NCBI RefSeq assembly: GCF_900444995.1
Contig: NZ_UAPQ01000001.1
Location: 682,001-746,000 of the forward strand
Direction: 5' to 3'
Length of the DNA stretch: 64,000 nt
Origin: Actinomyces bovis
GTDB lineage: Bacteria; Actinomycetota; Actinomycetes; Actinomycetales; Actinomycetaceae
Shown here in pieces: positions 1 to 64,000 of the stretch. The number at the start of each line of letters is the position of its first letter. Within the stretch, counting starts at the first letter, position 1. Under the pieces are notes generated by a model. The model made no database searches, was not told the origin of the DNA, and saw only the letters and a list, made by a program, of their open reading frames with translations. Made by a program: the position numbers and the translations under genes.

Positions 1-1324
1 CGGAAAGGATCCAGGAGACTGTGGCCTGGTCCACCGCCTGACTGCCAGCTAAAACAGTTCCGCTGGCGGGTTGTGGCAGGCCCAGGCGGGACAGTTCCAG
101 GGACGCGCGGTTGGCCCACAGATCGGCCAGGCGCTGAGTGTCACCGGTGGTGTCCCCTGGGAGTTTGAAGCCATCCAGCGCGTGGTCCACAGCGCGGCGG
201 GCAATGCGTTGGGCGGCGTATTCGGCGTAGCGGTCACGACCGGTGGACAGGGAGGCATAGCCGAAGGAGGACCAGGCGGTATCAGTAGGGTCTACGCCCC
301 AGCCCACCAGCTCACGGTTGGGGACCACGACCATATTCGCGATGTCATAGCTTACGAAGTCACGGAAGGCCGGTGAGGAAATGTACCGGGCTAGGCCGCG
401 CCCTATGCCCCGGAATACGCCTTCTGAGGTGCCGTCGCCGAAAACTGCGCCAGTGCCACCGGCCTTCAAACCTATAGGGGTAACGCGCTTGAAGGCCCGC
501 GGCGCGCGGTTGTTAAGGCCCAGAGAAGCATAGAGGGCCTCGTCCTGACTGGCGGTGGTGCCTGCGGCACCCGCCTGGGCAGCCACAATCTCCCCCAGCA
601 TGGCCAGGGTGTTGCCGGGCATGCCTGCGCGCAGGTGGGTGGGCACGGAGTTGAAGGCTTCGGCGGTGTAGAGGAATACGGAGATGTTTTGCGGGTCGAT
701 AGCTGGGGTGGTGTTAGCACCCGCTACCAGGCGGCAAACATCCAGGGTCATGGAGGCACCAGAGCCACCTGCCATGGAGGAAACCACCAGAACCATGGGA
801 GGCGCAGCGGTATCTGGGGCCGAGCCGACGCCAGGCACCGCGGCAGCGACTCTGGCTGCTTGCGCCTGGGACTCGGGTGAGGCCATGCGAGCCATGGCGG
901 CCTGCACCGCCCGGGAGACATCACTGATCTTGGTCAGCATTAGCAGGCGGCCGATACCCCGGAACTGGCCGGCACCCACGGTGACGGGGAAGGCGACGTC
1001 GCGTGGTGCTCGGGGCATCCAGGAAGCCAATTGCCGCAGCCCGTCTGGGGCACTGCGTTGCAGGTGCTCGGTGAGATACTGGTCAACGACGGCGTAATCG
1101 CCTGAGGCCACACCGCAAGCGACGTAGGCGCCGCCCTGTTTGCTTACAGATCCGACGGCCTTGCCCTCTTCCTCCTGCAGCGGGGTGTCCACGTTGAGGA
1201 ATTGCCAGCAACCTGGGATCTCCTTAATCCCATGGACCGCTAGGTCAGCACGCAACTGATCCATCATGTACGCCAAGGTCTTAGCACCTGAGCCGCCACA
1301 TCCAATTACGAGAACCTTGTACAT
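1..1324 (-). CDS. Tubulin-like GTPase-fold protein (Tubulin_2 type), 3' end cut by window edge
   Basis: An open frame of 441 codons runs from an ATG at 1324 off the left edge without a stop. The N-terminus reads MYKVLVIGCGGSGAKT, a glycine-rich nucleotide-binding loop. Near residue 188 is VVSSMAGGSGASMTLDVC, which resembles the GGGTGS tubulin/FtsZ signature in position and form. This combination is typical of the bacterial 'tubulin-like' family (Pfam Tubulin_2), which is distinct from FtsZ. Members are presumed cytoplasmic GTP-binding filament or scaffold proteins; the role here is unknown. It is the last visible gene of the minus-strand cluster, 60 bp after the VWA gene. A GGAAAGGA ribosome site lies about 10 bases before the ATG. 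Family call is fairly sure; polymerisation is not shown by the sequence. Confidence 0.8.
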   Translation of the reverse strand, partial: MYKVLVIGCGGSGAKTLAYMMDQLRADLAVHGIKEIPGCWQFLNVDTPLQEEEGKAVGSVSKQGGAYVACGVASGDYAVVDQYLTEHLQRSAPDGLRQLASWMPRAPRDVAFPVTVGAGQFRGIGRLLMLTKISDVSRAVQAAMARMASPESQAQAARVAAAVPGVGSAPDTAAPPMVLVVSSMAGGSGASMTLDVCRLVAGANTTPAIDPQNISVFLYTAEAFNSVPTHLRAGMPGNTLAMLGEIVAAQAGAAGTTASQDEALYASLGLNNRAPRAFKRVTPIGLKAGGTGAVFGDGTSEGVFRGIGRGLARYISSPAFRDFVSYDIANMVVVPNRELVGWGVDPTDTAWSSFGYASLSTGRDRYAEYAAQRIARRAVDHALDGFKLPGDTTGDTQRLADLWANRASLELSRLGLPQPASGTVLAGSQAVDQATVSWILS

Positions 1325-1384
1325 CTGCGCTTATTCCTTTCCGCCGCCTTAACGACGTCGCGACCTGTGGCCTGCGTGTTTTGG

Positions 1385-4216
1385 TCAGTTTGTCTGGTTT
1401 GGGCCAGTGGGCCAGCCGGAGGTGCCACCCCCAGCGAAGGGGCTAGGCATGGGGCCGCTGCCCGCAGCGAATGGGTTCGGGGTCGGGGCACTCGTACCCG
1501 CAGCGAAGGGGTTACCAGCAGGGATAGCTGCGCCCGAGGAGGCGCCGCCAGCGGAGCCAAAGGGGTTAGTAGGACCTTCAGGGCTGCCCGTCTGCTCTGG
1601 CGAATTCGGCTGTGGGAAGGCGTCCGCTACGGCCCGACCAAGGCGTTCTGCGGCATCGGCAGTGATGCGGTCGATGGCCTCCTGGTCGCCATAGGCCGAG
1701 AGCACCAGCAGGCTCACCCGTTTAGGTGAATCAAGCTGATCAGCAATAGCCATCCAGCTGCCGCGCACTGCCAGCGGGAGCGTGTCCCGGCCAGTGCTGG
1801 AGCCGTCAGGGCCGCCACAGACAGTCAGGGCCTCAGGCGACACCAAGCGCACGCGCGGCACAGAGGTGGGCGACCAGCCAAGACGTACTTGCAGGCGGTA
1901 ACCGTTTACATCGATCTGGCGAGAAGCTTTAGCCACAGAGCCACTTTGCAACTCCTGCGGCTGGAAGCTGATGCTGGCAGCGTGGCCTGGCTCAGGCACC
2001 TCCACTACCTTCACACCGCTGACCAGTGAACCTGCAGGAACGCGACCCGCCAGGAAACGGAAGAGGTAGAGCAGTACCACGGGGATAGCAACTCCGGCCA
2101 ACAGCACCAGCACGAAAGTGGACCAAGCCGTACCGACGTTCAGGGGACGCCGCATGTCAGCCGTGAAGGGGACCTCCACCTGCTGCGCCCGCTCCGGATG
2201 ATCCTTTGGCGCCACCGTCACCTTGAGCGCACCGGTGACAGCGCCGTTGGCGTGGTTGGTAGTGCTCAGCGTCAGGGGCAGGCTGCCAGTAGCAGCCTCA
2301 TCCACGCTCACGCAGGTGTCTGGGCTACTGGCCTGCGCGCTGACGGTGATGGTGCCAGCCTCAGCCGGGGCGCCTGTCAAGGTGACGTCCTTGGCCTCCA
2401 GCCACACGCAGCCAGGCCCCGTGACTGATAGGTCCATACTGGCTTGGTTCTGTTTCTCCAGCCTGCCAAAGTCTACCTTTTGACCCAGCACCGGGAAATC
2501 CAGTGGGGGGTTCACGGTGACGGGCACAGACGCGAGGGTGGGGGCCAGGGTGGTGCCCTCAATAGTCTTGCCGTTCGCCTTAACTGCAGCTGTGGTAACA
2601 GTGGCCGAGGTGATCACTGCGCCCTTACCTAGCGCGGCCTCGGCTGGCACCTGGAAGCTTTGCGGTTGACTGAGCTGGGACAAGTCCGTGGACTCAAGCA
2701 GTTTGTGTTGCGTGCCTTGCGAGTCTTCCAGCACGACGGCGTAGGTCACTGAGCCCTTCACTCGGGAAGCTTCCAGCGCAGCGCCGCCAGAACGCTCCAG
2801 CAACGCAATCTGCGCATTCTCTGTCTTCTCACCTTGCCTGAGCGTCACCTCTGCAAGGTTTTTCCAAGCTAGGGTCAGCGGCGAAGACAAGTGGGTATTG
2901 ATATGCACTTCTTGGCCCTGAGAGCCAGACTTTTTGTCTACGAAGGCTAGGCGCCACTGGCCGTCCCAAGTGGTGACGTCTTTAGCCGCTAAGTCAATCT
3001 GCAGCGTCTTATCTGTCAGCCACTCAGAGCGCACCCCCTGCTGGTTCTGTGCTCCTTTGGTCTCTGAGGGCAGAACCAGCGGAGAGCTCGCACCGGGTGC
3101 GATCAGTTGTGCTTCCAAGCCTGCAACATCGGCGGTAGCTAGAACGTGCACTTCAGGTAACGTGCCGTCCAGCACGAAGCTCGTCTCACCTTCTTCGCAG
3201 ACCTTGCCCTGGCAGATCTTGACCTGGCTCTGCGACACCTGTGACCCGGGGGCCGAGATGGAGTCGAAAGCGAGTAGTAGAGAGTCGATGTCAGCCACTT
3301 CATAGAAGGAGCCGCGAGGTTTGCTGACGCCACCGCAGGCCTCCACGCCAGTCTCGGCAGCCTGTACGCCGCCTCCGGAAACGACCCGACGCATCAAGCC
3401 AAAGTCTGCTCCACCGGTAGATAGACCAACGCCCAGGAGGGTGATGTTTGAGGAGCGCAACTGGTCCGCTAGACCGGTGGAGCGGCATAGGTCCTGGGTC
3501 CCCTGCTGCTCAGCGGCGGTCACCCCGGCCTCAGTGGTTAGGGAGGCGCCGGGCGCATATGGCTTGGTGGTGCCGAACTTGTCTTTGGCGGCATCGGTGT
3601 CGCGAAGGTCTAGGTCGAAGGCGCCATCAGAGAACCAGGTGATGGCCTTGCAACCACCGGCCGCGTGATCTGAGAGGTCCTGCCGGGCCCCTTCCAGTGC
3701 TGTCCAATAGTCGGTGTCATAGTCCTTGATATCGTCACCGACAGTGGTAATTGCGGACTCGACGGTGGGACGGGTGGAGTCGCTAAGCGTGGCCCAGTCC
3801 CCCTGCGGGGCGTAGTTGGCGGCAAAGCCAGCCACCCGCACGTCAAGCTTAAATCCGGTCCGCTTGGTGAACTCGTTGAGCCTCCCAGTGAGGTACTTAG
3901 CTGAAGTCACTCGGCTCTTGTGCGGGTCGGTGGTGTTCAAGGAACCGGACTGGTCCATGAGCAGGAGCAGGGACCCCTGGCCCTGGCCTGCCAGACAGGC
4001 ACCGAACTCGGCTAGGCCTGACTGGGCATTGGACTTTTGCTCATCAGCCTGCGATTGGGGACTCCACACAAGCAGGCTGCTGGCCATGATGCAGGTGGCA
4101 GAAAGGAGTCCCAGGAGGCGACGGCGTGCCTGGCGGCGGGTACGCCGTATAGCACTCTGAGACACCGCGGTGGGCTGGGTGCCCGTGCCGTTAACAAGGT
4201 GTCGCACTTGCCTCAC
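1385..4216 (-). CDS. Membrane-anchored von Willebrand factor A (VWA) domain protein with NPF-rich tail
   Basis: About 943 residues. A long basic N-terminus leads into a signal segment (residues about 33-57, ending SQADEQ). A VWA domain follows (about 80-290) with the metal-site motif DQSGS at about 88-92 and a later FSDG. Then come beta-rich repeats, one membrane helix at about 698-722 and a C-terminal, probably cytoplasmic, domain. The last 60 residues contain several NPF/SPF tripeptides. The GTG start at 4216 is chosen because it makes a 4-bp GTGA overlap with the preceding gene; GTG at 4207 is an alternative. An ATG further upstream (4405) would overlap that gene by about 190 bp and is unlikely. 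VWA domains bind protein partners through a metal ion and often work with MoxR ATPases; one is encoded in this cluster (30772-31737). The specific role is unknown. Confidence 0.85.
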   Translation of the reverse strand: MRQVRHLVNGTGTQPTAVSQSAIRRTRRQARRRLLGLLSATCIMASSLLVWSPQSQADEQKSNAQSGLAEFGACLAGQGQGSLLLLMDQSGSLNTTDPHKSRVTSAKYLTGRLNEFTKRTGFKLDVRVAGFAANYAPQGDWATLSDSTRPTVESAITTVGDDIKDYDTDYWTALEGARQDLSDHAAGGCKAITWFSDGAFDLDLRDTDAAKDKFGTTKPYAPGASLTTEAGVTAAEQQGTQDLCRSTGLADQLRSSNITLLGVGLSTGGADFGLMRRVVSGGGVQAAETGVEACGGVSKPRGSFYEVADIDSLLLAFDSISAPGSQVSQSQVKICQGKVCEEGETSFVLDGTLPEVHVLATADVAGLEAQLIAPGASSPLVLPSETKGAQNQQGVRSEWLTDKTLQIDLAAKDVTTWDGQWRLAFVDKKSGSQGQEVHINTHLSSPLTLAWKNLAEVTLRQGEKTENAQIALLERSGGAALEASRVKGSVTYAVVLEDSQGTQHKLLESTDLSQLSQPQSFQVPAEAALGKGAVITSATVTTAAVKANGKTIEGTTLAPTLASVPVTVNPPLDFPVLGQKVDFGRLEKQNQASMDLSVTGPGCVWLEAKDVTLTGAPAEAGTITVSAQASSPDTCVSVDEAATGSLPLTLSTTNHANGAVTGALKVTVAPKDHPERAQQVEVPFTADMRRPLNVGTAWSTFVLVLLAGVAIPVVLLYLFRFLAGRVPAGSLVSGVKVVEVPEPGHAASISFQPQELQSGSVAKASRQIDVNGYRLQVRLGWSPTSVPRVRLVSPEALTVCGGPDGSSTGRDTLPLAVRGSWMAIADQLDSPKRVSLLVLSAYGDQEAIDRITADAAERLGRAVADAFPQPNSPEQTGSPEGPTNPFGSAGGASSGAAIPAGNPFAAGTSAPTPNPFAAGSGPMPSPFAGGGTSGWPTGPNQTN

Positions 4217-4776
4217 ATCCTTCCGACGTACAGGGCAATGCGCGCTGCTGCTGCCACGACCGCCAGCAGAGCCACGACCACCGCAGCCCGGTATAACCAG
4301 TTGTGCCAACTGTTGCTTAAGTATCCGGGCGCTGCCTGGCGCCGCGCGTTGCGCACCAGGAACACGGCGGTTAGTCCGAGGCCTACCAGAGCCGCTAGTG
4401 CCCAAGCCAGAACGCTAATGCTGATTTCCTCAAACAGTCCAGCCAGCACCAGGCCGCCGATGGAAGCCGCCAACGAGCCGTACAGCAAGCCTGTGGGGGC
4501 GGTAACCGTAGTGAAGGCGCGGACGCTAGAACTCGTGGTACCGCCCCAAAGATCCCCTGTTGCCGCTGTCGCTACTGGTGCCGGAAAGGGTGAAGGGGAG
4601 GCAGTGGTTGAGATGCCAGGTGCCGGGGCGGGCGCGCTGGGCTGCGGCACAGCGGGCTGCAGCGTCGGGAACGAACCACCCAGGCCACCTGACGTGGGCT
4701 CTGTGGAACCGGGATTGCCGGTTGGTGCAGCACCCCACGGGCCGATCGGGGGAAGGGAGGAACCTGGCGTACTCAT
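4213..4776 (-). CDS. Small membrane protein with Pro-rich N-terminus, unknown function
   Basis: A 187-residue protein. Residues 1-75 are rich in Pro, Gly, Ala and Ser and look disordered. Three hydrophobic segments follow at about 96-115, 119-141 and 162-184, so it is an integral membrane protein. No family is recognised. It overlaps the VWA gene by 4 bp (GTGA), so the two are probably translated together and may form a membrane complex. One PSPF motif occurs in the N-terminal tail, similar to the SPF/NPF motifs of its two neighbours. Confidence 0.75.
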   Translation of the reverse strand: MSTPGSSLPPIGPWGAAPTGNPGSTEPTSGGLGGSFPTLQPAVPQPSAPAPAPGISTTASPSPFPAPVATAATGDLWGGTTSSSVRAFTTVTAPTGLLYGSLAASIGGLVLAGLFEEISISVLAWALAALVGLGLTAVFLVRNARRQAAPGYLSNSWHNWLYRAAVVVALLAVVAAAARIALYVGRM

Positions 4777-4859
4777 GGGATTCTCGTCCTGTGTTTTTCC
4801 GTCTGCGTCTAGGTGGATGGCTGTAGGGGCTTAGGCACTTTGGCAGTGCACTGGTAGGC

Positions 4860-5654
4860 CTATGGGGTAGTTGTTGGTGTGGGGGCGGCTGGGTTGTTAG
4901 TTCCCTTGAGCTTGTTTAAGCCCTCTATGACCTGTTCGCGACCCGGCACCTTGATCCCGAAAGCCTCTAGGGCGTCATAGACCTTATTTACGTCCTGCGG
5001 CTCAATGCGGGCAGCGTAGTCGTCAACGCTGGCCACGGTCTGGGCTCCTAGCGCTTGGGCACCTTGATGAGTTCCCTCGGCAGCGGCTACGGCAGGGAGC
5101 ACCATCGCAGCGATGAACAGCAATGCTGGCACCAGCCTGGGACGGGAGCGCACTAAGCCAACTAGGGCGGTCACCGAGCCAACTAGCGCAAGGAGAGCGC
5201 CGAGTGCGAAGCCTCCCAGAGCTCCACCGTTCAATAGACCAGATTCCCCAAGTAGGACCGCGAAGATACGAATAGAGGCAAGCAACTGGTAGGAGGACCA
5301 GGCCAGGAGGACTACCGCGCAGATGGTCAGCAAGGCACCCGCCAGCACCGTACGGGAGCGCTGCTTCACCTTAGCCGGTACCAGACCAGATGGCGGCTGC
5401 ACCGGCAGCGGCTGCGGGGTGGGCGAGGTCTGTTGGGAAGGGTAGGGGGCCGGTAGGGCGGCTTGGAAGGGCGACGGCGTCGTCGCGGCAGACGCAAAAG
5501 GAGAGGCGGTGGGAGCCGCGGAACCTGGAGCGAGCTGCCGAGCAGTGTCCTGCCAACCTGGGGAACTGTATGCGTAAGCACTGCCAGATCGCCCCGACGA
5601 GCCATTGGCAGCGAACGGGGAACCCTCATGCTGACTGGGACCTGGGGGAAACAT
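4860..5654 (-). CDS. Membrane protein with SPF-rich Pro tail, unknown function
   Basis: About 264 residues from the ATG at 5654, which has a GGAAGG ribosome site five bases upstream; an in-frame ATG at 5753 gives an unlikely N-terminus and lacks such a site. Residues 1-95 are Pro/Ala/Ser-rich with repeated SPF tripeptides. Three hydrophobic segments follow at about 103-127, 143-168 and 174-194. The protein ends in a roughly 70-residue soluble segment (ASVDDYAARIEPQDVNKVYD...), probably extracellular. Family not recognised. The layout (disordered cytoplasmic tail plus a few helices) matches the next gene in the cluster, suggesting partner or related proteins. Confidence 0.75.
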   Translation of the reverse strand: MFPPGPSQHEGSPFAANGSSGRSGSAYAYSSPGWQDTARQLAPGSAAPTASPFASAATTPSPFQAALPAPYPSQQTSPTPQPLPVQPPSGLVPAKVKQRSRTVLAGALLTICAVVLLAWSSYQLLASIRIFAVLLGESGLLNGGALGGFALGALLALVGSVTALVGLVRSRPRLVPALLFIAAMVLPAVAAAEGTHQGAQALGAQTVASVDDYAARIEPQDVNKVYDALEAFGIKVPGREQVIEGLNKLKGTNNPAAPTPTTTP

Positions 5655-5785
5655 CTGTGCCTTCCAGTGGTCATGGCTGGCCTGACCACAGCGTCGGTGC
5701 CGTGAGGCGAGGGTTACACATCCGGCAGGATACGCGATGCCTGCATCCTTCACATGAAACTGAGCTTAACCGGTACCGGCAGCGG

Positions 5786-6538
5786 TCAGAAGGTGCTGTA
5801 CCGCTCTCGGGAGATGGTGAAACCGTGGCCGGTCTGCTGGTTCCAGCAGGTCAATCCCGTGGTCTGCGAAGTACAGGCGAAGACACCATTCTTGGCACTG
5901 GAACCGTAGTCAATCCGAGTCACTTGCTGGCCGGGTACGCCAAGGAACTGCTGTGCGCAAGCTAGCTGTGGAGCAGCGTCTCCCACGGTGATGGAGAAAT
6001 GTTGACTGTCACAGTCCTCTTGACCGTTTTCGGCGTACAGTCGCTCGAGAATCGAGCAAGAGACATCGTGTTCATGGAATTCACAAGAAATGTTCTGCGA
6101 GGGCGTGTCAATAAGTCTTGCACGCTTGGCACCTTCTGGCGCAGGACTTGCTAGCGCAGGCGTGGTCTCGACAGGAACAGATTTTGCCTTTTTATGCGAA
6201 GAGCCAGAGAACGCGTTAGAAGCCGCTAGGAAGCAGGAACGCGCGCCGAATAAGATCACTGCCACGATGAGCAAGGCTCCAATTAAGAGCACCCACTTAC
6301 GGGTGCGCGGCACCGGCTGCCCGGGCGACTCATGACTGGCCTGCTCCTCCTCCCACTGCTTCCTGATCCGATCGTTCTGACTCAAGATCCAGTTCCGCGT
6401 CGCTGGCGGACAGCTCGGGTTGTGAATCAACTCGACGTACAGCTCTGGGAAGTTATCGGCCAACTGGTCCAGCAACTCCGCAGGGGTAGCCGGGTCCTTT
6501 GCCAAACGGCGAGCTTCTTTAGGGTCTTGGATAAGCAT
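5786..6538 (-). CDS. LRV (variant leucine-rich repeat) membrane protein with six-Cys ectodomain
   Basis: About 250 residues from the ATG at 6538, which follows GGAGG by five bases. The N-terminal 60 residues (EARRLAKDPATPAELLDQ then NPSCPPATRNWIL) match the actinobacterial variant leucine-rich repeat module, presumably cytoplasmic. One membrane helix lies at about 82-105. The C-terminal domain (about 140-250) starts DTPSQNISCEF and ends TGHGFTISRERYSTF and has six cysteines at positions shared with the next gene, which suggests three disulfides outside the cell. It is a paralogue of 6621-7826. Function unknown; the topology would fit coupling an external domain to a cytoplasmic protein-binding module. 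Confidence 0.8.
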   Translation of the reverse strand: MLIQDPKEARRLAKDPATPAELLDQLADNFPELYVELIHNPSCPPATRNWILSQNDRIRKQWEEEQASHESPGQPVPRTRKWVLLIGALLIVAVILFGARSCFLAASNAFSGSSHKKAKSVPVETTPALASPAPEGAKRARLIDTPSQNISCEFHEHDVSCSILERLYAENGQEDCDSQHFSITVGDAAPQLACAQQFLGVPGQQVTRIDYGSSAKNGVFACTSQTTGLTCWNQQTGHGFTISRERYSTF

Positions 6539-6620
6539 GCTGGCCTCCACGCGATGTAATTGCTGGGAATGGGGAGAAACTAGAGGCAATATAGCCTAGT
6601 TAACAGCGGCCTGCGCTAAA

Positions 6621-7826
6621 TCAGAAGGTCTCATAGCCCTCGCGGGCAATCTTGAAGCCATGCCCCGTCCACTGGTTCCAGCAGGAGACGCCGGAGTTCT
6701 CCACCAGGCAGGCGTAGTTCTTGGATGCGGCGAACTGGTTGGCGGAAACCCGCTGCACGAACTGGCCCGGCGAACCCAAGAATGACTGCTCGCAAACCAG
6801 TGCTGGGGACTCGTTGCCAACAGAGATTGAGAACAGTCTGCCGGCGCAGTCAGGCTGACCGCTCTGGGCATATGAGCGCTCGGCGATAGAGCATGAGGCG
6901 GCGTAGTCGCTGAGTTCGCAGGAGATGTTCTGGGTCGGGGTGTCGAACAGTGCCGCATGGTAGGCGTTGTCCGGGGCTGGCCGGACTTTCCGCCCCGATG
7001 GCGTGCTGCTTGGGGTGGGTGTGGGTGAGGCGCTTGCAGGTTCCTTGGTGGCGGCCTGCTGGGGCGCCGCCTGTTCCGTGGCTGCCTGGTGGGTGGCCGG
7101 AGCATCAGCTGCCTGCTGGTTGGCTGCCTTGGCGTCGTCGCCGCCGCGCAGTTTGCTGCCCAGCAGGACGCCTCCCCCAGCCACCAGCAGCAGCACAGCC
7201 GCAATCGCGACCCACCGCCAAGCAGAGCCGTTTTGCTGTGGCGGCACGGGTTGAGGATTGACGGTGGTGACGACGCCGCCGAGCCCGCTGCTAGGCGCCG
7301 CTGTCCAGGCAGCGGCGGGCAACATTTCCCAACCACCCATGCTGGACGCCTCGGCGGTGGGCACCGTCAGCGGGTCCATTGCTGGCAGCACCGCAGTGTG
7401 GGGTGAGGGCTGCGTTGGATCCGGCATGGGGGCGTAGGCGGTGGCGCCGGACCAGGCCGTGGAATACGCAGCGGGGGTAGCTGCAAAGGCCGGTGAGCCC
7501 GCAGTAGGCCCGTTGTAGACGGCGGATGCGAGGTCGGCGGTCTCGGCTGTCGCTAGATCCGCAGTGGGCGCGGCCACCGGCGGGGTTGTCTGGGCAGGAG
7601 CCGCCGCGGGGCTGGAGGCGCTGGCCCCTAGGTGTGCCGCCTGCCAAGTTGCCAGAGCTTGCGGGTTGGCCTGCGCGATCCAGGAGCGGAGCCCAGAGGT
7701 GCAACTGGGGTTGAACAGCACGTCAAGGTGGAGCTCGGGGGAGGCTGCGGCAATCTCGTAAAGCCGCTGCACGGAGGTGGCCGGATCGCGCGCCTCAAAG
7801 GACTTAAGGGTGTTTTGCGAGCTCAT
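6621..7826 (-). CDS. LRV (variant leucine-rich repeat) membrane protein, longer paralogue
   Basis: A 401-residue paralogue of the neighbouring gene. An LRV module at residues 1-65 (SFEARDPATSVQRLYEIAA, FNPSCTSGLRSWI) is followed by a long Ala/Pro/Thr-rich linker, a membrane helix at about 203-225, a Gln/Ala/Thr-rich stalk and a C-terminal domain (about 295-401). That domain begins DTPTQNISCEL and ends TGHGFKIAREGYETF, with the same six cysteines. The start at 7826 has an AGGGAAG site upstream. Tandem duplication is evident at the protein level in both terminal domains, but the linkers differ greatly in length. Function not established. Confidence 0.8.
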   Translation of the reverse strand: MSSQNTLKSFEARDPATSVQRLYEIAAASPELHLDVLFNPSCTSGLRSWIAQANPQALATWQAAHLGASASSPAAAPAQTTPPVAAPTADLATAETADLASAVYNGPTAGSPAFAATPAAYSTAWSGATAYAPMPDPTQPSPHTAVLPAMDPLTVPTAEASSMGGWEMLPAAAWTAAPSSGLGGVVTTVNPQPVPPQQNGSAWRWVAIAAVLLLVAGGGVLLGSKLRGGDDAKAANQQAADAPATHQAATEQAAPQQAATKEPASASPTPTPSSTPSGRKVRPAPDNAYHAALFDTPTQNISCELSDYAASCSIAERSYAQSGQPDCAGRLFSISVGNESPALVCEQSFLGSPGQFVQRVSANQFAASKNYACLVENSGVSCWNQWTGHGFKIAREGYETF

Positions 7827-7932
7827 GGCTTCCCTGGGGATGGATTCCTTTGGCGGTGGGCTAAGCCCTCACGCATGCTTACAAACGAGCCCCAGGCGAT
7901 ATTCGACCCGGAGACTCTATGCCAGGCTAGCA

Positions 7933-7973
7933 GTTGGCCGTGGTCCTCTGCTGTGCTGGGGACCACGGCCAAC
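7933..7973 (-). terminator. Strong stem-loop terminator after the polytopic membrane protein gene
   Basis: The arms GTTGGCCGTGGTCC and GGACCACGGCCAAC pair perfectly over 14 bp around a 13-base loop, about 20 bp past the stop codon at 7993. No clear T-run follows, as is common for actinobacterial hairpin terminators. It probably separates the LRV/VWA/tubulin-like part of the cluster from the part upstream. Confidence 0.75.
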
Positions 7974-7992
7974 TCATTGGGGCCCTTGTGCG

Positions 7993-10764
7993 TCAATCGC
8001 CCCAGGAAGCTTGGGACTTGTTGACCTCCACCACGGGTTCACCACCATCGGCAGGGAACTTGATCTCACCGGTCATCAAATACTTGACCTTATCCTCCTT
8101 GGGCTTGGGCGTCCAGGTGGTGGGCGCCGGTTTGTACTTGAAGGTAATGGAGCCGCTGGTGAAGCTTGTGCCTTTGGTGATCGTGACCTTGGTGGCCTTG
8201 GAATGGACCGACATGCTCTCCATCTTGGTCTGACGGAGTTCGTAGGGGCATTGCTTGTCCTGGTTGTGCTGGGTGGTCACACAAGCTGCAGCCTGGTCGT
8301 TCACGGCCTTAAGCACGAGCTCCTCAAGCTTGGCGTTGCCCTTGGTTGTCACGTGGACGGGCTCTCCTGCCAACTTGCCAGTCTGCACTCTGGGCTCAGA
8401 CCTCAAGCTGGTCACCTCCGGCTCAAGATAGGTGGCGGTCTTCGACGGCAGGGCCAGGCTGTAGATGCCGAAGTAAGCGTACTGCTCCACTACCTGAAGG
8501 TTTCCGGGCTCCGTAACGGTCGGGAAGTCGATCGGCACACCTGACACTACGATCTGGTTGACCTCATCAGAGGTCAGGTTGAATTTGGTGATCGCAGGAG
8601 TCTGGATCTTCCAGGTGCGCAGGAAACCGTACTCCTTGGGGCCTTCAGTGACCTCGAGGTCAAATTCTGAGAGCTTGCCGTCCAGGCTCACGGAGGCGGT
8701 GACCAGGTGGTCCTTGGACTCAATCTTTGAAGGCTTCACGTCGTTGACAACGATGCGGCTGCTGGCTCCTTGCAAGGCGGCGTCGGTCAGCAAGAGGCGT
8801 TGTTGGTTCGGCACTCCTGGATCGACGACGGCGTTGGCCTCGCTGGCCTTGCCGTCTGCGATCAGCTGGAGGTAGGCCCGCACTGCCACCTCCGGAGTGC
8901 GCTTGGAGTTCATGTAGGTGATGGTGCCGAAGGCTCCGGCCAGAAGCAGACCTAGCACCAGCGCGCTCAGGCCAATGCGTTTGACGCGCTTGCGGGTGGC
9001 TGGGTCCATGGGTTTGGGCTCGGGCAGAGGCGCGGTGACCGGCTGCGTGACTGCGGCACTGGGCGTCGTCGGGAAACCACCGGTCTGCGCAGCCACCGGG
9101 AACCCACCGGTCGGCGCCGCTCCCGGGAACCCACCAGTCGGCGCCACCCCCGGCGTCGTCGGGAAACCACCGGTCTGCGCAGCTACCGGGAACCCACCGG
9201 CCTGCGCATCTGCTGGGAACCCACCGGTCGGCGCCACTCCCGGCGTCGTCGGGAAACCACCGGTCTGCGCGGCCACCGGGAACCCACCAGTCGGCGCCGC
9301 TCCCGGCGCCATCGTTGTCCCCTGAACCCATGCGCCAAGGGCAGCTGAGCCTGCGCACAGGCGCAGCAGCGTCGGGGAGGTGTTGTATAGGAAGGTTGGG
9401 AGGTACTCAGCTGCCACCGAGGCTAGCGCCATGAGGAGCGCGAAGGTCATGGAGGACCACCAGGTAATGCTGACTCCCATGGAGTGCTCTTGTCCCAGCC
9501 CGGAGATGTCCAGGTGCGCGGGCGCAAGCAGGTGCATGAACACTAGGGCCACCACCCAGGCGAGCGCTGGCAGCTGCCAGGTGCGGCTCAGGTCTGGGAC
9601 GGCAAGACGCTGACGGCGGGTGCCCACGCGCACGGCGATGACCACCAGCAGGACCAGCATCACCAGGAAGAGCAGCACCGACCAGCCTCCCATGAGGTTC
9701 CAGACGAACTGTGCCTTGCTGATGTCCTTGCCACCGTTGTCGCCGCCAAACATATTGGAAAGGGAGTTGGTGTTCACACGTAGCGCACCGAATGACCCTA
9801 GCGCCACCAGCGCCGTCATCAGATTGCCCAGGTAGACCGGGAGGAAGGCGATGGTGCCAGCGGCGTCCTGAGAGATAAGGAAAATAGCATCGCCTACTAA
9901 AGCCACGGGCGCCAGCACGACGCCGACAGACCAGAGCATGGCGCCAAGCTCACGCAGAGGAGTGGCAGCAGGTGCGGGCAGGCGCGAGAACAGCAGATCC
10001 CCGGCACGGCCCAGGAACTGCGCCAGGAAGACCAGCAGCAACACCATCGCGAAGATGCCAAAGAAGGAGCCCGCAAGCTCCATGTTGGTGTCGCCACTCT
10101 TGACGGAGGACTTCAGGAGGCCCAGCAGAATCGCGCTAACCAGGGAGATGGCCAAGGCCTCGGCACCGCTGCGCATTGCCACAGCGCTCAAGGGCGCCAG
10201 CGAGCCGTCCACCTGCCGACGACGGCGGGTGAGCAGGAAGATCCCGGCTCCGATCAGTCCGAGGGTTCCCATTGCTAGAAGAGTCAGGTTGGCGTCAGCC
10301 TGGATGAAGAAGGCTTGCTGCTTGGTGTTGAGCTTTCCTGAGAGCGTCATGCCGATGGCCACCGGCAGCAGGTCAGAGAAGCCCGGAGCGTTTTTAGCCG
10401 ACGATGCACCAGCGCACAGCAGGATGCCGCTGAGCATCGCGCCGCCTAGAACGGTTAAGAAGGTGAACAGGGTGGTCAGCTGTGCTGCTGTTGTGGCGAA
10501 GGGGCGGAAGGCTAGGTTCACCGGGTGGTCTGCGGGGAATGCAGGGGCTGCCGGTGGGGCTATCGGCTGGGCGGGCGGTTGGGCTATAGCTGCCTGCGCG
10601 GCTTGGGGCATAGCTGTCGGCTGCGCTGGCATCACGGGTACAGCCACAGGCGGCACCGGGGCAGCAGGAGCCGCTGGATCATATGCCGGCGCGGCCGGAT
10701 CGACGACGGGCGGAGGGACGCTACCGCCCAGGGGCCATTGGTGGTTTTCAGGGATCTCAGTCAT
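7993..10764 (-). CDS. Large polytopic membrane protein with GGFP-repeat linker and extracellular C-terminal domain
   Basis: About 923 residues from the ATG at 10764 (MTEIPENHQWPLGG); the longer ATG at 10836 is less likely. Order: Pro/Ala-rich N-terminus (1-85), many membrane helices (about 100-470), a low-complexity linker of repeated TGGFP units (about 485-568), one more helix (about 590-612), then a soluble domain to the end. The part after the last helix begins with a KRTPEVAVRAYLQLIADGKA segment that recalls the small DUF4878/TcaA-like domains placed outside the membrane; the rest is unfamiliar. It is downstream of the WXG100 gene on the same strand and followed by a strong terminator. 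A role as a membrane component of the export system is inference only. Confidence 0.75.
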   Translation of the reverse strand: MTEIPENHQWPLGGSVPPPVVDPAAPAYDPAAPAAPVPPVAVPVMPAQPTAMPQAAQAAIAQPPAQPIAPPAAPAFPADHPVNLAFRPFATTAAQLTTLFTFLTVLGGAMLSGILLCAGASSAKNAPGFSDLLPVAIGMTLSGKLNTKQQAFFIQADANLTLLAMGTLGLIGAGIFLLTRRRRQVDGSLAPLSAVAMRSGAEALAISLVSAILLGLLKSSVKSGDTNMELAGSFFGIFAMVLLLVFLAQFLGRAGDLLFSRLPAPAATPLRELGAMLWSVGVVLAPVALVGDAIFLISQDAAGTIAFLPVYLGNLMTALVALGSFGALRVNTNSLSNMFGGDNGGKDISKAQFVWNLMGGWSVLLFLVMLVLLVVIAVRVGTRRQRLAVPDLSRTWQLPALAWVVALVFMHLLAPAHLDISGLGQEHSMGVSITWWSSMTFALLMALASVAAEYLPTFLYNTSPTLLRLCAGSAALGAWVQGTTMAPGAAPTGGFPVAAQTGGFPTTPGVAPTGGFPADAQAGGFPVAAQTGGFPTTPGVAPTGGFPGAAPTGGFPVAAQTGGFPTTPSAAVTQPVTAPLPEPKPMDPATRKRVKRIGLSALVLGLLLAGAFGTITYMNSKRTPEVAVRAYLQLIADGKASEANAVVDPGVPNQQRLLLTDAALQGASSRIVVNDVKPSKIESKDHLVTASVSLDGKLSEFDLEVTEGPKEYGFLRTWKIQTPAITKFNLTSDEVNQIVVSGVPIDFPTVTEPGNLQVVEQYAYFGIYSLALPSKTATYLEPEVTSLRSEPRVQTGKLAGEPVHVTTKGNAKLEELVLKAVNDQAAACVTTQHNQDKQCPYELRQTKMESMSVHSKATKVTITKGTSFTSGSITFKYKPAPTTWTPKPKEDKVKYLMTGEIKFPADGGEPVVEVNKSQASWGD
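9060..9310 (-). repeat. In-frame tandem repeats encoding TGGFP units
   Basis: About nine imperfect copies of a unit encoding variants of (A/V)(A/P)xTGGFP lie inside the polytopic membrane protein gene. Blocks of about 36-100 bp recur nearly identically at DNA level. The register keeps the reading frame, so this is a protein repeat prone to copy-number change, not a CRISPR array. Confidence 0.85.
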
Positions 10765-10866
10765 GGCGTTCGGCTTGATTTCCTTATTCTCAGGGGATGC
10801 GTGGGACAAGCGGGTCACCCACGCGGCTAGGTCCAAGTGTTTCAGTCGGCTCAGGCCTTGCAGACC

Positions 10867-10964
10867 TCCACGACGTCGACGACAAGCACGGTTATGTTGT
10901 CATAACCGCCAGCCTCAAGCGCCAACTTGGAAGCCTGATCGCCAAAACGGTGACCGCCCATGCC
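10867..10964 (-). pseudogene. Decayed remnant of a PP2C phosphatase gene (internal deletion)
   Basis: On the minus strand this encodes GMGGHRFGDQASKLAL joined directly to EAGGYDNITVLVVDVVE, then a stop a few codons later. The intact PP2C gene of this cluster (24825-25712) has the same two segments about 170 residues apart. The DNA differs at only about six of 98 positions. The join lies at a short shared sequence (GCCA), consistent with deletion of about 0.5 kb from a second copy. An in-frame TAG lies eight codons before the GMGG motif, so no working phosphatase can be made. Confidence 0.85.
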
Positions 10965-11022
10965 CCAGCACCACGAAGCGTCCTATGAGCCTGGTGCCTC
11001 AGTGGAGGGTGGACAAAACACA

Positions 11023-11058
11023 GCGGCGGCCGCCCCGTTCAGTGGGGTCGGCCGCCGC
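11023..11058 (-). terminator. Stem-loop terminator after the WXG100 gene
   Basis: The arms GCGGCGGCCG and CGGCCGCCGC pair perfectly and are extended by CCCC/GGGG with one bulged base, around a 7-base loop. It begins about 15 bp after the WXG100 stop codon. Confidence 0.7.
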
Positions 11059-11073
11059 CGCAGTTGCTGCAGG

Positions 11074-11367
11074 TCAGCCCATCTGGCTGGCGATCTGCTG
11101 GTCGGTCTCGCGGTAGGCGTTGGCCATGTTACGCAGGTTGCCGGCCAGGGTGCCCAGGGTCTCGATGGTGCGGTTGGCGCTCTGGACGAAGTCGTTCACC
11201 GTGGTCTCGAAGGCCCCGGAGGCGGAGTCGGTAACGAATCCGGAGGAGACCAGGCTCTGGACCTGGTTCTGGGACTGGTGCAGCTGGTTGGTGATGGAGT
11301 CGCGAGCCTGCTCAAGGCGGCTGGCCTGCTGGTCCATCTCATCGTAGGTCACGTTAATGTTGGCCAT
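11074..11367 (-). CDS. WXG100-family (ESAT-6-like) secreted protein
   Basis: A 97-residue protein, the usual WXG100 size, entirely helical in appearance with a central turn. The central motif reads SSGFVTDSASGAF: the Trp of the WxG motif is absent (SGF instead) while the following SGAF is kept, as in other actinobacterial members. The C-terminus has YRETD, a match to the YxxxD/E export signal. Such proteins form helical hairpin dimers and leave the cell through EccC/EssC-driven type VII systems; such an ATPase is encoded at 16256-20731. A good AAGGAAG ribosome site precedes the ATG at 11367. A terminator follows directly. Confidence 0.88.
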   Translation of the reverse strand: MANINVTYDEMDQQASRLEQARDSITNQLHQSQNQVQSLVSSGFVTDSASGAFETTVNDFVQSANRTIETLGTLAGNLRNMANAYRETDQQIASQMG

Positions 11368-11502
11368 TTTGGCTTCCTTTCAGGTGGTGGATCGGGCGGG
11401 GTGCCCGCTCCTTGGGTGTGGTTTGTTGTTGGAATGGAGTCTGCCCGGACTGCCCTTCCCTCTCAATGGGGATTGAGCACCATGTGGCAGGATTACAAAG
11501 CT

Positions 11503-12066
11503 CTAGGGTTCGACGTCGATGGTGGTCAACAAATCTTCAACCGCGGGGATTACCTCTGCTAGAGAATCGAAGGAGTCACCCACCCAGGTGCGAGTAACCA
11601 AATCCACCGGCCCCAGGCGCATCGCATGCATCGCGAAAAGCGGCAAGCTGCCATCTACCTCTGTATCCGCGGTCTTCATCGCACCGACAGCCCGATAAAT
11701 CGTGCGCCCACCCTCGGCCTGCACTGTGTCATAGACATGCGGACCACGCTCATTCTTTCCCACGAGGATTAGCGAAGGCAAGGTCTCCGATTCCTCCCCT
11801 TCTGCCTCGAACTCCAGTAGGTCTAGGACTACCGGGACCAGGCGCAGCAGCGGCACGAATAACAGTCTAGTTACCGCGTCTGGATCACGCGGAGCCTGGG
11901 CGGCGCTGGCCGCGATATCGCGAAATCCAGCTAGGTCTTTCGCCTCGGTGTAGACCAGGTCTGAGCATTCCGCGCTAAGCCAGGACGCCATAGAGGCAGG
12001 GTCAGCGGCGAGCGCCGGCGTAGGAAGCTGAAGCCAGTCGGCTCCTAGTTGCATCACGTATTTCAT
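11503..12066 (-). CDS. Soluble protein of unknown function in the type VII cluster
   Basis: About 187 residues from the ATG at 12066, which overlaps the stop of the previous gene as ATGA. No signal peptide or membrane helix; the protein is acidic and begins MKYVMQLGADWLQLP. It lies between a putative T7SS-secreted protein and the WXG100 gene, and its tight coupling to 12063-12692 implies joint function. Chaperone, adaptor or immunity roles would all fit; the sequence alone does not decide. No family recognised. Confidence 0.7.
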   Translation of the reverse strand: MKYVMQLGADWLQLPTPALAADPASMASWLSAECSDLVYTEAKDLAGFRDIAASAAQAPRDPDAVTRLLFVPLLRLVPVVLDLLEFEAEGEESETLPSLILVGKNERGPHVYDTVQAEGGRTIYRAVGAMKTADTEVDGSLPLFAMHAMRLGPVDLVTRTWVGDSFDSLAEVIPAVEDLLTTIDVEP

Positions 12067-12692
12067 GCGAACCTCACCGAACTCACGATTGCGTCGCACA
12101 TGCGCACCAGCGCGTCAGCGATCTCCTGTGCCTCCGGGGATGAGTTGGACATGATCTGCCCCACGAAAACCATCCAGTCCTGCTTCTGGTCAGGGTGCCC
12201 CACGTAATAGGTCAAGGTGCGCCGCTGAGCACTTAGATTATCCAGGTTCTGATCAGCCAGCTCTGACACCTGTCGGGATGACTCATTTACCGAGTCAAGA
12301 AGGTCCTGCGTCGCATCTTCGGTCACCATGGTTCGCAAAGCCACCAGGTCGCCCGACTCTAGTACTACGGCCCCCGGAGTGGTGGACGCTACCGCCACCA
12401 GGGTCTCCATGGGATCATCACAATTCTCAGGGAAAGGCATCAGTGTCAAAGAGGTGCCGGTGCGAACCCCGGCCACAGGATCTACTTCCATTAGAAACTG
12501 CAAGGCCCCATTGCTCTTAGCATGCTCTAGGCTGCTACGAATCTGGGCAGCCACTGTTCGCCTCGCACGCTCCGCCTCTGTGGGAGCACCGGCAAACATC
12601 CGCCTGGTGACCTGATCTACCTGGAGGCCAAGGGACCCAGACAGATCCAGCGCAACCCAATTATCAGGCAGCACATACTCGATCTCACGCAT
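12063..12692 (-). CDS. Soluble protein of unknown function, coupled to the next gene
   Basis: About 209 residues. The ATG at 12692 has AAAGG seven bases upstream; GTG at 12695 is an equally possible start. No signal peptide or membrane segment. It begins REIEYVLPDNWVALDL and has an RRTVAAQIRSSLEHAKSNGA helix. This pattern resembles, from memory only, small proteins beside WXG100 loci in streptomycetes. It lies 31 bp after the putative secreted protein gene and overlaps the following gene by 4 bp, so the three probably form one unit (substrate plus accessory proteins). Confidence 0.7.
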   Translation of the reverse strand: MREIEYVLPDNWVALDLSGSLGLQVDQVTRRMFAGAPTEAERARRTVAAQIRSSLEHAKSNGALQFLMEVDPVAGVRTGTSLTLMPFPENCDDPMETLVAVASTTPGAVVLESGDLVALRTMVTEDATQDLLDSVNESSRQVSELADQNLDNLSAQRRTLTYYVGHPDQKQDWMVFVGQIMSNSSPEAQEIADALVRMCDAIVSSVRFA

Positions 12693-12723
12693 CACAGAGC
12701 CTTTCTATTCGGCAAATCGAGGA

Positions 12724-14166
12724 TCATTTCTTCCCACCTTGCCCGATGAGCACCTTACCAGCACTCCAAACACGCTGCGGCAGGAAGTAATCCTTGCTCG
12801 GATCATATTTATTCGAGAACACGTCCACCCCTAGCCCAGTGAGATCCTTGTAAAGGGTCTTGGTTACCTGGTCCGAAAGGCGCAGCACTGTGGCTCCACC
12901 CTCACCCGTAAAACCAAGCTTCCGCAGCGCGTCGTAACTCATGGTGTTAGAGAACTTGCTAGCTTTTTCGAGGATAGGCTTGGCCACAATGCTGGGAACA
13001 TCACCTTTGAGCGCGTCCTTCGCCACCCCCAAACCGTCCTTGATACGGTTAGTAGTCACTTTCTTGGCAGCTTCCTTAGCAGCCTGTTTGGTCGCTTCGG
13101 TAGCCCCTTCCTTGGCGGCCTCCTCGGCAGCTTTTTTAGCCGCTTCCTTGGCCGTTTGCTTACCCAATCCAGTACTCTTTTCCCAAGCCTGCTCCAAGGC
13201 AGACTTGGCAGACGCGGTCTTAGAAGCACCGTCAGCAGCCTTGGCAGCCTTCGCGGCCTTAGCTGCCGCAGCAGCCCCCTTCACCCCAAAGGCAGCCAGG
13301 GCCACGTCTATACCATTTACAGCGAGCTTGGTAAAAAACTCCCCCCAGGTCTTCTTACCGTCCGCCACATCCCTGCCATCCACAGCAGCTTGAGCCGCCA
13401 TGGTCATCACTGATACTGTTAAGGCCGCTATTGCAACTATTAAGGCTATCTGCCCCCCTGGCACAAAGATCATCACAATCAATCCGATTACTGCGAGAAT
13501 AGTCCCCAACGCATTTAGGAAAGGCAGAATCTTTTCACATATGTCAGCGATGGCACGAGCAAGACCACAGATCTTATCCCACCAGGAGTCCTTCAAGCCA
13601 CTTCGATTGACGAGTTCTTGCAGTTTGCCCGCCGCCGTCTGAGCGGCGCGGTTCCGATCATCTATCGCGTCTTGCAGCCTGCGCCTAGCGGCACCCACCT
13701 GCTCGTATTCGTACTTGAGTTTACCATCGTACTTCATAAACTCAGCACGTAACTCATTGCGTTGCTGCGGATCCTGGGAAGCGTTGTACTGCTCTCGCAC
13801 CATCTCACGGCGACGGAGAGCGTTTTCACCTTCGGCCCGGTGGATACGCGCATTATTCAGCTCTTGTAGAGAAATCTCTTGTGCGTCCTCTAGAACCTCA
13901 ACATAGGGATTTAGAGCGTCGTCCACCCCACCACAGATCGTCCGAGCCTTTTTGATCTTTTCCGCTAGCTCATCACATTTCTGTCGTATCTTGTGGATCG
14001 CCTCTCCCTGGCCATTGATGGAGATATTGCGCAGGTGAGATTCAGCTTTGCTGATCTCATCGGCAATGTCATGAAAGGTCTTAGCAGAGCCCGCTACTGT
14101 CAAGGGATCACCGGGCACTGGGTCCCTGTCGTATCCGATTGGGGACCAGTCAGTAGGACGCGTCAT
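12724..14166 (-). CDS. Putative type VII-secreted protein with T7SS signal domain and membrane-inserting segment
   Basis: A 480-residue protein. The start, DWSPIGYDRDPVPGDP, followed by a long helical region, closely matches the 'putative T7SS secretion signal' domain found at the N-terminus of actinobacterial polymorphic toxins. Helical/coiled regions cover about 30-195, a very hydrophobic stretch lies at about 209-255, and an Ala/Lys-rich helical region follows (about 285-390). The last 80 residues may be a small effector domain, but no toxin family is recognised and no catalytic motif is seen. The start overlaps the previous stop (TGATG). Two soluble genes follow directly, as immunity or chaperone genes often do. 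Export through the cluster's FtsK-type ATPase is likely but inferred. Confidence 0.75.
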   Translation of the reverse strand: MTRPTDWSPIGYDRDPVPGDPLTVAGSAKTFHDIADEISKAESHLRNISINGQGEAIHKIRQKCDELAEKIKKARTICGGVDDALNPYVEVLEDAQEISLQELNNARIHRAEGENALRRREMVREQYNASQDPQQRNELRAEFMKYDGKLKYEYEQVGAARRRLQDAIDDRNRAAQTAAGKLQELVNRSGLKDSWWDKICGLARAIADICEKILPFLNALGTILAVIGLIVMIFVPGGQIALIVAIAALTVSVMTMAAQAAVDGRDVADGKKTWGEFFTKLAVNGIDVALAAFGVKGAAAAAKAAKAAKAADGASKTASAKSALEQAWEKSTGLGKQTAKEAAKKAAEEAAKEGATEATKQAAKEAAKKVTTNRIKDGLGVAKDALKGDVPSIVAKPILEKASKFSNTMSYDALRKLGFTGEGGATVLRLSDQVTKTLYKDLTGLGVDVFSNKYDPSKDYFLPQRVWSAGKVLIGQGGKK

Positions 14167-16103
14167 CAGTTGTTCTCCTTCGAGCTCATGAGACGATCAC
14201 GCAAACGCCGCGCCTCATCGTTTCGTCGGGCTTCCTCGGCCCCTGTCAGGCCACCCCGGCCACCGGCAGCACTCATGCCTGCTGCCATACCCATGCCGCC
14301 CATCATGTGAGCATTCCGGCGCTCCTTCGAGACCTCTTCCTTTGCCACGGCAGCACTGGCGTCCGCGGTGGTGGAGGAGGCGCCATTGGGTCCCTCCACT
14401 CCAGGTTGATGGGTGGAGCCTCCGGGCAGCGGACCTCCCAGGTCCAGAGGGCCGCCGGAGGAAGTGCTGCCCGTCGGTACCCCCAGGGCATCTCCGAGTC
14501 CCGCACTGCTTCCAGCGGGCAGCGCGCCTCCAAGATCGCCCTTTGAGCCTGGACTGGCAGCCAAGGACGCCCTTAGCTCTTCTCCTGCCTTGCTGGGAAG
14601 ATCGTCAGGTAGAGGAAGGCCAGTGCCTAAGCCTGGGCCTTTACTACTGTCATCTTTGCCAGCTCCAGCCAAAGCTTCACGCAACTCTGAGCCTGAAGAC
14701 TCGGGTCTTTGTGCTTGAGGCCCTAACTCTGGGTCTAGGTCCTTCAACAAGGTGTCGATGAGGTTCTTTCGGTCAGTTGCCTGGCGCTGACCGAAACCAT
14801 CTCGGTTCTCCGGTGCAATATCACCGAATGAGTCACGCAAACTGCCTCGACCGTCCGCGAGGTTCACCCCTGTAGAAGGATCTGTGCCGCCGGAACGGCT
14901 CAAAGTAGCCAACGTGGCGAGCGCCGCTAATCCGATACCGGAAACCCCAGCAACGGTCAGCGTGGGGTCACCGCCGCCCGCACCGCCACTGAGCGCCACA
15001 TCCACCAGGTCACCAAAGAGCTCCTTGACCTTGTTCATCGCCTCCTGGGTACGGCTGTCTAATGCCGGTGCTTTCGGGGCGGAGCCGTCCACGATGCCCG
15101 GGAGCTTCCCATCCTCCCCCTTAAGCCCAGCCTGCGAACCAGTCAGGTCACCGGGCTTAACCGGAACCTGATTCAAGCCAATGAGGTTGCCCTTCTCGTC
15201 ATACTCCGGCTTAAGGTCAGCGATATCCACCACTTTGCCCTTGGAATCAACCACAGCGGAAATCGTCGGTGGCTCGTCTTGGGAGCCCAGCAAGGTGCCG
15301 ATCCCATCGACCTTGCCCAGAGGCCGCTGCACTTGACCATCGACGGCGAAAACCGGCAGACCCTTTTCCTTGAGTTCCTTCTGGATCGCCGCATTAGCTG
15401 GGGTGTCATCAATGCGGTTGGGATCCTTGTGGGGGTCTGTAGTGGCATCGCCCAGGTGACCGCCGTCGCCGGTACCGTCAACAACCTTGGCGTCTTTGGT
15501 CCCAGGGGGCAGGTCTTTGCCTAGGTCTGCCTTGGTTCCTGCGTTACCAACCTGGTTGGCGTCCGGGTGCTCCTCCGTCTGAGTCCCGCCCAGACTGGCA
15601 CCTCCGCCTCCACCACTGACCTGGTTCACTCCCTTAGCGGAACCAGTTTCAGTTCCTCCGAGAATAGCGCCGCCGCCCGCAGAGGAAACGGTCGGAGTAC
15701 CGCCGCCACCACCAGTGCCACCGCCGCCGCCACCCGACGGAGCGGACTGGCCAGTTCCACCGTCTTCGCCCGGCTTCGGCTGTTCACCATCTTTTGGTTT
15801 TGGATGGTTGGTTTCCTTCTCCGTTGGCTTTTGGGTGGACTCTTGCTCAACCTTGTCGAAGGCTTCCTTAGTGGTGCGGAGCAATTTCAGGTGCGCGTCA
15901 ATGGCCCGCTGGATCCGATCACGGTTTACCGACCATTGAGAGATGAAATCTGTGCAGGCGCTAGCCAGGCCTGGGTGCCCAACTGCCTTGGCAAGCTCAT
16001 CACCCACCGACTTCATGCCCTCAAAGCCGCTCTTCGTACGAGCTAGGCCTTCGATGGCGTTCTCAAAGTCAGCATCCGTTACCTTCAAATCAGGACCAGC
16101 CAT
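14166..16103 (-). CDS. WXG100-like helical N-terminus with long Gly/Pro-rich tail; putative type VII substrate
   Basis: 645 residues. The first 90 residues form a helical unit (DADFENAIEGLARTKSGFEG, later FISQWSVNRDRIQRAIDAHL) typical of WXG/ESX-type substrates. A Pro/Lys/Gly-rich region and poly-Gly runs follow, then a GGTxT-repeat region (SAGGGAILGGTETGS and relatives). One hydrophobic segment lies at about 383-405, and a disordered tail ends in a Met/Gly-rich stretch and charged helix. The architecture recalls ESX secretion-associated proteins, without clear membership in a named family. It lies 152 bp after the FtsK-type ATPase gene and its stop overlaps the next start. Probably exported or surface-linked. 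Confidence 0.72.
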   Translation of the reverse strand: MAGPDLKVTDADFENAIEGLARTKSGFEGMKSVGDELAKAVGHPGLASACTDFISQWSVNRDRIQRAIDAHLKLLRTTKEAFDKVEQESTQKPTEKETNHPKPKDGEQPKPGEDGGTGQSAPSGGGGGGTGGGGGTPTVSSAGGGAILGGTETGSAKGVNQVSGGGGGASLGGTQTEEHPDANQVGNAGTKADLGKDLPPGTKDAKVVDGTGDGGHLGDATTDPHKDPNRIDDTPANAAIQKELKEKGLPVFAVDGQVQRPLGKVDGIGTLLGSQDEPPTISAVVDSKGKVVDIADLKPEYDEKGNLIGLNQVPVKPGDLTGSQAGLKGEDGKLPGIVDGSAPKAPALDSRTQEAMNKVKELFGDLVDVALSGGAGGGDPTLTVAGVSGIGLAALATLATLSRSGGTDPSTGVNLADGRGSLRDSFGDIAPENRDGFGQRQATDRKNLIDTLLKDLDPELGPQAQRPESSGSELREALAGAGKDDSSKGPGLGTGLPLPDDLPSKAGEELRASLAASPGSKGDLGGALPAGSSAGLGDALGVPTGSTSSGGPLDLGGPLPGGSTHQPGVEGPNGASSTTADASAAVAKEEVSKERRNAHMMGGMGMAAGMSAAGGRGGLTGAEEARRNDEARRLRDRLMSSKENN

Positions 16104-16221
16104 GCTCTTTCCTCCTCGGACTAGCGATTAAGGCGGCAGACCGCCGGGACGCGGGGTATGGGGACCGAAGCCAGTGCTCCGGCATCTGAAGCGATCGTAT
16201 GGCTGAGACCTTCACCGGACT

Positions 16222-16239
16222 ATGGGGATCGTCCCCCAT
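16222..16239 (-). terminator. Short hairpin between the ATPase and WXG-like genes
   Basis: The arms ATGGGG and CCCCAT can pair around a 6-base loop, about 15 bp after the ATPase stop codon. It is short and without a T-run; it could be a weak terminator or an mRNA-processing site that lowers downstream expression. Confidence 0.35.
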
Positions 16240-16255
16240 CGGCCAGATCCTGCGA

Positions 16256-19200
16256 CTAAGCCTCCATCAGCGGCACTTGCACCTTGGTGGCTTTAGAGGC
16301 CTGCACCCAGTAGCCACGCCCGATCGGCATTTCCCCGCGCCGCACCTTGGGGATGGAGGTCCGCAGGATCATGTCGCCGTCAGCAGAGTCTGGTTGCAGC
16401 AGCAAACCTGTGCGTGCACTGCGAATCTCCTGCAGCAGCGGCCAGGAGGAGTTCCAGCCCGAGGTCTCCCCTTCCGCCACCACCAAATGTCCGTTGCGCT
16501 TGGCCTTCTTAACAGCGTCGATGAGCTTGGCTTCCAATGGCCCCTGCAGGAACTCGGGATAACCCTCAATGAACAAAGCCACCGTTGGATGACCTGGACG
16601 GGCCTCCTGCTCAAGCGTCGGCACAATCCGCTCCAAGGCCTCCTTAATTCGCTCCTCACCGGAAACAGACAGGTCCCAAAGGTCTTCCAGGCCTGCCAGT
16701 GGCGAACGCCGCGAGGCGATATGCACACGTACGGCGTCGGCATCCCAGCCCTTGACGGCCGTGGCCATCCAACGCACCGCATTGGTGGTGCCAGACTGCG
16801 GAGGACCCGCCACCAGCATCACGCCCACCGCTTCGAAAGGATGCGGAGCCAGCGTATCCGAAGACATACCAATCACCGGGCGGCCCGCCACCACCGGATG
16901 CAGATCCTTCGCCGTCAAATCTGCAGGCAAACGCTTGATTCCCGGTGGCCGCTGCCGTCCACGCGACTCTAGATATTTGCCAAAAGTCTCCAACTCGCGG
17001 GCTTGTGCCAGCACATCCGGGGACTGGCCTAAGATCGCCAGTTGCATCTCCTGCGGGTTATCCGCCTGCATGGCTCGCCCTGGCGGGCTATTCGGATTAA
17101 GCACATCCTTAGGCAGTCCGAAATACATATACCCGTCTTCGTCACTCTGACGCAGCACTACCTTGCGGAGGAAAGAACTGGCCATCGCAGAGGTCACTGC
17201 CTGCGGACGCTCCGCCGTGCCCGCCACATGCACACCCACAGCGCGGCCATCCACCAGCAGCCGCCCAAAGACGTCCAGGATTGCCATGCCGTCCACAGTC
17301 TTCTCCAGCTCACCACGCCAGGCCCCAATACCGTCCACCAGCAGCAGGATGCGCGGCTCGGCCATATTGCCGCTGATCTCGCGGTAGTCGGTGATCGTGC
17401 CCGCGTGCGCTGCAGAGTAACGGTCAGCGCGCTCATCCACGATCTGCGTGAGTAGCTTCAGGAGTCGCTGCACTCGCTCAGAGTCGTCAGAGTCCACGAT
17501 TGCCCCCACATGTGGCAATGCCTCCAACATCTGCAGCGATCCGCCTGCGGCGTCGATGCCATACACCTCCACCGGACCCGACTTAGGGGTGATCGCCGCG
17601 GCCACCGCCAAGGTGCGCAAAGCCGTTGATTTTCCCGAACCGCCAGCACCGTAGAAGACAATATTGCCGTCAACATCCGGGCGGTAGTACTCCGAGTGCT
17701 GCGCCTGGTTATCCGGGTCATCCACCACTCCCAGCAGCAGTTCCGTGTCACGCCGCTGAGAAAGGTGATTCAAGTCGTAGCTGGTGGCCAGCTCCGGCAG
17801 CCAAGGCTTGCGGGGCAGCGGCAGCCCAGCCAGGTCCGCTGCCTTAGCCAAGGTGTCCACCACGCGGTCAATGTCCTGGGCAATGTCCTCCGCACGGTTC
17901 TCGTGGCGAGGCACCTGCCAAGGCCGTGGCACCCCAAAGGTCAGCTCCTCCACGGACACCTGCGCCACCGGCACCTCTGAGCTTGTGCGCGCCCCCGGGT
18001 AGGCAGACTGGAACTGCTTGATCCTCCCTGGCCCGGTTTTCGCAGCCCCACGCCCCGGAATCTCCGGGGGGAAATGCGCAGCGCTTTTGACCCCCAACAC
18101 GTCCTGTGAATCTGACTCATCTGCCATGCGCAAGGCCACACGCAGGTTCGTATTGGCGCGCAAATTGTCCTTAATGACACCCGCAGGCCGCTGCGTTGCC
18201 AGGATTAGGTGAAGCCCCAAAGAGCGGCCACGCTGAGCCACATCCACCACGCCGTCGACGAACTCCGGCACCTCACTAACCAGTGCGGCAAACTCGTCCA
18301 CCACAATCACCAGGCTAGGTGGGCACTCCGGGTCACCGCTTTTCTCCAAGGTGACCAGGTCCTTAGCCCCCTTGGCGTTCAGCAGGTGCTCGCGGTAACG
18401 CAGCTCTGCACGCAAAGAGGTAAGTGCGCGCCGCACCATTGCGGGAGACAGGTCCGTCACGATGCCGACGGCGTGTGGCAGGTCCGTGCAGCGAGCAAAA
18501 GCAGAACCGCCCTTGTAGTCCACAAATAAGAAAGTCACCCGGTCCGGGGATAGGGCCTGAGCCATGCCCAGCACCCAGGACTGCAGAAACTCTGACTTGC
18601 CGGCACCGGTCGTGCCACCCACCAGAGCGTGCGGCCCATGTACCCGCAGGTCCAAAGAAATGGGACCCTCCGCCCCCTGCCCCACCAGAGCAGATAGGGA
18701 AACCGGGTGTTTGAGCGGGAAGGTGCCGCTGCGGTCAATCACCGAATGGTTGGCCTTCCACCGCATCACCTGAGCCTCCGGCGAGTCCGCCAACTCCTCC
18801 CCCGTCAGGGTCACAAAGGAGATGGCGCGCGGCAGGTCAGACTCGTCGTCCACGGGCACGCCCGCGTCCACAATCGGAGCCAGCACGCGGCCCAGGCCCC
18901 GGCTGCGCTCCAAACTCAGGTGCTCGGGCACGACGTCGTTGCTGGAACGCGAGCGGCGCACGAAGCCGACGGTGGTGCCTTCAGGCTGCACGTCCACAAA
19001 GGTGCGGCAGGCTGCCGGCAAATCCTTAACATGATCCGCCACCCAGATAATGTGCACACCCACGTCCGGTCCCTGCTCCACCACGCGGTTTAGGCGCGCC
19101 CGGTCCACTCCTGCACCATCGACCAACACAACGACGGCTGGCACGGTGGGCTCGTCACCGGAGTCATCTTCATGCTCCGCCGGGCCGCGCAGGCCGGGCG

Positions 19201-20731
19201 TGCCGGAGCCACCACGGATAGAGATCAGCTCCTCCAGGCGGGCCAGCAAAGCTGTGCCGGTGCTCGGGTCGCAGGCCAGTTGCATGGAGCCAATGGGTGA
19301 GTGCGGCGAGGCGGTGTGCGGCAGCCACTCCAACCAGCCCCAACGCCCCTTGCCACGGCTGTCAGTCAGACATACCAGCGCCAACTCGGCTGGAGAGTGC
19401 AACAGCACTAATTGCGCCAGGACCGCCTGGGCGACGCCGTCCAGCAGGTCCCGGCGGCCAGCCAAGCCCACAGAGCCGTCCTCCCGCAGGTTGGTGACAA
19501 TCGGGACCTCAGAGATGAGCTCGTTGCGAGCCTGCACTTCCCGAATCATCTCCTTGTGCACCGGCACTGCGTCGGCGTCGTTGCCGCCATCGAGTTCCGT
19601 GCGCGGCACATCTGAGCCCAAGCCCAACCGCAGTTGCAAAAACTCAGGGTGCTCGGGGCGGCGTGACCACAGCATCGGCCCCATCAGCAAGGCATCCGCC
19701 ATGACCTCTTCTGTGGAGGGATACTGCGCAAGCCTGGCAGCCCGCTCGCGCTCATGCGCTTCCTCCAGGTCCTCACCAGCCTGCTCAATAGCCTCGGAAA
19801 AGACCTCCACCTCATGTTTGTAGGCCCGTTTATTCCGAATGCGCTGGTCAATCCAGTTGCCGATCATGATGATTGGGCTCAGGGCCACAAAAATCAGACT
19901 CAAAGGATTGCGGCTCATCAAGTACATGGCGGTGCCCATGACCAGGGGAGCCATCATGGCCAGAATCGGGAACCGCACCTTGTCCTTGGGGCGCGGCGCA
20001 TTCGGCAACTCAATGGTGATCGCAGGCGTGCGCGGCACCACGCGCGGGGAGCGGTTATGCCCTAGGTCCGTGGTGTCAGCGCTGCCGGGAATCTCCGAGG
20101 CTGCCACCACCCGGGAGACCCGCAAAGTGGTGCCGCCAATGGTGACCACATCCGTATTGGAGATGCCTTGGCGCTGGACCTTTAGCTCCCCCACCAGCAC
20201 CCCATTGGCAGAGCCCAGGTCACTGACCTCCACTGTTGCCCCTACGGTAAGGCGCAGGTGGTGCTTGGAAATAAGCGGGTCCTTGCCCAAGGTAATGTCA
20301 CAGCGGGAAGAGCGGCCAATTTCAGTGGCCCCAACTGGCACCGGGTAGGACTCGCCCGCATGCGGGCCACTCAAGATAGTGACAACCGCCCCCTCCTGTG
20401 CTTTCTCACGCCGGGCCGCCCCGACGGAGCGAACCGTCACGATGGCACCCGAACGCAGGCCGGACTCATCAAGGTGCAGAGCTGGGTCAAGCAGACGCCC
20501 CTGCACACCACCGCCAATAGAGGCACCAGCCCGCCCGGTGGTGGATACGGGGCCGCCAGCTTCCAATACCTCCAAGGTCACCGAGCGTGGGTCAACCGGG
20601 GCGCTAGCCCGGGAGGGACCGGCCCCCGCAAGACCAGCGGCGACGTCACCAATCGTGGCGGTAGCGTCTGCCGTCACCTGGAGGTTCCGGGCCACGCCGG
20701 AGGGAGCTGTGACAGTCAGACGGAGCTTCAT
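16256..20731 (-). CDS. EccC/EssC-like FtsK/SpoIIIE ATPase with ubiquitin-like and FHA N-terminal domains
   Basis: 1491 residues, the size of EccC/EssC export ATPases. Residues 1-105 look like a YukD/ubiquitin-like fold (KLRLTVTAPSG..., LDPALHLDESGLRSG). An FHA domain follows at about 117-210 (EIGRSSRCDITLG, SKHHLRL, DLGSANGVLVG). Two membrane helices lie at about 250-290, then three ATPase modules. The first has GGTTGAGKSE (about 700) and a Walker B VIVVDEFAAL (about 810). The second has GAGGSGKST (about 1030) but VDG in place of DE. The third has a degenerate loop GPPQSGTT (about 1310). Only module 1 looks fully catalytic, as known for this family. It overlaps the FHA/HTH gene by 4 bp and probably drives export of the WXG-type proteins encoded next. 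Confidence 0.93.
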   Translation of the reverse strand: MKLRLTVTAPSGVARNLQVTADATATIGDVAAGLAGAGPSRASAPVDPRSVTLEVLEAGGPVSTTGRAGASIGGGVQGRLLDPALHLDESGLRSGAIVTVRSVGAARREKAQEGAVVTILSGPHAGESYPVPVGATEIGRSSRCDITLGKDPLISKHHLRLTVGATVEVSDLGSANGVLVGELKVQRQGISNTDVVTIGGTTLRVSRVVAASEIPGSADTTDLGHNRSPRVVPRTPAITIELPNAPRPKDKVRFPILAMMAPLVMGTAMYLMSRNPLSLIFVALSPIIMIGNWIDQRIRNKRAYKHEVEVFSEAIEQAGEDLEEAHERERAARLAQYPSTEEVMADALLMGPMLWSRRPEHPEFLQLRLGLGSDVPRTELDGGNDADAVPVHKEMIREVQARNELISEVPIVTNLREDGSVGLAGRRDLLDGVAQAVLAQLVLLHSPAELALVCLTDSRGKGRWGWLEWLPHTASPHSPIGSMQLACDPSTGTALLARLEELISIRGGSGTPGLRGPAEHEDDSGDEPTVPAVVVLVDGAGVDRARLNRVVEQGPDVGVHIIWVADHVKDLPAACRTFVDVQPEGTTVGFVRRSRSSNDVVPEHLSLERSRGLGRVLAPIVDAGVPVDDESDLPRAISFVTLTGEELADSPEAQVMRWKANHSVIDRSGTFPLKHPVSLSALVGQGAEGPISLDLRVHGPHALVGGTTGAGKSEFLQSWVLGMAQALSPDRVTFLFVDYKGGSAFARCTDLPHAVGIVTDLSPAMVRRALTSLRAELRYREHLLNAKGAKDLVTLEKSGDPECPPSLVIVVDEFAALVSEVPEFVDGVVDVAQRGRSLGLHLILATQRPAGVIKDNLRANTNLRVALRMADESDSQDVLGVKSAAHFPPEIPGRGAAKTGPGRIKQFQSAYPGARTSSEVPVAQVSVEELTFGVPRPWQVPRHENRAEDIAQDIDRVVDTLAKAADLAGLPLPRKPWLPELATSYDLNHLSQRRDTELLLGVVDDPDNQAQHSEYYRPDVDGNIVFYGAGGSGKSTALRTLAVAAAITPKSGPVEVYGIDAAGGSLQMLEALPHVGAIVDSDDSERVQRLLKLLTQIVDERADRYSAAHAGTITDYREISGNMAEPRILLLVDGIGAWRGELEKTVDGMAILDVFGRLLVDGRAVGVHVAGTAERPQAVTSAMASSFLRKVVLRQSDEDGYMYFGLPKDVLNPNSPPGRAMQADNPQEMQLAILGQSPDVLAQARELETFGKYLESRGRQRPPGIKRLPADLTAKDLHPVVAGRPVIGMSSDTLAPHPFEAVGVMLVAGPPQSGTTNAVRWMATAVKGWDADAVRVHIASRRSPLAGLEDLWDLSVSGEERIKEALERIVPTLEQEARPGHPTVALFIEGYPEFLQGPLEAKLIDAVKKAKRNGHLVVAEGETSGWNSSWPLLQEIRSARTGLLLQPDSADGDMILRTSIPKVRRGEMPIGRGYWVQASKATKVQVPLMEA

Positions 20732-21501
20732 TTGTTCTCCTTGCTGGCCGCAGCAGAGGCGTCCAGCAGGGGTAGATCCTCAGCCGTGACCAGCCGGGCC
20801 GCGAGCGCATAGTCCACCAGGGCGACGCGCCGAAATGAGGCGTGGGCTTGAGGGCCCCCACGTAGGCCTTTGATGCCGACTCGGTCTAGCTTGTCGCAAA
20901 CGTTGTCCAGCTTGCGGTTAAAGCGGGTCAGACTCCAGCCTAGGCGGGCGGCGGCGTCCACATTTCGGGGCAGGTCCACCGGTCCAGAGCCGACCCGCCG
21001 CAGCCAAGGTTCGGCTAAGGCCAGGATCAGCAGATGCTGGCTGGCGGTGAGGTTGACGGCGCCAATAGTGGTTTCCATGTCAGTGCTGCCGTTGGCAGCC
21101 ATATTGGCGTCATAGGCCGGGCAAGGCACCTTCAGGAGAATCTCATAGGTGGTGGCTCCGGCGGAGAACACGATGGTCATGGCCGGAAAGACCAGTGGTA
21201 CTCGTGATCCGGGGGCCACATGAGATACGGAAGAGCCGGTTGATTCGGCCACTGAAGCGGCTAGGCGAGAGCCAACATTTGATAGCCACCACAAGCCGTG
21301 GGCATGCTCCAGCACCAGGAAGCGCCGGTGCAAGAAAGGGTTGTCGTCGATGGCCAGGTCGCCTTCGCGGCCAACCCGGAAGACTTCCCCCGGCTGCACT
21401 CGGTACACCTCTCCGCAGAAGTCGACGACGAGGGGCGCGGCCTGCCCGACTTCGTCTGCTTGCTCCGCTGGTGTGCCCGTTTGGGACGGAATCTCACTCA
21501 T
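20728..21501 (-). CDS. FHA-like protein with C-terminal helix-turn-helix-like domain
   Basis: About 257 residues from the ATG at 21501, which has AGGAG five bases upstream and overlaps the kinase stop (ATGA). Residues 30-100 are FHA-like (FRVGREGDLAIDDNPFLHRRF, NVGSRL), though the usual SxxH motif is altered to LHRR. The C-terminal half (LTASQHLLILALAEPWLRR ... AAARLGWSLTRFNRKLDNV) looks like a winged helix or transcription-factor-like helical domain. It could be a phosphothreonine-reading regulator acted on by the adjacent kinase. Both DNA binding and target are inference. Confidence 0.78.
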   Translation of the reverse strand: MSEIPSQTGTPAEQADEVGQAAPLVVDFCGEVYRVQPGEVFRVGREGDLAIDDNPFLHRRFLVLEHAHGLWWLSNVGSRLAASVAESTGSSVSHVAPGSRVPLVFPAMTIVFSAGATTYEILLKVPCPAYDANMAANGSTDMETTIGAVNLTASQHLLILALAEPWLRRVGSGPVDLPRNVDAAARLGWSLTRFNRKLDNVCDKLDRVGIKGLRGGPQAHASFRRVALVDYALAARLVTAEDLPLLDASAAASKENK

Positions 21502-23207
21502 GGTGTCTCCTGGCACTTAGTTGTGGGGGCGGAGGAGGAGCCGGAAGCGGCGCGCACCACTACCTCGACACAGGTCCGACCGGGTATGGCGTCAACGGTG
21601 GCGGTGTGTTCCTTGGTTTCTTTGAGCTGACGTTGATTGGCGGGATCAACCACCGAGTACAAGAAGGTGACGCCAGCGGCGCTCTCGTAGTCCCAGGTGG
21701 CAGTCACCTGCTTGCCGTTTACCGCCAACTGGAGGTTGGTGACTCCGACGTCCTGCGCCACCTCCCCACCTGGTCCAACGACGTCGATTTCCGGGGTGGC
21801 GGTGGCGGAGACCTTTTTGCTGCCGCCCTCGTTGCGCTGTGAGGACCACACTCCGATGCCTCCAAGCGCTAGTGCCAGCACAGCTGCGGCCACGATGCCC
21901 AGGACCAGCCGCCGGGAGGGAGGTGCCTCGCCAGGGTCCTGCGTTGGGGTGCCGTCCTCAGTGTCCCGGGCTGCTTCAGCTTTGCTCTGGACAGGGGCAG
22001 CTGGCACCGGCGACGCCGTCGTCTCGCGCCGGAAGTCATCGGTCTTAGAACGCGAGCCGGTGGTCTCCCCGGAGGGAGCTAGGAGGCCTGCGCCGCCAGT
22101 TTGGACCAGTGGCCCGCCTGAGTTGGTTAGCGGCTGGCCGGGGCTACCGAGCATCGTGTCGGCGCTGGTCTGTTCCGCCACCTCAGCCAGCGGGATGATA
22201 ATGCGCGGCTTGAAGCGGGTGGCATCGGCCACCAAGGCATCTTGGGTGCCTTGGTAGGGGTCAATAGCAGTTACTGGCCGCAGGATCGTGTGGTCGGCTT
22301 CCCCGGCGCCACCGGTGTCTGGCAGCGCTTGCTCCATGACATCAGCTTCAGTGACGGTCAGGTTCTGGTCCCGCTGGATCTTTTGCAGGTCTCGGACTAA
22401 GGCCAAGGCAGTTTGGTAGCGATCAGCGGGCTGTGGGGCCATGGCCGTGCGCAGGACCCGGCGCAGCTGGTCGGGCACGTCTGCGCGCGTAATCGGGGAG
22501 ATCAGCCCCATTTGGGCGCGGCGCAGCATGTCGGTGCGTTCATTAGAGGCCCCGGCGCTCTGGTCCACATGCGGGGCATGCCCGGTAATCATGGTGTAGA
22601 CGGTGGCGCCCAGGGCGTATACGTCCGCTGAAGGGGTCAGGGCTTCATCACCGAGTTGCTGCTCATAGGGCGCCCAGGGTGGGGAGGCGCCACCAAAGTC
22701 GTCTTCGACCACCTGTGCTTCAATGGGTACGGCGATGCCAAAGTCAGTGAGCACCGGCCGGTTAAAGCTGGTCATGAGGATATTGGCGGGCTTGATATCC
22801 CGGTGTAGGTAACCGCTGCGGTGGATGGTCTCCACAGCGGAGCCGATCTGAATCGCGTATTTGAGTACCCGGTCTAGGGAAGGCGGTTCCTGTTTACAGA
22901 GCTGCCCCAGATGTGGTGGCGGGCAGTACTCCATGACTATGTAGCCGCGCTGGTCCTTGGTCTGTCCGGCGTCGTACACGGAGACTACGGAGGGGTGGGA
23001 GGACAGCAACGCCATGATGTCGGTCTCGCGCTTGAAACGGTCTTTGGCTTCAAGTAGCGCCTCGGCCCGGATTACTTTCACCGCCACGTCTCGTGACGGA
23101 GCTTCCTGACGGTAGAGGAAGACGTCGGCAAAACCTCCGGCCCCCAGGAAGCGCATATAGGAGGCTCCGGGGATCTCCGGGGGAATTGGGCGAGAACGCT
23201 CAAGCAT
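21498..23207 (-). CDS. Transmembrane Ser/Thr protein kinase (Pkb2/PknB-like) with Fn3-like ectodomain
   Basis: 569 residues. The kinase domain at about 12-280 has all main motifs: GAGGFADV glycine loop, VAVKVI lysine, HRDIKPANIL catalytic loop, DFG, and SPPWAPYEQ at the APE position. A Ser/Thr/Pro-rich juxtamembrane region is followed by one membrane helix at about 434-454 and an extracellular fibronectin-III-like domain (about 480-569, NLQLAVNGKQVTATW ... VVVRAASG). The start overlaps the preceding FHA gene by 8 bp. The cytoplasmic kinase is expected to phosphorylate FHA partners encoded on both sides and to be reversed by the PP2C. It corresponds to the 'P' (protein kinase) of the bifidobacterial PFNA cluster. 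Confidence 0.93.
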   Translation of the reverse strand: MLERSRPIPPEIPGASYMRFLGAGGFADVFLYRQEAPSRDVAVKVIRAEALLEAKDRFKRETDIMALLSSHPSVVSVYDAGQTKDQRGYIVMEYCPPPHLGQLCKQEPPSLDRVLKYAIQIGSAVETIHRSGYLHRDIKPANILMTSFNRPVLTDFGIAVPIEAQVVEDDFGGASPPWAPYEQQLGDEALTPSADVYALGATVYTMITGHAPHVDQSAGASNERTDMLRRAQMGLISPITRADVPDQLRRVLRTAMAPQPADRYQTALALVRDLQKIQRDQNLTVTEADVMEQALPDTGGAGEADHTILRPVTAIDPYQGTQDALVADATRFKPRIIIPLAEVAEQTSADTMLGSPGQPLTNSGGPLVQTGGAGLLAPSGETTGSRSKTDDFRRETTASPVPAAPVQSKAEAARDTEDGTPTQDPGEAPPSRRLVLGIVAAAVLALALGGIGVWSSQRNEGGSKKVSATATPEIDVVGPGGEVAQDVGVTNLQLAVNGKQVTATWDYESAAGVTFLYSVVDPANQRQLKETKEHTATVDAIPGRTCVEVVVRAASGSSSAPTTKCQETP

Positions 23208-24828
23208 CGAGGGCCTCCACCGTGATGGTTACTGAGTCCGCCAGGTCCAGCACGTCCCCAATCAGCAGGGGCTCTGGCGTGCCTCGGGTGACACGGCGGG
23301 GAGCCTCTCCGCGACGCAGCAAGAAGGTCCCATTGGTGGACCCAAGGTCCTCCACAAGCAATTCCCAGCCGTCGATGCGCACCGCGCAGTGGGTCTTGGA
23401 GACGGCTTTTTCTGGGCAGGCCACTGCGAGCAGCTGGGGCATTTCTTCGCCGGGCCTGGGCGTTGCCTGCGGGGCGCGCCCAATGACGACGTCGGAACTA
23501 AGCAGAACCTCCTCCTGCGAGGAAGTGCGCAGGCGTCCCAGAACTGGCCGCGGGACCCTCAAGCTGGGGCCGCTCACCGGCAGTCCGCAAACCCTACAAG
23601 TCAGGGCCGTGACGGCGTTGGGATGCTCTGCTGGGCACAGCACCGCGAGCACGGTCCCCTGAATATCCGCCACCTGCTGGTTTGGCTCCTCCCCCTGGCT
23701 GCCCGAGCGGGAGCGACGCAGTTTGGCGGCTGCCACGGTGCGCCCGTCATGCAACCAATCGACGTCGTCCACTACGACCGGCTCCGCTGGCGGTGACGCT
23801 TGCGAAGCAGGCTGATTCGCATTGGCAGCAGTTGCGAGCGGTGGAGTGCTTGCTGCCGAAACTGGTGCGGCTGGCGCCGCAGCAGTGGGGATGCTGGCAG
23901 TCGGAGTTGGCTGGCCAGCTTTAGGCACTGCGGTGACGATGCCGGTCTCTGAGTCAGGGGTACGTATTGCCGCCTCAGCTACGTTCACAGCGATGGTGTG
24001 GTCTCCGTAGTGGTGGGCGTAGGCGCTGAACTCCTCTGGTGGCGGTTCAAAGGCTGGGGATTCATCGGCACCGATAAGGTCTAGGTGCTCCGGCCCAAGG
24101 GTCTGTGAGGAGTTCGGTTCCTCCCCCTGCTCCTGCGGCTCCTCAGCGGCGCTTGCCGCTGGTGCTGTGGCCGGTACAGGCGCAGTTCCAGGGGCGGCGC
24201 CTTGGCTGTTGGATCCATCTGCCTCTGAGGCGGGTGCGACCGGTTCAAGCGGCTCAGATTCCTGCTGTGGTGCGGGCACCTTCTCTGGTCCGGAAGGTGC
24301 CGACGGCTCGGGCTCAGCTACTGCGGCGGCCTCCGCAGCCGCTGCTGCCTCAGCTGCCTTCACCGGCGAGTCCCCAAGGAGGCTTTCAGCGTTAGCGTTC
24401 TCAACGCTCAGACTGAGGCGACTGGCTAGGACTATGCCTGAGCGCAGCGGCCACCCTGACTCCGGGCTAGCTGAGCCAGCCAGGTCCAGGACCAGCTCTG
24501 TACCTGTGGGCACCTGCGCTTCTTCCCAGGCGACCGGGCTAGGCGCGTGCAGCAACACCGTGCCGCTGGCATCCAGTAACCGGAACCGCCCCCGCGCCAC
24601 CGCCCGCCACCCACAGTCTTGAGCAACCACCAGCAGGAAGTCCGGCAGGGCCAGCACTGAGCCGTCGTAGGCCAGCACCAGTTGCCGCAGTAGCTCGGAC
24701 AGACCGGCCCCGGCGTCAAGTTTCTGCCACAGCGGTTCCAAGAGCTTGCCTGCGCCGTCGAAAGCTAAGGCCCCCGTACCGCTGACGGCAACCTTGACCT
24801 CACCTGCCCACCAGCGCGCCACACTCAT
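23200..24828 (-). CDS. FHA-domain protein with putative zinc ribbon
   Basis: 542 residues, no signal peptide. The N-terminal 170 residues form a globular domain of unknown type (MSVARWWAGEVKVAVSG...). A long Ala/Pro/Glu-rich linker covers about 170-370. A possible four-ligand zinc site follows (CPAEHPNAVTALTCRVC, about 396-415), then an FHA domain (about 425-540) with VIGRAP, SKTHCAVRI and DLGSTNGTF. It overlaps the PP2C gene upstream (ATGA) and the kinase gene downstream (8 bp). FHA domains bind phosphothreonine, so it is a likely kinase substrate or adaptor. Confidence 0.88.
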   Translation of the reverse strand: MSVARWWAGEVKVAVSGTGALAFDGAGKLLEPLWQKLDAGAGLSELLRQLVLAYDGSVLALPDFLLVVAQDCGWRAVARGRFRLLDASGTVLLHAPSPVAWEEAQVPTGTELVLDLAGSASPESGWPLRSGIVLASRLSLSVENANAESLLGDSPVKAAEAAAAAEAAAVAEPEPSAPSGPEKVPAPQQESEPLEPVAPASEADGSNSQGAAPGTAPVPATAPAASAAEEPQEQGEEPNSSQTLGPEHLDLIGADESPAFEPPPEEFSAYAHHYGDHTIAVNVAEAAIRTPDSETGIVTAVPKAGQPTPTASIPTAAAPAAPVSAASTPPLATAANANQPASQASPPAEPVVVDDVDWLHDGRTVAAAKLRRSRSGSQGEEPNQQVADIQGTVLAVLCPAEHPNAVTALTCRVCGLPVSGPSLRVPRPVLGRLRTSSQEEVLLSSDVVIGRAPQATPRPGEEMPQLLAVACPEKAVSKTHCAVRIDGWELLVEDLGSTNGTFLLRRGEAPRRVTRGTPEPLLIGDVLDLADSVTITVEALDA

Positions 24829-25712
24829 GGTTGCTCCTCAGGTAGGAAGGCCAGCACAGCTTCACGAGGCACGGTGTCCCCATCCGGGCGCTGGTTAGGG
24901 ATGGTGTTCTCATCCGTGAACTCAGTCCCCCAGCTGGGAGTGGCTTCCACGACGTCGACGACAAGCACGGTGATGTTGTCATGACCGCCGGCTTCAAGCG
25001 CCAATACCAGGAGTCTTTCAGCCGCATCCTGTGGGGAATCCTGCTCACTGAGAACCGCCGCCAAAGCGGCGTCCCGCACCAGGCCACTGAGACCATCCGA
25101 GCACACCAGATAACGGTCACCCTGGCTGGCTGGCAGCAACACCTGGTCCACACAGACCACCGGACCAGAACCAGCCCCCAATGCCCGAGTGATGACACTG
25201 CGGTCTGGATGATTGCGCGCAGCCTCCACACTGATAAAACCCGCATCAATGAGTTCCTGCACCCGCGAGTGGTCCTTAGTAACCTGCGAGAGCACACCAC
25301 GGGAGAGCTGATAGGTACGGGAGTCACCAATATTGACCACCCGCAGGCAAGGGCGCTGCCCCTGCGTTGACAGGACCAAACCGGTCAGTGTGGAGCCCGG
25401 GGCCACCGAATCCCGCCCTAGGGTATCGACGGAGATAGCCGCCTTAGCCAGGGCCTGCTCCAATTCGCCGGCACTAACAAAGTCCTGCCCCACCAGGGAC
25501 GCAAAAGCAGACAACGCCAGCTTGGAAGCCTGATCGCCAAAGCGGTGACCACCCATGCCGTCAGCTACCAAGAACACCGGAGAGGCCGCCAAAAAGGAGT
25601 CCTCGTTGTGCTCCCGCACAAGACCAGTGTTGGTCACCGCCCCCCACCTAACTTTCAGAAGCGGCTGAGCAGCGGGCTCCGTCTGACTGTGGTCAGGGTT
25701 CACAGTGTTCAC
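24825..25712 (-). CDS. PP2C-family Ser/Thr protein phosphatase
   Basis: 295 residues, a complete cytoplasmic PP2C domain without a membrane helix. Motifs in order: GLVREHNEDSF, VADGMGGH (metal ligands), GSTLTGLVL, NIGDSRTYQL, SDGLSG and HDNITVLVVDV. All metal-binding aspartates are present. The start is a GTG overlapping the previous stop (GTGA). It would dephosphorylate targets of the kinase encoded two genes on. It is the source or relative of the decayed copy at 10867-10964. Confidence 0.94.
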   Translation of the reverse strand: MNTVNPDHSQTEPAAQPLLKVRWGAVTNTGLVREHNEDSFLAASPVFLVADGMGGHRFGDQASKLALSAFASLVGQDFVSAGELEQALAKAAISVDTLGRDSVAPGSTLTGLVLSTQGQRPCLRVVNIGDSRTYQLSRGVLSQVTKDHSRVQELIDAGFISVEAARNHPDRSVITRALGAGSGPVVCVDQVLLPASQGDRYLVCSDGLSGLVRDAALAAVLSEQDSPQDAAERLLVLALEAGGHDNITVLVVDVVEATPSWGTEFTDENTIPNQRPDGDTVPREAVLAFLPEEQP

Positions 25713-26953
25713 CTCTCCACCGCAATGAGGCGCTCGCCCATGCGGATCATGGCCCCCTCCAACAGGAGAGCAGCCTCCTTGGGGTCAAGTTCGAGCTCAG
25801 CTCCGTCTGGCATGAGCATCTTGCTTCCATTAGTTGAACCCAGGTCCAGCAAAGTCACGCTCTCAGCGGTAAGCAGCACTCCCAGGTGGCTCTTGGAAAT
25901 ACTCAGCTCTGGGTCACTCACCGCCATAGTCACCGCACCGGCCCACTGACCGCGTGCCTCCGGCTCACGGCCCAAGACGGTACGCCCCTCCCCCAGGACC
26001 AACTGTTGGCCGGTGTCTACGCGAAGTACTAGCTGCAGCGGGGCTACCGTCGGGCCAGGAGTTGTGCTCGGTGCCGCGCTTGGCGCAGGAACCGATGGAG
26101 CGCTGGTCACGGCAGGAGCTGCCGCAGCAGCCGCAGGCGCCGTCGGTTCTGGTGTAGCCACCGGTGACTCGCCGCCAGTGCTCCAAGGCACCGCAGTGAT
26201 GATCCCTTCCGTAGCTGCCAAGCCCGCTCCCGCAGAGGTGCTTGCACCTGGCGTAGCAGAACTATCGGGCATTGGCGTCACACTGCTGGTAGGCGCGAAC
26301 ATAGGCGAATCTGTCGGAGCGGGAGCCGTCTGGGAAGCTGGCATTGGGATGCCCCGGATCATGCCGGGGGCTTGTACCGTGATAGTTGCCCCCAAGGCCT
26401 CGTCTGGATCGACATCCTTGGCCGCAGGTTCCGCCTCGGGCAGTTTCTTGGCCAGCGGATCCCTGCCAGCACGCAGGTCCAGAACTACCACCCCAGCGGT
26501 GCGGTCATACCAGTTGCGCCCCTGGCCATCGGGACGCAGCAGGATTACAAGCGTGGCAATACCCAGCGTCGCTGAGCCGATCAGGCCCGCCAGTATGTAC
26601 CAGATGAGGCTGCGCCCACAGGGGGACCCGGCAGTGTCTCGGTTGACCATGCGCGTGGCCAGCAGGGCATAGCCAGGAGTCTGTCCCTTAAACCAAAGCC
26701 AGATGATGTAGGCCAAAGACAAGGCCAACGCCACCAGCCCGGGCACCGGCAAAAGCGTAGCGTCCACCCGCTCGGGCTTGGTACCAGCTAACAACTGCCG
26801 AATGATGCCCGCCCAAGCCGCCGCGGTAACCGCCCCCAGCACGATGGTCATAATCAGGCCGTCAAGCAGCAAAGCCCCCAGGCGCTTACCGGGGCTGGCG
26901 GCCACCGTACCGTCCAAAGGCGTGGGAGCGGCGCTCTTGCGGCGTGCCATCAC
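25709..26953 (-). CDS. RDD-family membrane protein with C-terminal FHA domain
   Basis: 414 residues. An RDD-type membrane domain occupies about 20-155 (SPGKRLGALLLDGLIM, then KGQTPGYALLATRMV), with at least three helices. A Pro/Ala/Thr-rich linker follows, then an FHA domain at about 310-410 (TVLGREPEARGQ, SKSHLGVLL, DLGSTNGSK). GTG at 26953 or ATG at 26950 may be the start; both overlap the stop of the transglutaminase-like gene. The RDD part is of unknown activity. The FHA part would tether the protein to phosphorylated partners at the membrane. Confidence 0.88.
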   Translation of the reverse strand: MMARRKSAAPTPLDGTVAASPGKRLGALLLDGLIMTIVLGAVTAAAWAGIIRQLLAGTKPERVDATLLPVPGLVALALSLAYIIWLWFKGQTPGYALLATRMVNRDTAGSPCGRSLIWYILAGLIGSATLGIATLVILLRPDGQGRNWYDRTAGVVVLDLRAGRDPLAKKLPEAEPAAKDVDPDEALGATITVQAPGMIRGIPMPASQTAPAPTDSPMFAPTSSVTPMPDSSATPGASTSAGAGLAATEGIITAVPWSTGGESPVATPEPTAPAAAAAAPAVTSAPSVPAPSAAPSTTPGPTVAPLQLVLRVDTGQQLVLGEGRTVLGREPEARGQWAGAVTMAVSDPELSISKSHLGVLLTAESVTLLDLGSTNGSKMLMPDGAELELDPKEAALLLEGAMIRMGERLIAVER

Positions 26954-29397
26954 TTGTCTCCAAACCTTGAGCTATTGGATTTGCCTGCATTGCTCTTCTT
27001 GGCGGCCATACTGCCAGGCTGACGGCGCTGAGACACGGACTTCGCAGCCAACTTTTGAGGCCGCGTCTGAACGCCGCGCCCAGAACTGTGCCGCAAGGAG
27101 GTCAGGGAGACCCGCGCACGAAGGCGACGACGTCTGGTGGTCTGCTTACGCATGCCCCGCAGCACCTGCTCCATGGTCTGCCAGGAGTTTTCAGCCTCCG
27201 CAGGGGCTGGTGCAACACCAGAAAAGACGGCGCCGTCTACATTTTGTGCTAGCGCCTCCATACTGCCGGGCTTGGCCACTGGCCGGAAAGTGGGCTTCAG
27301 CGCCTCCCCATTCAAGGCCGCCATGGCGCTGGCTTGCTCAGCGCGCGGCACGGTGAGCGGCACATTCAGGCGCAGGTCTCGGGCCTGATCCACTAGTTCA
27401 TCCCAAGCTCCGGTGACCCGCGCTAGGGGCTCCTTTGCCCGGCGGCGACGTCGACGTCGCCAAGCCTTAATGGCCATGACTGTCAAGAATGGCGCCAGCA
27501 CTAGGAGCGTCCCGCCAACCACCTTCAGCCCCAGCAGAACCCAGGGCCACCAGTTATAAGGCTCCTTTTTCTCGTCCTGCTGGTCGTCGTCGATATCAGG
27601 GTTAAGGTCCGCAGGATGCTGGGGCGGCACAGGCGGCTGGATCACCTGCGGCCGGGGGTTGGGTTTAGGCTCCGGCAGCTCCGTCTGAGGCTTCTTGTCA
27701 CGTGGCGGGGTGGGGTCAAAGGCCACCCAGCCGGTGCCAGAGAAGGACACCTCCACCCAGGCGTGGGCATTGGTACCGGTCATCTCTACGGGCCCTGGGG
27801 TGTAGCTGTCCGGGTAGAAGCCCAGCACCACGCGGGCCGGGTACCCAGCTTGACGGGCCATCAGTGCCATAGCGACGGCGTACTGCTCATCGTCACCAAC
27901 CATGAGCCGAGCCGGGTCCAGGAACTTGGACAGGCGAGCTGCCGAGTGACTGGCCAAAGAGAGGTTGTCTGAGCCATCCGAGTAGAAACCCTTGGTGGAG
28001 AAGGCCTGGGCCATGGCCCGGATGGCCTCCACTCCACCTTTGGCCTCACCTAAGAACTCCGGCAGGCGCTGGCCCACTTGCTCAGGAATCTCCTTGTCAG
28101 CGGGAGCGGCGTACTGGCTGAAAGATTTCCCCGTGAGCTGCGAATCGCTCCACACCTTTGGCATGACCGCCTCCACCGTGTAGGTGTCCCCCTTTGTGAG
28201 CCCGCGGGTGGTCAGAGCCGTCTGTAACTTGGAGGAGTAGTAGAGGGTGTCTTTGATCGTGGCGGCTCCCGGAGAAGTGACCTCTAGCTTGCGCAATTCG
28301 CCACCGCCCGGGATCCAGTAACCGGTGTAGTCCTTAACCGCGATGCTCAGGGTGGTGATCTCGGCGCCGTCGGGCAGGGGATCATCAGAAACGGTGGAGC
28401 CGACGCGGTGGAAACCCTCGCCACTGCCGGTGTCCCCCACCCGCATAACCACGCCGTCGTAGGTGTCCAGGGTGGCCAGGCGAAGGCGCTGATCCTTCTG
28501 CAAGCCCTCCACGGTGAACAGGACGGCGTCCTTCTTGTCGTCCATCCAGTAGCGGTAGCTGGTCAGGGGCGAGGCGTAGCTACTTAAATCCAACGGCGGG
28601 GTGACGTGGTCACGCAGCACCGCCCGGTGCCCTTGTGGGTCCAACTGCGCTGCCCCCATCGCCCCGACTCCAGCTGCAAGGGCCAGTACTACGACGCCGC
28701 CAGCGGTGGCCCGGGCCTTGCGCAGCCTTGAGGTGGCGGTAGCCGCAGTCGCTCCTGCACTGGTGATGCCGGCAGCGGCGGCGCTACGACGTCGCTGCGC
28801 CAACCAGGCACCCCACAACAGGGCGGTAACAGCGGCGGCCGTGCCGAGGTACCGGCCCCAGGGGGCGTTTTGGGAACCCCAAGCGACTCCGATCAGGGCC
28901 AGCGCTACGACTGGCACGAGCGCCCAGCCCTGACGCCGGCTGCGCAGGGCGATAGTTATGGCCACTACGGAGCCCAGGAGCCCAGACATGAAGGGCACGA
29001 TTGCAGGGCCAGCAAAGGTGGCCGCCGGTGGGGTAAGTGTTAGCAGGTCCTTCCAAGCCTGGGTTGCCCCAACCACCAGGCCTTGCAGGGTGGCCAAAGT
29101 GGGCAGTACCCGGTTGCTCGTGGTGGTGGGCAGAGCCAGCGGGCCTCCACCGAGCAGGTAGACCACCACTACGCCCAAGCTGGTCTCCAGGAGGTTCCAG
29201 CGCCAAACCGCCGCCGCAACAGCTACTAATGCGCCCAGCAGCACCCCGCCGGTGGCGGCCAGATAACCACTGTGATCCCCGAAGACCGGGCCGTGAGTAG
29301 CTCCCGCCAGCAACAGCAGGCAGGTAACCACTGCCAAGTCACCGAGGTGAATGCGCCGGGTGCGTGGCTCCCGCAGGGGTGGCGTCGTAGCAGTCAT
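26950..29397 (-). CDS. TgpA-like multi-pass membrane protein with transglutaminase-fold domain
   Basis: 815 residues. N-terminal membrane helices (about 18-215 plus one at about 240) precede an extracellular region with a transglutaminase-like core at about 490-565, then a helix at about 615-640 and a cytoplasmic Lys/Arg-rich tail. In the core, the His (AHAWVEV, about 547) and Asp (FDPTP, about 558) elements are present, but the segment that normally carries the catalytic Cys reads GDDEQYAVAMAL, with Asp where Cys is expected. It may be non-catalytic or use a different chemistry. It overlaps both neighbours by 4 bp. It corresponds to the 'tgm' gene of the PFNA cluster; DUF58, MoxR and TgpA-like genes commonly travel together. 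Confidence 0.9.
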   Translation of the reverse strand: MTATTPPLREPRTRRIHLGDLAVVTCLLLLAGATHGPVFGDHSGYLAATGGVLLGALVAVAAAVWRWNLLETSLGVVVVYLLGGGPLALPTTTSNRVLPTLATLQGLVVGATQAWKDLLTLTPPAATFAGPAIVPFMSGLLGSVVAITIALRSRRQGWALVPVVALALIGVAWGSQNAPWGRYLGTAAAVTALLWGAWLAQRRRSAAAAGITSAGATAATATSRLRKARATAGGVVVLALAAGVGAMGAAQLDPQGHRAVLRDHVTPPLDLSSYASPLTSYRYWMDDKKDAVLFTVEGLQKDQRLRLATLDTYDGVVMRVGDTGSGEGFHRVGSTVSDDPLPDGAEITTLSIAVKDYTGYWIPGGGELRKLEVTSPGAATIKDTLYYSSKLQTALTTRGLTKGDTYTVEAVMPKVWSDSQLTGKSFSQYAAPADKEIPEQVGQRLPEFLGEAKGGVEAIRAMAQAFSTKGFYSDGSDNLSLASHSAARLSKFLDPARLMVGDDEQYAVAMALMARQAGYPARVVLGFYPDSYTPGPVEMTGTNAHAWVEVSFSGTGWVAFDPTPPRDKKPQTELPEPKPNPRPQVIQPPVPPQHPADLNPDIDDDQQDEKKEPYNWWPWVLLGLKVVGGTLLVLAPFLTVMAIKAWRRRRRRRAKEPLARVTGAWDELVDQARDLRLNVPLTVPRAEQASAMAALNGEALKPTFRPVAKPGSMEALAQNVDGAVFSGVAPAPAEAENSWQTMEQVLRGMRKQTTRRRRLRARVSLTSLRHSSGRGVQTRPQKLAAKSVSQRRQPGSMAAKKSNAGKSNSSRFGDK

Positions 29398-30743
29398 AGG
29401 GCCGCCCTCCGCATGGTCTGAGGCAGGGCCTCCAAGGCACCAAGTGTGAACAAGCGCAGCCCGCCAACCTGCGTGGAGCTAAGCGCTGCGTCCTTCTCGA
29501 TCCGTAGCCCAATGGAGTAGGCAGTAGAGGGCAGTTCGCAGTGAGCCCGGTGCAGTTGGACCGCAGGTAAAGCGGCGCCAGTGACCAAGGTGACCACCGA
29601 GGCCTGCGGTACATCTCTGGAGGCCTGGCGCGCCAGAACACTGAGGTCGTTGGTGGTGCGGAGCTGCTCCAACCGGGTGATGGCGTCCAAAGCTCGCATG
29701 GCATTGGGCGCCACAGGCATGCCCGCCTGGGTCACCAGGCTCACTTCACGACCGGCGCGGTAGGCGGCAAGCACCAGGGAGGCGGCGCAAGACACGCCAG
29801 TCTCAAACTCATCTGCGCTGCGCCAGGCCTCGGTATCGAGGTCTAGCACCACCAGCAGATGGGCGCGGCGGGTTTCCTCGAATTGGCGCACCATGAGGCG
29901 GCCGGTGCGGGCGGTGGAGCGCCAGTGGACGTTGCGGCGGTCATCACCTGGTGTGTAGTCACGCAGGGCGTGGAAGGCGACGTCGGAGGAGGACAGCTCC
30001 TGGGTTACGGCGCCCTCATTATCTCGGATGAAGCCGATGGCCTCGGCGTCGATAGTGGTGGTGCGAGGGTGAACAAAAAGCTCCACCGGCTCATTCCAAC
30101 GCTGCTTTCGGCGCAGTAGACCGAGGGGGTCACCGCGCACTGAAGTCACTGGGCCGACGACGATTACGCCGCGTCGGCGCGTGGGGATAGTGAAGACCTC
30201 TTGGTGGCTGGTCTTGCCCGCCAGCCGGGGCACATTGAACACCGCCAGACCGGTGCCCACCGGCAGCTCCACGCTGGCACTGCCAACGCCGCGCGAGGAG
30301 GGATTGCTCAGACGCACCTCACCGAATGCCGCCTCCCCCACGATGACCCGGTTGGCAGCCAGGGACACACCGACGTCGTAGGAGCGTCTGCCGATCACGG
30401 TGGGCAGAGCTAGCAGCAGCATGGTGGCAAGCACCAGGGAAAGGGCCCAGGCTTCCTGCCAGTGGCAGGCAAGGGCCGTGGGCAAGGCGAGCAACAGGGC
30501 TAGCAGGCTCCAACGTCCCAGAGGGGTGATTACGTCACCCACGCGCTCCAGCCAGCGCAGCACCGGACCGGCCACGGGGTTGGCCGCTGCTGTCTGCCTA
30601 AGCGCAGCAACTTGCTGCGCTAGGCGACTCCTCAACACGTTCAGGCGACTGCGTGCCACCGTCTTGAACTGGGAAAGCCAGTTGAGCCGCGCTACGCGTA
30701 TGCGGCGTGGCGGCGTGGGATGGTTGTTGCTCTGCTTGGCCAT
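29394..30743 (-). CDS. DUF58 membrane protein (VWA-like)
   Basis: 449 residues. A basic N-terminus and two membrane helices at about 78-125 are followed by a beta-rich region and the DUF58 signature ALRDYTPGDDRRNVHWRS (about 256-275). DUF58 proteins contain a VWA-like fold and pair with MoxR ATPases, one of which is encoded 28 bp upstream. The stop overlaps the next start (ATGA). The family's biochemical role is still unclear; assembly or maturation of envelope proteins is the common proposal. Confidence 0.93.
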   Translation of the reverse strand: MAKQSNNHPTPPRRIRVARLNWLSQFKTVARSRLNVLRSRLAQQVAALRQTAAANPVAGPVLRWLERVGDVITPLGRWSLLALLLALPTALACHWQEAWALSLVLATMLLLALPTVIGRRSYDVGVSLAANRVIVGEAAFGEVRLSNPSSRGVGSASVELPVGTGLAVFNVPRLAGKTSHQEVFTIPTRRRGVIVVGPVTSVRGDPLGLLRRKQRWNEPVELFVHPRTTTIDAEAIGFIRDNEGAVTQELSSSDVAFHALRDYTPGDDRRNVHWRSTARTGRLMVRQFEETRRAHLLVVLDLDTEAWRSADEFETGVSCAASLVLAAYRAGREVSLVTQAGMPVAPNAMRALDAITRLEQLRTTNDLSVLARQASRDVPQASVVTLVTGAALPAVQLHRAHCELPSTAYSIGLRIEKDAALSSTQVGGLRLFTLGALEALPQTMRRAAL

Positions 30744-30771
30744 GGCTCCGGCGGTTCCTGGGGGCTCCGGT

Positions 30772-31737
30772 TCAGGCGCGGTTCTGTGGGGCCGGCACCT
30801 CAGCGATGGCCTGAGCTACGACGTCACGGGCGGTGTTGCCGGCGAACTCGGCGTCGGGGTCCATAACCAGGCGGTGCGCCCAGACCACCTCAGCCAGGTC
30901 TTTGACGTCTGAGGGCAGGACATAGGGGCGGCCTTGGGCGGCAGCCCAGACTTTGGCGGCCCGAGTCATGCCGATGGCGCCGCGGGTGGACACGCCAATG
31001 CGAGTCTGGGCGGATTCGCGGGTGGCACGGGCGAGCTGCGCAATATAGGCCAGCACGGAACGCTCCACGTGATTCTCGGCAGCTAGGTCCGCCATGGAGG
31101 CGACGGCGTGGGAGGCGATCACTGCCCCTAGCTGCTTGGAGCGGTCCGGGGCGGCTGAACCTGCGAGCACCTCAATGAAAGCTTCTTCTTCCGGGTAGCC
31201 GATGGAGGTTTTCATTAAGAAGCGGTCCAACTGGGCTTCGGGGAGCTTGTAAGTACCGGCCTGCTCCACCGGGTTCTGCGTAGCGATCACCATGAACGGC
31301 CGGCCCGCCTCATGGCGCACCCCATCGACGGTCACCTTGGACTCCTCCATGACCTCCAGCAGCGCTGACTGGGTCTTAGGCGAAGCCCGGTTAATCTCAT
31401 CAGCCAACACAATGGAGGCAAACACCGGACCGGGGTGGAAGTCCCAAGAGCCGGTCTTTTGGTCATAAATGGTCACACCCGTGATGTCTGAGGGCAGCAG
31501 GTCAGGGGTGAACTGGATACGCGAATGACTCCCCTGCACCGTGGCCGCCAAAGCGCGGGCTAAGGCGGTTTTACCGGTGCCGGGGGCGTCTTCCAACAGC
31601 AGGTGGCCTTCAGCCAGCATGGTGGTCAGCGCCAAACGGATGATATCCGTCTTGCCCAGCAACGCCAAACCAACATTGTCAACAATACGGGAGAAGGTGT
31701 CAGCGAACCAGGTCGCGTTCTCCTGGGTCATAGGCAT
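30772..31737 (-). CDS. MoxR-type AAA+ ATPase
   Basis: 321 residues, typical MoxR length. Walker A EDAPGTGKTALARA (about 49-62), Walker B IVLADEINRASPKTQ (about 110-124), sensor and pore region ATQNPVEQAGTYKLPEAQLD (about 151-170). MoxR proteins act as chaperone-like ATPases on VWA-containing partners; here the DUF58 protein and the VWA protein at 1385-4216 are candidates. The ribosome site is weak; ATG at 31731 is an alternative start. Confidence 0.95.
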   Translation of the reverse strand: MPMTQENATWFADTFSRIVDNVGLALLGKTDIIRLALTTMLAEGHLLLEDAPGTGKTALARALAATVQGSHSRIQFTPDLLPSDITGVTIYDQKTGSWDFHPGPVFASIVLADEINRASPKTQSALLEVMEESKVTVDGVRHEAGRPFMVIATQNPVEQAGTYKLPEAQLDRFLMKTSIGYPEEEAFIEVLAGSAAPDRSKQLGAVIASHAVASMADLAAENHVERSVLAYIAQLARATRESAQTRIGVSTRGAIGMTRAAKVWAAAQGRPYVLPSDVKDLAEVVWAHRLVMDPDAEFAGNTARDVVAQAIAEVPAPQNRA

Positions 31738-31787
31738 ATTGCTTGGTCTCTCTATTAGCTCGGTTATCAGGGTGGGAGAGGGCAGGA

Positions 31788-34700
31788 CTATCTGCAGGTG
31801 AACCAGTTCTCACCCACGAAGTCCGAGGAGTCCATGCTCATGAGTCTGCCCTTCCAGTAGCCGTCCCAGTTGGGCTCGCCGTGATAGTTGCCGTTGCCGT
31901 CCACGGGCACGGTGGTGCTCTCCTGATGCCCGGCCCAGTCGCCACTGCAGGTCACGTTGGTATTGGGGGGCCAGCCCTGCAGGTCCACCCCGACCCTCCA
32001 GGCCTTGCGTCCGCTGCAGGCGCCAAAGCTACAGGTCATGTATGCACCTTTGAAGGTGCCGACCTTCCTCGGGTAGCTGGGGGCGGTGGCGCTGGCGCAC
32101 CTGGAGCCGGACCCGAGCTCGGAGGCCGCTACGTTCTGCCCCGGCCGTACCGCGTAGACGCAGAGCTTGCCGGTCCCGCCCTCACCCACGTTGAAGGTTC
32201 TCTCCCCGGAGTCCTGCAGGCCGATCCGCTCAATGGAGCCGTTGGCGTCAACCTCCAGTTCGGAGGTGGCGCCTCCGTCCTTCGCCCCGCTCCAACTGCA
32301 CCGTACCTGCCCCACAGCGCCTGCAGCGCAGCTCACTGCCGGGGAGGTGGGCGGCTCATAGGGGGTGACCGAGCCGACTGTGGCGGCCTGGGAGCAGACG
32401 GTGGAGCCAGTCTTGGTGCCGCAAGCCCGCACGGAGATGGAAGCGGCACTGCCGATGGCCAGCCCGTTGCCGGTCAGGTCATTCATCCCCTTCCATTCGC
32501 TGCCGTTCGCCGACCACTGGACCGTCAGGTCGGAGGCACTCCAGCCATTGCCCTCCTTGGCGGTGGCGGTCAGATTGATGGATGCGCCCTGCCCGGTGGC
32601 TTGCAGTCCGCTGCCGCTGGGAGTCGGCGGCAGGCCCACCACCCAGGCGGAGGTGCTGGTTTCAGCCGAGGTGTGTGTCGCGGGTGCCGCAGTGTCATTG
32701 GTAGCGGTGATCTTGAAAACCACCTGACTGTTGGAGGTGTTCACAGACTCGATTGTCGTGGAGGTAGCACTCTCCACCCGTTTGGAGCCGCCCGGCCAGC
32801 TCAGCGTGTAATAGGCAATATCCCGCCCATTGCCGCCCGCAGCAGTCCAGGAGACATTCACCCGGTCACTGCTGCCACCGGTCCCTAGTGAAGCAGCCTG
32901 TGCCTGCAGCTGAGGCACAGCTTCAGGACGGCCATAGGGGGTCACTGCCTTGGAGGCGCCGGAAATCTTGCTGGTGCCCTTCTTGTTGGTGGCGGTCACG
33001 GTGGCGGTGTAGGCGGCGCCGTTCCTCAGCCCAGTGAAGGTGGCGGAGGTGGTGGTGACCGTCTGTTCTTTCACGCCGTCGGGGCCGGAGAGGTACACGG
33101 TGTAGCCGCTGATCGCCGAGCCCTCATTTTCTGGGGCGGTCCAGTTGAAGGTGGCTTGGTTGTCTCCGGGCGTGCCAGTGGGGGCGGTAACCACCCCCGG
33201 CACCACATCAATATTGGTGGTGGCACTTGCGGAGGCGGGAGAGTCCCCCACCCCGTTCGTGGCGACGACGTGGAAGGTGTGGTCCACACCGTTCTTACGG
33301 CTCTCGATCAGACAGGTGGTGACCTGCCCGCAGGCTTTGGAATCGCCCTGAGTCTCATCAAAGACCGTGAAGCCGCTGATCGGGTCGCCATTCGCTGCGC
33401 CAGCGGACCAGGTGACTGTGGCTGTGCCCGCGGCCGCAGAGGAGGCGGTGACCGCAGTGGGCGCGGCGGGCTTGTCCTTAACCGTCACCTGCACGCTGCC
33501 TTCCACTTCACGTGCGGGATCGTTGGTCTTGTCCCCCAAGCGGAAAGCGACGGTGGTGGTGCCATTGGTTCCCGCCGGTGGCGTGATGCCCAGCTTGGTG
33601 CCCTCCACGGTCACACTGCCAGCGTCTGAAGCCGTAGGAGTGCCCACAACATGTAGCGGCGTATCCGGGAAGGGGTTGGAAGCGGACTGGGCTAAGTCCA
33701 CGCTGACGGTCTTACCGGCGTTGGTGGTCACTGAGATCGGCGAGACCTGGATCCGTTCCTTAGTAGAAGCCACCACAGAAACTTGAGCGGTGCCCGTGGC
33801 GGTGGCACCACCAGCGTCCTTGACCGTGACATTTACTTGGCCCGCTGAGCCTTGCTTGGTGGTGGCATCGGCATTCACAGACAAGGTGGTGCCACTTAGC
33901 GAGGCACTAGCACCGTTGAGTGAGGGCTCGATTGAGTAGGTCATGGAGGAGGGCTCTTCACCGTCAGGATCAGTCACCCATTTGCTCACATCCACCGTCA
34001 CAGCGGCGTCGCCTGCAGCCACCTCAATATTGGTGGGAGTGATAGTGGGCGCTTGGTTGCCTGCTGGCAGCACGGTAATTGGCAGGGTTAGGCTGGCTAC
34101 TCGCCCATCAGAGTCATTGAGGTCCTTGCCATCAGTGACTTCAAAGGTTACTGAGCTGGGGCCGGAGTAGTCCTTGGCCGCCCCAAAGCTCAAGGTAGTG
34201 GCGTCCTTGACCAGCGGAGTGCCGTCCCAGCCCAGCGAGGCAGAAACCTTGGCGGCGTCCGTCAGTTGCACGGAGTGGCCCTCACGGGTGATCACGTAGT
34301 CCGCCAGCGGAATACTTACGCTCTCCCCAGCTTTAACCTGCAACTCCTGGGCTTTGGTCGCATTGATCTCAGGCCCACTGACTTTGGAGCCGGGAACAAA
34401 GACGACGGCGGAGGCAGTCAAGCCATCTGGATCAGTCAAGGTGTAAAGCACATACCGTGCGGTCTCGTTGACCGGGATGGTCAAGGTGCCACCACTGACG
34501 CTCACACCTTCATCCGTGGTGGTCAGCTCGTCGGAGTGGACGTCGCCGTCAGGATCGCTGTCGTTGTCCAGCACGTTCACGCTGACAGCACTGGAATTTG
34601 CGGTGTCTGCGGTCGCCACAATGTCATCCCTCGCAATGGGGGCAAGCAATGGCGCATCGGCAGAGACCACAACTGTCAACAAGCCGGTCACTGGCTCAGA

Positions 34701-37700
34701 GCGGGAATCGGTCAGGCCGTACTGGACGGTGTAGGTCCCTTCAGCCGCCGGAGTGGTTAGGACGATGCTCTTGCCGCGCGGCTCCACCACCAGTGTGGGG
34801 TCGGAGGAAGAGACTAGGCCTGGCACCAATTCCAGAGGATCGCCGTCTGGGTCCACGTCGTTGCCCAAAACTGGCACGCTCACGTTCTTCCCGGGCCGCA
34901 CGTTTACCTGGTCAGGAACGGCTACTGGACGCTGGTTGGTGGTGGCAGCAGCAGCTACACCCACGCGCACCGTAGCGGTGGCGCTCTTCCCCAGCCTGTC
35001 CTTAACCGTGTAGGTGAACACGTCTGTGCCCGAGGACTTCTGGCCTGCCGTGTACTTCAGGCTGTTTTCATCTACCTCCACGGTGCCTAACTTTGGTGAG
35101 GAGGACACTCCTACCAGGGTCACGGAGTCACCCTCAGAGTCAATACCGGTCAGGGGCACGGGAATCTTCACGGTCTGTCCCGCCACGGCCCAGCCAGTGA
35201 CGTCCTTGGGATGAGGCGCCGTATTCGTGTCCTCATCCAAGGCCACAACGCTCACCGTGACCTGCGCGGAGGCGATATTCCCAGCAGCGTCGTGCACCGT
35301 GTAAACCAGGGTTCCGGTGCCGGGCTTGTCACCGGCCCGCACCCGGACTACGCCGTCGGATACGAAGGGGCTGGCAGTTGCTGCAGCGAAGGTGTGTTGA
35401 AGCTTGTCGTCAACGGTTAGCTTGAGACCGGCTGGGGAACGGTCGTTATCCAGAACGTTCACAGATCCGACGTCGCCCACGCGCACCACCAGGTTGTCGT
35501 CCGTGAGCACCGGGGGTTCTGTTGCAGACACCGGTGGGGCCGGAATGACCATGACTTGGCCCACCGAGGTACCTGCACCATTAGCCACCGTGTAGGTAAG
35601 TTGTTGGGTAGACGTCAAGCCACCCGGTGCGGTGATTCGCAGGATGTGGTGCTCTAGCAGCGCCACCACCAGCGGGGAGCCCTCAGGAAGGTGCACAGAC
35701 TGCGCCACCAGCACGCCACCGGCTGGATCGGAGTCATTGGCCAACACGTCTACTAGGGCCTCACCTCCGGCGGGCAAAGTGGTCACGTCATCCTGCGCCA
35801 CCGGCAGGCCCTGAGAATCGGCAGCCACCACGTCCACGCGAATGAAGCCGGTGGTAGCTGCCGGGCCATCGGTGACTTTGTATTCCAGGTAGTAGGTGCC
35901 CACGGTTTGCCCGGTCACGGAGACAATTGAGAGGTCTGGGTCCAGGCTGGCGCTAATGCCAGTGGTGGGTTGGGAGATGGAAGCGACCCGCAGGGTGTCC
36001 CCGTTGGCGTCGGTGTCATTTGCCCGGGGGTCGAGTTGTGCGGTCTGGCCTTGTGCCACCACCAGGTGGTCACCGTTGGCCACGGGGGCGATGTTCTCTG
36101 CACCGCGCACGTCAATCCGCAGTTGCCCTTCAGTGGTCTTTTTGCCATCAGAGTAGGTAACGGTGAGTTCTTTGATCCCGGTGCCTTGACCCAGGTCATG
36201 CACGGTCACGGTGCCATCCGCGCGCCAGCTCACATCCAGCCCAGCGGGAAAGGCCACCGATTCCAGATAGACGGCGTCACCGTCAGGATCGATCCAGTCC
36301 CCGGAAACATTGGTAGTACCGCGGGCCCCCTGCCCCAGGATCATGGTGGAGATACGGGTCTGCTTGGGGCCCTCGTTTACCTCCCATGGATGCACGGTCA
36401 ACGTGACGTTGGCGGTATCAGTGCTGCCGCCGTCGGAAAGCTCATAAACAAAGCTGCTGGTGCCGGTGGCCTCCGCTTTGATGCGCGCCTGCAGGGCAGC
36501 GCCGTCACGTACCTGCACCACTTCACCGAGTTCCGGTTGGGTAATGGGCTTAGCGACGAGCACATCGCCGTCAGGATCGGTGTCATTGCTGATCACTGGC
36601 AGGCTAACTGAACGCCCTGGGCGCACCCCGAACTCGTCGTCGATGGCGTCAGGTGGGGTGTTTTCATCGCGCCGCTCAGCTGGGGACTCCTGGTCGGTGC
36701 GGGTAGTGTCGTCCTGCTTCTCATCGTCCTTCTTGAGATCAGAGTTGATCTGGTCCCAGTTGTCGACCTTGACCATGTCCTCGTCAGGCAGCCAGATACC
36801 ACCGTCTTGGGTGTTGTTCAGGACGATTACTCCGCGGTTCATGCGGAAGACGGCGGTGTCCGCTGCATTGAGGTCTGCCCGGTCCTCGTTGCGGTCGTCG
36901 GCGTCATTGGTGCAGTCGCGCAGGTAACCGCCTTGGCCGCTCCAGGCGGAGTAGACGCAGGAGCGCATCCGGGCTGGCCGCGCGGGTTTGCCGCCGGGGC
37001 TGTGCTTGGGCACCGGCGTGACCTTGCCCGCTCGGTCCACGCGCAGCAGCGCCTCAGAAGAAGCCACGAGGACTTCCTCAGAGTCGGGTCCGGGCACCTG
37101 CAGCTGCAGTTCGGTGCCATTCAGCTTCGCGGTGGAGCCGTCTTGGCGTATAAGGGTTCCCGAAGCGCGATCCAGGACCACCGTCTGTTTGCCGACTGCG
37201 GATACCTGTAGGTCCGCGTTGGCTCCCAACTCCGGTAGCGCGGTGGTGGTTTGGTCCTGCTGGCTGCCTGCCGGGGTGATGGTGGTGATTCGCTTGGTCT
37301 CTGGGGAGACGATGTGGGCGGTGCCCTCCAAGCCCATGGCGAGGACGGCGCCCTTCTCGTCCCGGAGAATCGGTTCAGTGACGGTAGGCTCAAAAGTGCT
37401 CTGTTGCGAGGCTGGCATGACCCAGATTGAGCCGCTGGTGGGGTCTGCGATTCCCAGGCGGTCTCCACCAAGCTGCATATTGTCGGCGTTTTGCACTGGG
37501 GAGAGCAGGACGTTCTTAGCCACGTCCACTTGGGTGAAGGCGCCGGATTCGTGGTCGGCTACATAGACGGTGCCAGCTTCCTGGGAGACGTCGAATTTGG
37601 CCGAGGCGGCGCGCAGCCCGCCGTCGATGACATGCGCCGGGTAGTTGAGGTGGCCCACAGCGCGCAGGTTCTGGTTGGTGACCCAGACTCCGCCGTCGTG

Positions 37701-37814
37701 CAGATCAATCTCGCGGATCACCACGCCGGGGTGCAGCAGAGCCATGACGACGGCTCCCGCCGATAGCGTCCCCGCCACACTGGCGGCAATACGTCGCAGC
37801 GGCATAAAGCTCAT
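31788..37814 (-). CDS. Giant Ig/cadherin-like and fibronectin-III repeat surface protein
   Basis: About 2008 residues from the ATG at 37814, which has AGGAG seven bases upstream; upstream in-frame codons lack such a site. An N-terminal signal or anchor segment (about 1-30) precedes a beta-propeller-like region (about 30-330) and an acidic linker. About nine tandem Ig/cadherin-like repeats follow, marked by calcium-type motifs such as NDTDPDGD, NDVDPDGD and NDSDPDGD. Three fibronectin-III domains (about 1450-1725) and a Cys-containing C-terminal region complete it. No sortase motif or C-terminal membrane segment is seen. It is the first gene after rpoC and matches the Fn3 gene of the bifidobacterial PFNA cluster, proposed there to contact host factors. 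Adhesion is a reasonable inference. Confidence 0.9.
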   Translation of the reverse strand: MSFMPLRRIAASVAGTLSAGAVVMALLHPGVVIREIDLHDGGVWVTNQNLRAVGHLNYPAHVIDGGLRAASAKFDVSQEAGTVYVADHESGAFTQVDVAKNVLLSPVQNADNMQLGGDRLGIADPTSGSIWVMPASQQSTFEPTVTEPILRDEKGAVLAMGLEGTAHIVSPETKRITTITPAGSQQDQTTTALPELGANADLQVSAVGKQTVVLDRASGTLIRQDGSTAKLNGTELQLQVPGPDSEEVLVASSEALLRVDRAGKVTPVPKHSPGGKPARPARMRSCVYSAWSGQGGYLRDCTNDADDRNEDRADLNAADTAVFRMNRGVIVLNNTQDGGIWLPDEDMVKVDNWDQINSDLKKDDEKQDDTTRTDQESPAERRDENTPPDAIDDEFGVRPGRSVSLPVISNDTDPDGDVLVAKPITQPELGEVVQVRDGAALQARIKAEATGTSSFVYELSDGGSTDTANVTLTVHPWEVNEGPKQTRISTMILGQGARGTTNVSGDWIDPDGDAVYLESVAFPAGLDVSWRADGTVTVHDLGQGTGIKELTVTYSDGKKTTEGQLRIDVRGAENIAPVANGDHLVVAQGQTAQLDPRANDTDANGDTLRVASISQPTTGISASLDPDLSIVSVTGQTVGTYYLEYKVTDGPAATTGFIRVDVVAADSQGLPVAQDDVTTLPAGGEALVDVLANDSDPAGGVLVAQSVHLPEGSPLVVALLEHHILRITAPGGLTSTQQLTYTVANGAGTSVGQVMVIPAPPVSATEPPVLTDDNLVVRVGDVGSVNVLDNDRSPAGLKLTVDDKLQHTFAAATASPFVSDGVVRVRAGDKPGTGTLVYTVHDAAGNIASAQVTVSVVALDEDTNTAPHPKDVTGWAVAGQTVKIPVPLTGIDSEGDSVTLVGVSSSPKLGTVEVDENSLKYTAGQKSSGTDVFTYTVKDRLGKSATATVRVGVAAAATTNQRPVAVPDQVNVRPGKNVSVPVLGNDVDPDGDPLELVPGLVSSSDPTLVVEPRGKSIVLTTPAAEGTYTVQYGLTDSRSEPVTGLLTVVVSADAPLLAPIARDDIVATADTANSSAVSVNVLDNDSDPDGDVHSDELTTTDEGVSVSGGTLTIPVNETARYVLYTLTDPDGLTASAVVFVPGSKVSGPEINATKAQELQVKAGESVSIPLADYVITREGHSVQLTDAAKVSASLGWDGTPLVKDATTLSFGAAKDYSGPSSVTFEVTDGKDLNDSDGRVASLTLPITVLPAGNQAPTITPTNIEVAAGDAAVTVDVSKWVTDPDGEEPSSMTYSIEPSLNGASASLSGTTLSVNADATTKQGSAGQVNVTVKDAGGATATGTAQVSVVASTKERIQVSPISVTTNAGKTVSVDLAQSASNPFPDTPLHVVGTPTASDAGSVTVEGTKLGITPPAGTNGTTTVAFRLGDKTNDPAREVEGSVQVTVKDKPAAPTAVTASSAAAGTATVTWSAGAANGDPISGFTVFDETQGDSKACGQVTTCLIESRKNGVDHTFHVVATNGVGDSPASASATTNIDVVPGVVTAPTGTPGDNQATFNWTAPENEGSAISGYTVYLSGPDGVKEQTVTTTSATFTGLRNGAAYTATVTATNKKGTSKISGASKAVTPYGRPEAVPQLQAQAASLGTGGSSDRVNVSWTAAGGNGRDIAYYTLSWPGGSKRVESATSTTIESVNTSNSQVVFKITATNDTAAPATHTSAETSTSAWVVGLPPTPSGSGLQATGQGASINLTATAKEGNGWSASDLTVQWSANGSEWKGMNDLTGNGLAIGSAASISVRACGTKTGSTVCSQAATVGSVTPYEPPTSPAVSCAAGAVGQVRCSWSGAKDGGATSELEVDANGSIERIGLQDSGERTFNVGEGGTGKLCVYAVRPGQNVAASELGSGSRCASATAPSYPRKVGTFKGAYMTCSFGACSGRKAWRVGVDLQGWPPNTNVTCSGDWAGHQESTTVPVDGNGNYHGEPNWDGYWKGRLMSMDSSDFVGENWFTCR

Positions 37815-37877
37815 AAAACAGCTCCTGTCAGGACTGAACCCGCACCTGGGGAACTGGGTGACGGCGGGGCCAGCAAC

Positions 37878-37906
37878 ATGATCTAACCGATACCAGTCTT
37901 TGACAA
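37878..37906 (-). promoter_or_regulatory. Candidate sigma-70-type promoter for the surface-protein/MoxR cluster
   Basis: On the minus strand TTGTCA and GATCAT are separated by 17 bases, about 65 bp upstream of the ATG at 37814 and downstream of the rpoC terminator. Matches are four to five of six at each box. Only a start-site map could confirm it. Confidence 0.35.
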
Positions 37907-37948
37907 CCCAGAAACCAGACAATGGGTAAAGAACCCCATGCACTAAGT

Positions 37949-37978
37949 CCGGGCAGCTTCCTGCTGGAAGCTGCCCGG
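37949..37978 (-). terminator. rpoBC terminator
   Basis: A perfect 13-bp stem (CCGGGCAGCTTCC / GGAAGCTGCCCGG) with a TGCT loop lies about 58 bp after the rpoC stop codon. No T-run follows. It separates housekeeping transcription from the accessory cluster. Confidence 0.85.
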
Positions 37979-38035
37979 CCCCGGTGTGGTGATTCAATGC
38001 CGCCTGGCAATCAGCCCAGGCGACCCAAAATCAGC

Positions 38036-41989
<3,954 letters not shown>

Positions 41990-42080
41990 AGTTCCTACTT
42001 CCGATTGGTCATTGAATCGGTTGGTTCTTGGGGGCGTCGTCTGCACGTTTCCAGGGTGCAGGCGGGCCCGTGGGGGCTTG

Positions 42081-42108
42081 CCGGGAGGAGTTTGGGCTCC
42101 TCAACCGG
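42081..42108 (-). other. Hairpin in the rpoB-rpoC spacer
   Basis: AGGAG and CTCCT, flanked by CCGG on each side, can pair around a TTTGGG loop in the spacer between rpoB and rpoC. It may be an RNA-processing or pausing site; a complete terminator is unlikely in this operon. Confidence 0.4.
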
Positions 42109-42122
42109 CCAGCCCCTGGGTG

Positions 42123-45100
42123 TCAGATCTCGTCTATCGAGGCGGGGGCTCCGGGGCGGCGGCCCAGGTCGAAGCCCAACTCCTCGCCGACGCGGCGGTC
42201 GTCGTCGTTGTCGTCAAGGGCAATGGTGTTGCCCTCAGCGTCCAGCGCCTCCACGTTCAAGCACAGTGACTGCATCTCCTTCATAAGCACCTTGAAGGAC
42301 TCGGGGATGCCTGGCTCGGGGATGTCCTCGCCCTTGACGATGGCCTCGTAAACCTTCACGCGGCCATTCACGTCGTCGGACTTAACGGTGAGGATCTCCT
42401 GGAGGGCGTGGGCGGCGCCGTAGGCCTCCAGAGCCCACACCTCCATCTCACCAAAGCGCTGGCCACCGAACTGTGCCTTACCACCCAGCGGCTGCTGCGT
42501 AATCATGGAGTAGGGGCCGGTGGAGCGGGCGTGGATCTTGTCATCCACCAGGTGGTGGAGCTTGAGGATGTACATGTAGCCGACCGAGATCGGGTACGGG
42601 AAAGGCTCACCGGAGCGGCCATCGAAGAGGCGGGCTTTGCCGTTGGGCTGCACCAGTTCGAAGCCGTCAGCATTCGGGATGGTGGAGTCCAGCAGACCCA
42701 TGAGCTCGTCGTCACGCACACCGTCGAACACCGGGGAGGCCACCGGAGTGCGGGGCTCCGCCTTCACGCCGTTCTCGGGCAGGCGCAGGGCCCAGTCCTC
42801 GCCAGACTCACGGGCCTTGGTGGCGTCCCAACCGCGGGAGGCCACCCAGCCCAGGTGCAGTTCAAGCACCTGGCCGACGTTCATACGGCTGGGCACACCC
42901 AGCGGGTTGAGGATGACATCCACCGGGGTGCCGTCAGCCAGGAAGGGCATGTCCTCAATCGGGTTGATCTTGGAGATAACACCCTTGTTGCCGTGGCGGC
43001 CGGAGAGCTTGTCACCCACGGTGATCTTGCGGCGCTGGGCGATGAAAACACGCACCATGCGGTTCACGCCGGCGGGCAGCTCAGCGTCCTCACTGGAGGC
43101 GTCGATCTCTCGCACGCCGGTGACGATGCCGTACTCGCCGTGGGGCACGCGCAGGGAGGTGTCACGCACCTCGCGGGCCTTCTCACCGAAGATGGCGCGC
43201 AGCAGGCGCTCCTCGCTGGTCAGCTCGGTCTCGCCCTTGGGGGTGACCTTGCCGACCAGGATGTCGCCGGAGCGGACCTCGGCGCCGATGCGGATAATGC
43301 CGCGCTCGTCCAGGTTGGCCAGGGTCTCCTCGGAGACATTGGGGATGTCGCGGGTGATCTCCTCGGCGCCCAGCTTGGTGTCGCGGGCGTCGACGTCGTG
43401 CTCCATGATGTGGATGGAGGTCAGCAGATCCTCGGCCACCACGCGCTGGGACACGATGATGGCGTCCTCGTAGTTCAGGCCTTCCCAGGTCATGAAGGCA
43501 ACCAGGAGGTTCTGACCTAGGGCCAGGTCGCCCTCGTTGGTGGCCGGGCCGTCCGCCAGGACGGTGCCAACTTCCACGCGCTCGCCCTCAGAGGCGACCA
43601 CGCGCTGGTTGTAGCAGTTGCCCTGGTTGGAGCGGCAGAACTTTGCGACCTTGTAGACGGTCTCGGTGGCGTCGTCGTTGGCGACTCGCACGAAGTCACC
43701 GCAAACCTCACTGACCACACCAGCCTTGGTGGCCACGAGCACGTCACCGGCGTCGACGGCGGTGCGCCGCTCCATGCCGGTGCCCACCAGTGGGGCGTCG
43801 GGGCGCAGCAGGGGCACGGCCTGGCGCTGCATATTGGCGCCCATCAGCGCGCGGTTAGCGTCGTCGTGCTCCAGGAAGGGGATCAGCGAGGTGCCGACGG
43901 ACACCATCTGGCGCGGGGACACGTCCATGAGGTCCACCTGGCTGGCGGCCACCAGGGCGGGCTCACCGCCGGTGACGCGGCACAGGACGTGGTCTTCAGC
44001 GAAGTGGCGGCCATCCTCGGTGAGGACCACATTCGCCTGCGCGATGGTGTGGCGGTCCTCGTCGTCGGCGGTCAGGTAGTGGACCTCATCGGTGATCTTG
44101 CCGTTCTTGACCACGCGGTAGGGGGTCTCGATGAAGCCGAAGGGGTTGATGCGCGCGAAGGTGGCCAGCGAGCCGATCAGACCAATGTTGGGGCCTTCAG
44201 GGGACTCGATGGGGCACATGCGCCCGTAGTGGGAGGTGTGGACGTCACGCACGTCCATGGAGGCGCGCTCACGGGACAGACCGCCGGGGCCCAGGGCCGA
44301 GAGGCGGCGCTTGTGCGTCATGCCGGCCAGCGGGTTGTTCTGGTCCATGAACTGGGACAGCTGGGAGGTGCCGAAGAACTCCTTGATCGCGGCCGTGACG
44401 GGCCGAATGTTGATCAGGGTGTTGGGGGTGATGGCCTCCACGTCCTGGGTGGTCATGCGCTCGCGCACCTGACGCTCCATACGGCCCATACCGGTGCGCA
44501 CCTGAGCCTGGATGAGCTCACCCACGGCGCGAATACGGCGGTTGCCCAGGTGGTCGATGTCGTCGTACTCGACGGCGACGTCGATGATCTCGCCGGCCCG
44601 CATGCCCTCAACGGTGGGCGCGCCAGAGTGCAGGGCGAGCAGGTATTTGATGGCGGAGACGACGTCGGCGATGCGCAGGACGGACTCGTCTAGTTTGGCG
44701 TCCAGACCAAGCTTCTTGTTGATCTTGTAGCGGCCAACCTTGGCCAGGTCATAGCGCTTGGGGTTGAAGTAGAAGTTCTCCAGGAGGGCGCGGCCCGCTT
44801 CAACGCTCGGCGGCTCACCGGGGCGAATCTTCTTGTAGATGTCCAGCAGGGCCTCGTCCTGAGTGGTGACCTTGCGGTCCTCGTCCAGGGAGACGAGCAG
44901 GGCCGGGTAGTCCTTGAAGGTTTCGCGGATCTCGGCCTCGTCCATGCCCAGGGCCAGCAGGAAGATGGTGATGTCCTGCTTGCGCTTGCGGTCGATGCGC
45001 ACGGCGACGCGGTCGGATTTGTCTACCTCGAACTCCAGCCAGGCACCGCGCGAGGGGATGAACTTGGCGTTGTAGAGGAATTTGTCGGTGGTCTTCTCGG

Positions 45101-45638
45101 TGGTGCGCTCAAAGTAGACGCCCGGGGAGCGGACCAGCTGGGAGACGACGACGCGCTCGGTGCCGTTGATAATAAAGGTGCCGCGCTCAGTCATGAGCGG
45201 GAAGTCACCCATGAATACGGTCTGCGACTTGATCTCGCCGGTCTGGAAGTTCTCAAAGTCCGCCTGCACGTAGAGCGGGGCGGCGTAGGTGAGGTCCTTC
45301 TCCTTGCACTCCTCGGCCGTGTACTTGGCCTCCTCGAAGCGGTGGTCGTGGAAGGAGAGCGCCATGGTCTCGGCGAAGTCCTCGATTGGGGAGATCTCGT
45401 CAAAGATCTCCTCTAGACCGGAGGTCTCAGGCAGCGAGCCGGGGTGGGCAGCGTTGGCAGCCTCCGTCCGGGTCCGCCACTTCTCATTGCCCATGAGCCA
45501 GTCAAAGGACTCAGTCTGGAGGGCGAGTAGGTTTGGAGCCTGCATAGGCTCCGGGATCTTCGCGAAATTGATTCGCCGAGACGCGGTACGGGCGGCGATT
45601 TCTTCTGCAGTGGGTGCAAAGGTGCGCGAGGCAGCCAA
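42123..45638 (-). CDS. rpoB: DNA-directed RNA polymerase subunit beta
   Basis: About 1171 residues from a TTG at 45638 ([13 protein letters not shown]), the same kind of start seen in mycobacteria, with GAAGGG six bases upstream; another TTG at 45656 lies on top of that ribosome site. The rifampicin region reads [20 protein letters not shown] followed by [11 protein letters not shown], with the usual sensitive-type Asp, His and Ser residues. Other conserved elements ([26 protein letters not shown]) are present. Transcribed with rpoC, 130 bp apart. Confidence 0.98.
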
Positions 45639-45747
45639 CAGTTTCCCTTCCCTCAAGAGCGGGGCTTAGAGTGCGTGAGGTGGCGCGTTTCTGAGCGTTG
45701 GCTGGGCCGTCACTAGATAGCAATCCACACAATGCACGCGAAGCGCT

Positions 45748-45776
45748 AGCCTACACGGGGCCTATGTGCAGGTCTA
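45748..45776 (-). promoter_or_regulatory. Candidate promoter upstream of rpoB
   Basis: On the minus strand TAGACC and TAGGCT are spaced by 17 bases, about 110 bp before the rpoB start. The boxes are weak matches, but rpoB must have its own promoter here because the two surface-protein genes and terminators separate it from rplL. Confidence 0.3.
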
Positions 45777-45858
45777 TCTCGTAGGCGTGCCAGTGGTTGC
45801 GATTCCCACCACAGTCGTGGATACTGCGGAGCTTTCGCGCAGCCACGGCGCCCCGGCC

Positions 45859-46839
45859 TCAGCCACGGCGGTTGCGACGGCGGACCAGGAGCAGCAGGCC
45901 TCCCGTGACTACCAGTCCGCTGACGCCCACAGCCGCAGCGGTGAGGTTCACGCCGGTTGAGGACAGGCCCTTGCCTCCGGGCTGGCTCGGCGCGTTCTTG
46001 CCGGGGGTTGCTGGAGCAGAGGCCGCGGGGGTCGGCTGGGTGCTCGCCGACGGCGCGGGGGCGCCGGGGGTCGGCTGCGCGGTTGCCGGTGGTGTGGGCG
46101 CGCCGGGCGTTGGTTGCGCGGTTGCCGGTGGTGTGGGCGTCACGGCGGCAGCGGCCTTGACGCCGAGGTTGACGGCCACCTTTTCAGCCTGGGTGTCATT
46201 CCTGTTGGCTGCACAGTTGAAGCCCACCGCTAGGACGATCTGGGTGGTGGAGTGCGGCGCTAAACGCATCAGCGGGTCCTGCGTGCGTGTGCCGCTACCA
46301 CGCAGGCTCTCAGCCACCAGCACGGGCCGGTGGCCGACGTCGTCGGCGAGCAGGAGGTAACCAGCCATTCCCGGGGAGCTATAGGTGCCTGTGGGGATGA
46401 TTCTGCCTGCCAGGATGGGGTCGGCATTGAGGTCTATTGCCGCGCCTTGCACCCGGGTGTTCTGCCAGCCGAGCGTTAGGCCCACGTCAACTGGCTGGTC
46501 ACCGGTGTTGCGCAGTTCGAAGGTGGTGTGGGTGACCTCGTCGGCTGCCAGGGCGCCGGGGAGGACTGCATCTGTGGCAGCGCCCTCGCACTGAGGCGCC
46601 AGGTTCTCAAGCGTTATGTCTTCAACTAGGTCCGTGATGCTGCCGGGGTCGGTGTTGGCGTTCACGCAGAGCTGGCCGGATGTGCAGGGCCCCTGGGGGC
46701 CTCCTTGAGCTGCGGCCACGGAGCCAAGTACTAGCCCACCGAGCAGCAGGGGTGCGGCCAGCAGCATGATGAAACGTGACTTGGGGTTCACAGAATCGTT
46801 GCTATGGCGTCGCAAAAACCGGCTTTGCTGCGTCAGCAT
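45859..46839 (-). CDS. Surface protein with LSxTG sorting-like tail
   Basis: About 326 residues from the ATG at 46839, preceded by AGGAGG six bases upstream; the in-frame ATG at 46905 lacks this. Signal peptide about 1-45 (FIMLLAAPLLLGGLVLGSVA). A beta-rich domain (about 50-225) contains NTGDQPVDVGLTLGWQN and RNDTQAEKVAVNLGVK. A Pro/Thr/Ala stalk follows, then LSSTG, a hydrophobic helix and RRRNRRG. This is the layout of a sortase-anchored protein, but with Ser instead of Pro/Ala at position 2. Paralogue of 47143-48627. Function unknown. Confidence 0.82.
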   Translation of the reverse strand: MLTQQSRFLRRHSNDSVNPKSRFIMLLAAPLLLGGLVLGSVAAAQGGPQGPCTSGQLCVNANTDPGSITDLVEDITLENLAPQCEGAATDAVLPGALAADEVTHTTFELRNTGDQPVDVGLTLGWQNTRVQGAAIDLNADPILAGRIIPTGTYSSPGMAGYLLLADDVGHRPVLVAESLRGSGTRTQDPLMRLAPHSTTQIVLAVGFNCAANRNDTQAEKVAVNLGVKAAAAVTPTPPATAQPTPGAPTPPATAQPTPGAPAPSASTQPTPAASAPATPGKNAPSQPGGKGLSSTGVNLTAAAVGVSGLVVTGGLLLLVRRRNRRG

Positions 46840-46930
46840 GACAGCCTCCTGGGGCAGGGAGGGGCGGCGCCTCCGTTGACGCCATGAGGGAATGTCCGCA
46901 TTCAACCATTGTTCCGTAGTACATGGGACC

Positions 46931-46960
46931 GCAATTGCTTCGTTATACCCGCAATCTCTC
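46931..46960 (-). promoter_or_regulatory. Upstream element shared by the two LSxTG genes (copy 1)
   Basis: The stretch around GCAATTGCTTCGTTATACCC recurs upstream of the paralogue (48717-48740) with few changes, about 90-100 bp before each start codon. It may be a shared promoter or operator, or simply what remains of the duplication. Confidence 0.4.
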
Positions 46961-47018
46961 AGGTGCAGTCATATGCGGATCTTCTCGGCCTGCAGTTTGC
47001 AATCGGCTCCTAGACAGC

Positions 47019-47055
47019 GCCTCGCCCTGGCCACGGGTGGTGGCCAGGGCGAGGC
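47019..47055 (-). terminator. Strong terminator after the longer LSxTG gene
   Basis: A perfect 16-bp stem (GCCTCGCCCTGGCCAC / GTGGCCAGGGCGAGGC) with a GGGTG loop, about 90 bp past the stop codon at 47143. Its sequence and the next 60 bp resemble the terminator after rplL. Confidence 0.85.
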
Positions 47056-47142
47056 TTGAGCTAGTTCCCTTGCTATCCGGCTGCCCTTAGGAGGCGGCCG
47101 AAAGCATCGGGTTTAGCTTGCTGTCAGGGCGCTGGTGTGTTC

Positions 47143-48627
47143 TCAGCCCCGACGGTTGCGGCGGCGGACTAGGAGGAGCAAGCCTCCGGCGATTACCAGC
47201 CCGCCGATTCCCACAGCCGCAGCGGTGAGGTTCACACCGGTTGCAGACAGGCCCTTGCCTCCGGGCCGACTCGGCAGGTTCTTGCCGGGTGCAGCCGGAG
47301 CGGGCACTGCGGGGGTCGGCTGCGCACTGACCTGCGGGTCGGGTGCCTGCTGGGTTGCCGGGCTGCTCGGAGCGCTGCTCGGCTTAAGCGGCGTTGGACT
47401 TGGCGCAGGCTCCGGGGTCTCGACCGGCGGCACGGGCGTATCAGTCTCGACCGGCGGCACGGGCGTGTCCGTGGGCGTGGGAGCCGGAGTCGTGGGCGCA
47501 GCCGTCGGTGTGGGGGCCGGAGTCGTGGGTGCGACCGTCGGTGTGGGTGCCGGAGTGGTCGGTGCGACCGTGGGCGTCGGGGCCGGAGTCGTGGGTGCGA
47601 CCGTTGGCGTGGGAGCCGGAGTCGTGGGTGCGACCGTTGGCGTGGGAGCCGGAGTCGTGGGCGCAGCCGTCGGTGTGGGAGCCGGAGTGGTCGGCGCGGC
47701 AGTCGGTGTCGGGGCTGGCGTCGTGGCCGTAGGCGTGGGAGTGGGCTCCGGGCAAGCCTCACCGGAATCCGGAGCCTTACCAAAGGAATGACTGGCCTCG
47801 CCCGTGCTAAACACGTAACCGGGCTTAGTAGCCACACTCAAGGAGCCATCAGCGCCAAGTGTCCAAGCCAACTGCTCAGTGTCAGCAGGCACCCGCCACC
47901 TGGCGTTATCAGGGCCACAAGGATCGTCAACCTCAGGCGTCGGCACAGACACCTCTACCGGCTCTTCGGTTTCAAACTTAATCCCGAAGGCTATAGACAC
48001 CTTTTCCCTTTGGGTGTCATTCCCGTTAGCCATAAAAGGGAAGTCGATTAGCGCACTAAAGTCGATTTTTTCTCCGGGCGCTACCGTGAGTACGCCGGTC
48101 TCTTCAGCGCCGTTGCATCGCAGGCTGTCCGTAGCCAGGCTGCCACCACTGTAGGTGGTGTTAATTTTCATCCCCGGCGAGTAGAACCTAGTAGTCCCAC
48201 CGGGATGCGGCAGACTCGTCAGGAAGGGGTCATTCGCGAAGGAGGCTCCTACGCAGCGGTCATTCGCCCAAGACATGGTCACCACGACTTTTGCTGGCTG
48301 ACCGCCCGTGTTCATCACTGAGAAATCGCCGCGAATCCTATCGCCCGGAACCATCGCCAGCAGGCCGGTCTGCCCGTCACCCAGGTTCCACTCCCCCACG
48401 TTGTTCACCACAGTCTTGTTCGTGGAGTCAATGCAGAAGGTGCCCCCAGGGCAGTCACTGCCGTTACTGCTCGCGCCTGGCTCTTCCGCAACTGCGACAG
48501 TCGGGGCGCCAAGTGCTAGAGCACCAGCAAGGAAGGCTAGGCCTAGCCCCCTCCCGAATCGGTTCAACTTAGCCATATGCGAACCGTTACCGATTCGATG
48601 CATTTTGGGATTGAGGCGCATCCTCAT
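47143..48627 (-). CDS. Surface protein with Pro-Thr repeat stalk and LSxTG sorting-like tail
   Basis: About 494 residues from the ATG at 48627, with AAGGAG six bases upstream. Signal peptide about 18-47 ([16 protein letters not shown]). The N-terminal domain (about 50-215) is related to that of the shorter paralogue ([33 protein letters not shown]). A second small region ([20 protein letters not shown]...) is unique. About ten TTPAPTPT-type repeats form a stalk (about 300-400), then LSATG, a hydrophobic helix and RRRNRRG. Probably wall-anchored by a sortase that accepts this variant signal. Confidence 0.84.
47441..47725 (-). repeat. Tandem repeats coding for a Pro-Thr stalk
   Basis: About ten near-identical units of roughly 27-30 bp encode APTPTxAPTTP. 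Several neighbouring units are identical at DNA level, so copy number is likely to vary between strains. Confidence 0.85.
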
Positions 48628-48716
48628 AGAGGTCTCCTTGGTCAGGGTAGGGAGCATCAACCCTGACATTACCGGGAATGTACCTCAATCGACCAGCGTT
48701 CAACCCGCAGGCTGAC

Positions 48717-48740
48717 CACAATTGCTCCGTTACCCCCGCA
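48717..48740 (-). promoter_or_regulatory. Upstream element shared by the two LSxTG genes (copy 2)
   Basis: Matches 46931-46960 around AATTGCTCCGTTACCCCCGC; located about 90-115 bp before the start at 48627. See copy 1. Confidence 0.4.
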
Positions 48741-48806
48741 TCCAATCCGTTACAGCCAGCTGCGGTCCGCCTGGGGCTGCGCTCCAAGACGACTGCCCAA
48801 AGCGCA

Positions 48807-48841
48807 CCTCGCCCCGCCCACCAGAGGTGAGCGGGGCGAGG
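48807..48841 (-). terminator. rplJL terminator
   Basis: CCTCGCCCCGC pairs with GCGGGGCGAGG, extended by CACC/GGTG after one mismatch, around an AGA loop. It lies about 65 bp past the rplL stop. It ends the ribosomal unit before the surface-protein genes. Confidence 0.8.
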
Positions 48842-48905
48842 TTTGAGCTAGCTCCCTTACCGTCAAGCCGCTCCTAGGAGCCAGCCAACGGCGTCGGGAA
48901 ATGAC

Positions 48906-49295
48906 TCACTTGAGGGTGACGGTGGCGCCAGCGCCCTCGAGCTGAGCCTTGGCCTTCTCGGCGGTCTCCTTGTTGGCGCCCTCGAGGACGGGCTTGGGAG
49001 CGCCGTCGACGAGCTCCTTGGCCTCCTTCAGACCGAGGGAGGTCAGGGCGCGCACCTCCTTGATGACCTGGATCTTCTTGTCGCCAGCGGCCTCGAGGAT
49101 GACGTCGAACTCGTCCTTCTCCTCAGCGGCGGCGGCCTCACCGGCCGCGCCGGGGGCAGCAGCAACGGCAACGGCGGCCGGGGCAGCAGCGGTAACGTCG
49201 AAGGTCTCCTCGAAGGCCTTCACGAACTCGGACAGCTCGATGAGGGTGAGCTCCTTGAAAGCCTCAATGAGCTCGTCAGTGGTCAGCTTCGCCAT
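48906..49295 (-). CDS. rplL: 50S ribosomal protein L7/L12
   Basis: 129 residues: N-terminal dimerisation helices ([20 protein letters not shown]), an Ala/Gly hinge and the conserved C-terminal domain ([34 protein letters not shown]). It forms the ribosomal stalk with L10, encoded 86 bp upstream, and recruits translation GTPases. Confidence 0.98.
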
Positions 49296-49381
49296 GATGG
49301 GCGTTCCTTCCTGGAAATGGGGGCCTGCACTGTCTGAATCTCAGCACAGGGTGAGTTGTTGGGGTTTGACGCGGGTGGCGC

Positions 49382-49903
49382 TCAGGCCGCCTGCTCCTGC
49401 TTCTCGCGCAGGGCGTCGACAGTGCGGACCGCCTTGGAGGCAGGCGCAACGAAGAGGTAAGCAGCCTTGGACAGGGACGCCTTCATAGCGCCCGCAGCCT
49501 TGGCCAGCAGCACCTCGCGGGTCTCGAGCGAAGCCAGCTTCTCAACATCAACCGGGGCCAGGACCTTGCCGTCCATGAAGCCACCCTTGATAACGAGCTG
49601 CTGGTTCTCCTTGGCGAAGTCACGCAGCGCCTTGGCAGCCTCAACCGGCTCACCGGTGACGAAAGCCAGAGCCGTGGGGCCCTTGAGGTCCTCCGCGAAA
49701 GCCTCCAGCCCAGTCTGGCGGGCAGCGATCGCAGCAAGCGTGTTCTTCACCACGGCGTACTCGGCGTTACCGGCAAGGGAACGACGCAGCTCCTTGAGCT
49801 GGGCGACGCTCATCCCCCGGTACTCAGTCAGCAGGACAGCGCTGGCACCGCGGAACCTGTCCGCAATCTCAGCAACCGCTGCTTCCTTGTCAGGCCTTGC
49901 CAT
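49382..49903 (-). CDS. rplJ: 50S ribosomal protein L10
   Basis: About 173 residues from the ATG at 49903 ([13 protein letters not shown]), preceded by GGAAGGAGG; the longer frame to 50008 runs through leader hairpins and is not coding. Conserved [18 protein letters not shown] segment. It anchors L7/L12 to the ribosome. Confidence 0.97.
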
Positions 49904-50211
49904 GGGCCCTCCTTCCGTGGTCATCCGCGGGCCCCGAATGAACAGAGCCCCGCGCCGGTGGGCACGGGGCTCGCAGTCCGCAAAGCGGAAGGATCTCCTA
50001 AAACTCACCTGCGCTGGCTCCGACGACGTCGGACTTGGCCCCGATCAAGGGGGGACCTGCGGTCTTTGGCGGTGCAACCCTAACCCGCCAGCCAGCACCC
50101 GACGCAAGCCAAAGGCCCGCCAAGCAGCGGTGCGATCGGTCACGTCAAGCGCTAGGCGCAAGCGTGCGCGGCCTGCCAGCCCGCGCTAGCGCAGCCCGCC
50201 GCCCTCAGGCC
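49904..50211 (-). promoter_or_regulatory. rplJ leader and spacer, with two hairpins (putative L10 leader)
   Basis: This 308-bp non-coding stretch separates rplJ from the lipoprotein gene. Hairpin 1: GAGCCCCG/CGGGGCTC at 49945-49972. Hairpin 2: TCCGC/GCGGA at 49977-49989. Both lie just upstream of the rplJ ribosome site. This is where L10 leaders, which let L10-L12 repress their own translation, are found in many bacteria. Structural match to that family was not tested. A promoter must lie in the remaining upstream part, but no clear boxes were seen. Confidence 0.5.
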
Positions 50212-51762
50212 TCAGCCCTGCTCCACCGGAATATCAGTCAGCCGCAAGGTCAGCACCGGCGTAGAGCTTTCACTCTCATCGCCTGCAGGCAGGTCCAGCA
50301 CCACCTTGTCCTCCCCTGTATCCGGCCAGACAGCAGGCAGGTGCAAGGGCTCTCCACCGCCCTTAAGCTCCACCCGCATCACATCCGCCAAGGGCTTGGC
50401 GTCCTCACCGCCCACCAGGTAACCCGCCACCGGCAAATAAGTGTTGCCCTTGAGCAAGGTCAGGTTGTCCACCCGAAAGCTGTCCTGGTACCAGTCAACT
50501 GCTTTGAAGGCCCGCGGCAGGTTGAAAGCGCCGTAGGGGAACTCCACATCAGCGGTGGAGCGCATAAGCACCTCTCCCACCAGGTAGCCCTGGGTGCGGA
50601 TGACCTTCTCCATCCAAACGTGAATGGTCTGGCCCTGATACTGCACGTCCACGCCGTCCTTGCCGGCGCCTACCGGGCCTTTGGCAGTCGGCATCTGCCC
50701 CGGAGCTAAAGACGGCGGAGCTGTGGGCTTGGCCTCCTGCCCCTCCTTGGGGTTGGTAGGAGTTAAAACCACTTCAACTCTTCGGTTTGCCTGCCGGTTC
50801 TCATCAGAGTCATTTGGCACGCGCGGCTGCGACTCTCCCTTACCCGCCACGGTTTGCTGCCAAGCATTCAAGCTGGTCAGTTGCCCCAGGCGGTCAGCCA
50901 CCGCTTTGGCCCGCTGTTCGGAAAGAGTCTGATTGGAGGCGTCGTCGAGCACGTCGTCGGTGTGCCCAGTCACCTGCATGCTGCCACCAGAGGGGAAGCG
51001 CTGCAGTTGCTGCACCACAGAAGCCAAGATGGCGTCAGCCTGGGCGGACAAAGTGGCGGAGCCAGAATCAAAGGTGACGTCACCGTTGATGGTAACCGTG
51101 GTGACTCCCTCATCCTCCTTCGTATCCGCAGAGCCATCCGAGACCACTGAGCTGGTAACGATCCGGTTGGTGCCCTCAGCCGTGCGGTCAGCGTCTGCGT
51201 TTTCAAGCGCTTTATCCAGGTCAAAGCCAGCCTGGCCGGGCCCCACCACCGGCACCCCAAGCACCACGCCAGAATGTGGCAGCAGCACCTCCACGCTGTT
51301 AATCGTCTCCGGCAAGGCACTAAACACCGGGTACAGCTCGATCCACTCCCCCGCTTTCACTCCGTCAAATAAGGGCGAAGCGTCACCGCCAATCACGGGG
51401 TACATCACGTCATTAGCCAAAGAAAGGAGCCTGAAGCCGCCCAGGTTCCCGGTGTCCCCACCGCTAAACTGACCGAAGCCCAGCTTGTGATCCTCCCCAG
51501 CAACCGGGCTATAGGCCACTCGCAGCACAGTAAGGCCATCGCGCACCGCCGCTGGTCCCACCGTCACGTCCCAGGAAGCACCATTTAAGGCAGTGCGGAG
51601 CTTGATGGCCGCTGCAGCGCCTGGGCTCGCACCGCCTGCAGCGGGCGACGCCGTCGCACTGCCACCGCCTTTTCCGTCGGCCTTGCCACAGGCTGCCAGC
51701 ACGGGCAGACCAGCTGCGGCAAAGGTCGCCAACATGATCCTGCGACGAGAAACAGTGCTCAC
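50212..51762 (-). CDS. Tat-type lipoprotein with central OmpA-like domain
   Basis: 516 residues. The N-terminus has SRRRIMLATF (twin-arginine) and lipobox LAAC, predicting a lipid-anchored protein outside the membrane. An OmpA-like peptidoglycan-binding domain lies at about 226-327 (DVTFDSGSATLSAQADAIL, TGHTDD, NRQANRRVEVVL). It is flanked by two beta-rich domains that resemble each other (FRLLSLANDVMYPVIGG versus FRVDNLTLLKGNTYLPVAGY), probably an internal duplication. It lies 82 bp after the kinase gene 51845-54370, so the two may be co-transcribed. Probable envelope or wall-linked role. Confidence 0.85.
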   Translation of the reverse strand: MSTVSRRRIMLATFAAAGLPVLAACGKADGKGGGSATASPAAGGASPGAAAAIKLRTALNGASWDVTVGPAAVRDGLTVLRVAYSPVAGEDHKLGFGQFSGGDTGNLGGFRLLSLANDVMYPVIGGDASPLFDGVKAGEWIELYPVFSALPETINSVEVLLPHSGVVLGVPVVGPGQAGFDLDKALENADADRTAEGTNRIVTSSVVSDGSADTKEDEGVTTVTINGDVTFDSGSATLSAQADAILASVVQQLQRFPSGGSMQVTGHTDDVLDDASNQTLSEQRAKAVADRLGQLTSLNAWQQTVAGKGESQPRVPNDSDENRQANRRVEVVLTPTNPKEGQEAKPTAPPSLAPGQMPTAKGPVGAGKDGVDVQYQGQTIHVWMEKVIRTQGYLVGEVLMRSTADVEFPYGAFNLPRAFKAVDWYQDSFRVDNLTLLKGNTYLPVAGYLVGGEDAKPLADVMRVELKGGGEPLHLPAVWPDTGEDKVVLDLPAGDESESSTPVLTLRLTDIPVEQG

Positions 51763-51844
51763 TTTGGATCGCTCCTTAACTCAGCAAACCACGGGCGCGC
51801 ACAAAAGCGCGAGGGCGGGTTCGCGGCAGTTCGACGGCGGTCAT

Positions 51845-54370
51845 TCAGTTGCCAATCACCGCGTAAATCACCAGGTCTCCGTAATTTCCACCCTCTTGCA
51901 CTAATAGGCGAGGCGCCCCAGCCTGGTCACCCTTAGCTCCAGGCTGTGGTGGCAACACATGCAGCAGGCTGCCTTTTACCTGCCAAGTCTGCTCACCGGT
52001 CTTACGGTTATAGGCAACCACCTGGTCGCCCACGGCCTTGGAGTTAGACGAGGGCTCCCCCATGGTGAACAAGATGCCAGCGCCGCTGTCAATCAGCCCC
52101 GCAGGATGCAGCGCACAAGGCTCACCCTCAGTGCGGGTGGGCGCCGCAAAGCTGACCTCCTGACCTACCAGTTTCGCAGCGCAGGCATTCGTGTCCAGAG
52201 CCAGCACTGCCGAATCCGTGCCCTTGGCCAGCAACTGCCGCTCATAGCGGTCAGAGCTCTCCGGCACTGACTCAAGCGCCCGCTTAAACTCTGCCGCCTC
52301 AGTGGGCTCCGGAACCCCCCACTTGGTGGGAGCGCCCGCTGCTGAAGCGACCTGCCCCAAGGACTTGCCCTTGGCGTCGTAAACCACTGCGGGATTGCCC
52401 TGAACTAGGAAACCTGCGTCGCCAATATTGATATCAATGCCGCCAGGTTGGGGCTTATCCCAATCAGGCTGCCGTTCCACCGGATGCGACAGAAGAATCG
52501 TGCCGTCAGCGGCACTCAGGACCTGCATCCGCTTGGAGCCACTCTCATAGGTCAAGATGAACTTCGAGGTGATTTCTGCCTTGGTGTATCCACCGTCCAC
52601 GCGCCATTTTTGCTTGCCGGAAGAGTCCATAGCTAGCAGCGAGCCTTCATAGTTGCCTTCGCGAATGATCGCTAGCTCACCAATATTGCCCAAGACATCG
52701 GCTTCCTTCGCCAGGTTGATCTGCTTGGGCTGACCGTCAATCCCAATAAACTTGCGGTCGTTATTGGCGTTCTTACAAAGGAAGATCTCATTGTTGAAGA
52801 AATAGCCTTCCCAACATTCACCCGTCCAAACCGGAGCATGGTTGGAGCTGTTGAGGTCACGCAGGGACCACTCACTGCCGCTGCGCGTCGCCAGCATCCG
52901 GTTATCCCGAGACATTCGTTTATCGGAAACGTCAGCTATCCGCTGCCGCTCCTGCACGGTGGCCTGCAAAGGCACAGCACTAAAGGTGGCCCCCGTATCG
53001 CTGCTCAGATACCACCACAAGCCGCCTCCCCCCAAGCCAAGCAAAGCTAGGGAGGCAGCCACGCCAGCGGCCACCAACTTCCGGCGGCGCGGCTTGGGCG
53101 CCTGAGGTACCAAGCTGGCGGGCGCAGACCCACCCCCATATGTGAAGGCAGCCGGAACAGGGCCGCCCGCACCGGGAGGTGCCAGCACAGAAGTGGTCGC
53201 ACCTCCCGCCAGCAGCTGCGTACCGGCTGTGCCAGCCACAGCCAGGCCATAACCCACCGGCGCCTGCGCAGGCACCTGCCCGTAGAGCCCCTGCGGGGAG
53301 TTCGCTGAAGGCTGGACGCCGTAGCCATTTGCCGCGGCACCAGACCGGCCCCCCTTTGCGGCGCTGCCAGCTTTAGAGTCCGGCTTCTCCCCGGGATCAT
53401 CCCACTCAAAAGGCCGCGCTGCGGGGCGATTGGCCGGAGGTTTGCTCAGGCGAGGAGCTGCAGGCAGGCCACGCAGGGAGGGCTCCAGAGCGCGCAGGCG
53501 CTCCGCCGCCTCCGCAGCAGAGGGGCGCTCAGCGGCCTGCTTGGACTGCATCAACTCCAGCAGCTCCCAGAGCGCTTCCGGGATGCCTTCTGGGCGGCCA
53601 GGACTGCGCCGCGCATGGCTGGCCAGAACCTGCGGCGTGCTGCCAACAAACGGTGCCACGCCGCAGGCTAGCTCATAGAGCATGGTGCCCAGCGAGTAGA
53701 CATCTGCGGTCATGGGAGGCACCTTGCCGGTAAGCACCTCCGGGGCCATGTAGAGCGGCGTGCCAATGGCACTGGTGGAGGTGGTGGCACCCACCGCCTC
53801 ACAAATCCGCGCCACCCCAAAGTCAGCCAGGCGGGGAATGACTGGCTCACCCTCACCGTGGCGTTCCAACAGCACGTTGGCCGGCTTGATGTCCCGGTGC
53901 AGCACCCCGCCCTCATGCACGGCAGCCAGACCATCTGCGATCAAGGCACCAATCCGGGCCACCTCCGAGGGCGGCAGGTTGCCGACCTTCGTCAGGTAGC
54001 CGCGCAGGTCACCGCCGTCAACCAGGTCCATGACAATCGCAAAGGTGCCGCCCTCAACCACCAGGTCACGCACTGCCACCACTGACCGGGAGCGCACCCG
54101 CATGAGGGTGGCCCGCTCCGCCAGAAAACGCTCCAGCACACCCGGCTGGGAGGCGATCTCCGCGCGCAGGATCTTGGCCGCCAGTTCCTCATCGACGTGA
54201 GGGGCGCTGGTCTCCTCCTCAACCGGGTCCCAGGTTCCAGTGGCTTCCGGGCTATGCTTTGCCCGCCAGACCTCACCCTGGGCGCCAGTGCCGATCCGCT
54301 CCAGCAGAAGGTAGGCACTGCCAAGGCGCCGCAGCGCCCCAGAAGAGGGAGAGGAGGCAGAAGTGGTCAT
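51845..54370 (-). CDS. Transmembrane Ser/Thr protein kinase with large PQQ/beta-propeller-like ectodomain
   Basis: 841 residues. Kinase domain at about 18-290: GTGAQGEV loop, AAKILRAEI lysine, HRDIKPANVL, DFG and MAPEV. A disordered Pro/Ala-rich linker leads to a membrane helix at about 430-452 and an extracellular domain of about 390 residues with repeated W/F-blade-like segments (KQKWRVDGG, GEQTWQVKGS), suggestive of a beta-propeller sensor. This differs from the PASTA domains of PknB. It precedes the OmpA-type lipoprotein, a possible partner outside the cell. Ligand unknown. Confidence 0.92.
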   Translation of the reverse strand: MTTSASSPSSGALRRLGSAYLLLERIGTGAQGEVWRAKHSPEATGTWDPVEEETSAPHVDEELAAKILRAEIASQPGVLERFLAERATLMRVRSRSVVAVRDLVVEGGTFAIVMDLVDGGDLRGYLTKVGNLPPSEVARIGALIADGLAAVHEGGVLHRDIKPANVLLERHGEGEPVIPRLADFGVARICEAVGATTSTSAIGTPLYMAPEVLTGKVPPMTADVYSLGTMLYELACGVAPFVGSTPQVLASHARRSPGRPEGIPEALWELLELMQSKQAAERPSAAEAAERLRALEPSLRGLPAAPRLSKPPANRPAARPFEWDDPGEKPDSKAGSAAKGGRSGAAANGYGVQPSANSPQGLYGQVPAQAPVGYGLAVAGTAGTQLLAGGATTSVLAPPGAGGPVPAAFTYGGGSAPASLVPQAPKPRRRKLVAAGVAASLALLGLGGGGLWWYLSSDTGATFSAVPLQATVQERQRIADVSDKRMSRDNRMLATRSGSEWSLRDLNSSNHAPVWTGECWEGYFFNNEIFLCKNANNDRKFIGIDGQPKQINLAKEADVLGNIGELAIIREGNYEGSLLAMDSSGKQKWRVDGGYTKAEITSKFILTYESGSKRMQVLSAADGTILLSHPVERQPDWDKPQPGGIDINIGDAGFLVQGNPAVVYDAKGKSLGQVASAAGAPTKWGVPEPTEAAEFKRALESVPESSDRYERQLLAKGTDSAVLALDTNACAAKLVGQEVSFAAPTRTEGEPCALHPAGLIDSGAGILFTMGEPSSNSKAVGDQVVAYNRKTGEQTWQVKGSLLHVLPPQPGAKGDQAGAPRLLVQEGGNYGDLVIYAVIGN

Positions 54371-54753
54371 TGCTTGCTCCGGGTGATCGATAACCGGTCT
54401 TAAGTTGGGGCTGCACTGAACCTACCGCCCAGGGCAGAGCTTTCGGTCCATTTGCTAGAGAATAACGGGGCTTTGACGCAGGTATGCGGACCTGGAACAA
54501 GGCCCGCAAACAGCACTGTCCGGCCCAGCATTCATGGCCCCGCAGCCCTAGGGTAATTGTTGATCAGGGCATCGTCACCGGGCAGACCCGCCCGCCTGCC
54601 CAGGTTCTCCCCGGGTAGTGGGGCGCAAGCAAGCGCGAGGCCCGACCCGCCGCCCGCACCATCGCGCAATTGGAGACTCCCCCAACTGGTCCCACCGAAA
54701 TGCTGACTGAATTGACCCTTGTAACATTGCGCCCCGCCGCGGACGCTTAGCAG
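54371..54753. other. Divergent intergenic region, no gene seen
   Basis: 383 bp between two divergent genes (kinase on minus, DUF192 on plus). It must hold promoters for both directions, but no convincing -35/-10 pair was found. No RNA gene or repeat seen. Confidence 0.5.
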
Positions 54754-55230
54754 GTGAGCAACACGGTCCCGGTCTGGGCGGAATGGCCCGCGCCCACCCT
54801 CCTGCTAGTCAATGGCCGCCCCACCGGCCTGCCCCTGTGGCTAGCCCGTCGGCGACAAGAACGCCTGCAAGGACTGCGCGGCACCAAAGGCCTCTCCGGT
54901 GGCGTCTGGATCACCGCCTGCAATGCCGTGCACTGCATCGGCATGAGCTACCCGATCGACGTCGTTCACGTCACCAGAAACGGCACCGTGATAGACGTGG
55001 GGCGGATGCGCCCCGGAAGCATCGGCATGCCCCGTTTTAAGGCCCACGCCGTGTTAGAGCTGCCTGCCGGTATGGCCCAGGAACTCGGCATAAGGCGCGG
55101 CGCGGTGGTAGCGCCCGGCCACGCCGTCGAGGTGCCAAAAGCGCCTGACGCCGACCACCCGCATGAGGCAGTCGGCGTCAGGGGCAGCGACGGCGTCGAC
55201 TCAACGACGCAGTTCGTGCTCAGGCCTTAG
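54754..55230 (+). CDS. DUF192-family protein
   Basis: 158 residues from a GTG at 54754 with a poor ribosome site. The core ([51 protein letters not shown]) follows the DUF192 pattern of a small beta-barrel with the conserved 'P(I/L)D' and VLEL...GI..G elements. No signal peptide, although many family members have one. Its last 11 bp overlap the end of rplA on the other strand, and a terminator stem is embedded in its final codons. Function of the family unknown. Confidence 0.8.
55144..55182. terminator. Stem-loop serving the rplKA operon, inside the DUF192 gene
   Basis: CCTGACGCCGAC and GTCGGCGTCAGG pair perfectly over 12 bp, about 40 bp past the rplA stop. It lies within the 3' part of the convergent DUF192 frame, so it may act for both directions. 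Confidence 0.65.
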
Positions 55231-55909
55231 TGACATCCATCGGAATGCCGGGGCCCATGGTGGTGGCCATGGTGGCCTTCAGGATGTAGCGGCCCTTGGA
55301 GGTGGCCGGCTTGAGGCGCAGGACCTCATCCAGGGCGGCGCGCAGGTTCTCCACCAGCTGCTCCTCAGTGAAGGAGGTCTTGCCGATGATGAAGTTCAGG
55401 TTGGCGGCACGGTCCACACGGAACTCGATGCGGCCACCCTTAATGTCGGTGACGGCCTTGGCCACGTCCATGGTCACGGTGCCCGTCTTGGGGTTGGGCA
55501 TGAGGCCACGGGGACCGAGCACGCGGCCCAGGCGGCCAACCTTGCCCATGAGGTCCGGGGTGGCGACGGCGGCGTCAAAGTCCGTGTAGCCCTTGGCGAC
55601 CTTCTCAATGAGCTCGTCGCCGCCGACCTCGTCAGCGCCAGCAGCGAGGGCCTGCTCGGCACGCTCACCCTGGGCAAAGACGATGACGCGGGCGGTCTTA
55701 CCAGTACCGTGCGGCAGGGACACGGTGCCACGCACCATCTGGTCGGCCTTGCGGGGGTCCACACCGAGGCGGAAGACGACGTCCACAGTGGAGTCGAACT
55801 TCGTAACGGTGGTTTCCTTGGCCAGGTGGACGGCCTCGGCCGGGGTGTAGATGATCCCGGACTGGATCTTCTCAGCGGCGGCGCGGTAGGCCTTGCTGCG
55901 CTTGGTCAT
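55220..55909 (-). CDS. rplA: 50S ribosomal protein L1
   Basis: About 229 residues from the ATG at 55909 ([15 protein letters not shown]), with AAGGAG six bases upstream. Conserved RNA-binding and signature segments ([39 protein letters not shown]). It follows rplK by 74 bp. In many bacteria L1 represses translation of this operon; no leader site was identified here. Confidence 0.98.
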
Positions 55910-55983
55910 CTGCTTCTCCTTGCAGTCGTGGTGAACGGGCCGCGCAGGCCCTTCCACGGGGGTTTGTCTGTGGGGGTTGAGGC

Positions 55984-56415
55984 TCAGGCCTCGACGGTGA
56001 TGCCCATGGAGCGGGCGGTGCCAGCGATGATCTTCGCGGCGGCGTCAATGTCATTGGCGTTGAGGTCGGCCATCTTGGTCTGGGCGATCTCCTTTACCTG
56101 GTCCATGGTCAGCGAACCAACCTTGGCGGTGTGAGGAGTGGCGGAACCCTTGGGCACGCCAGCGGCCTTCTTGATCATCTCCGCGGCCGGGGGCGTCTTG
56201 GTGACGAAGGTGAAGGAGCGGTCCTCGTAGACCGTGATCTCAACGGGGATGACGTTGCCGCGCTGAGACTCTGTGGCCGCGTTGTAGGCCTTGCAGAACT
56301 CCATGATGTTGACGCCATGCTGACCGAGCGCGGGGCCGATCGGCGGGGCGGGGTTGGCTGCGCCGGCCTGGATCTGGAGCTTGATGAGCCCGGCGACCTT
56401 CTTCTTGGGAGCCAT
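55984..56415 (-). CDS. rplK: 50S ribosomal protein L11
   Basis: 143 residues from the ATG at 56415 ([15 protein letters not shown]), the standard length. Conserved [20 protein letters not shown] and rRNA-binding C-terminal domain. The frame extends upstream to 56532 but those codons lie in the leader. Binds the GTPase centre of 23S rRNA and is the thiopeptide target site. Confidence 0.98.
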
Positions 56416-56587
56416 GGTGGATGGATCTCTTTCTTGTCCGGAAACGCTGCACGCCTGCCGTGCAACGGTTGCGCGCACACCCAGGCGAAGCGCCAAGGCA
56501 CACGCACGAACGCCAATCCTAGCCCCAGCCAAGCCCTACTAACGACCGCGGTGCGCGGGATCACAGGCCAAAACGCTGTGATGCAGG

Positions 56588-56627
56588 ACGCCCGCCGAGC
56601 TGACTCAAGGCCAGCTGCGGCGGGCGT
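56588..56627 (-). terminator. secE-nusG terminator
   Basis: ACGCCCGCCG pairs with CGGCGGGCGT, extended by AGCTG/CAGCT after one bulged base, 20 bp past the nusG stop. It implies rplKA has its own promoter in the 170 bp that follow. Confidence 0.75.
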
Positions 56628-56646
56628 CACAGCACTGCTACGCGCT

Positions 56647-57387
56647 TCAGATCTTGGCGACCTGACTGAAAGAAAGCTCGGCAGGAGTGTCACGGCCAAA
56701 CAGCGAGATAAGCACCTGCACCTTCTGCGTCTCGGGGTGAATCTCCGCAATCGTGGCGGGCAGAGACTCGAAGGGACCATCCGTGACAATCACAGACTCG
56801 CCCACCTCGAAGGCCACCTCGTAAACCTGGCCGCCGGCAGCCACCTGCGTCTTGGCACCCTCCTCCGGGGCAGCATTGGCAGCCTCGGCCTGCTTGGCAG
56901 CCACCTCCTCCGGGGTGGGGCCGAGCTGAGAGACCGCCTCCTCAAAGGTCAGCGGGACGGGGTTGTAGCGGTCACCTACAAAGCCGGTGACAGCCGGAGT
57001 GTCCTTGATGGTGCGCCACACGCGGTCAGAAGTCTCCGGGTCATCCAGGTCCATGCGCACAAACACGTAGCCAGGAATGCGGACCCGCGAGACCTCCTTT
57101 TTCTTGTTGCCGTTCTTAATCTCGATGACAGTTTCCATCGGGACGACGGCGTCGAAGACATAGTCCTCAATCTCGAAGTTTTCCGCGCGGGTGCGGATAT
57201 CCGTGGCCACGCGGCGCTCATAGCCGGAGTAGGTGTGCAGGACGTACCACTCGCCGGGCAGGCCGGACATCTCCTTGCGGAAGGCCTCCAGCGGGTCGAC
57301 GACGGGGGTGGTGTCAGCGGCGGCGGAGTCCTCAGCGGCGTCGGCGGCCTCGGTTACGGGCTCCTCGGACACGATCTCCTCAGACAC
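56647..57387 (-). CDS. nusG: Transcription termination/antitermination protein NusG
   Basis: 246 residues from a GTG at 57387, with an acidic N-terminal extension (1-40) usual in actinobacteria. The NGN domain starts [16 protein letters not shown] and includes [12 protein letters not shown] linker with an Ala-rich insertion precedes the C-terminal KOW domain ([19 protein letters not shown]). Acts on RNA polymerase during elongation. Confidence 0.97.
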
Positions 57388-57462
57388 GATGTACCTGCTT
57401 TCAGCTAAATGGCTTGGTGATGGGCGGGGCGGCGCTCATGAACTCGGCTCACCCGTGCCGGG

Positions 57463-57690
57463 TCAGACAAAGACCCAGTTGACAATCTGGTTGAAGACGA
57501 AGTCGAGCGCACCGGTGAAAGCCATAATCGCCAGGATGAAGACGACCACCACGATGAAATAGGTGCTCAACTCATTGCGGGTCGGCCAGACGACCTTCTT
57601 GAGCTCATCAACCACCTGGCGCAGGAACAGCGCAATACGGGCGAATAGGCCACGCTTCTTACGCTGCTCAACAGCGGCGCTCTCGCTCAT
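57463..57690 (-). CDS. secE: Preprotein translocase subunit SecE
   Basis: 75 residues from the ATG at 57690 (MSESAAVEQRKKRG), with GAGG nine bases upstream. The conserved LRQVVDELKKVVWPTRNEL amphipathic helix precedes the single membrane helix. Normal position between tRNA-Trp and nusG. Confidence 0.97.
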   Translation of the reverse strand: MSESAAVEQRKKRGLFARIALFLRQVVDELKKVVWPTRNELSTYFIVVVVFILAIMAFTGALDFVFNQIVNWVFV

Positions 57691-57782
57691 AATCACGGTC
57701 CTCAGGCTCGGCGGTTCGTTCACTACCCATTAGGGCGAGAAGACGAAACCGACGGGACCTCCCGGCAGATCCGCCGTCTCAG

Positions 57783-57855
57783 CAGGGCAGGCGGGACTCG
57801 AACCCACAACCGCCGGTTTTGGAGACCGGTGCGCTACCAATTGCGCCACTGCCCT
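57783..57855 (-). tRNA. tRNA-Trp (anticodon CCA)
   Basis: A 73-base cloverleaf on the minus strand: acceptor arms AGGGCAG/CTGCCCT, anticodon loop CTCCAAA in a CCGGT/ACCGG stem, T-arm GTGGGTTCGAGTCCCGC. The 3' CCA is not encoded. tRNA-Trp next to secE-nusG is the standard bacterial order. Confidence 0.97.
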
Positions 57856-57998
57856 TCAGCGAGACTCAATACTCGCACAAGGCCCCCCTGATCGCGAAAT
57901 ATCCTGAGGTGGCCTGCGACACGTCCCGCTGGTGAGGGCTAGTATCGAGACATCAGACGTCCTGCCGGGACGAGCTCAACGAGGAGAGACGAGCAGAT

Positions 57999-58982
57999 AT
58001 GACCTACGGTCTCATCGGCGCCTACGCATCACTGCCAGCAGACCAGGCGGAGCAGGAGGAGTACTACCGGCTCCTCGCCCAGATACCCGGCGTCCGTGGC
58101 CTAGAAATCCCCTACGTGCATGGCCTGGGCGACCTCCCCTGGTTGGCGGCCCAGCTAGCTCCCCACTGGGACCGCAATATCGTCACCGGCGTGGGCGGCA
58201 CCATGGTGCGCGTCTGGGACACCGGCACCTTCGGCCTGGCCTCCACCTCCGCGGAGGGCCGCACTGCCGCTCTAGCCTTCACCCGCGAGCTGCGCGACGC
58301 GGTGGAAGCCCTGCGCGAAGCCTGCGGGCGTGACGTAGTGGCCGGTGTGGAAATCCACTCCGCCCCCTCCGGCGAGCATGGCGTAGCCCACTGCCCCGAG
58401 GCCTTCGGCGAATCCCTGGCAGAAATCGTGGACTACGACTGGGGCGGGGCCCCGCTGCTAGTGGAGCACTGCGATGCCTTCGTAGCCCCTGACCGCGGCG
58501 AAAAGCGCCTCATGAGCTTGGACGATGAGTTGGCGGTGCTGGCCGAGCTGGGCCGCCCCGAGATTCGCATGACCTTGAACTGGGGCCGTTCTGCCCTGGA
58601 AGCGCGGGATGCCGCCGTGGCGGCCCAGCACGTGCGCCAGGTGCGGGCGGCTGGGCTCTTGGAGGGCGTCATGTTCTCTGGCGCCGGTCCAGCAGATACG
58701 CAGTACGCCAAGGCCTGGATGGACGGACACCTGCCATTAGACGTGGATGAGCCTGGCTCTGCGATGGGAGCCGCCCAGGTGCGCGAGTGCACAGTGGCCG
58801 CCCTGGCTACTGAGGCAGCGGTTCTGAGCGCTGCTGGCAGCCCCGCCGCGCTGGCACAAGCCGCCCCGGCCGCCTATATCGGCGCAAAGTGCCAGGTGCC
58901 CGACGTTGACCTCGCTACCCGCCTTCGCTTTGTGCGCAACATCCTGGACGCCACAGAAGTGGCACAGTTTGCAGCACTTTGA
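57999..58982 (+). CDS. DUF4862-family protein (sugar isomerase-like TIM barrel)
   Basis: 327 residues, beginning MTYGLIGAYASLPADQAEQEE and containing LLVEHCDAF and an RMTLNWGRSA segment, as in DUF4862 proteins, which are predicted to have a xylose isomerase-like barrel. GAGGAG lies about a dozen bases before the ATG. No sugar-metabolism genes are adjacent, so the substrate is unknown. Its stop codon lies in the left arm of a long inverted repeat. Confidence 0.8.
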   Translation: MTYGLIGAYASLPADQAEQEEYYRLLAQIPGVRGLEIPYVHGLGDLPWLAAQLAPHWDRNIVTGVGGTMVRVWDTGTFGLASTSAEGRTAALAFTRELRDAVEALREACGRDVVAGVEIHSAPSGEHGVAHCPEAFGESLAEIVDYDWGGAPLLVEHCDAFVAPDRGEKRLMSLDDELAVLAELGRPEIRMTLNWGRSALEARDAAVAAQHVRQVRAAGLLEGVMFSGAGPADTQYAKAWMDGHLPLDVDEPGSAMGAAQVRECTVAALATEAAVLSAAGSPAALAQAAPAAYIGAKCQVPDVDLATRLRFVRNILDATEVAQFAAL

Positions 58983-59083
58983 GCAGCTGCTGCCGGGCTG
59001 ACCAGCGTAAAACCGCATGATTCCAACGACTCGATGAGTCGGCGGAGAGGTGGACAAGCTCAAAGTGCTGCATTTTGTGCCAC
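58959..59083. repeat. 26-bp imperfect inverted repeat with inner hairpin
   Basis: Arms 58959-58984 and 59058-59083 match at 23 of 26 positions in inverted orientation (core TGCAGCACTTTGAGC / GCTCAAAGTGCTGCA). The spacer holds a perfect CGACTC-GAT-GAGTCG hairpin at 59027-59041. It covers the end of the DUF4862 gene and the leader of the aminotransferase gene. Confidence 0.85.
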
Positions 59084-59123
59084 AAGTCAGGCAGATGACA
59101 GCGCACCATGGGAGCATGGGGCC

Positions 59124-60335
59124 GTGAGCACACCAAAGAAGCGAGTTTCAGCCCGGCTAGCCGCAATCGCCCCTTCCGCCACCCTGGTTGTCGATTCCAA
59201 AGCCAAAGCGCTTAAGGCCGCCGGCCGCCCGGTCATTGGCTTTGGCGCTGGTGAGCCAGATTTCGCGACCCCCGATTACATTGTCGAAGCCGCCGTAGCC
59301 GCCGCCAAGGACCCGGTCAACCACAAGTACACCCCCGCCAAGGGCCTGCCAGCCCTGCGCGAGGCCATCGCCGCCAAGACCCTGCGGGACTCCGGCTATG
59401 AGGTCTGCCCGGATGACATCATCGTCACCAACGGTGGCAAACAAGCCGTGTTCGCGGCTTTTGTCGCCCTGGTAGACCCAGGTGACGAGGTCATCCTGCC
59501 CGCCCCCTACTGGGTCACCTACCCAGAGTGCGTCCGCCTGGCTGGCGGCACCCCCGTGGAGGTCTTTGCCGGCGCAGACCAGGACTACAAGGTCACGCTG
59601 GAGCAGTTGGAGGCCGCCCGCACCGAACGCACCAAAGCGTTGCTGCTCTGCTCCCCCTCCAACCCCACCGGCTCCGTCTACACACCCGCCGAGCTGACCG
59701 CCATCGGCCAGTGGGCCCTAGAACATGGCATCTGGGTGATCTCTGACGAAATCTACGAACACCTGCTCTACGACGGTGCCGAGCCTGCCCACATCGTCAA
59801 GCTGGTGCCTGAGCTGGCAGACCAGACCGTGGTGCTGAACGGAGTAGCCAAGACCTACGCCATGACCGGTTGGCGGGTGGGCTGGATGTTGGGCCCCTCA
59901 GATGTCCTCAAGGCCGCCACCAATCTCCAGTCGCATATGACCAGCAACGTCGCCAACGTCTCCCAGCGGGCGGCGCTGGCCGCCGTCAGTGGTGACCTGT
60001 CCGCCGTCGCCCAGATGCGGGAGGCCTTTGACCGGCGCCGCAAGCTAATGGTGGAGATGCTCTCCAGCATTGAGCACTTGGTGGTGCCGAGGCCGCAGGG
60101 CGCCTTCTACGCCTACCCGAGCATTGAGGGACTGGTGGGCAAGACTCTGCGCGGCCGGGTGATCGACTCTTCCATCACCCTGGCTGACGCGATTCTCGAA
60201 CACGTTGAGGTTGCAGTGGTGCCTGGTGAGGCCTTCGGGCGCTCCGGATACTTGCGCCTGTCCTACGCAACCAGCGACGAGGCCATCACCGAGGGTGTGA
60301 GCCGCATGCAGCAACTCCTAGCTGAGCTGCGCTGA
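59124..60335 (+). CDS. Aspartate aminotransferase (class I, PLP-dependent)
   Basis: 403 residues from a GTG at 59124 ([21 protein letters not shown]), preceded by GGGAG; the frame extends back to 59034 but through the inverted repeat. Class I motifs: [46 protein letters not shown] and the PLP-lysine motif [14 protein letters not shown] at about 243. Closest to the type Ib aspartate/prephenate aminotransferases of Gram-positives. Cytoplasmic, links oxaloacetate and aspartate. Confidence 0.93.
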
Positions 60336-60349
60336 GCCGCTCACGACGA

Positions 60350-60387
60350 CGTCACCCGCCGAGGCTAACCGACCCCGGCGGGTGACG
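60350..60387. terminator. Terminator after the aminotransferase gene
   Basis: CGTCACCCGCCG pairs with CGGCGGGTGACG over 12 bp around a 14-base loop, 15 bp past the stop. Also placed to stop transcription from the convergent APH-family gene. Confidence 0.8.
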
Positions 60388-60539
60388 CATTTATAGCGCG
60401 AATGCTGCCGGTTCAGCGGGGTAGCTAACCGCCAATGGTTTTACTGTTCACCCGCGCAGCAGGGCGGCTGGCCCGGCCCAGAGCGCTGCTTAAAGCGCCA
60501 GCTTGGACCGCCGCGCAGAACCCCGGCGCAGAGCGCTGC

Positions 60540-61808
60540 TCAGACCACCGGCGCGGAGTGAGGGGCACGGCGCGTATCGATCTCGCGAGCCTCAGCCAGC
60601 CACAGCTCGGCGCGTGCCAAGCGACCTTCGGCGTCGGCCCGCCAGGCACCACCGTCCTCACGGCGGGCCCCAGCCACCAAGGAAAGCACCACGCCCGCGC
60701 AACGCGCGCGCAAAGCCACCGGATCCGCTTGCAGGTCTGCCAGGCGCGTCCAGGTATCAACAGCCGGGCGCAGGTAGGGGTAGGAGGCGGGCGCCAAGTG
60801 GTCCAGTATGCTGACGTGCCCCAGCAGGCAAGCTAGGTCATCCACGCGATGCCCCGGCCCCAGGGAGTCAACGTCCAGCAGGCAGGCCACCTGCTCCCCG
60901 TCCATCAGCACATTCGCCTCATAGAAGTCACCGTGCACCGGCACCACCGGCCCCGGATCCGTGCGCGCCATGAGTTCCACGACGCCGTCGGCCACCGCCC
61001 GCGTGCGGGCCGCGCACTGCGGCAGGACGGTGGCAGCGGCATGCGCGTAGTGGCGCACCCGCTCAGACCAGGCGGGTCGCCGCGGCAGCTGGACGGCGTC
61101 AGCGGGCAGGGAATCCAACAATTTGGTGAGGGCCCCAAACACCCGGGTGGCTTTGGCCTCATCCATGCCAGCTGCCAGCAAGCCGGAGAGGGGCGAGCCC
61201 AGACCGGTGGAGATCAGCACGAAACCGTCCTGATCCTCCCGCAGGATGCGTGGCGCCGGAACCTTGGCGATCTCCAGGAGTCGGTGCCGCTGCACGAAAG
61301 GACGCGCTTGGGAGGGGCGCAGCACCTTGGCATAGGCCGTGGAGTGGTCCGGGTAGGTGACGCGCAGGACAGCCCGGCGGGTGGGTCGGTAGACCACCAC
61401 CTCCACACTCACCTGGGCCCCCAGGCGCTGCCCCAGAGCCGACGGGGTACAAGCCACCGTCAGGGCGGGCAATTCCGGGTCGGCCGGGTGGCGCCACACG
61501 TGGATGGTGGGACCCGAGCCGCCGGTGGGGGCCACCCGCACCAAATGGGGTGAGTTCGGGTTGGACAGGCGCGCCGTCGTTGCAAATAGGTATTCGGTGG
61601 CGCGGTAACCCTCCGGAAAGTCCACCAGGGCCGTGTAGCCCACGGAAACGCCGGCGCCGGGGCGGTGATGCACGGAGTGCACCCGCCAGGAGACGAGGGT
61701 CTGGCGGGAAGGGGCGAGGGCCGCCGCCAGCACTGATGCCGCACGTGGTCCCGTGAGCAGGGAGACGTCTTCAGCCTCCCGACCGGCCAGTGCGTTGTCC
61801 ATGGGCAC
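60540..61808 (-). CDS. Aminoglycoside phosphotransferase-fold (APH) family protein
   Basis: 422 residues. The C-terminal lobe has VHGDFYEANVLMDGEQ (catalytic Asp) followed by LLDVDSLGPGHRVDDLA (metal-binding Asp), the two APH hallmarks. The N-terminal lobe includes AYAKVLRPSQ with a plausible ATP lysine. It is longer than resistance-type enzymes and has an extra N-terminal 130 residues, so it is more likely a metabolic small-molecule kinase than a drug-resistance gene. Substrate unknown. GTG at 61808 is the likely start. Confidence 0.8.
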   Translation of the reverse strand: MPMDNALAGREAEDVSLLTGPRAASVLAAALAPSRQTLVSWRVHSVHHRPGAGVSVGYTALVDFPEGYRATEYLFATTARLSNPNSPHLVRVAPTGGSGPTIHVWRHPADPELPALTVACTPSALGQRLGAQVSVEVVVYRPTRRAVLRVTYPDHSTAYAKVLRPSQARPFVQRHRLLEIAKVPAPRILREDQDGFVLISTGLGSPLSGLLAAGMDEAKATRVFGALTKLLDSLPADAVQLPRRPAWSERVRHYAHAAATVLPQCAARTRAVADGVVELMARTDPGPVVPVHGDFYEANVLMDGEQVACLLDVDSLGPGHRVDDLACLLGHVSILDHLAPASYPYLRPAVDTWTRLADLQADPVALRARCAGVVLSLVAGARREDGGAWRADAEGRLARAELWLAEAREIDTRRAPHSAPVV

Positions 61809-61934
61809 CAGTCTGCCCTACGTGCAGGCAAATGCGCGGCACATGCATGGGCTCTCATCCCCGTGCAGCCCGCGGATTGGCGCGAGTACGCGCTTGGCGA
61901 ATTGACCGGCGGGTGACGTGGCACAATCCCGCCC

Positions 61935-62957
61935 ATGCGCAACCTAGCCAAGCTGCCCAAGGCGCACCTGCACCTGCACTTCACGGGTTCGATGCGCCTG
62001 GACACGCTGGTGGAGTTGGCTTCCGCCACGCGCACCCGGCTGCCCTCCTCGTTTATCGACGGCGACCCACTGCACGTACCCGCCGACCACCGCGGCTGGT
62101 TTCGTTTCCAACGCTCCTATGACACCGCCCGCGCGCTCGTCCGCAGCGAGGAGGTGATGCGCCGTCTGGTGCTGGAGGCTGCCTTGGATGACGCTGCTGA
62201 GGGCTCTCGGCGCCTGGAGATTCAGGTGGACCCGACGTCGTATGCGCCCTATGTGGGTGGGATAACTCCGGCGCTGGAGATCATTCTGGATGCCGCTAAG
62301 CAGGCCACTGTGCTCACTGGCGTGGAGGTGGCGGTGGTGGTGGCGGCATCCCGCATGCGGCACCCCTTGGATGCGCGGACGCTGGCGCGGCTGGCGGTGC
62401 GGCATGCGGGCGACGGTGCAGGCCAGGTGGTGGGCTTTGGGCTGTCCAACGACGAGCGGGCTGGGGACACGGCGTCTTGGGGACCGGCCTTCGCGATTGC
62501 GCGGCGCGCCGGGCTGGCTTCGCTGCCCCATGGCGGGGAGTTGCTGGGGCCGAAGCATGTGCGGGAGGTGGTGTCGGCTTTGGGGCCGACGCGCCTGGGG
62601 CATGGGGTGCGGCTCAGTGAGGACCCGGCGCTGTTAGAGGCGGTGGCGGCAGCGGGAATCAGTCTGGAGGTGTGCCCGGCTTCCAATGTCTGCCTGGGGG
62701 TGTACCGCGAGCCTGGTGATGTGCCACTCGGGACCCTGCTGGCGCACGGGGCGCAGGTGGCTTTGGGGGCGGACGACCCGCTGTTGTTCCAGTCGCGGCT
62801 GGTGGACCAGTACGAGATCGCACGGGCGCAGGGTATGGATGACGCGGCACTGGCTGAGTTGGCGCGTGGCTCGATCCGGGCTTCCTTGGCTAGTGAAGGG
62901 TCCAAGGCACGGTGGCTGGCTGAGGTGGATGACTGGCTGGCTAGCTCTGGTTCATAG
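61935..62957 (+). CDS. add: Adenosine deaminase
   Basis: 340 residues. Motifs of the family: KAHLHLHFTGS (zinc His), LPHGGEL (catalytic His-Gly-Glu region, with PHGGE instead of the common HAGE), RLGHGVRL, SLEVCPASN and ALGADDPLLF (zinc Asp). Converts adenosine to inosine in purine salvage. The altered HGGE motif is seen in some actinobacterial relatives, so true substrate preference should be kept open. Confidence 0.88.
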   Translation: MRNLAKLPKAHLHLHFTGSMRLDTLVELASATRTRLPSSFIDGDPLHVPADHRGWFRFQRSYDTARALVRSEEVMRRLVLEAALDDAAEGSRRLEIQVDPTSYAPYVGGITPALEIILDAAKQATVLTGVEVAVVVAASRMRHPLDARTLARLAVRHAGDGAGQVVGFGLSNDERAGDTASWGPAFAIARRAGLASLPHGGELLGPKHVREVVSALGPTRLGHGVRLSEDPALLEAVAAAGISLEVCPASNVCLGVYREPGDVPLGTLLAHGAQVALGADDPLLFQSRLVDQYEIARAQGMDDAALAELARGSIRASLASEGSKARWLAEVDDWLASSGS

Positions 62958-62976
62958 GGCGGGAGCGCCCGTTTGT

Positions 62977-63047
62977 GTCGAAAACGCCCGTTTGTGACGA
63001 GTTCGCCCGCACTGCGGGCGTTTTGGTCACGAACGGGCGTTTTCGAC
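62977..63047. repeat. Nested palindromic element, probable bidirectional terminator
   Basis: Outer arms 62977-62998 and 63026-63047 are inverted copies with one mismatch in 22 (core GTCGAAAACGCCCGTT). Inside, CGCCCGCA/TGCGGGCG (63004-63020) forms a second hairpin followed by TTTT. A further direct copy of CGCCCGTTTGTG lies at 62966-62977. It separates the convergent add and transporter genes. Confidence 0.85.
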
Positions 63048-63082
63048 GTCGAGGCCTGAGGCAGCACTGGACCGAGCGGCGG

Positions 63083-63979
63083 CTAGGACTTGCGCAGTAC
63101 CGCAACCAATCGACGTCGTCGCAGCAAAGGCTCGAGCTCCGCCACCACCGAGCCGGCAAAGATCAACGAGCCACCCACCAGCAGCCGCAAGGTCACCAGT
63201 TCCCCAACCAATAGCACTGCAAAAACTGCGGAGAACACCGGTTCCATGGCCATGATGACTGCCGCCCGCGCCGCATCCATGCGCGCCTGCGCCCAGGTTT
63301 GCCCCAGCAGTGCCACGAGCCCACCGATCACTGCCAGGAACACCATGACGCCCCACTGTCGGGCCCCCTGCGGCAGCACCAGCCCGCCTTCCAAGGCAAG
63401 CGGCGCATGAATCACGGCCAGCGCAATCATCTGGATAGCGCCCAGCGCCAGCGCATTGCGCCCCACGCTCCACCGCCCCAGCAACACCACGTGGAAGGAA
63501 TAGCCGACGGCGCCGCTGACCAGCAGCAACTCACCCGCACCGACATGCAAACCCGCCAGACCGAGCACCGCAGCCCCCGCGAACGCCAGCAGCACCGCGA
63601 GCAGCGTCGAGCGGGCCAGCCGCACCCGCCACAGCAACCAGGCCACCACCGGTGTGCCCACCACGTACAGGGCGGTCAGAAAGCCAGATACCGACGCCGA
63701 AGCGCGGTCCAGTCCATAGGTCTGAAGGATTTGGGAGAGGGCGTAGACGGCGCCCAGGGCCACGCCTCGCCACCAGGTGCCCCAGTCGGCACGCCACAGC
63801 TGCGGGGCCAAAACCACCGCCCCCACCGCACCGGCAATCGCGAAGCGCAGGCCCAAGAAGTCCAACACGGGCATGCGCACCAGCAGGTCCTTGGTGAGGG
63901 GGAAAGAGGCGCCCCAGGCAGCAGCCACCACAATCAGCACTACTGCGGGCGCAAGTTGGGAGGCAGCGGAGGGCTGCAC
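63083..63979 (-). CDS. EamA/DMT-family transporter
   Basis: 298 residues from a GTG at 63979, with about ten membrane helices in two EamA halves (VVLIVVAAAWGASFPLTKDL at the start of the first; LLLVSGAVGYSFHVVLLGRW in the second). Such proteins export small metabolites; the substrate is unknown. The frame is open to the window edge, so the true start could lie a few codons outside. Confidence 0.9.
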   Translation of the reverse strand: MQPSAASQLAPAVVLIVVAAAWGASFPLTKDLLVRMPVLDFLGLRFAIAGAVGAVVLAPQLWRADWGTWWRGVALGAVYALSQILQTYGLDRASASVSGFLTALYVVGTPVVAWLLWRVRLARSTLLAVLLAFAGAAVLGLAGLHVGAGELLLVSGAVGYSFHVVLLGRWSVGRNALALGAIQMIALAVIHAPLALEGGLVLPQGARQWGVMVFLAVIGGLVALLGQTWAQARMDAARAAVIMAMEPVFSAVFAVLLVGELVTLRLLVGGSLIFAGSVVAELEPLLRRRRLVAVLRKS

Positions 63980-64000
63980 CCGGCGGTTGGCTTGGATGGG

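Follow-up and report, generated by a model that had tools for sequence, protein, structure and literature searches.

The PFNA operon is presented, in the accessible parts of the two reports that describe it, as exclusive to bifidobacteria, with the gene order pkb2-fn3-aaa-duf58-tgm-prpC-x-fha (PMC8430577, PMC10688814), and the accessible part of the first report gives its roles as kinase signalling and cytokine binding (PMC8430577). The type VII secretion system T7SSd was named by Garrett, Higginson and Palmer in 2024 and reported to be without a ubiquitin-like component; MoxR, DUF58 and TgpA stand outside its core as described, and a role as wall-crossing conduit or target-contact arm was proposed for TsdI (PMC11217815). 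In the literature we searched, no paper covers both PFNA and type VII secretion, and the locus described here joins the two.

This locus lies in a 64,000-nucleotide stretch of the Actinomyces bovis genome, referred to as the window. Pfam matches and coordinates bear out the gene content listed in the initial annotation, which had placed all genes on one strand directly behind rpoC: those it named within 1–42046 are all on the minus strand, as are the PP2C remnant and the genes of the two modules given with coordinates below, and they directly follow rpoC (38036–42046; identified by translation, with 89% identity to rpoC of the congener G083). They most likely form two separate modules, one of PFNA-type genes with an export ATPase (11074–37814) and another of VWA, tubulin-like, GAP1 and DO-GTPase genes extending up to rpsL.

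The first module opens with a giant Ig/Fn3 protein (31788–37814; 2008 amino acids from the ATG at 37814) with Pfam matches to Big_9 (11 stretches), cadherin and fn3 (two stretches) and a hydrophobic segment at the N-terminus by hydropathy. It is followed by a MoxR-type AAA+ ATPase (30772–31737; AAA_3, E 1.7e-61), a DUF58 membrane protein (29394–30743; Pfam, two hydrophobic segments by hydropathy), a TgpA-like transglutaminase-fold membrane protein (TGM, 26950–29397; TgpA_N and Transglut_core, six hydrophobic segments), an RDD-FHA protein (25709–26953) whose RDD membrane domain scores over the Pfam cut-off and whose FHA part, under it, carries the motifs GR, SxxH and STNG, and a PP2C phosphatase (24825–25712) and an FHA protein (23200–24828), both matched by Pfam. 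Then come a Ser/Thr kinase (21498–23207; Pkinase) with active-type HRD and DFG motifs, one transmembrane segment by hydropathy and a short C-terminal stretch after it, and an FHA-wHTH adaptor (20728–21516) for which no Pfam family passes the cut-off: the wHTH match (E 0.02) falls under it, and the FHA-like part, called from sequence and without a Pfam match, lacks the usual phospho-binding motifs. With kinase, fn3, MoxR, DUF58 and TGM all present in one cluster, the earlier equation of this part with the bifidobacterial PFNA set by content is confirmed.

The junctions from DUF58 to the ATPase, previously noted as overlapping, do overlap by 4 to 19 nt: 4 nt at each junction from DUF58 through TGM, RDD-FHA and PP2C to FHA, 8 nt between FHA and kinase, 19 nt (or 4 nt with a later ATG as start) between kinase and adaptor, and 4 nt between adaptor and ATPase. 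Promoter and terminator scans gave counts close to shuffled expectation, the exception being terminator-like sites in 3900–20800 (17 observed, 11.7 expected from shuffling, sd 3.9), and an Rfam scan at the gathering threshold returned a single tRNA at 57783–57855 and nothing else.

The EssC/TsdC-like ATPase (16256–20731) has Pfam matches to FtsK_SpoIIIE (PF01580, E 5e-50, two stretches) and FHA, and hydrophobic segments at residues 254–295. AlphaFold models and fold searches predict the order ubiquitin-like domain (1–102), FHA (112–210), membrane segments and FtsK domains. The first 102 residues, modelled alone since the match list of the combined model was filled by FHA chains, are predicted to adopt a beta-grasp fold with EccD domains among the fold matches; the resemblance is a generic one, with higher scores going to domains of talin and plexin. 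Scanned alone, this domain matched no Pfam family, and profile comparison with YukD was weak (20%; controls 0.5 and 0.7). A YukD model searched against 121 genomes did not reach the window ATPase, but in one related ATPase frame (G113, contig C19) it matched the N-terminal region.

Behind the ATPase lie two candidate substrates, one of 645 amino acids (14166–16103) proposed by position, the other of 480 (12724–14166) with the N-terminal motif W..IG..DPVPGDP, and two small candidate chaperones (12063–12695, 210 amino acids, and 11503–12066) whose roles are suggested by position and size and for which Pfam gave no match. The module ends with a 96-residue WXG100 protein (11074–11367; Pfam E 1.1e-13). 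Of the WXG-type substrates claimed initially, the last is thus upheld, whereas the 645- and 480-residue proteins have no Pfam match over the cut-off. The 645-residue protein was matched in 2 of the 80 named loci of ATPase relatives.

The initial annotation had proposed comparing gene order around the ATPase. Among 80 named relatives, spanning Actinomyces to Arthrobacter and Nocardioides and read with flanks of up to 10 kb, at least three of eight PFNA-type genes adjoin the ATPase in 70, compared with 0 of 20 control stretches. These data support one conserved gene unit made up of the export ATPase and the PFNA-type set, and the joining of the set to an export motor suggests that the PFNA-type genes are part of a secretion machine about which little is known. 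By sequence, the PFNA-type set is also present in many actinobacterial families beyond bifidobacteria, which challenges the exclusivity stated in the accessible parts of the two PFNA reports.

A different reading takes PFNA to be an operon in its own right, serving adhesion or the sensing of the envelope, with the ATPase an optional passenger or a motor for assembling the giant protein, and no WXG100-type export machine. The PFNA roles given in the accessible part of the first report fit it, and many genomes have PFNA without this ATPase. The congener G112 has the PFNA set (42–81% identity), and the 34 kb of sequence read there contain no ATPase; the FHA-wHTH marker occurs in 39 of 121 family genomes and the ATPase, present in 17 of the 121, in only 11 of those 39. 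Conversely, 6 of 14 mapped family relatives of the ATPase (13 plus G090) have it without PFNA nearby, one of the six retaining PP2C. However, the overlap of the FHA-wHTH gene with the ATPase gene is tight and widespread among relatives, and in 48 of 58 loci a WXG-like gene is present no more than 6 kb downstream of the ATPase, so we consider an independent PFNA operon rather unlikely.

We favour the reading of window 11074–37814 as a phospho-regulated type VII-like export system, with a probability of roughly 0.6; it builds on the gene set, the overlaps, the conserved linkage and the predicted domain order of the ATPase, and export itself is what we infer from them. The kinase, opposed by PP2C, would phosphorylate partner proteins, to which the FHA domains of the ATPase, the RDD-FHA protein and the FHA protein would bind. 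MoxR and DUF58 may serve as assembly chaperones, and the TgpA-like and RDD-FHA proteins as membrane parts of the machine. The fused ubiquitin-like domain of the ATPase would take the place of EsaB/YukD or of the EccD cytosolic domain, and the ATPase would export the WXG100 protein together with the 480- and 645-residue proteins, while the ~2,000-residue Ig/Fn3 protein could span the wall as a conduit or target-contact arm. The PFNA proteins thereby gain a mechanism that can be tested.

The second module, beyond the WXG100 gene, begins with a membrane protein (7993–10764; homologue in the G083 module, hydropathy). It continues with an LRV protein (6621–7826; LRV_2, with G010 and G067 having LRV-protein matches beside their tubulin modules), an LRV/DUF6636-like protein (5786–6538; LRV_2, DUF6636 under cut-off), a further membrane protein (4860–5753; homologue in the G083 module) and a small membrane protein by hydropathy (4213–4776), assigned here by position. 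A VWA membrane protein follows (1385–4216; VWA_2 at 21.7 bits, under the Pfam cut-off of 27; 55% in G083), and then the N-terminal part (1–1324) of a 1193-residue tubulin-like protein (61% in G083), whose Tubulin_2 match (E 7e-42) is for the whole protein, mostly beyond the window edge. From there the operon runs ~10 kb to rpsL with genes for a transmembrane protein, a 776-residue protein, GAP1, a 296-residue protein and a DO-GTPase2-like protein. GAP1-N2 (E 1e-15), GAP1-M and Tubulin_2 pass the Pfam cut-off and DO-GTPase2 does not; GAP1-N2, GTPase, tubulin and vWA genes stand together, in an order conserved in G083, G010 and G021. By its sequence matches this is a GAP1-N2 tubulin system, sharing VWA, tubulin-like, GAP1 and DO-GTPase genes with the GAP1-N2 tubulin systems of Kaur et al. 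2020 (PMC7159879) and the FtsZl1/vWA systems of Makarova and Koonin 2010 (PMC2875224); the accessible parts of both papers describe no type VII ATPase link. Where the two modules meet there is an internally deleted PP2C remnant (10867–10977), with DNA identity of 93% to 24946–25004 and 88% to 25515–25574.

The initial annotation had joined everything into one machine, and the conserved unit of PFNA set and ATPase is the part of that claim that stands. That the VWA/tubulin/GAP1 genes act with it is suggested by their common strand between rpoC and rpsL, by G010 and G067, where IgFn3-MoxR-DUF58-TGM comes immediately after the tubulin module, and by a family sample of 121 genomes in which the ATPase occurs in 3 of 5 GAP1-N2 genomes against 17 overall (Fisher p 0.02, ignoring relatedness), two of the three carrying them at different loci. 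Against this, G083 has the tubulin module alone between rpoC and rpsL, with PFNA and ATPase absent in 40 kb read, and six tubulin-module genes were found around the ATPase in none of 21 wider maps (most 15–40 kb per side) and tubulin-module genes in none of the 80 named loci. In an order sample of 297 genomes TUB occurs in 18, the ATPase type in 87 and both in one (Fisher p 0.03, ignoring relatedness; part of the co-occurrence scoring, this sample included, took only two first-look candidates per genome). Among the maps made, the tubulin module stands next to a type VII ATPase in this window only. Co-occurrence is thus mixed, the family figure speaking against rejection; we nevertheless reject regular membership of the tubulin module in the export system and regard a single larger machine as very unlikely. 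A system separate from the export genes is the likeliest reading of the VWA/tubulin-like/GAP1/DO-GTPase genes.

The phospho-regulated export system favoured here shares an EccC/EssC-type ATPase and WXG100 with T7SSa/ESX and T7SSb. As stated initially, the canonical components were not recognised in the cluster: Pfam scans of its genes showed no EccB, EccD, EccE or mycosin family, nor was EsaA, EssA or EssB found, and membership of T7SSa or T7SSb is rejected on these grounds. Moreover, EssB of T7SSb is a pseudokinase, whereas the sole kinase of the cluster is a full Pkinase match with HRD and DFG. It had been considered that ESX genes elsewhere might use this ATPase; a separate T7SSa-like locus on contig C12 (EccC, EccD, WXG100-like and DUF6507 genes) carries its own EccC, and the window ATPase therefore need not serve an ESX system.

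T7SSd appears related. The window also has an FHA-bearing FtsK-type ATPase, a membrane kinase, WXG100 and a giant Ig-like protein, and the 480-residue candidate substrate matches a 519-residue neighbour of a bifidobacterial T7SSd-like ATPase (E 9e-8). That the system simply is T7SSd is nonetheless highly improbable: MoxR, DUF58 and TgpA, outside the T7SSd core, are joined here by RDD-FHA, PP2C and FHA-wHTH, the giant protein has no detectable homology to bifidobacterial TsdI (E 0.45), no candidate for the one-TM small protein TsdH was recognised among the cluster genes, and in a quick tree with a long-branch warning and no named TsdC the window-type ATPases appear to group by themselves (27 rows, branch 1.63, support 100), the bifidobacterial T7SSd-like ATPase falling outside this clade. 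This tree, built without EccC and fam_L024 from stop-to-stop frames possibly carrying extra upstream residues, has as T7SSd-like anchor a sequence (f3, genome G196) called bifidobacterial from gene content and the G196 phosphoketolase. The 210-residue protein likewise shows no homology to a bifidobacterial 206-residue protein in like position (E 4). The window ATPase differs further in its predicted fused ubiquitin-like part; bifidobacterial T7SSd-type ATPases give weaker signs of the same N-terminal arrangement with FHA, and the component reported absent from T7SSd may thus be fused to their N-terminus.

With the bifidobacterial PFNA operon, as given in the accessible parts of its reports, the window shares the kinase, a ~2,000-residue protein with two fn3 domains, MoxR, DUF58, a transglutaminase-like protein, a phosphatase and FHA, and homologues in G196 stand in the published order at 29–52% identity. 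The window keeps fn3-MoxR-DUF58-TGM, but its kinase stands after PP2C and FHA, and here an export ATPase and WXG100 adjoin the set. We see an even chance that it represents a further type VII subtype in Actinomycetales and Propionibacteriales, a fused ubiquitin-like/FHA ATPase wired to kinase-phosphatase control and a PFNA envelope module, in which case the ubiquitin-like part reported missing from T7SSd would lie at the N-terminus of the T7SSd ATPase, and bifidobacterial PFNA, described in print as a host-cytokine device, would be a relative or derivative of this secretion-associated module, which would predate its use with hosts.

The window spans positions 682001-746000 of contig C2 in a 2.6-Mb genome, and its minus strand carries every module gene behind rpoC. 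In module 1 (11074-37814), which holds the PFNA-type set, an EssC-like ATPase, candidate substrates and WXG100, 4-nt overlaps are present at each junction along the DUF58, TgpA-like (TGM), RDD-FHA, PP2C and FHA genes, while FHA and kinase overlap by 8 nt and FHA-wHTH and ATPase by 4 nt. The tubulin-like gene of the second module is truncated by the window edge; the whole protein matches Tubulin_2 (Pfam, E = 7e-42). Beyond the edge follow, in order, a membrane protein, a 776-aa protein, GAP1-N2/GAP1-M, a 296-aa protein and a DO-GTPase2-like protein (an assignment under the Pfam cut-off), then rpsL, rpsG, fusA and tuf, so the whole ∼50-kb cluster occupies the entire rpoC-rpsL interval. Where the modules meet lies a PP2C remnant that has lost an internal segment (10867-10977; 93% and 88% identical to two stretches of the complete gene), and TGGFP-type repeats are found at ∼9030-9310 within a membrane protein gene (7993-10764). 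The surroundings of rpoC are used repeatedly (stretches L221, L222 and L258, genomes G378 and G196); Plantibacter, Okibacterium and Cryobacterium have the ATPase cluster close to rpoC or rpsL, and a bifidobacterial genome has PFNA behind rpoC.

The PFNA-type set and the ATPase are conserved together as one unit. Of the 121 family genomes, 17 have ATPase orthologues that are complete or nearly so (some fragmented), with PFNA genes beside the ATPase in 8 of 14 mapped family relatives (13 plus G090; G041 and G113 lie outside the mapping) and in 7 of 8 loci mapped elsewhere in the order. Among the best 80 of 541 ATPase relatives from named organisms, 70 loci have at least 3 of 8 PFNA genes (each scored present by tblastn at E 1e-4 and at least 45 bits), 4 have one or two and 6 have none; for those of the 80 whose two flanks each exceed 9 kb the figure is 48/49, and none of 20 control stretches of 10 to 20 kb passes the same criterion. 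The mapped loci and the named loci are overlapping sets, with Georgenia, Oerskovia, Buchananella and Okibacterium at least in common. FHA-wHTH precedes the ATPase by at most 400 nt in 58 of these best 80, overlapping it in 29 (by exactly 4 nt in 28) and lying within 30 nt in 40. Searches with a profile built on the WXG100 gene of the window located a WXG-like gene within 6 kb downstream of the ATPase in 48/58 loci and upstream in 1/68.

Hosts among the matches listed include Actinomyces oricola (67% at the best segment), Schaalia, Arthrobacter, Microbacterium, Agreia, Cellulosimicrobium, Brachybacterium and Nocardioides. Many of the hosts are soil or plant bacteria. A record named Sporosarcina (Bacillota; L237) has an Arthrobacter-like copy of the cluster, likely contamination. 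The statement in the available text of one paper (PMC10688814) that PFNA occurs only in bifidobacteria does not hold on the present data.

The PFNA set also occurs alone. The FHA-wHTH marker is present in 39/121 family genomes, and the window-type ATPase accompanies it in 11 of these 39 (Fisher P = 0.004 for association, relatedness ignored). In G112 the set shows 42 to 81% identity and the ATPase is absent from the 34 kb read, on the near side of IgFn3. The window genome has a second set on contig C9 (L302-L303; MoxR 85% identical), shared with its congener G083; the kinase and FHA genes of this set are on the other strand, and the 40 kb read contains no ATPase.

The initial annotation had tentatively joined the PFNA set, export ATPase and VWA/tubulin genes into one larger machine; the PFNA-ATPase part stands, but the tubulin part now appears improbable. 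Between rpoC and rpsL, G083 has VWA, tubulin-like (61%), TM929, P776, GAP1, P296, DO-GTPase and TM947 genes, with the PFNA set and ATPase both absent from the 40 kb read. None of six tubulin-module genes was found (tblastn, at least 45 bits) in 21 maps around window-type ATPases, 13 from the family (3 to 40 kb on one side, 16 to 36 kb on the other) and 8 from the order (mostly ∼20 kb a side), nor in the best 80 of 541 named loci with flanks up to 10 kb; since VWA and ATPase are 12 kb apart in the window itself, the wider maps are the fairer test. Against a clean split, the window-type ATPase is present in 3 of the 5 family genomes (of 121) with GAP1-N2, versus 17/121 overall (P = 0.02, relatedness ignored), a count that slightly raised the one-machine explanation and slightly lowered the preferred one. 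In two genomes, G010 and G067, GAP1-N2 and the ATPase lie at separate loci. In both of these genomes, IgFn3, MoxR, DUF58 and TGM come immediately after the tubulin module. The order sample shows the opposite trend: with two first-look candidates scored per genome, the tubulin-like protein is found in 18/297 and the ATPase (>700 bits) in 87/297, both together only in the window genome (P = 0.03, relatedness ignored). The second module is consistent with the tubulin GAP1-N2 systems of actinobacteria and with the FtsZl1/vWA systems, as described in the available portions of Kaur et al. 2020 (PMC7159879) and PMC2875224.

For module 1, we favor a phospho-regulated type VII-like export system, with a probability of roughly 0.6. 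The kinase has HRD and DFG motifs and one TM segment, and would control assembly. The phosphorylation of the PFNA MoxR by bifidobacterial Pkb2, reported in the accessible text of PMC8430577, fits such control.

Residues 1 to 102 of the ATPase are predicted to form a beta-grasp fold (strands 2-8, 14-20, 51-56, 78-80 and 97-102; helix 27-36), followed by FHA, in which glycine-arginine, serine, histidine and asparagine-glycine positions are kept in 36/36 rows. Modeled alone (mean pLDDT, 83), the domain retrieved ubiquitin-fold chains, namely, talin (9.5), plexin (9.1), Rad60 SLD2 (8.9), the ESX-3 core complex chain 6sgw_B (8.7; rmsd 2.5, 75 aligned), ESX-5 7b9s (8.5) and the EccD5 (7b7j, 8.2) and EccD1 (4kv2, 8.0) domains; the length and range of the 6sgw_B and 7b9s chains suggest that both are EccD. 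With Foldseek the best E was 1e-3, and nearly all of the 50 matches listed were ubiquitin-like. In a Pfam comparison of 36 members, YukD was the family matched by most members, yet by no more than 5/36 at E up to 1, and the window's own domain had no YukD match. A search of 121 genomes with the YukD model found one related ATPase frame (G113, E = 0.003); the window ATPase was not among its matches. FHA-type ATPases of other clades start with a similar pattern, with weak YukD or ubiquitin-like matches in 4/5; the bifidobacterial N terminus matched SLBB solely and weakly. We propose a ubiquitin-like domain fused to the window-type ATPase, firm as a fold prediction; the same fusion may exist in the bifidobacterial ATPase, a weaker case. 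Actinobacterial YukD is reported to be fused to a membrane domain in every case in the consulted part of Iyer et al. 2006 (PMC1779556).

The window genome has other type VII-like loci. On contig C8 (L010:7801-19901 and L011:1-2022), a Tad-type pilus operon (T2SSE, T2SSF, TadE) is followed directly by the gene for a further EssC-like ATPase (1579 aa); Tad-linked systems T7SSg and T7SSh are reported in Bacillota in the accessible part of Garrett et al. (PMC11217815). Contig C12 (L012:2454-17963) has a T7SSa-like locus with EccC, EccD (YukD domain), DUF6177, WXG100-like and DUF6507, and no mycosin among nine proteins scanned.

In the literature searched, no publication joins PFNA and "type VII secretion," and T7SSd has a single source. 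Its main text makes no reference to Arthrobacter, Microbacterium, Actinomyces, MoxR, transglutaminase or fibronectin, and its available text reports no ubiquitin-like protein for T7SSd (PMC11217815). Among the matches listed for type VII linked with MoxR, DUF58, transglutaminase, Arthrobacter or Microbacterium, none describes the present system.

The T7SSd content recurs at a locus of G196, a genome of the bifidobacterial family (f3): WXG, kinase, a 147-aa one-TM protein, a 1775- to 1798-aa protein, ATPase, FHA, WXG, and 206-aa and 519-aa proteins. The G196 phosphoketolase closely resembles 3ahc and 3ai7, both from Bifidobacterium. Matches to this ATPase, kinase, WXG and substrate recur in G359. 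A PFNA set follows rpoC closely in G196, encoded on the other strand, with the T7SSd-like locus ∼13 kb further on; TGM and ATPase are ∼32 kb apart in G248 and G359. The window and G196 ATPases share ∼30% identity and fall in different clades of a quick tree that carries a long-branch warning. Sequence comparison detected no homology between TsdI, the giant T7SSd protein, and the window Ig/Fn3 protein, or between the G196 206-aa protein and the window 210-aa protein (12063-12695). The window 480-aa candidate substrate (12724-14166) is homologous to the G196 519-aa protein (E = 9e-8), both with W..IG..DPVPGDP, and candidate substrates of both ATPase clades (the window, G196, G067, G114 and G043) have a common N-terminal motif, W..(I/V/L)G..DPxPGDP.
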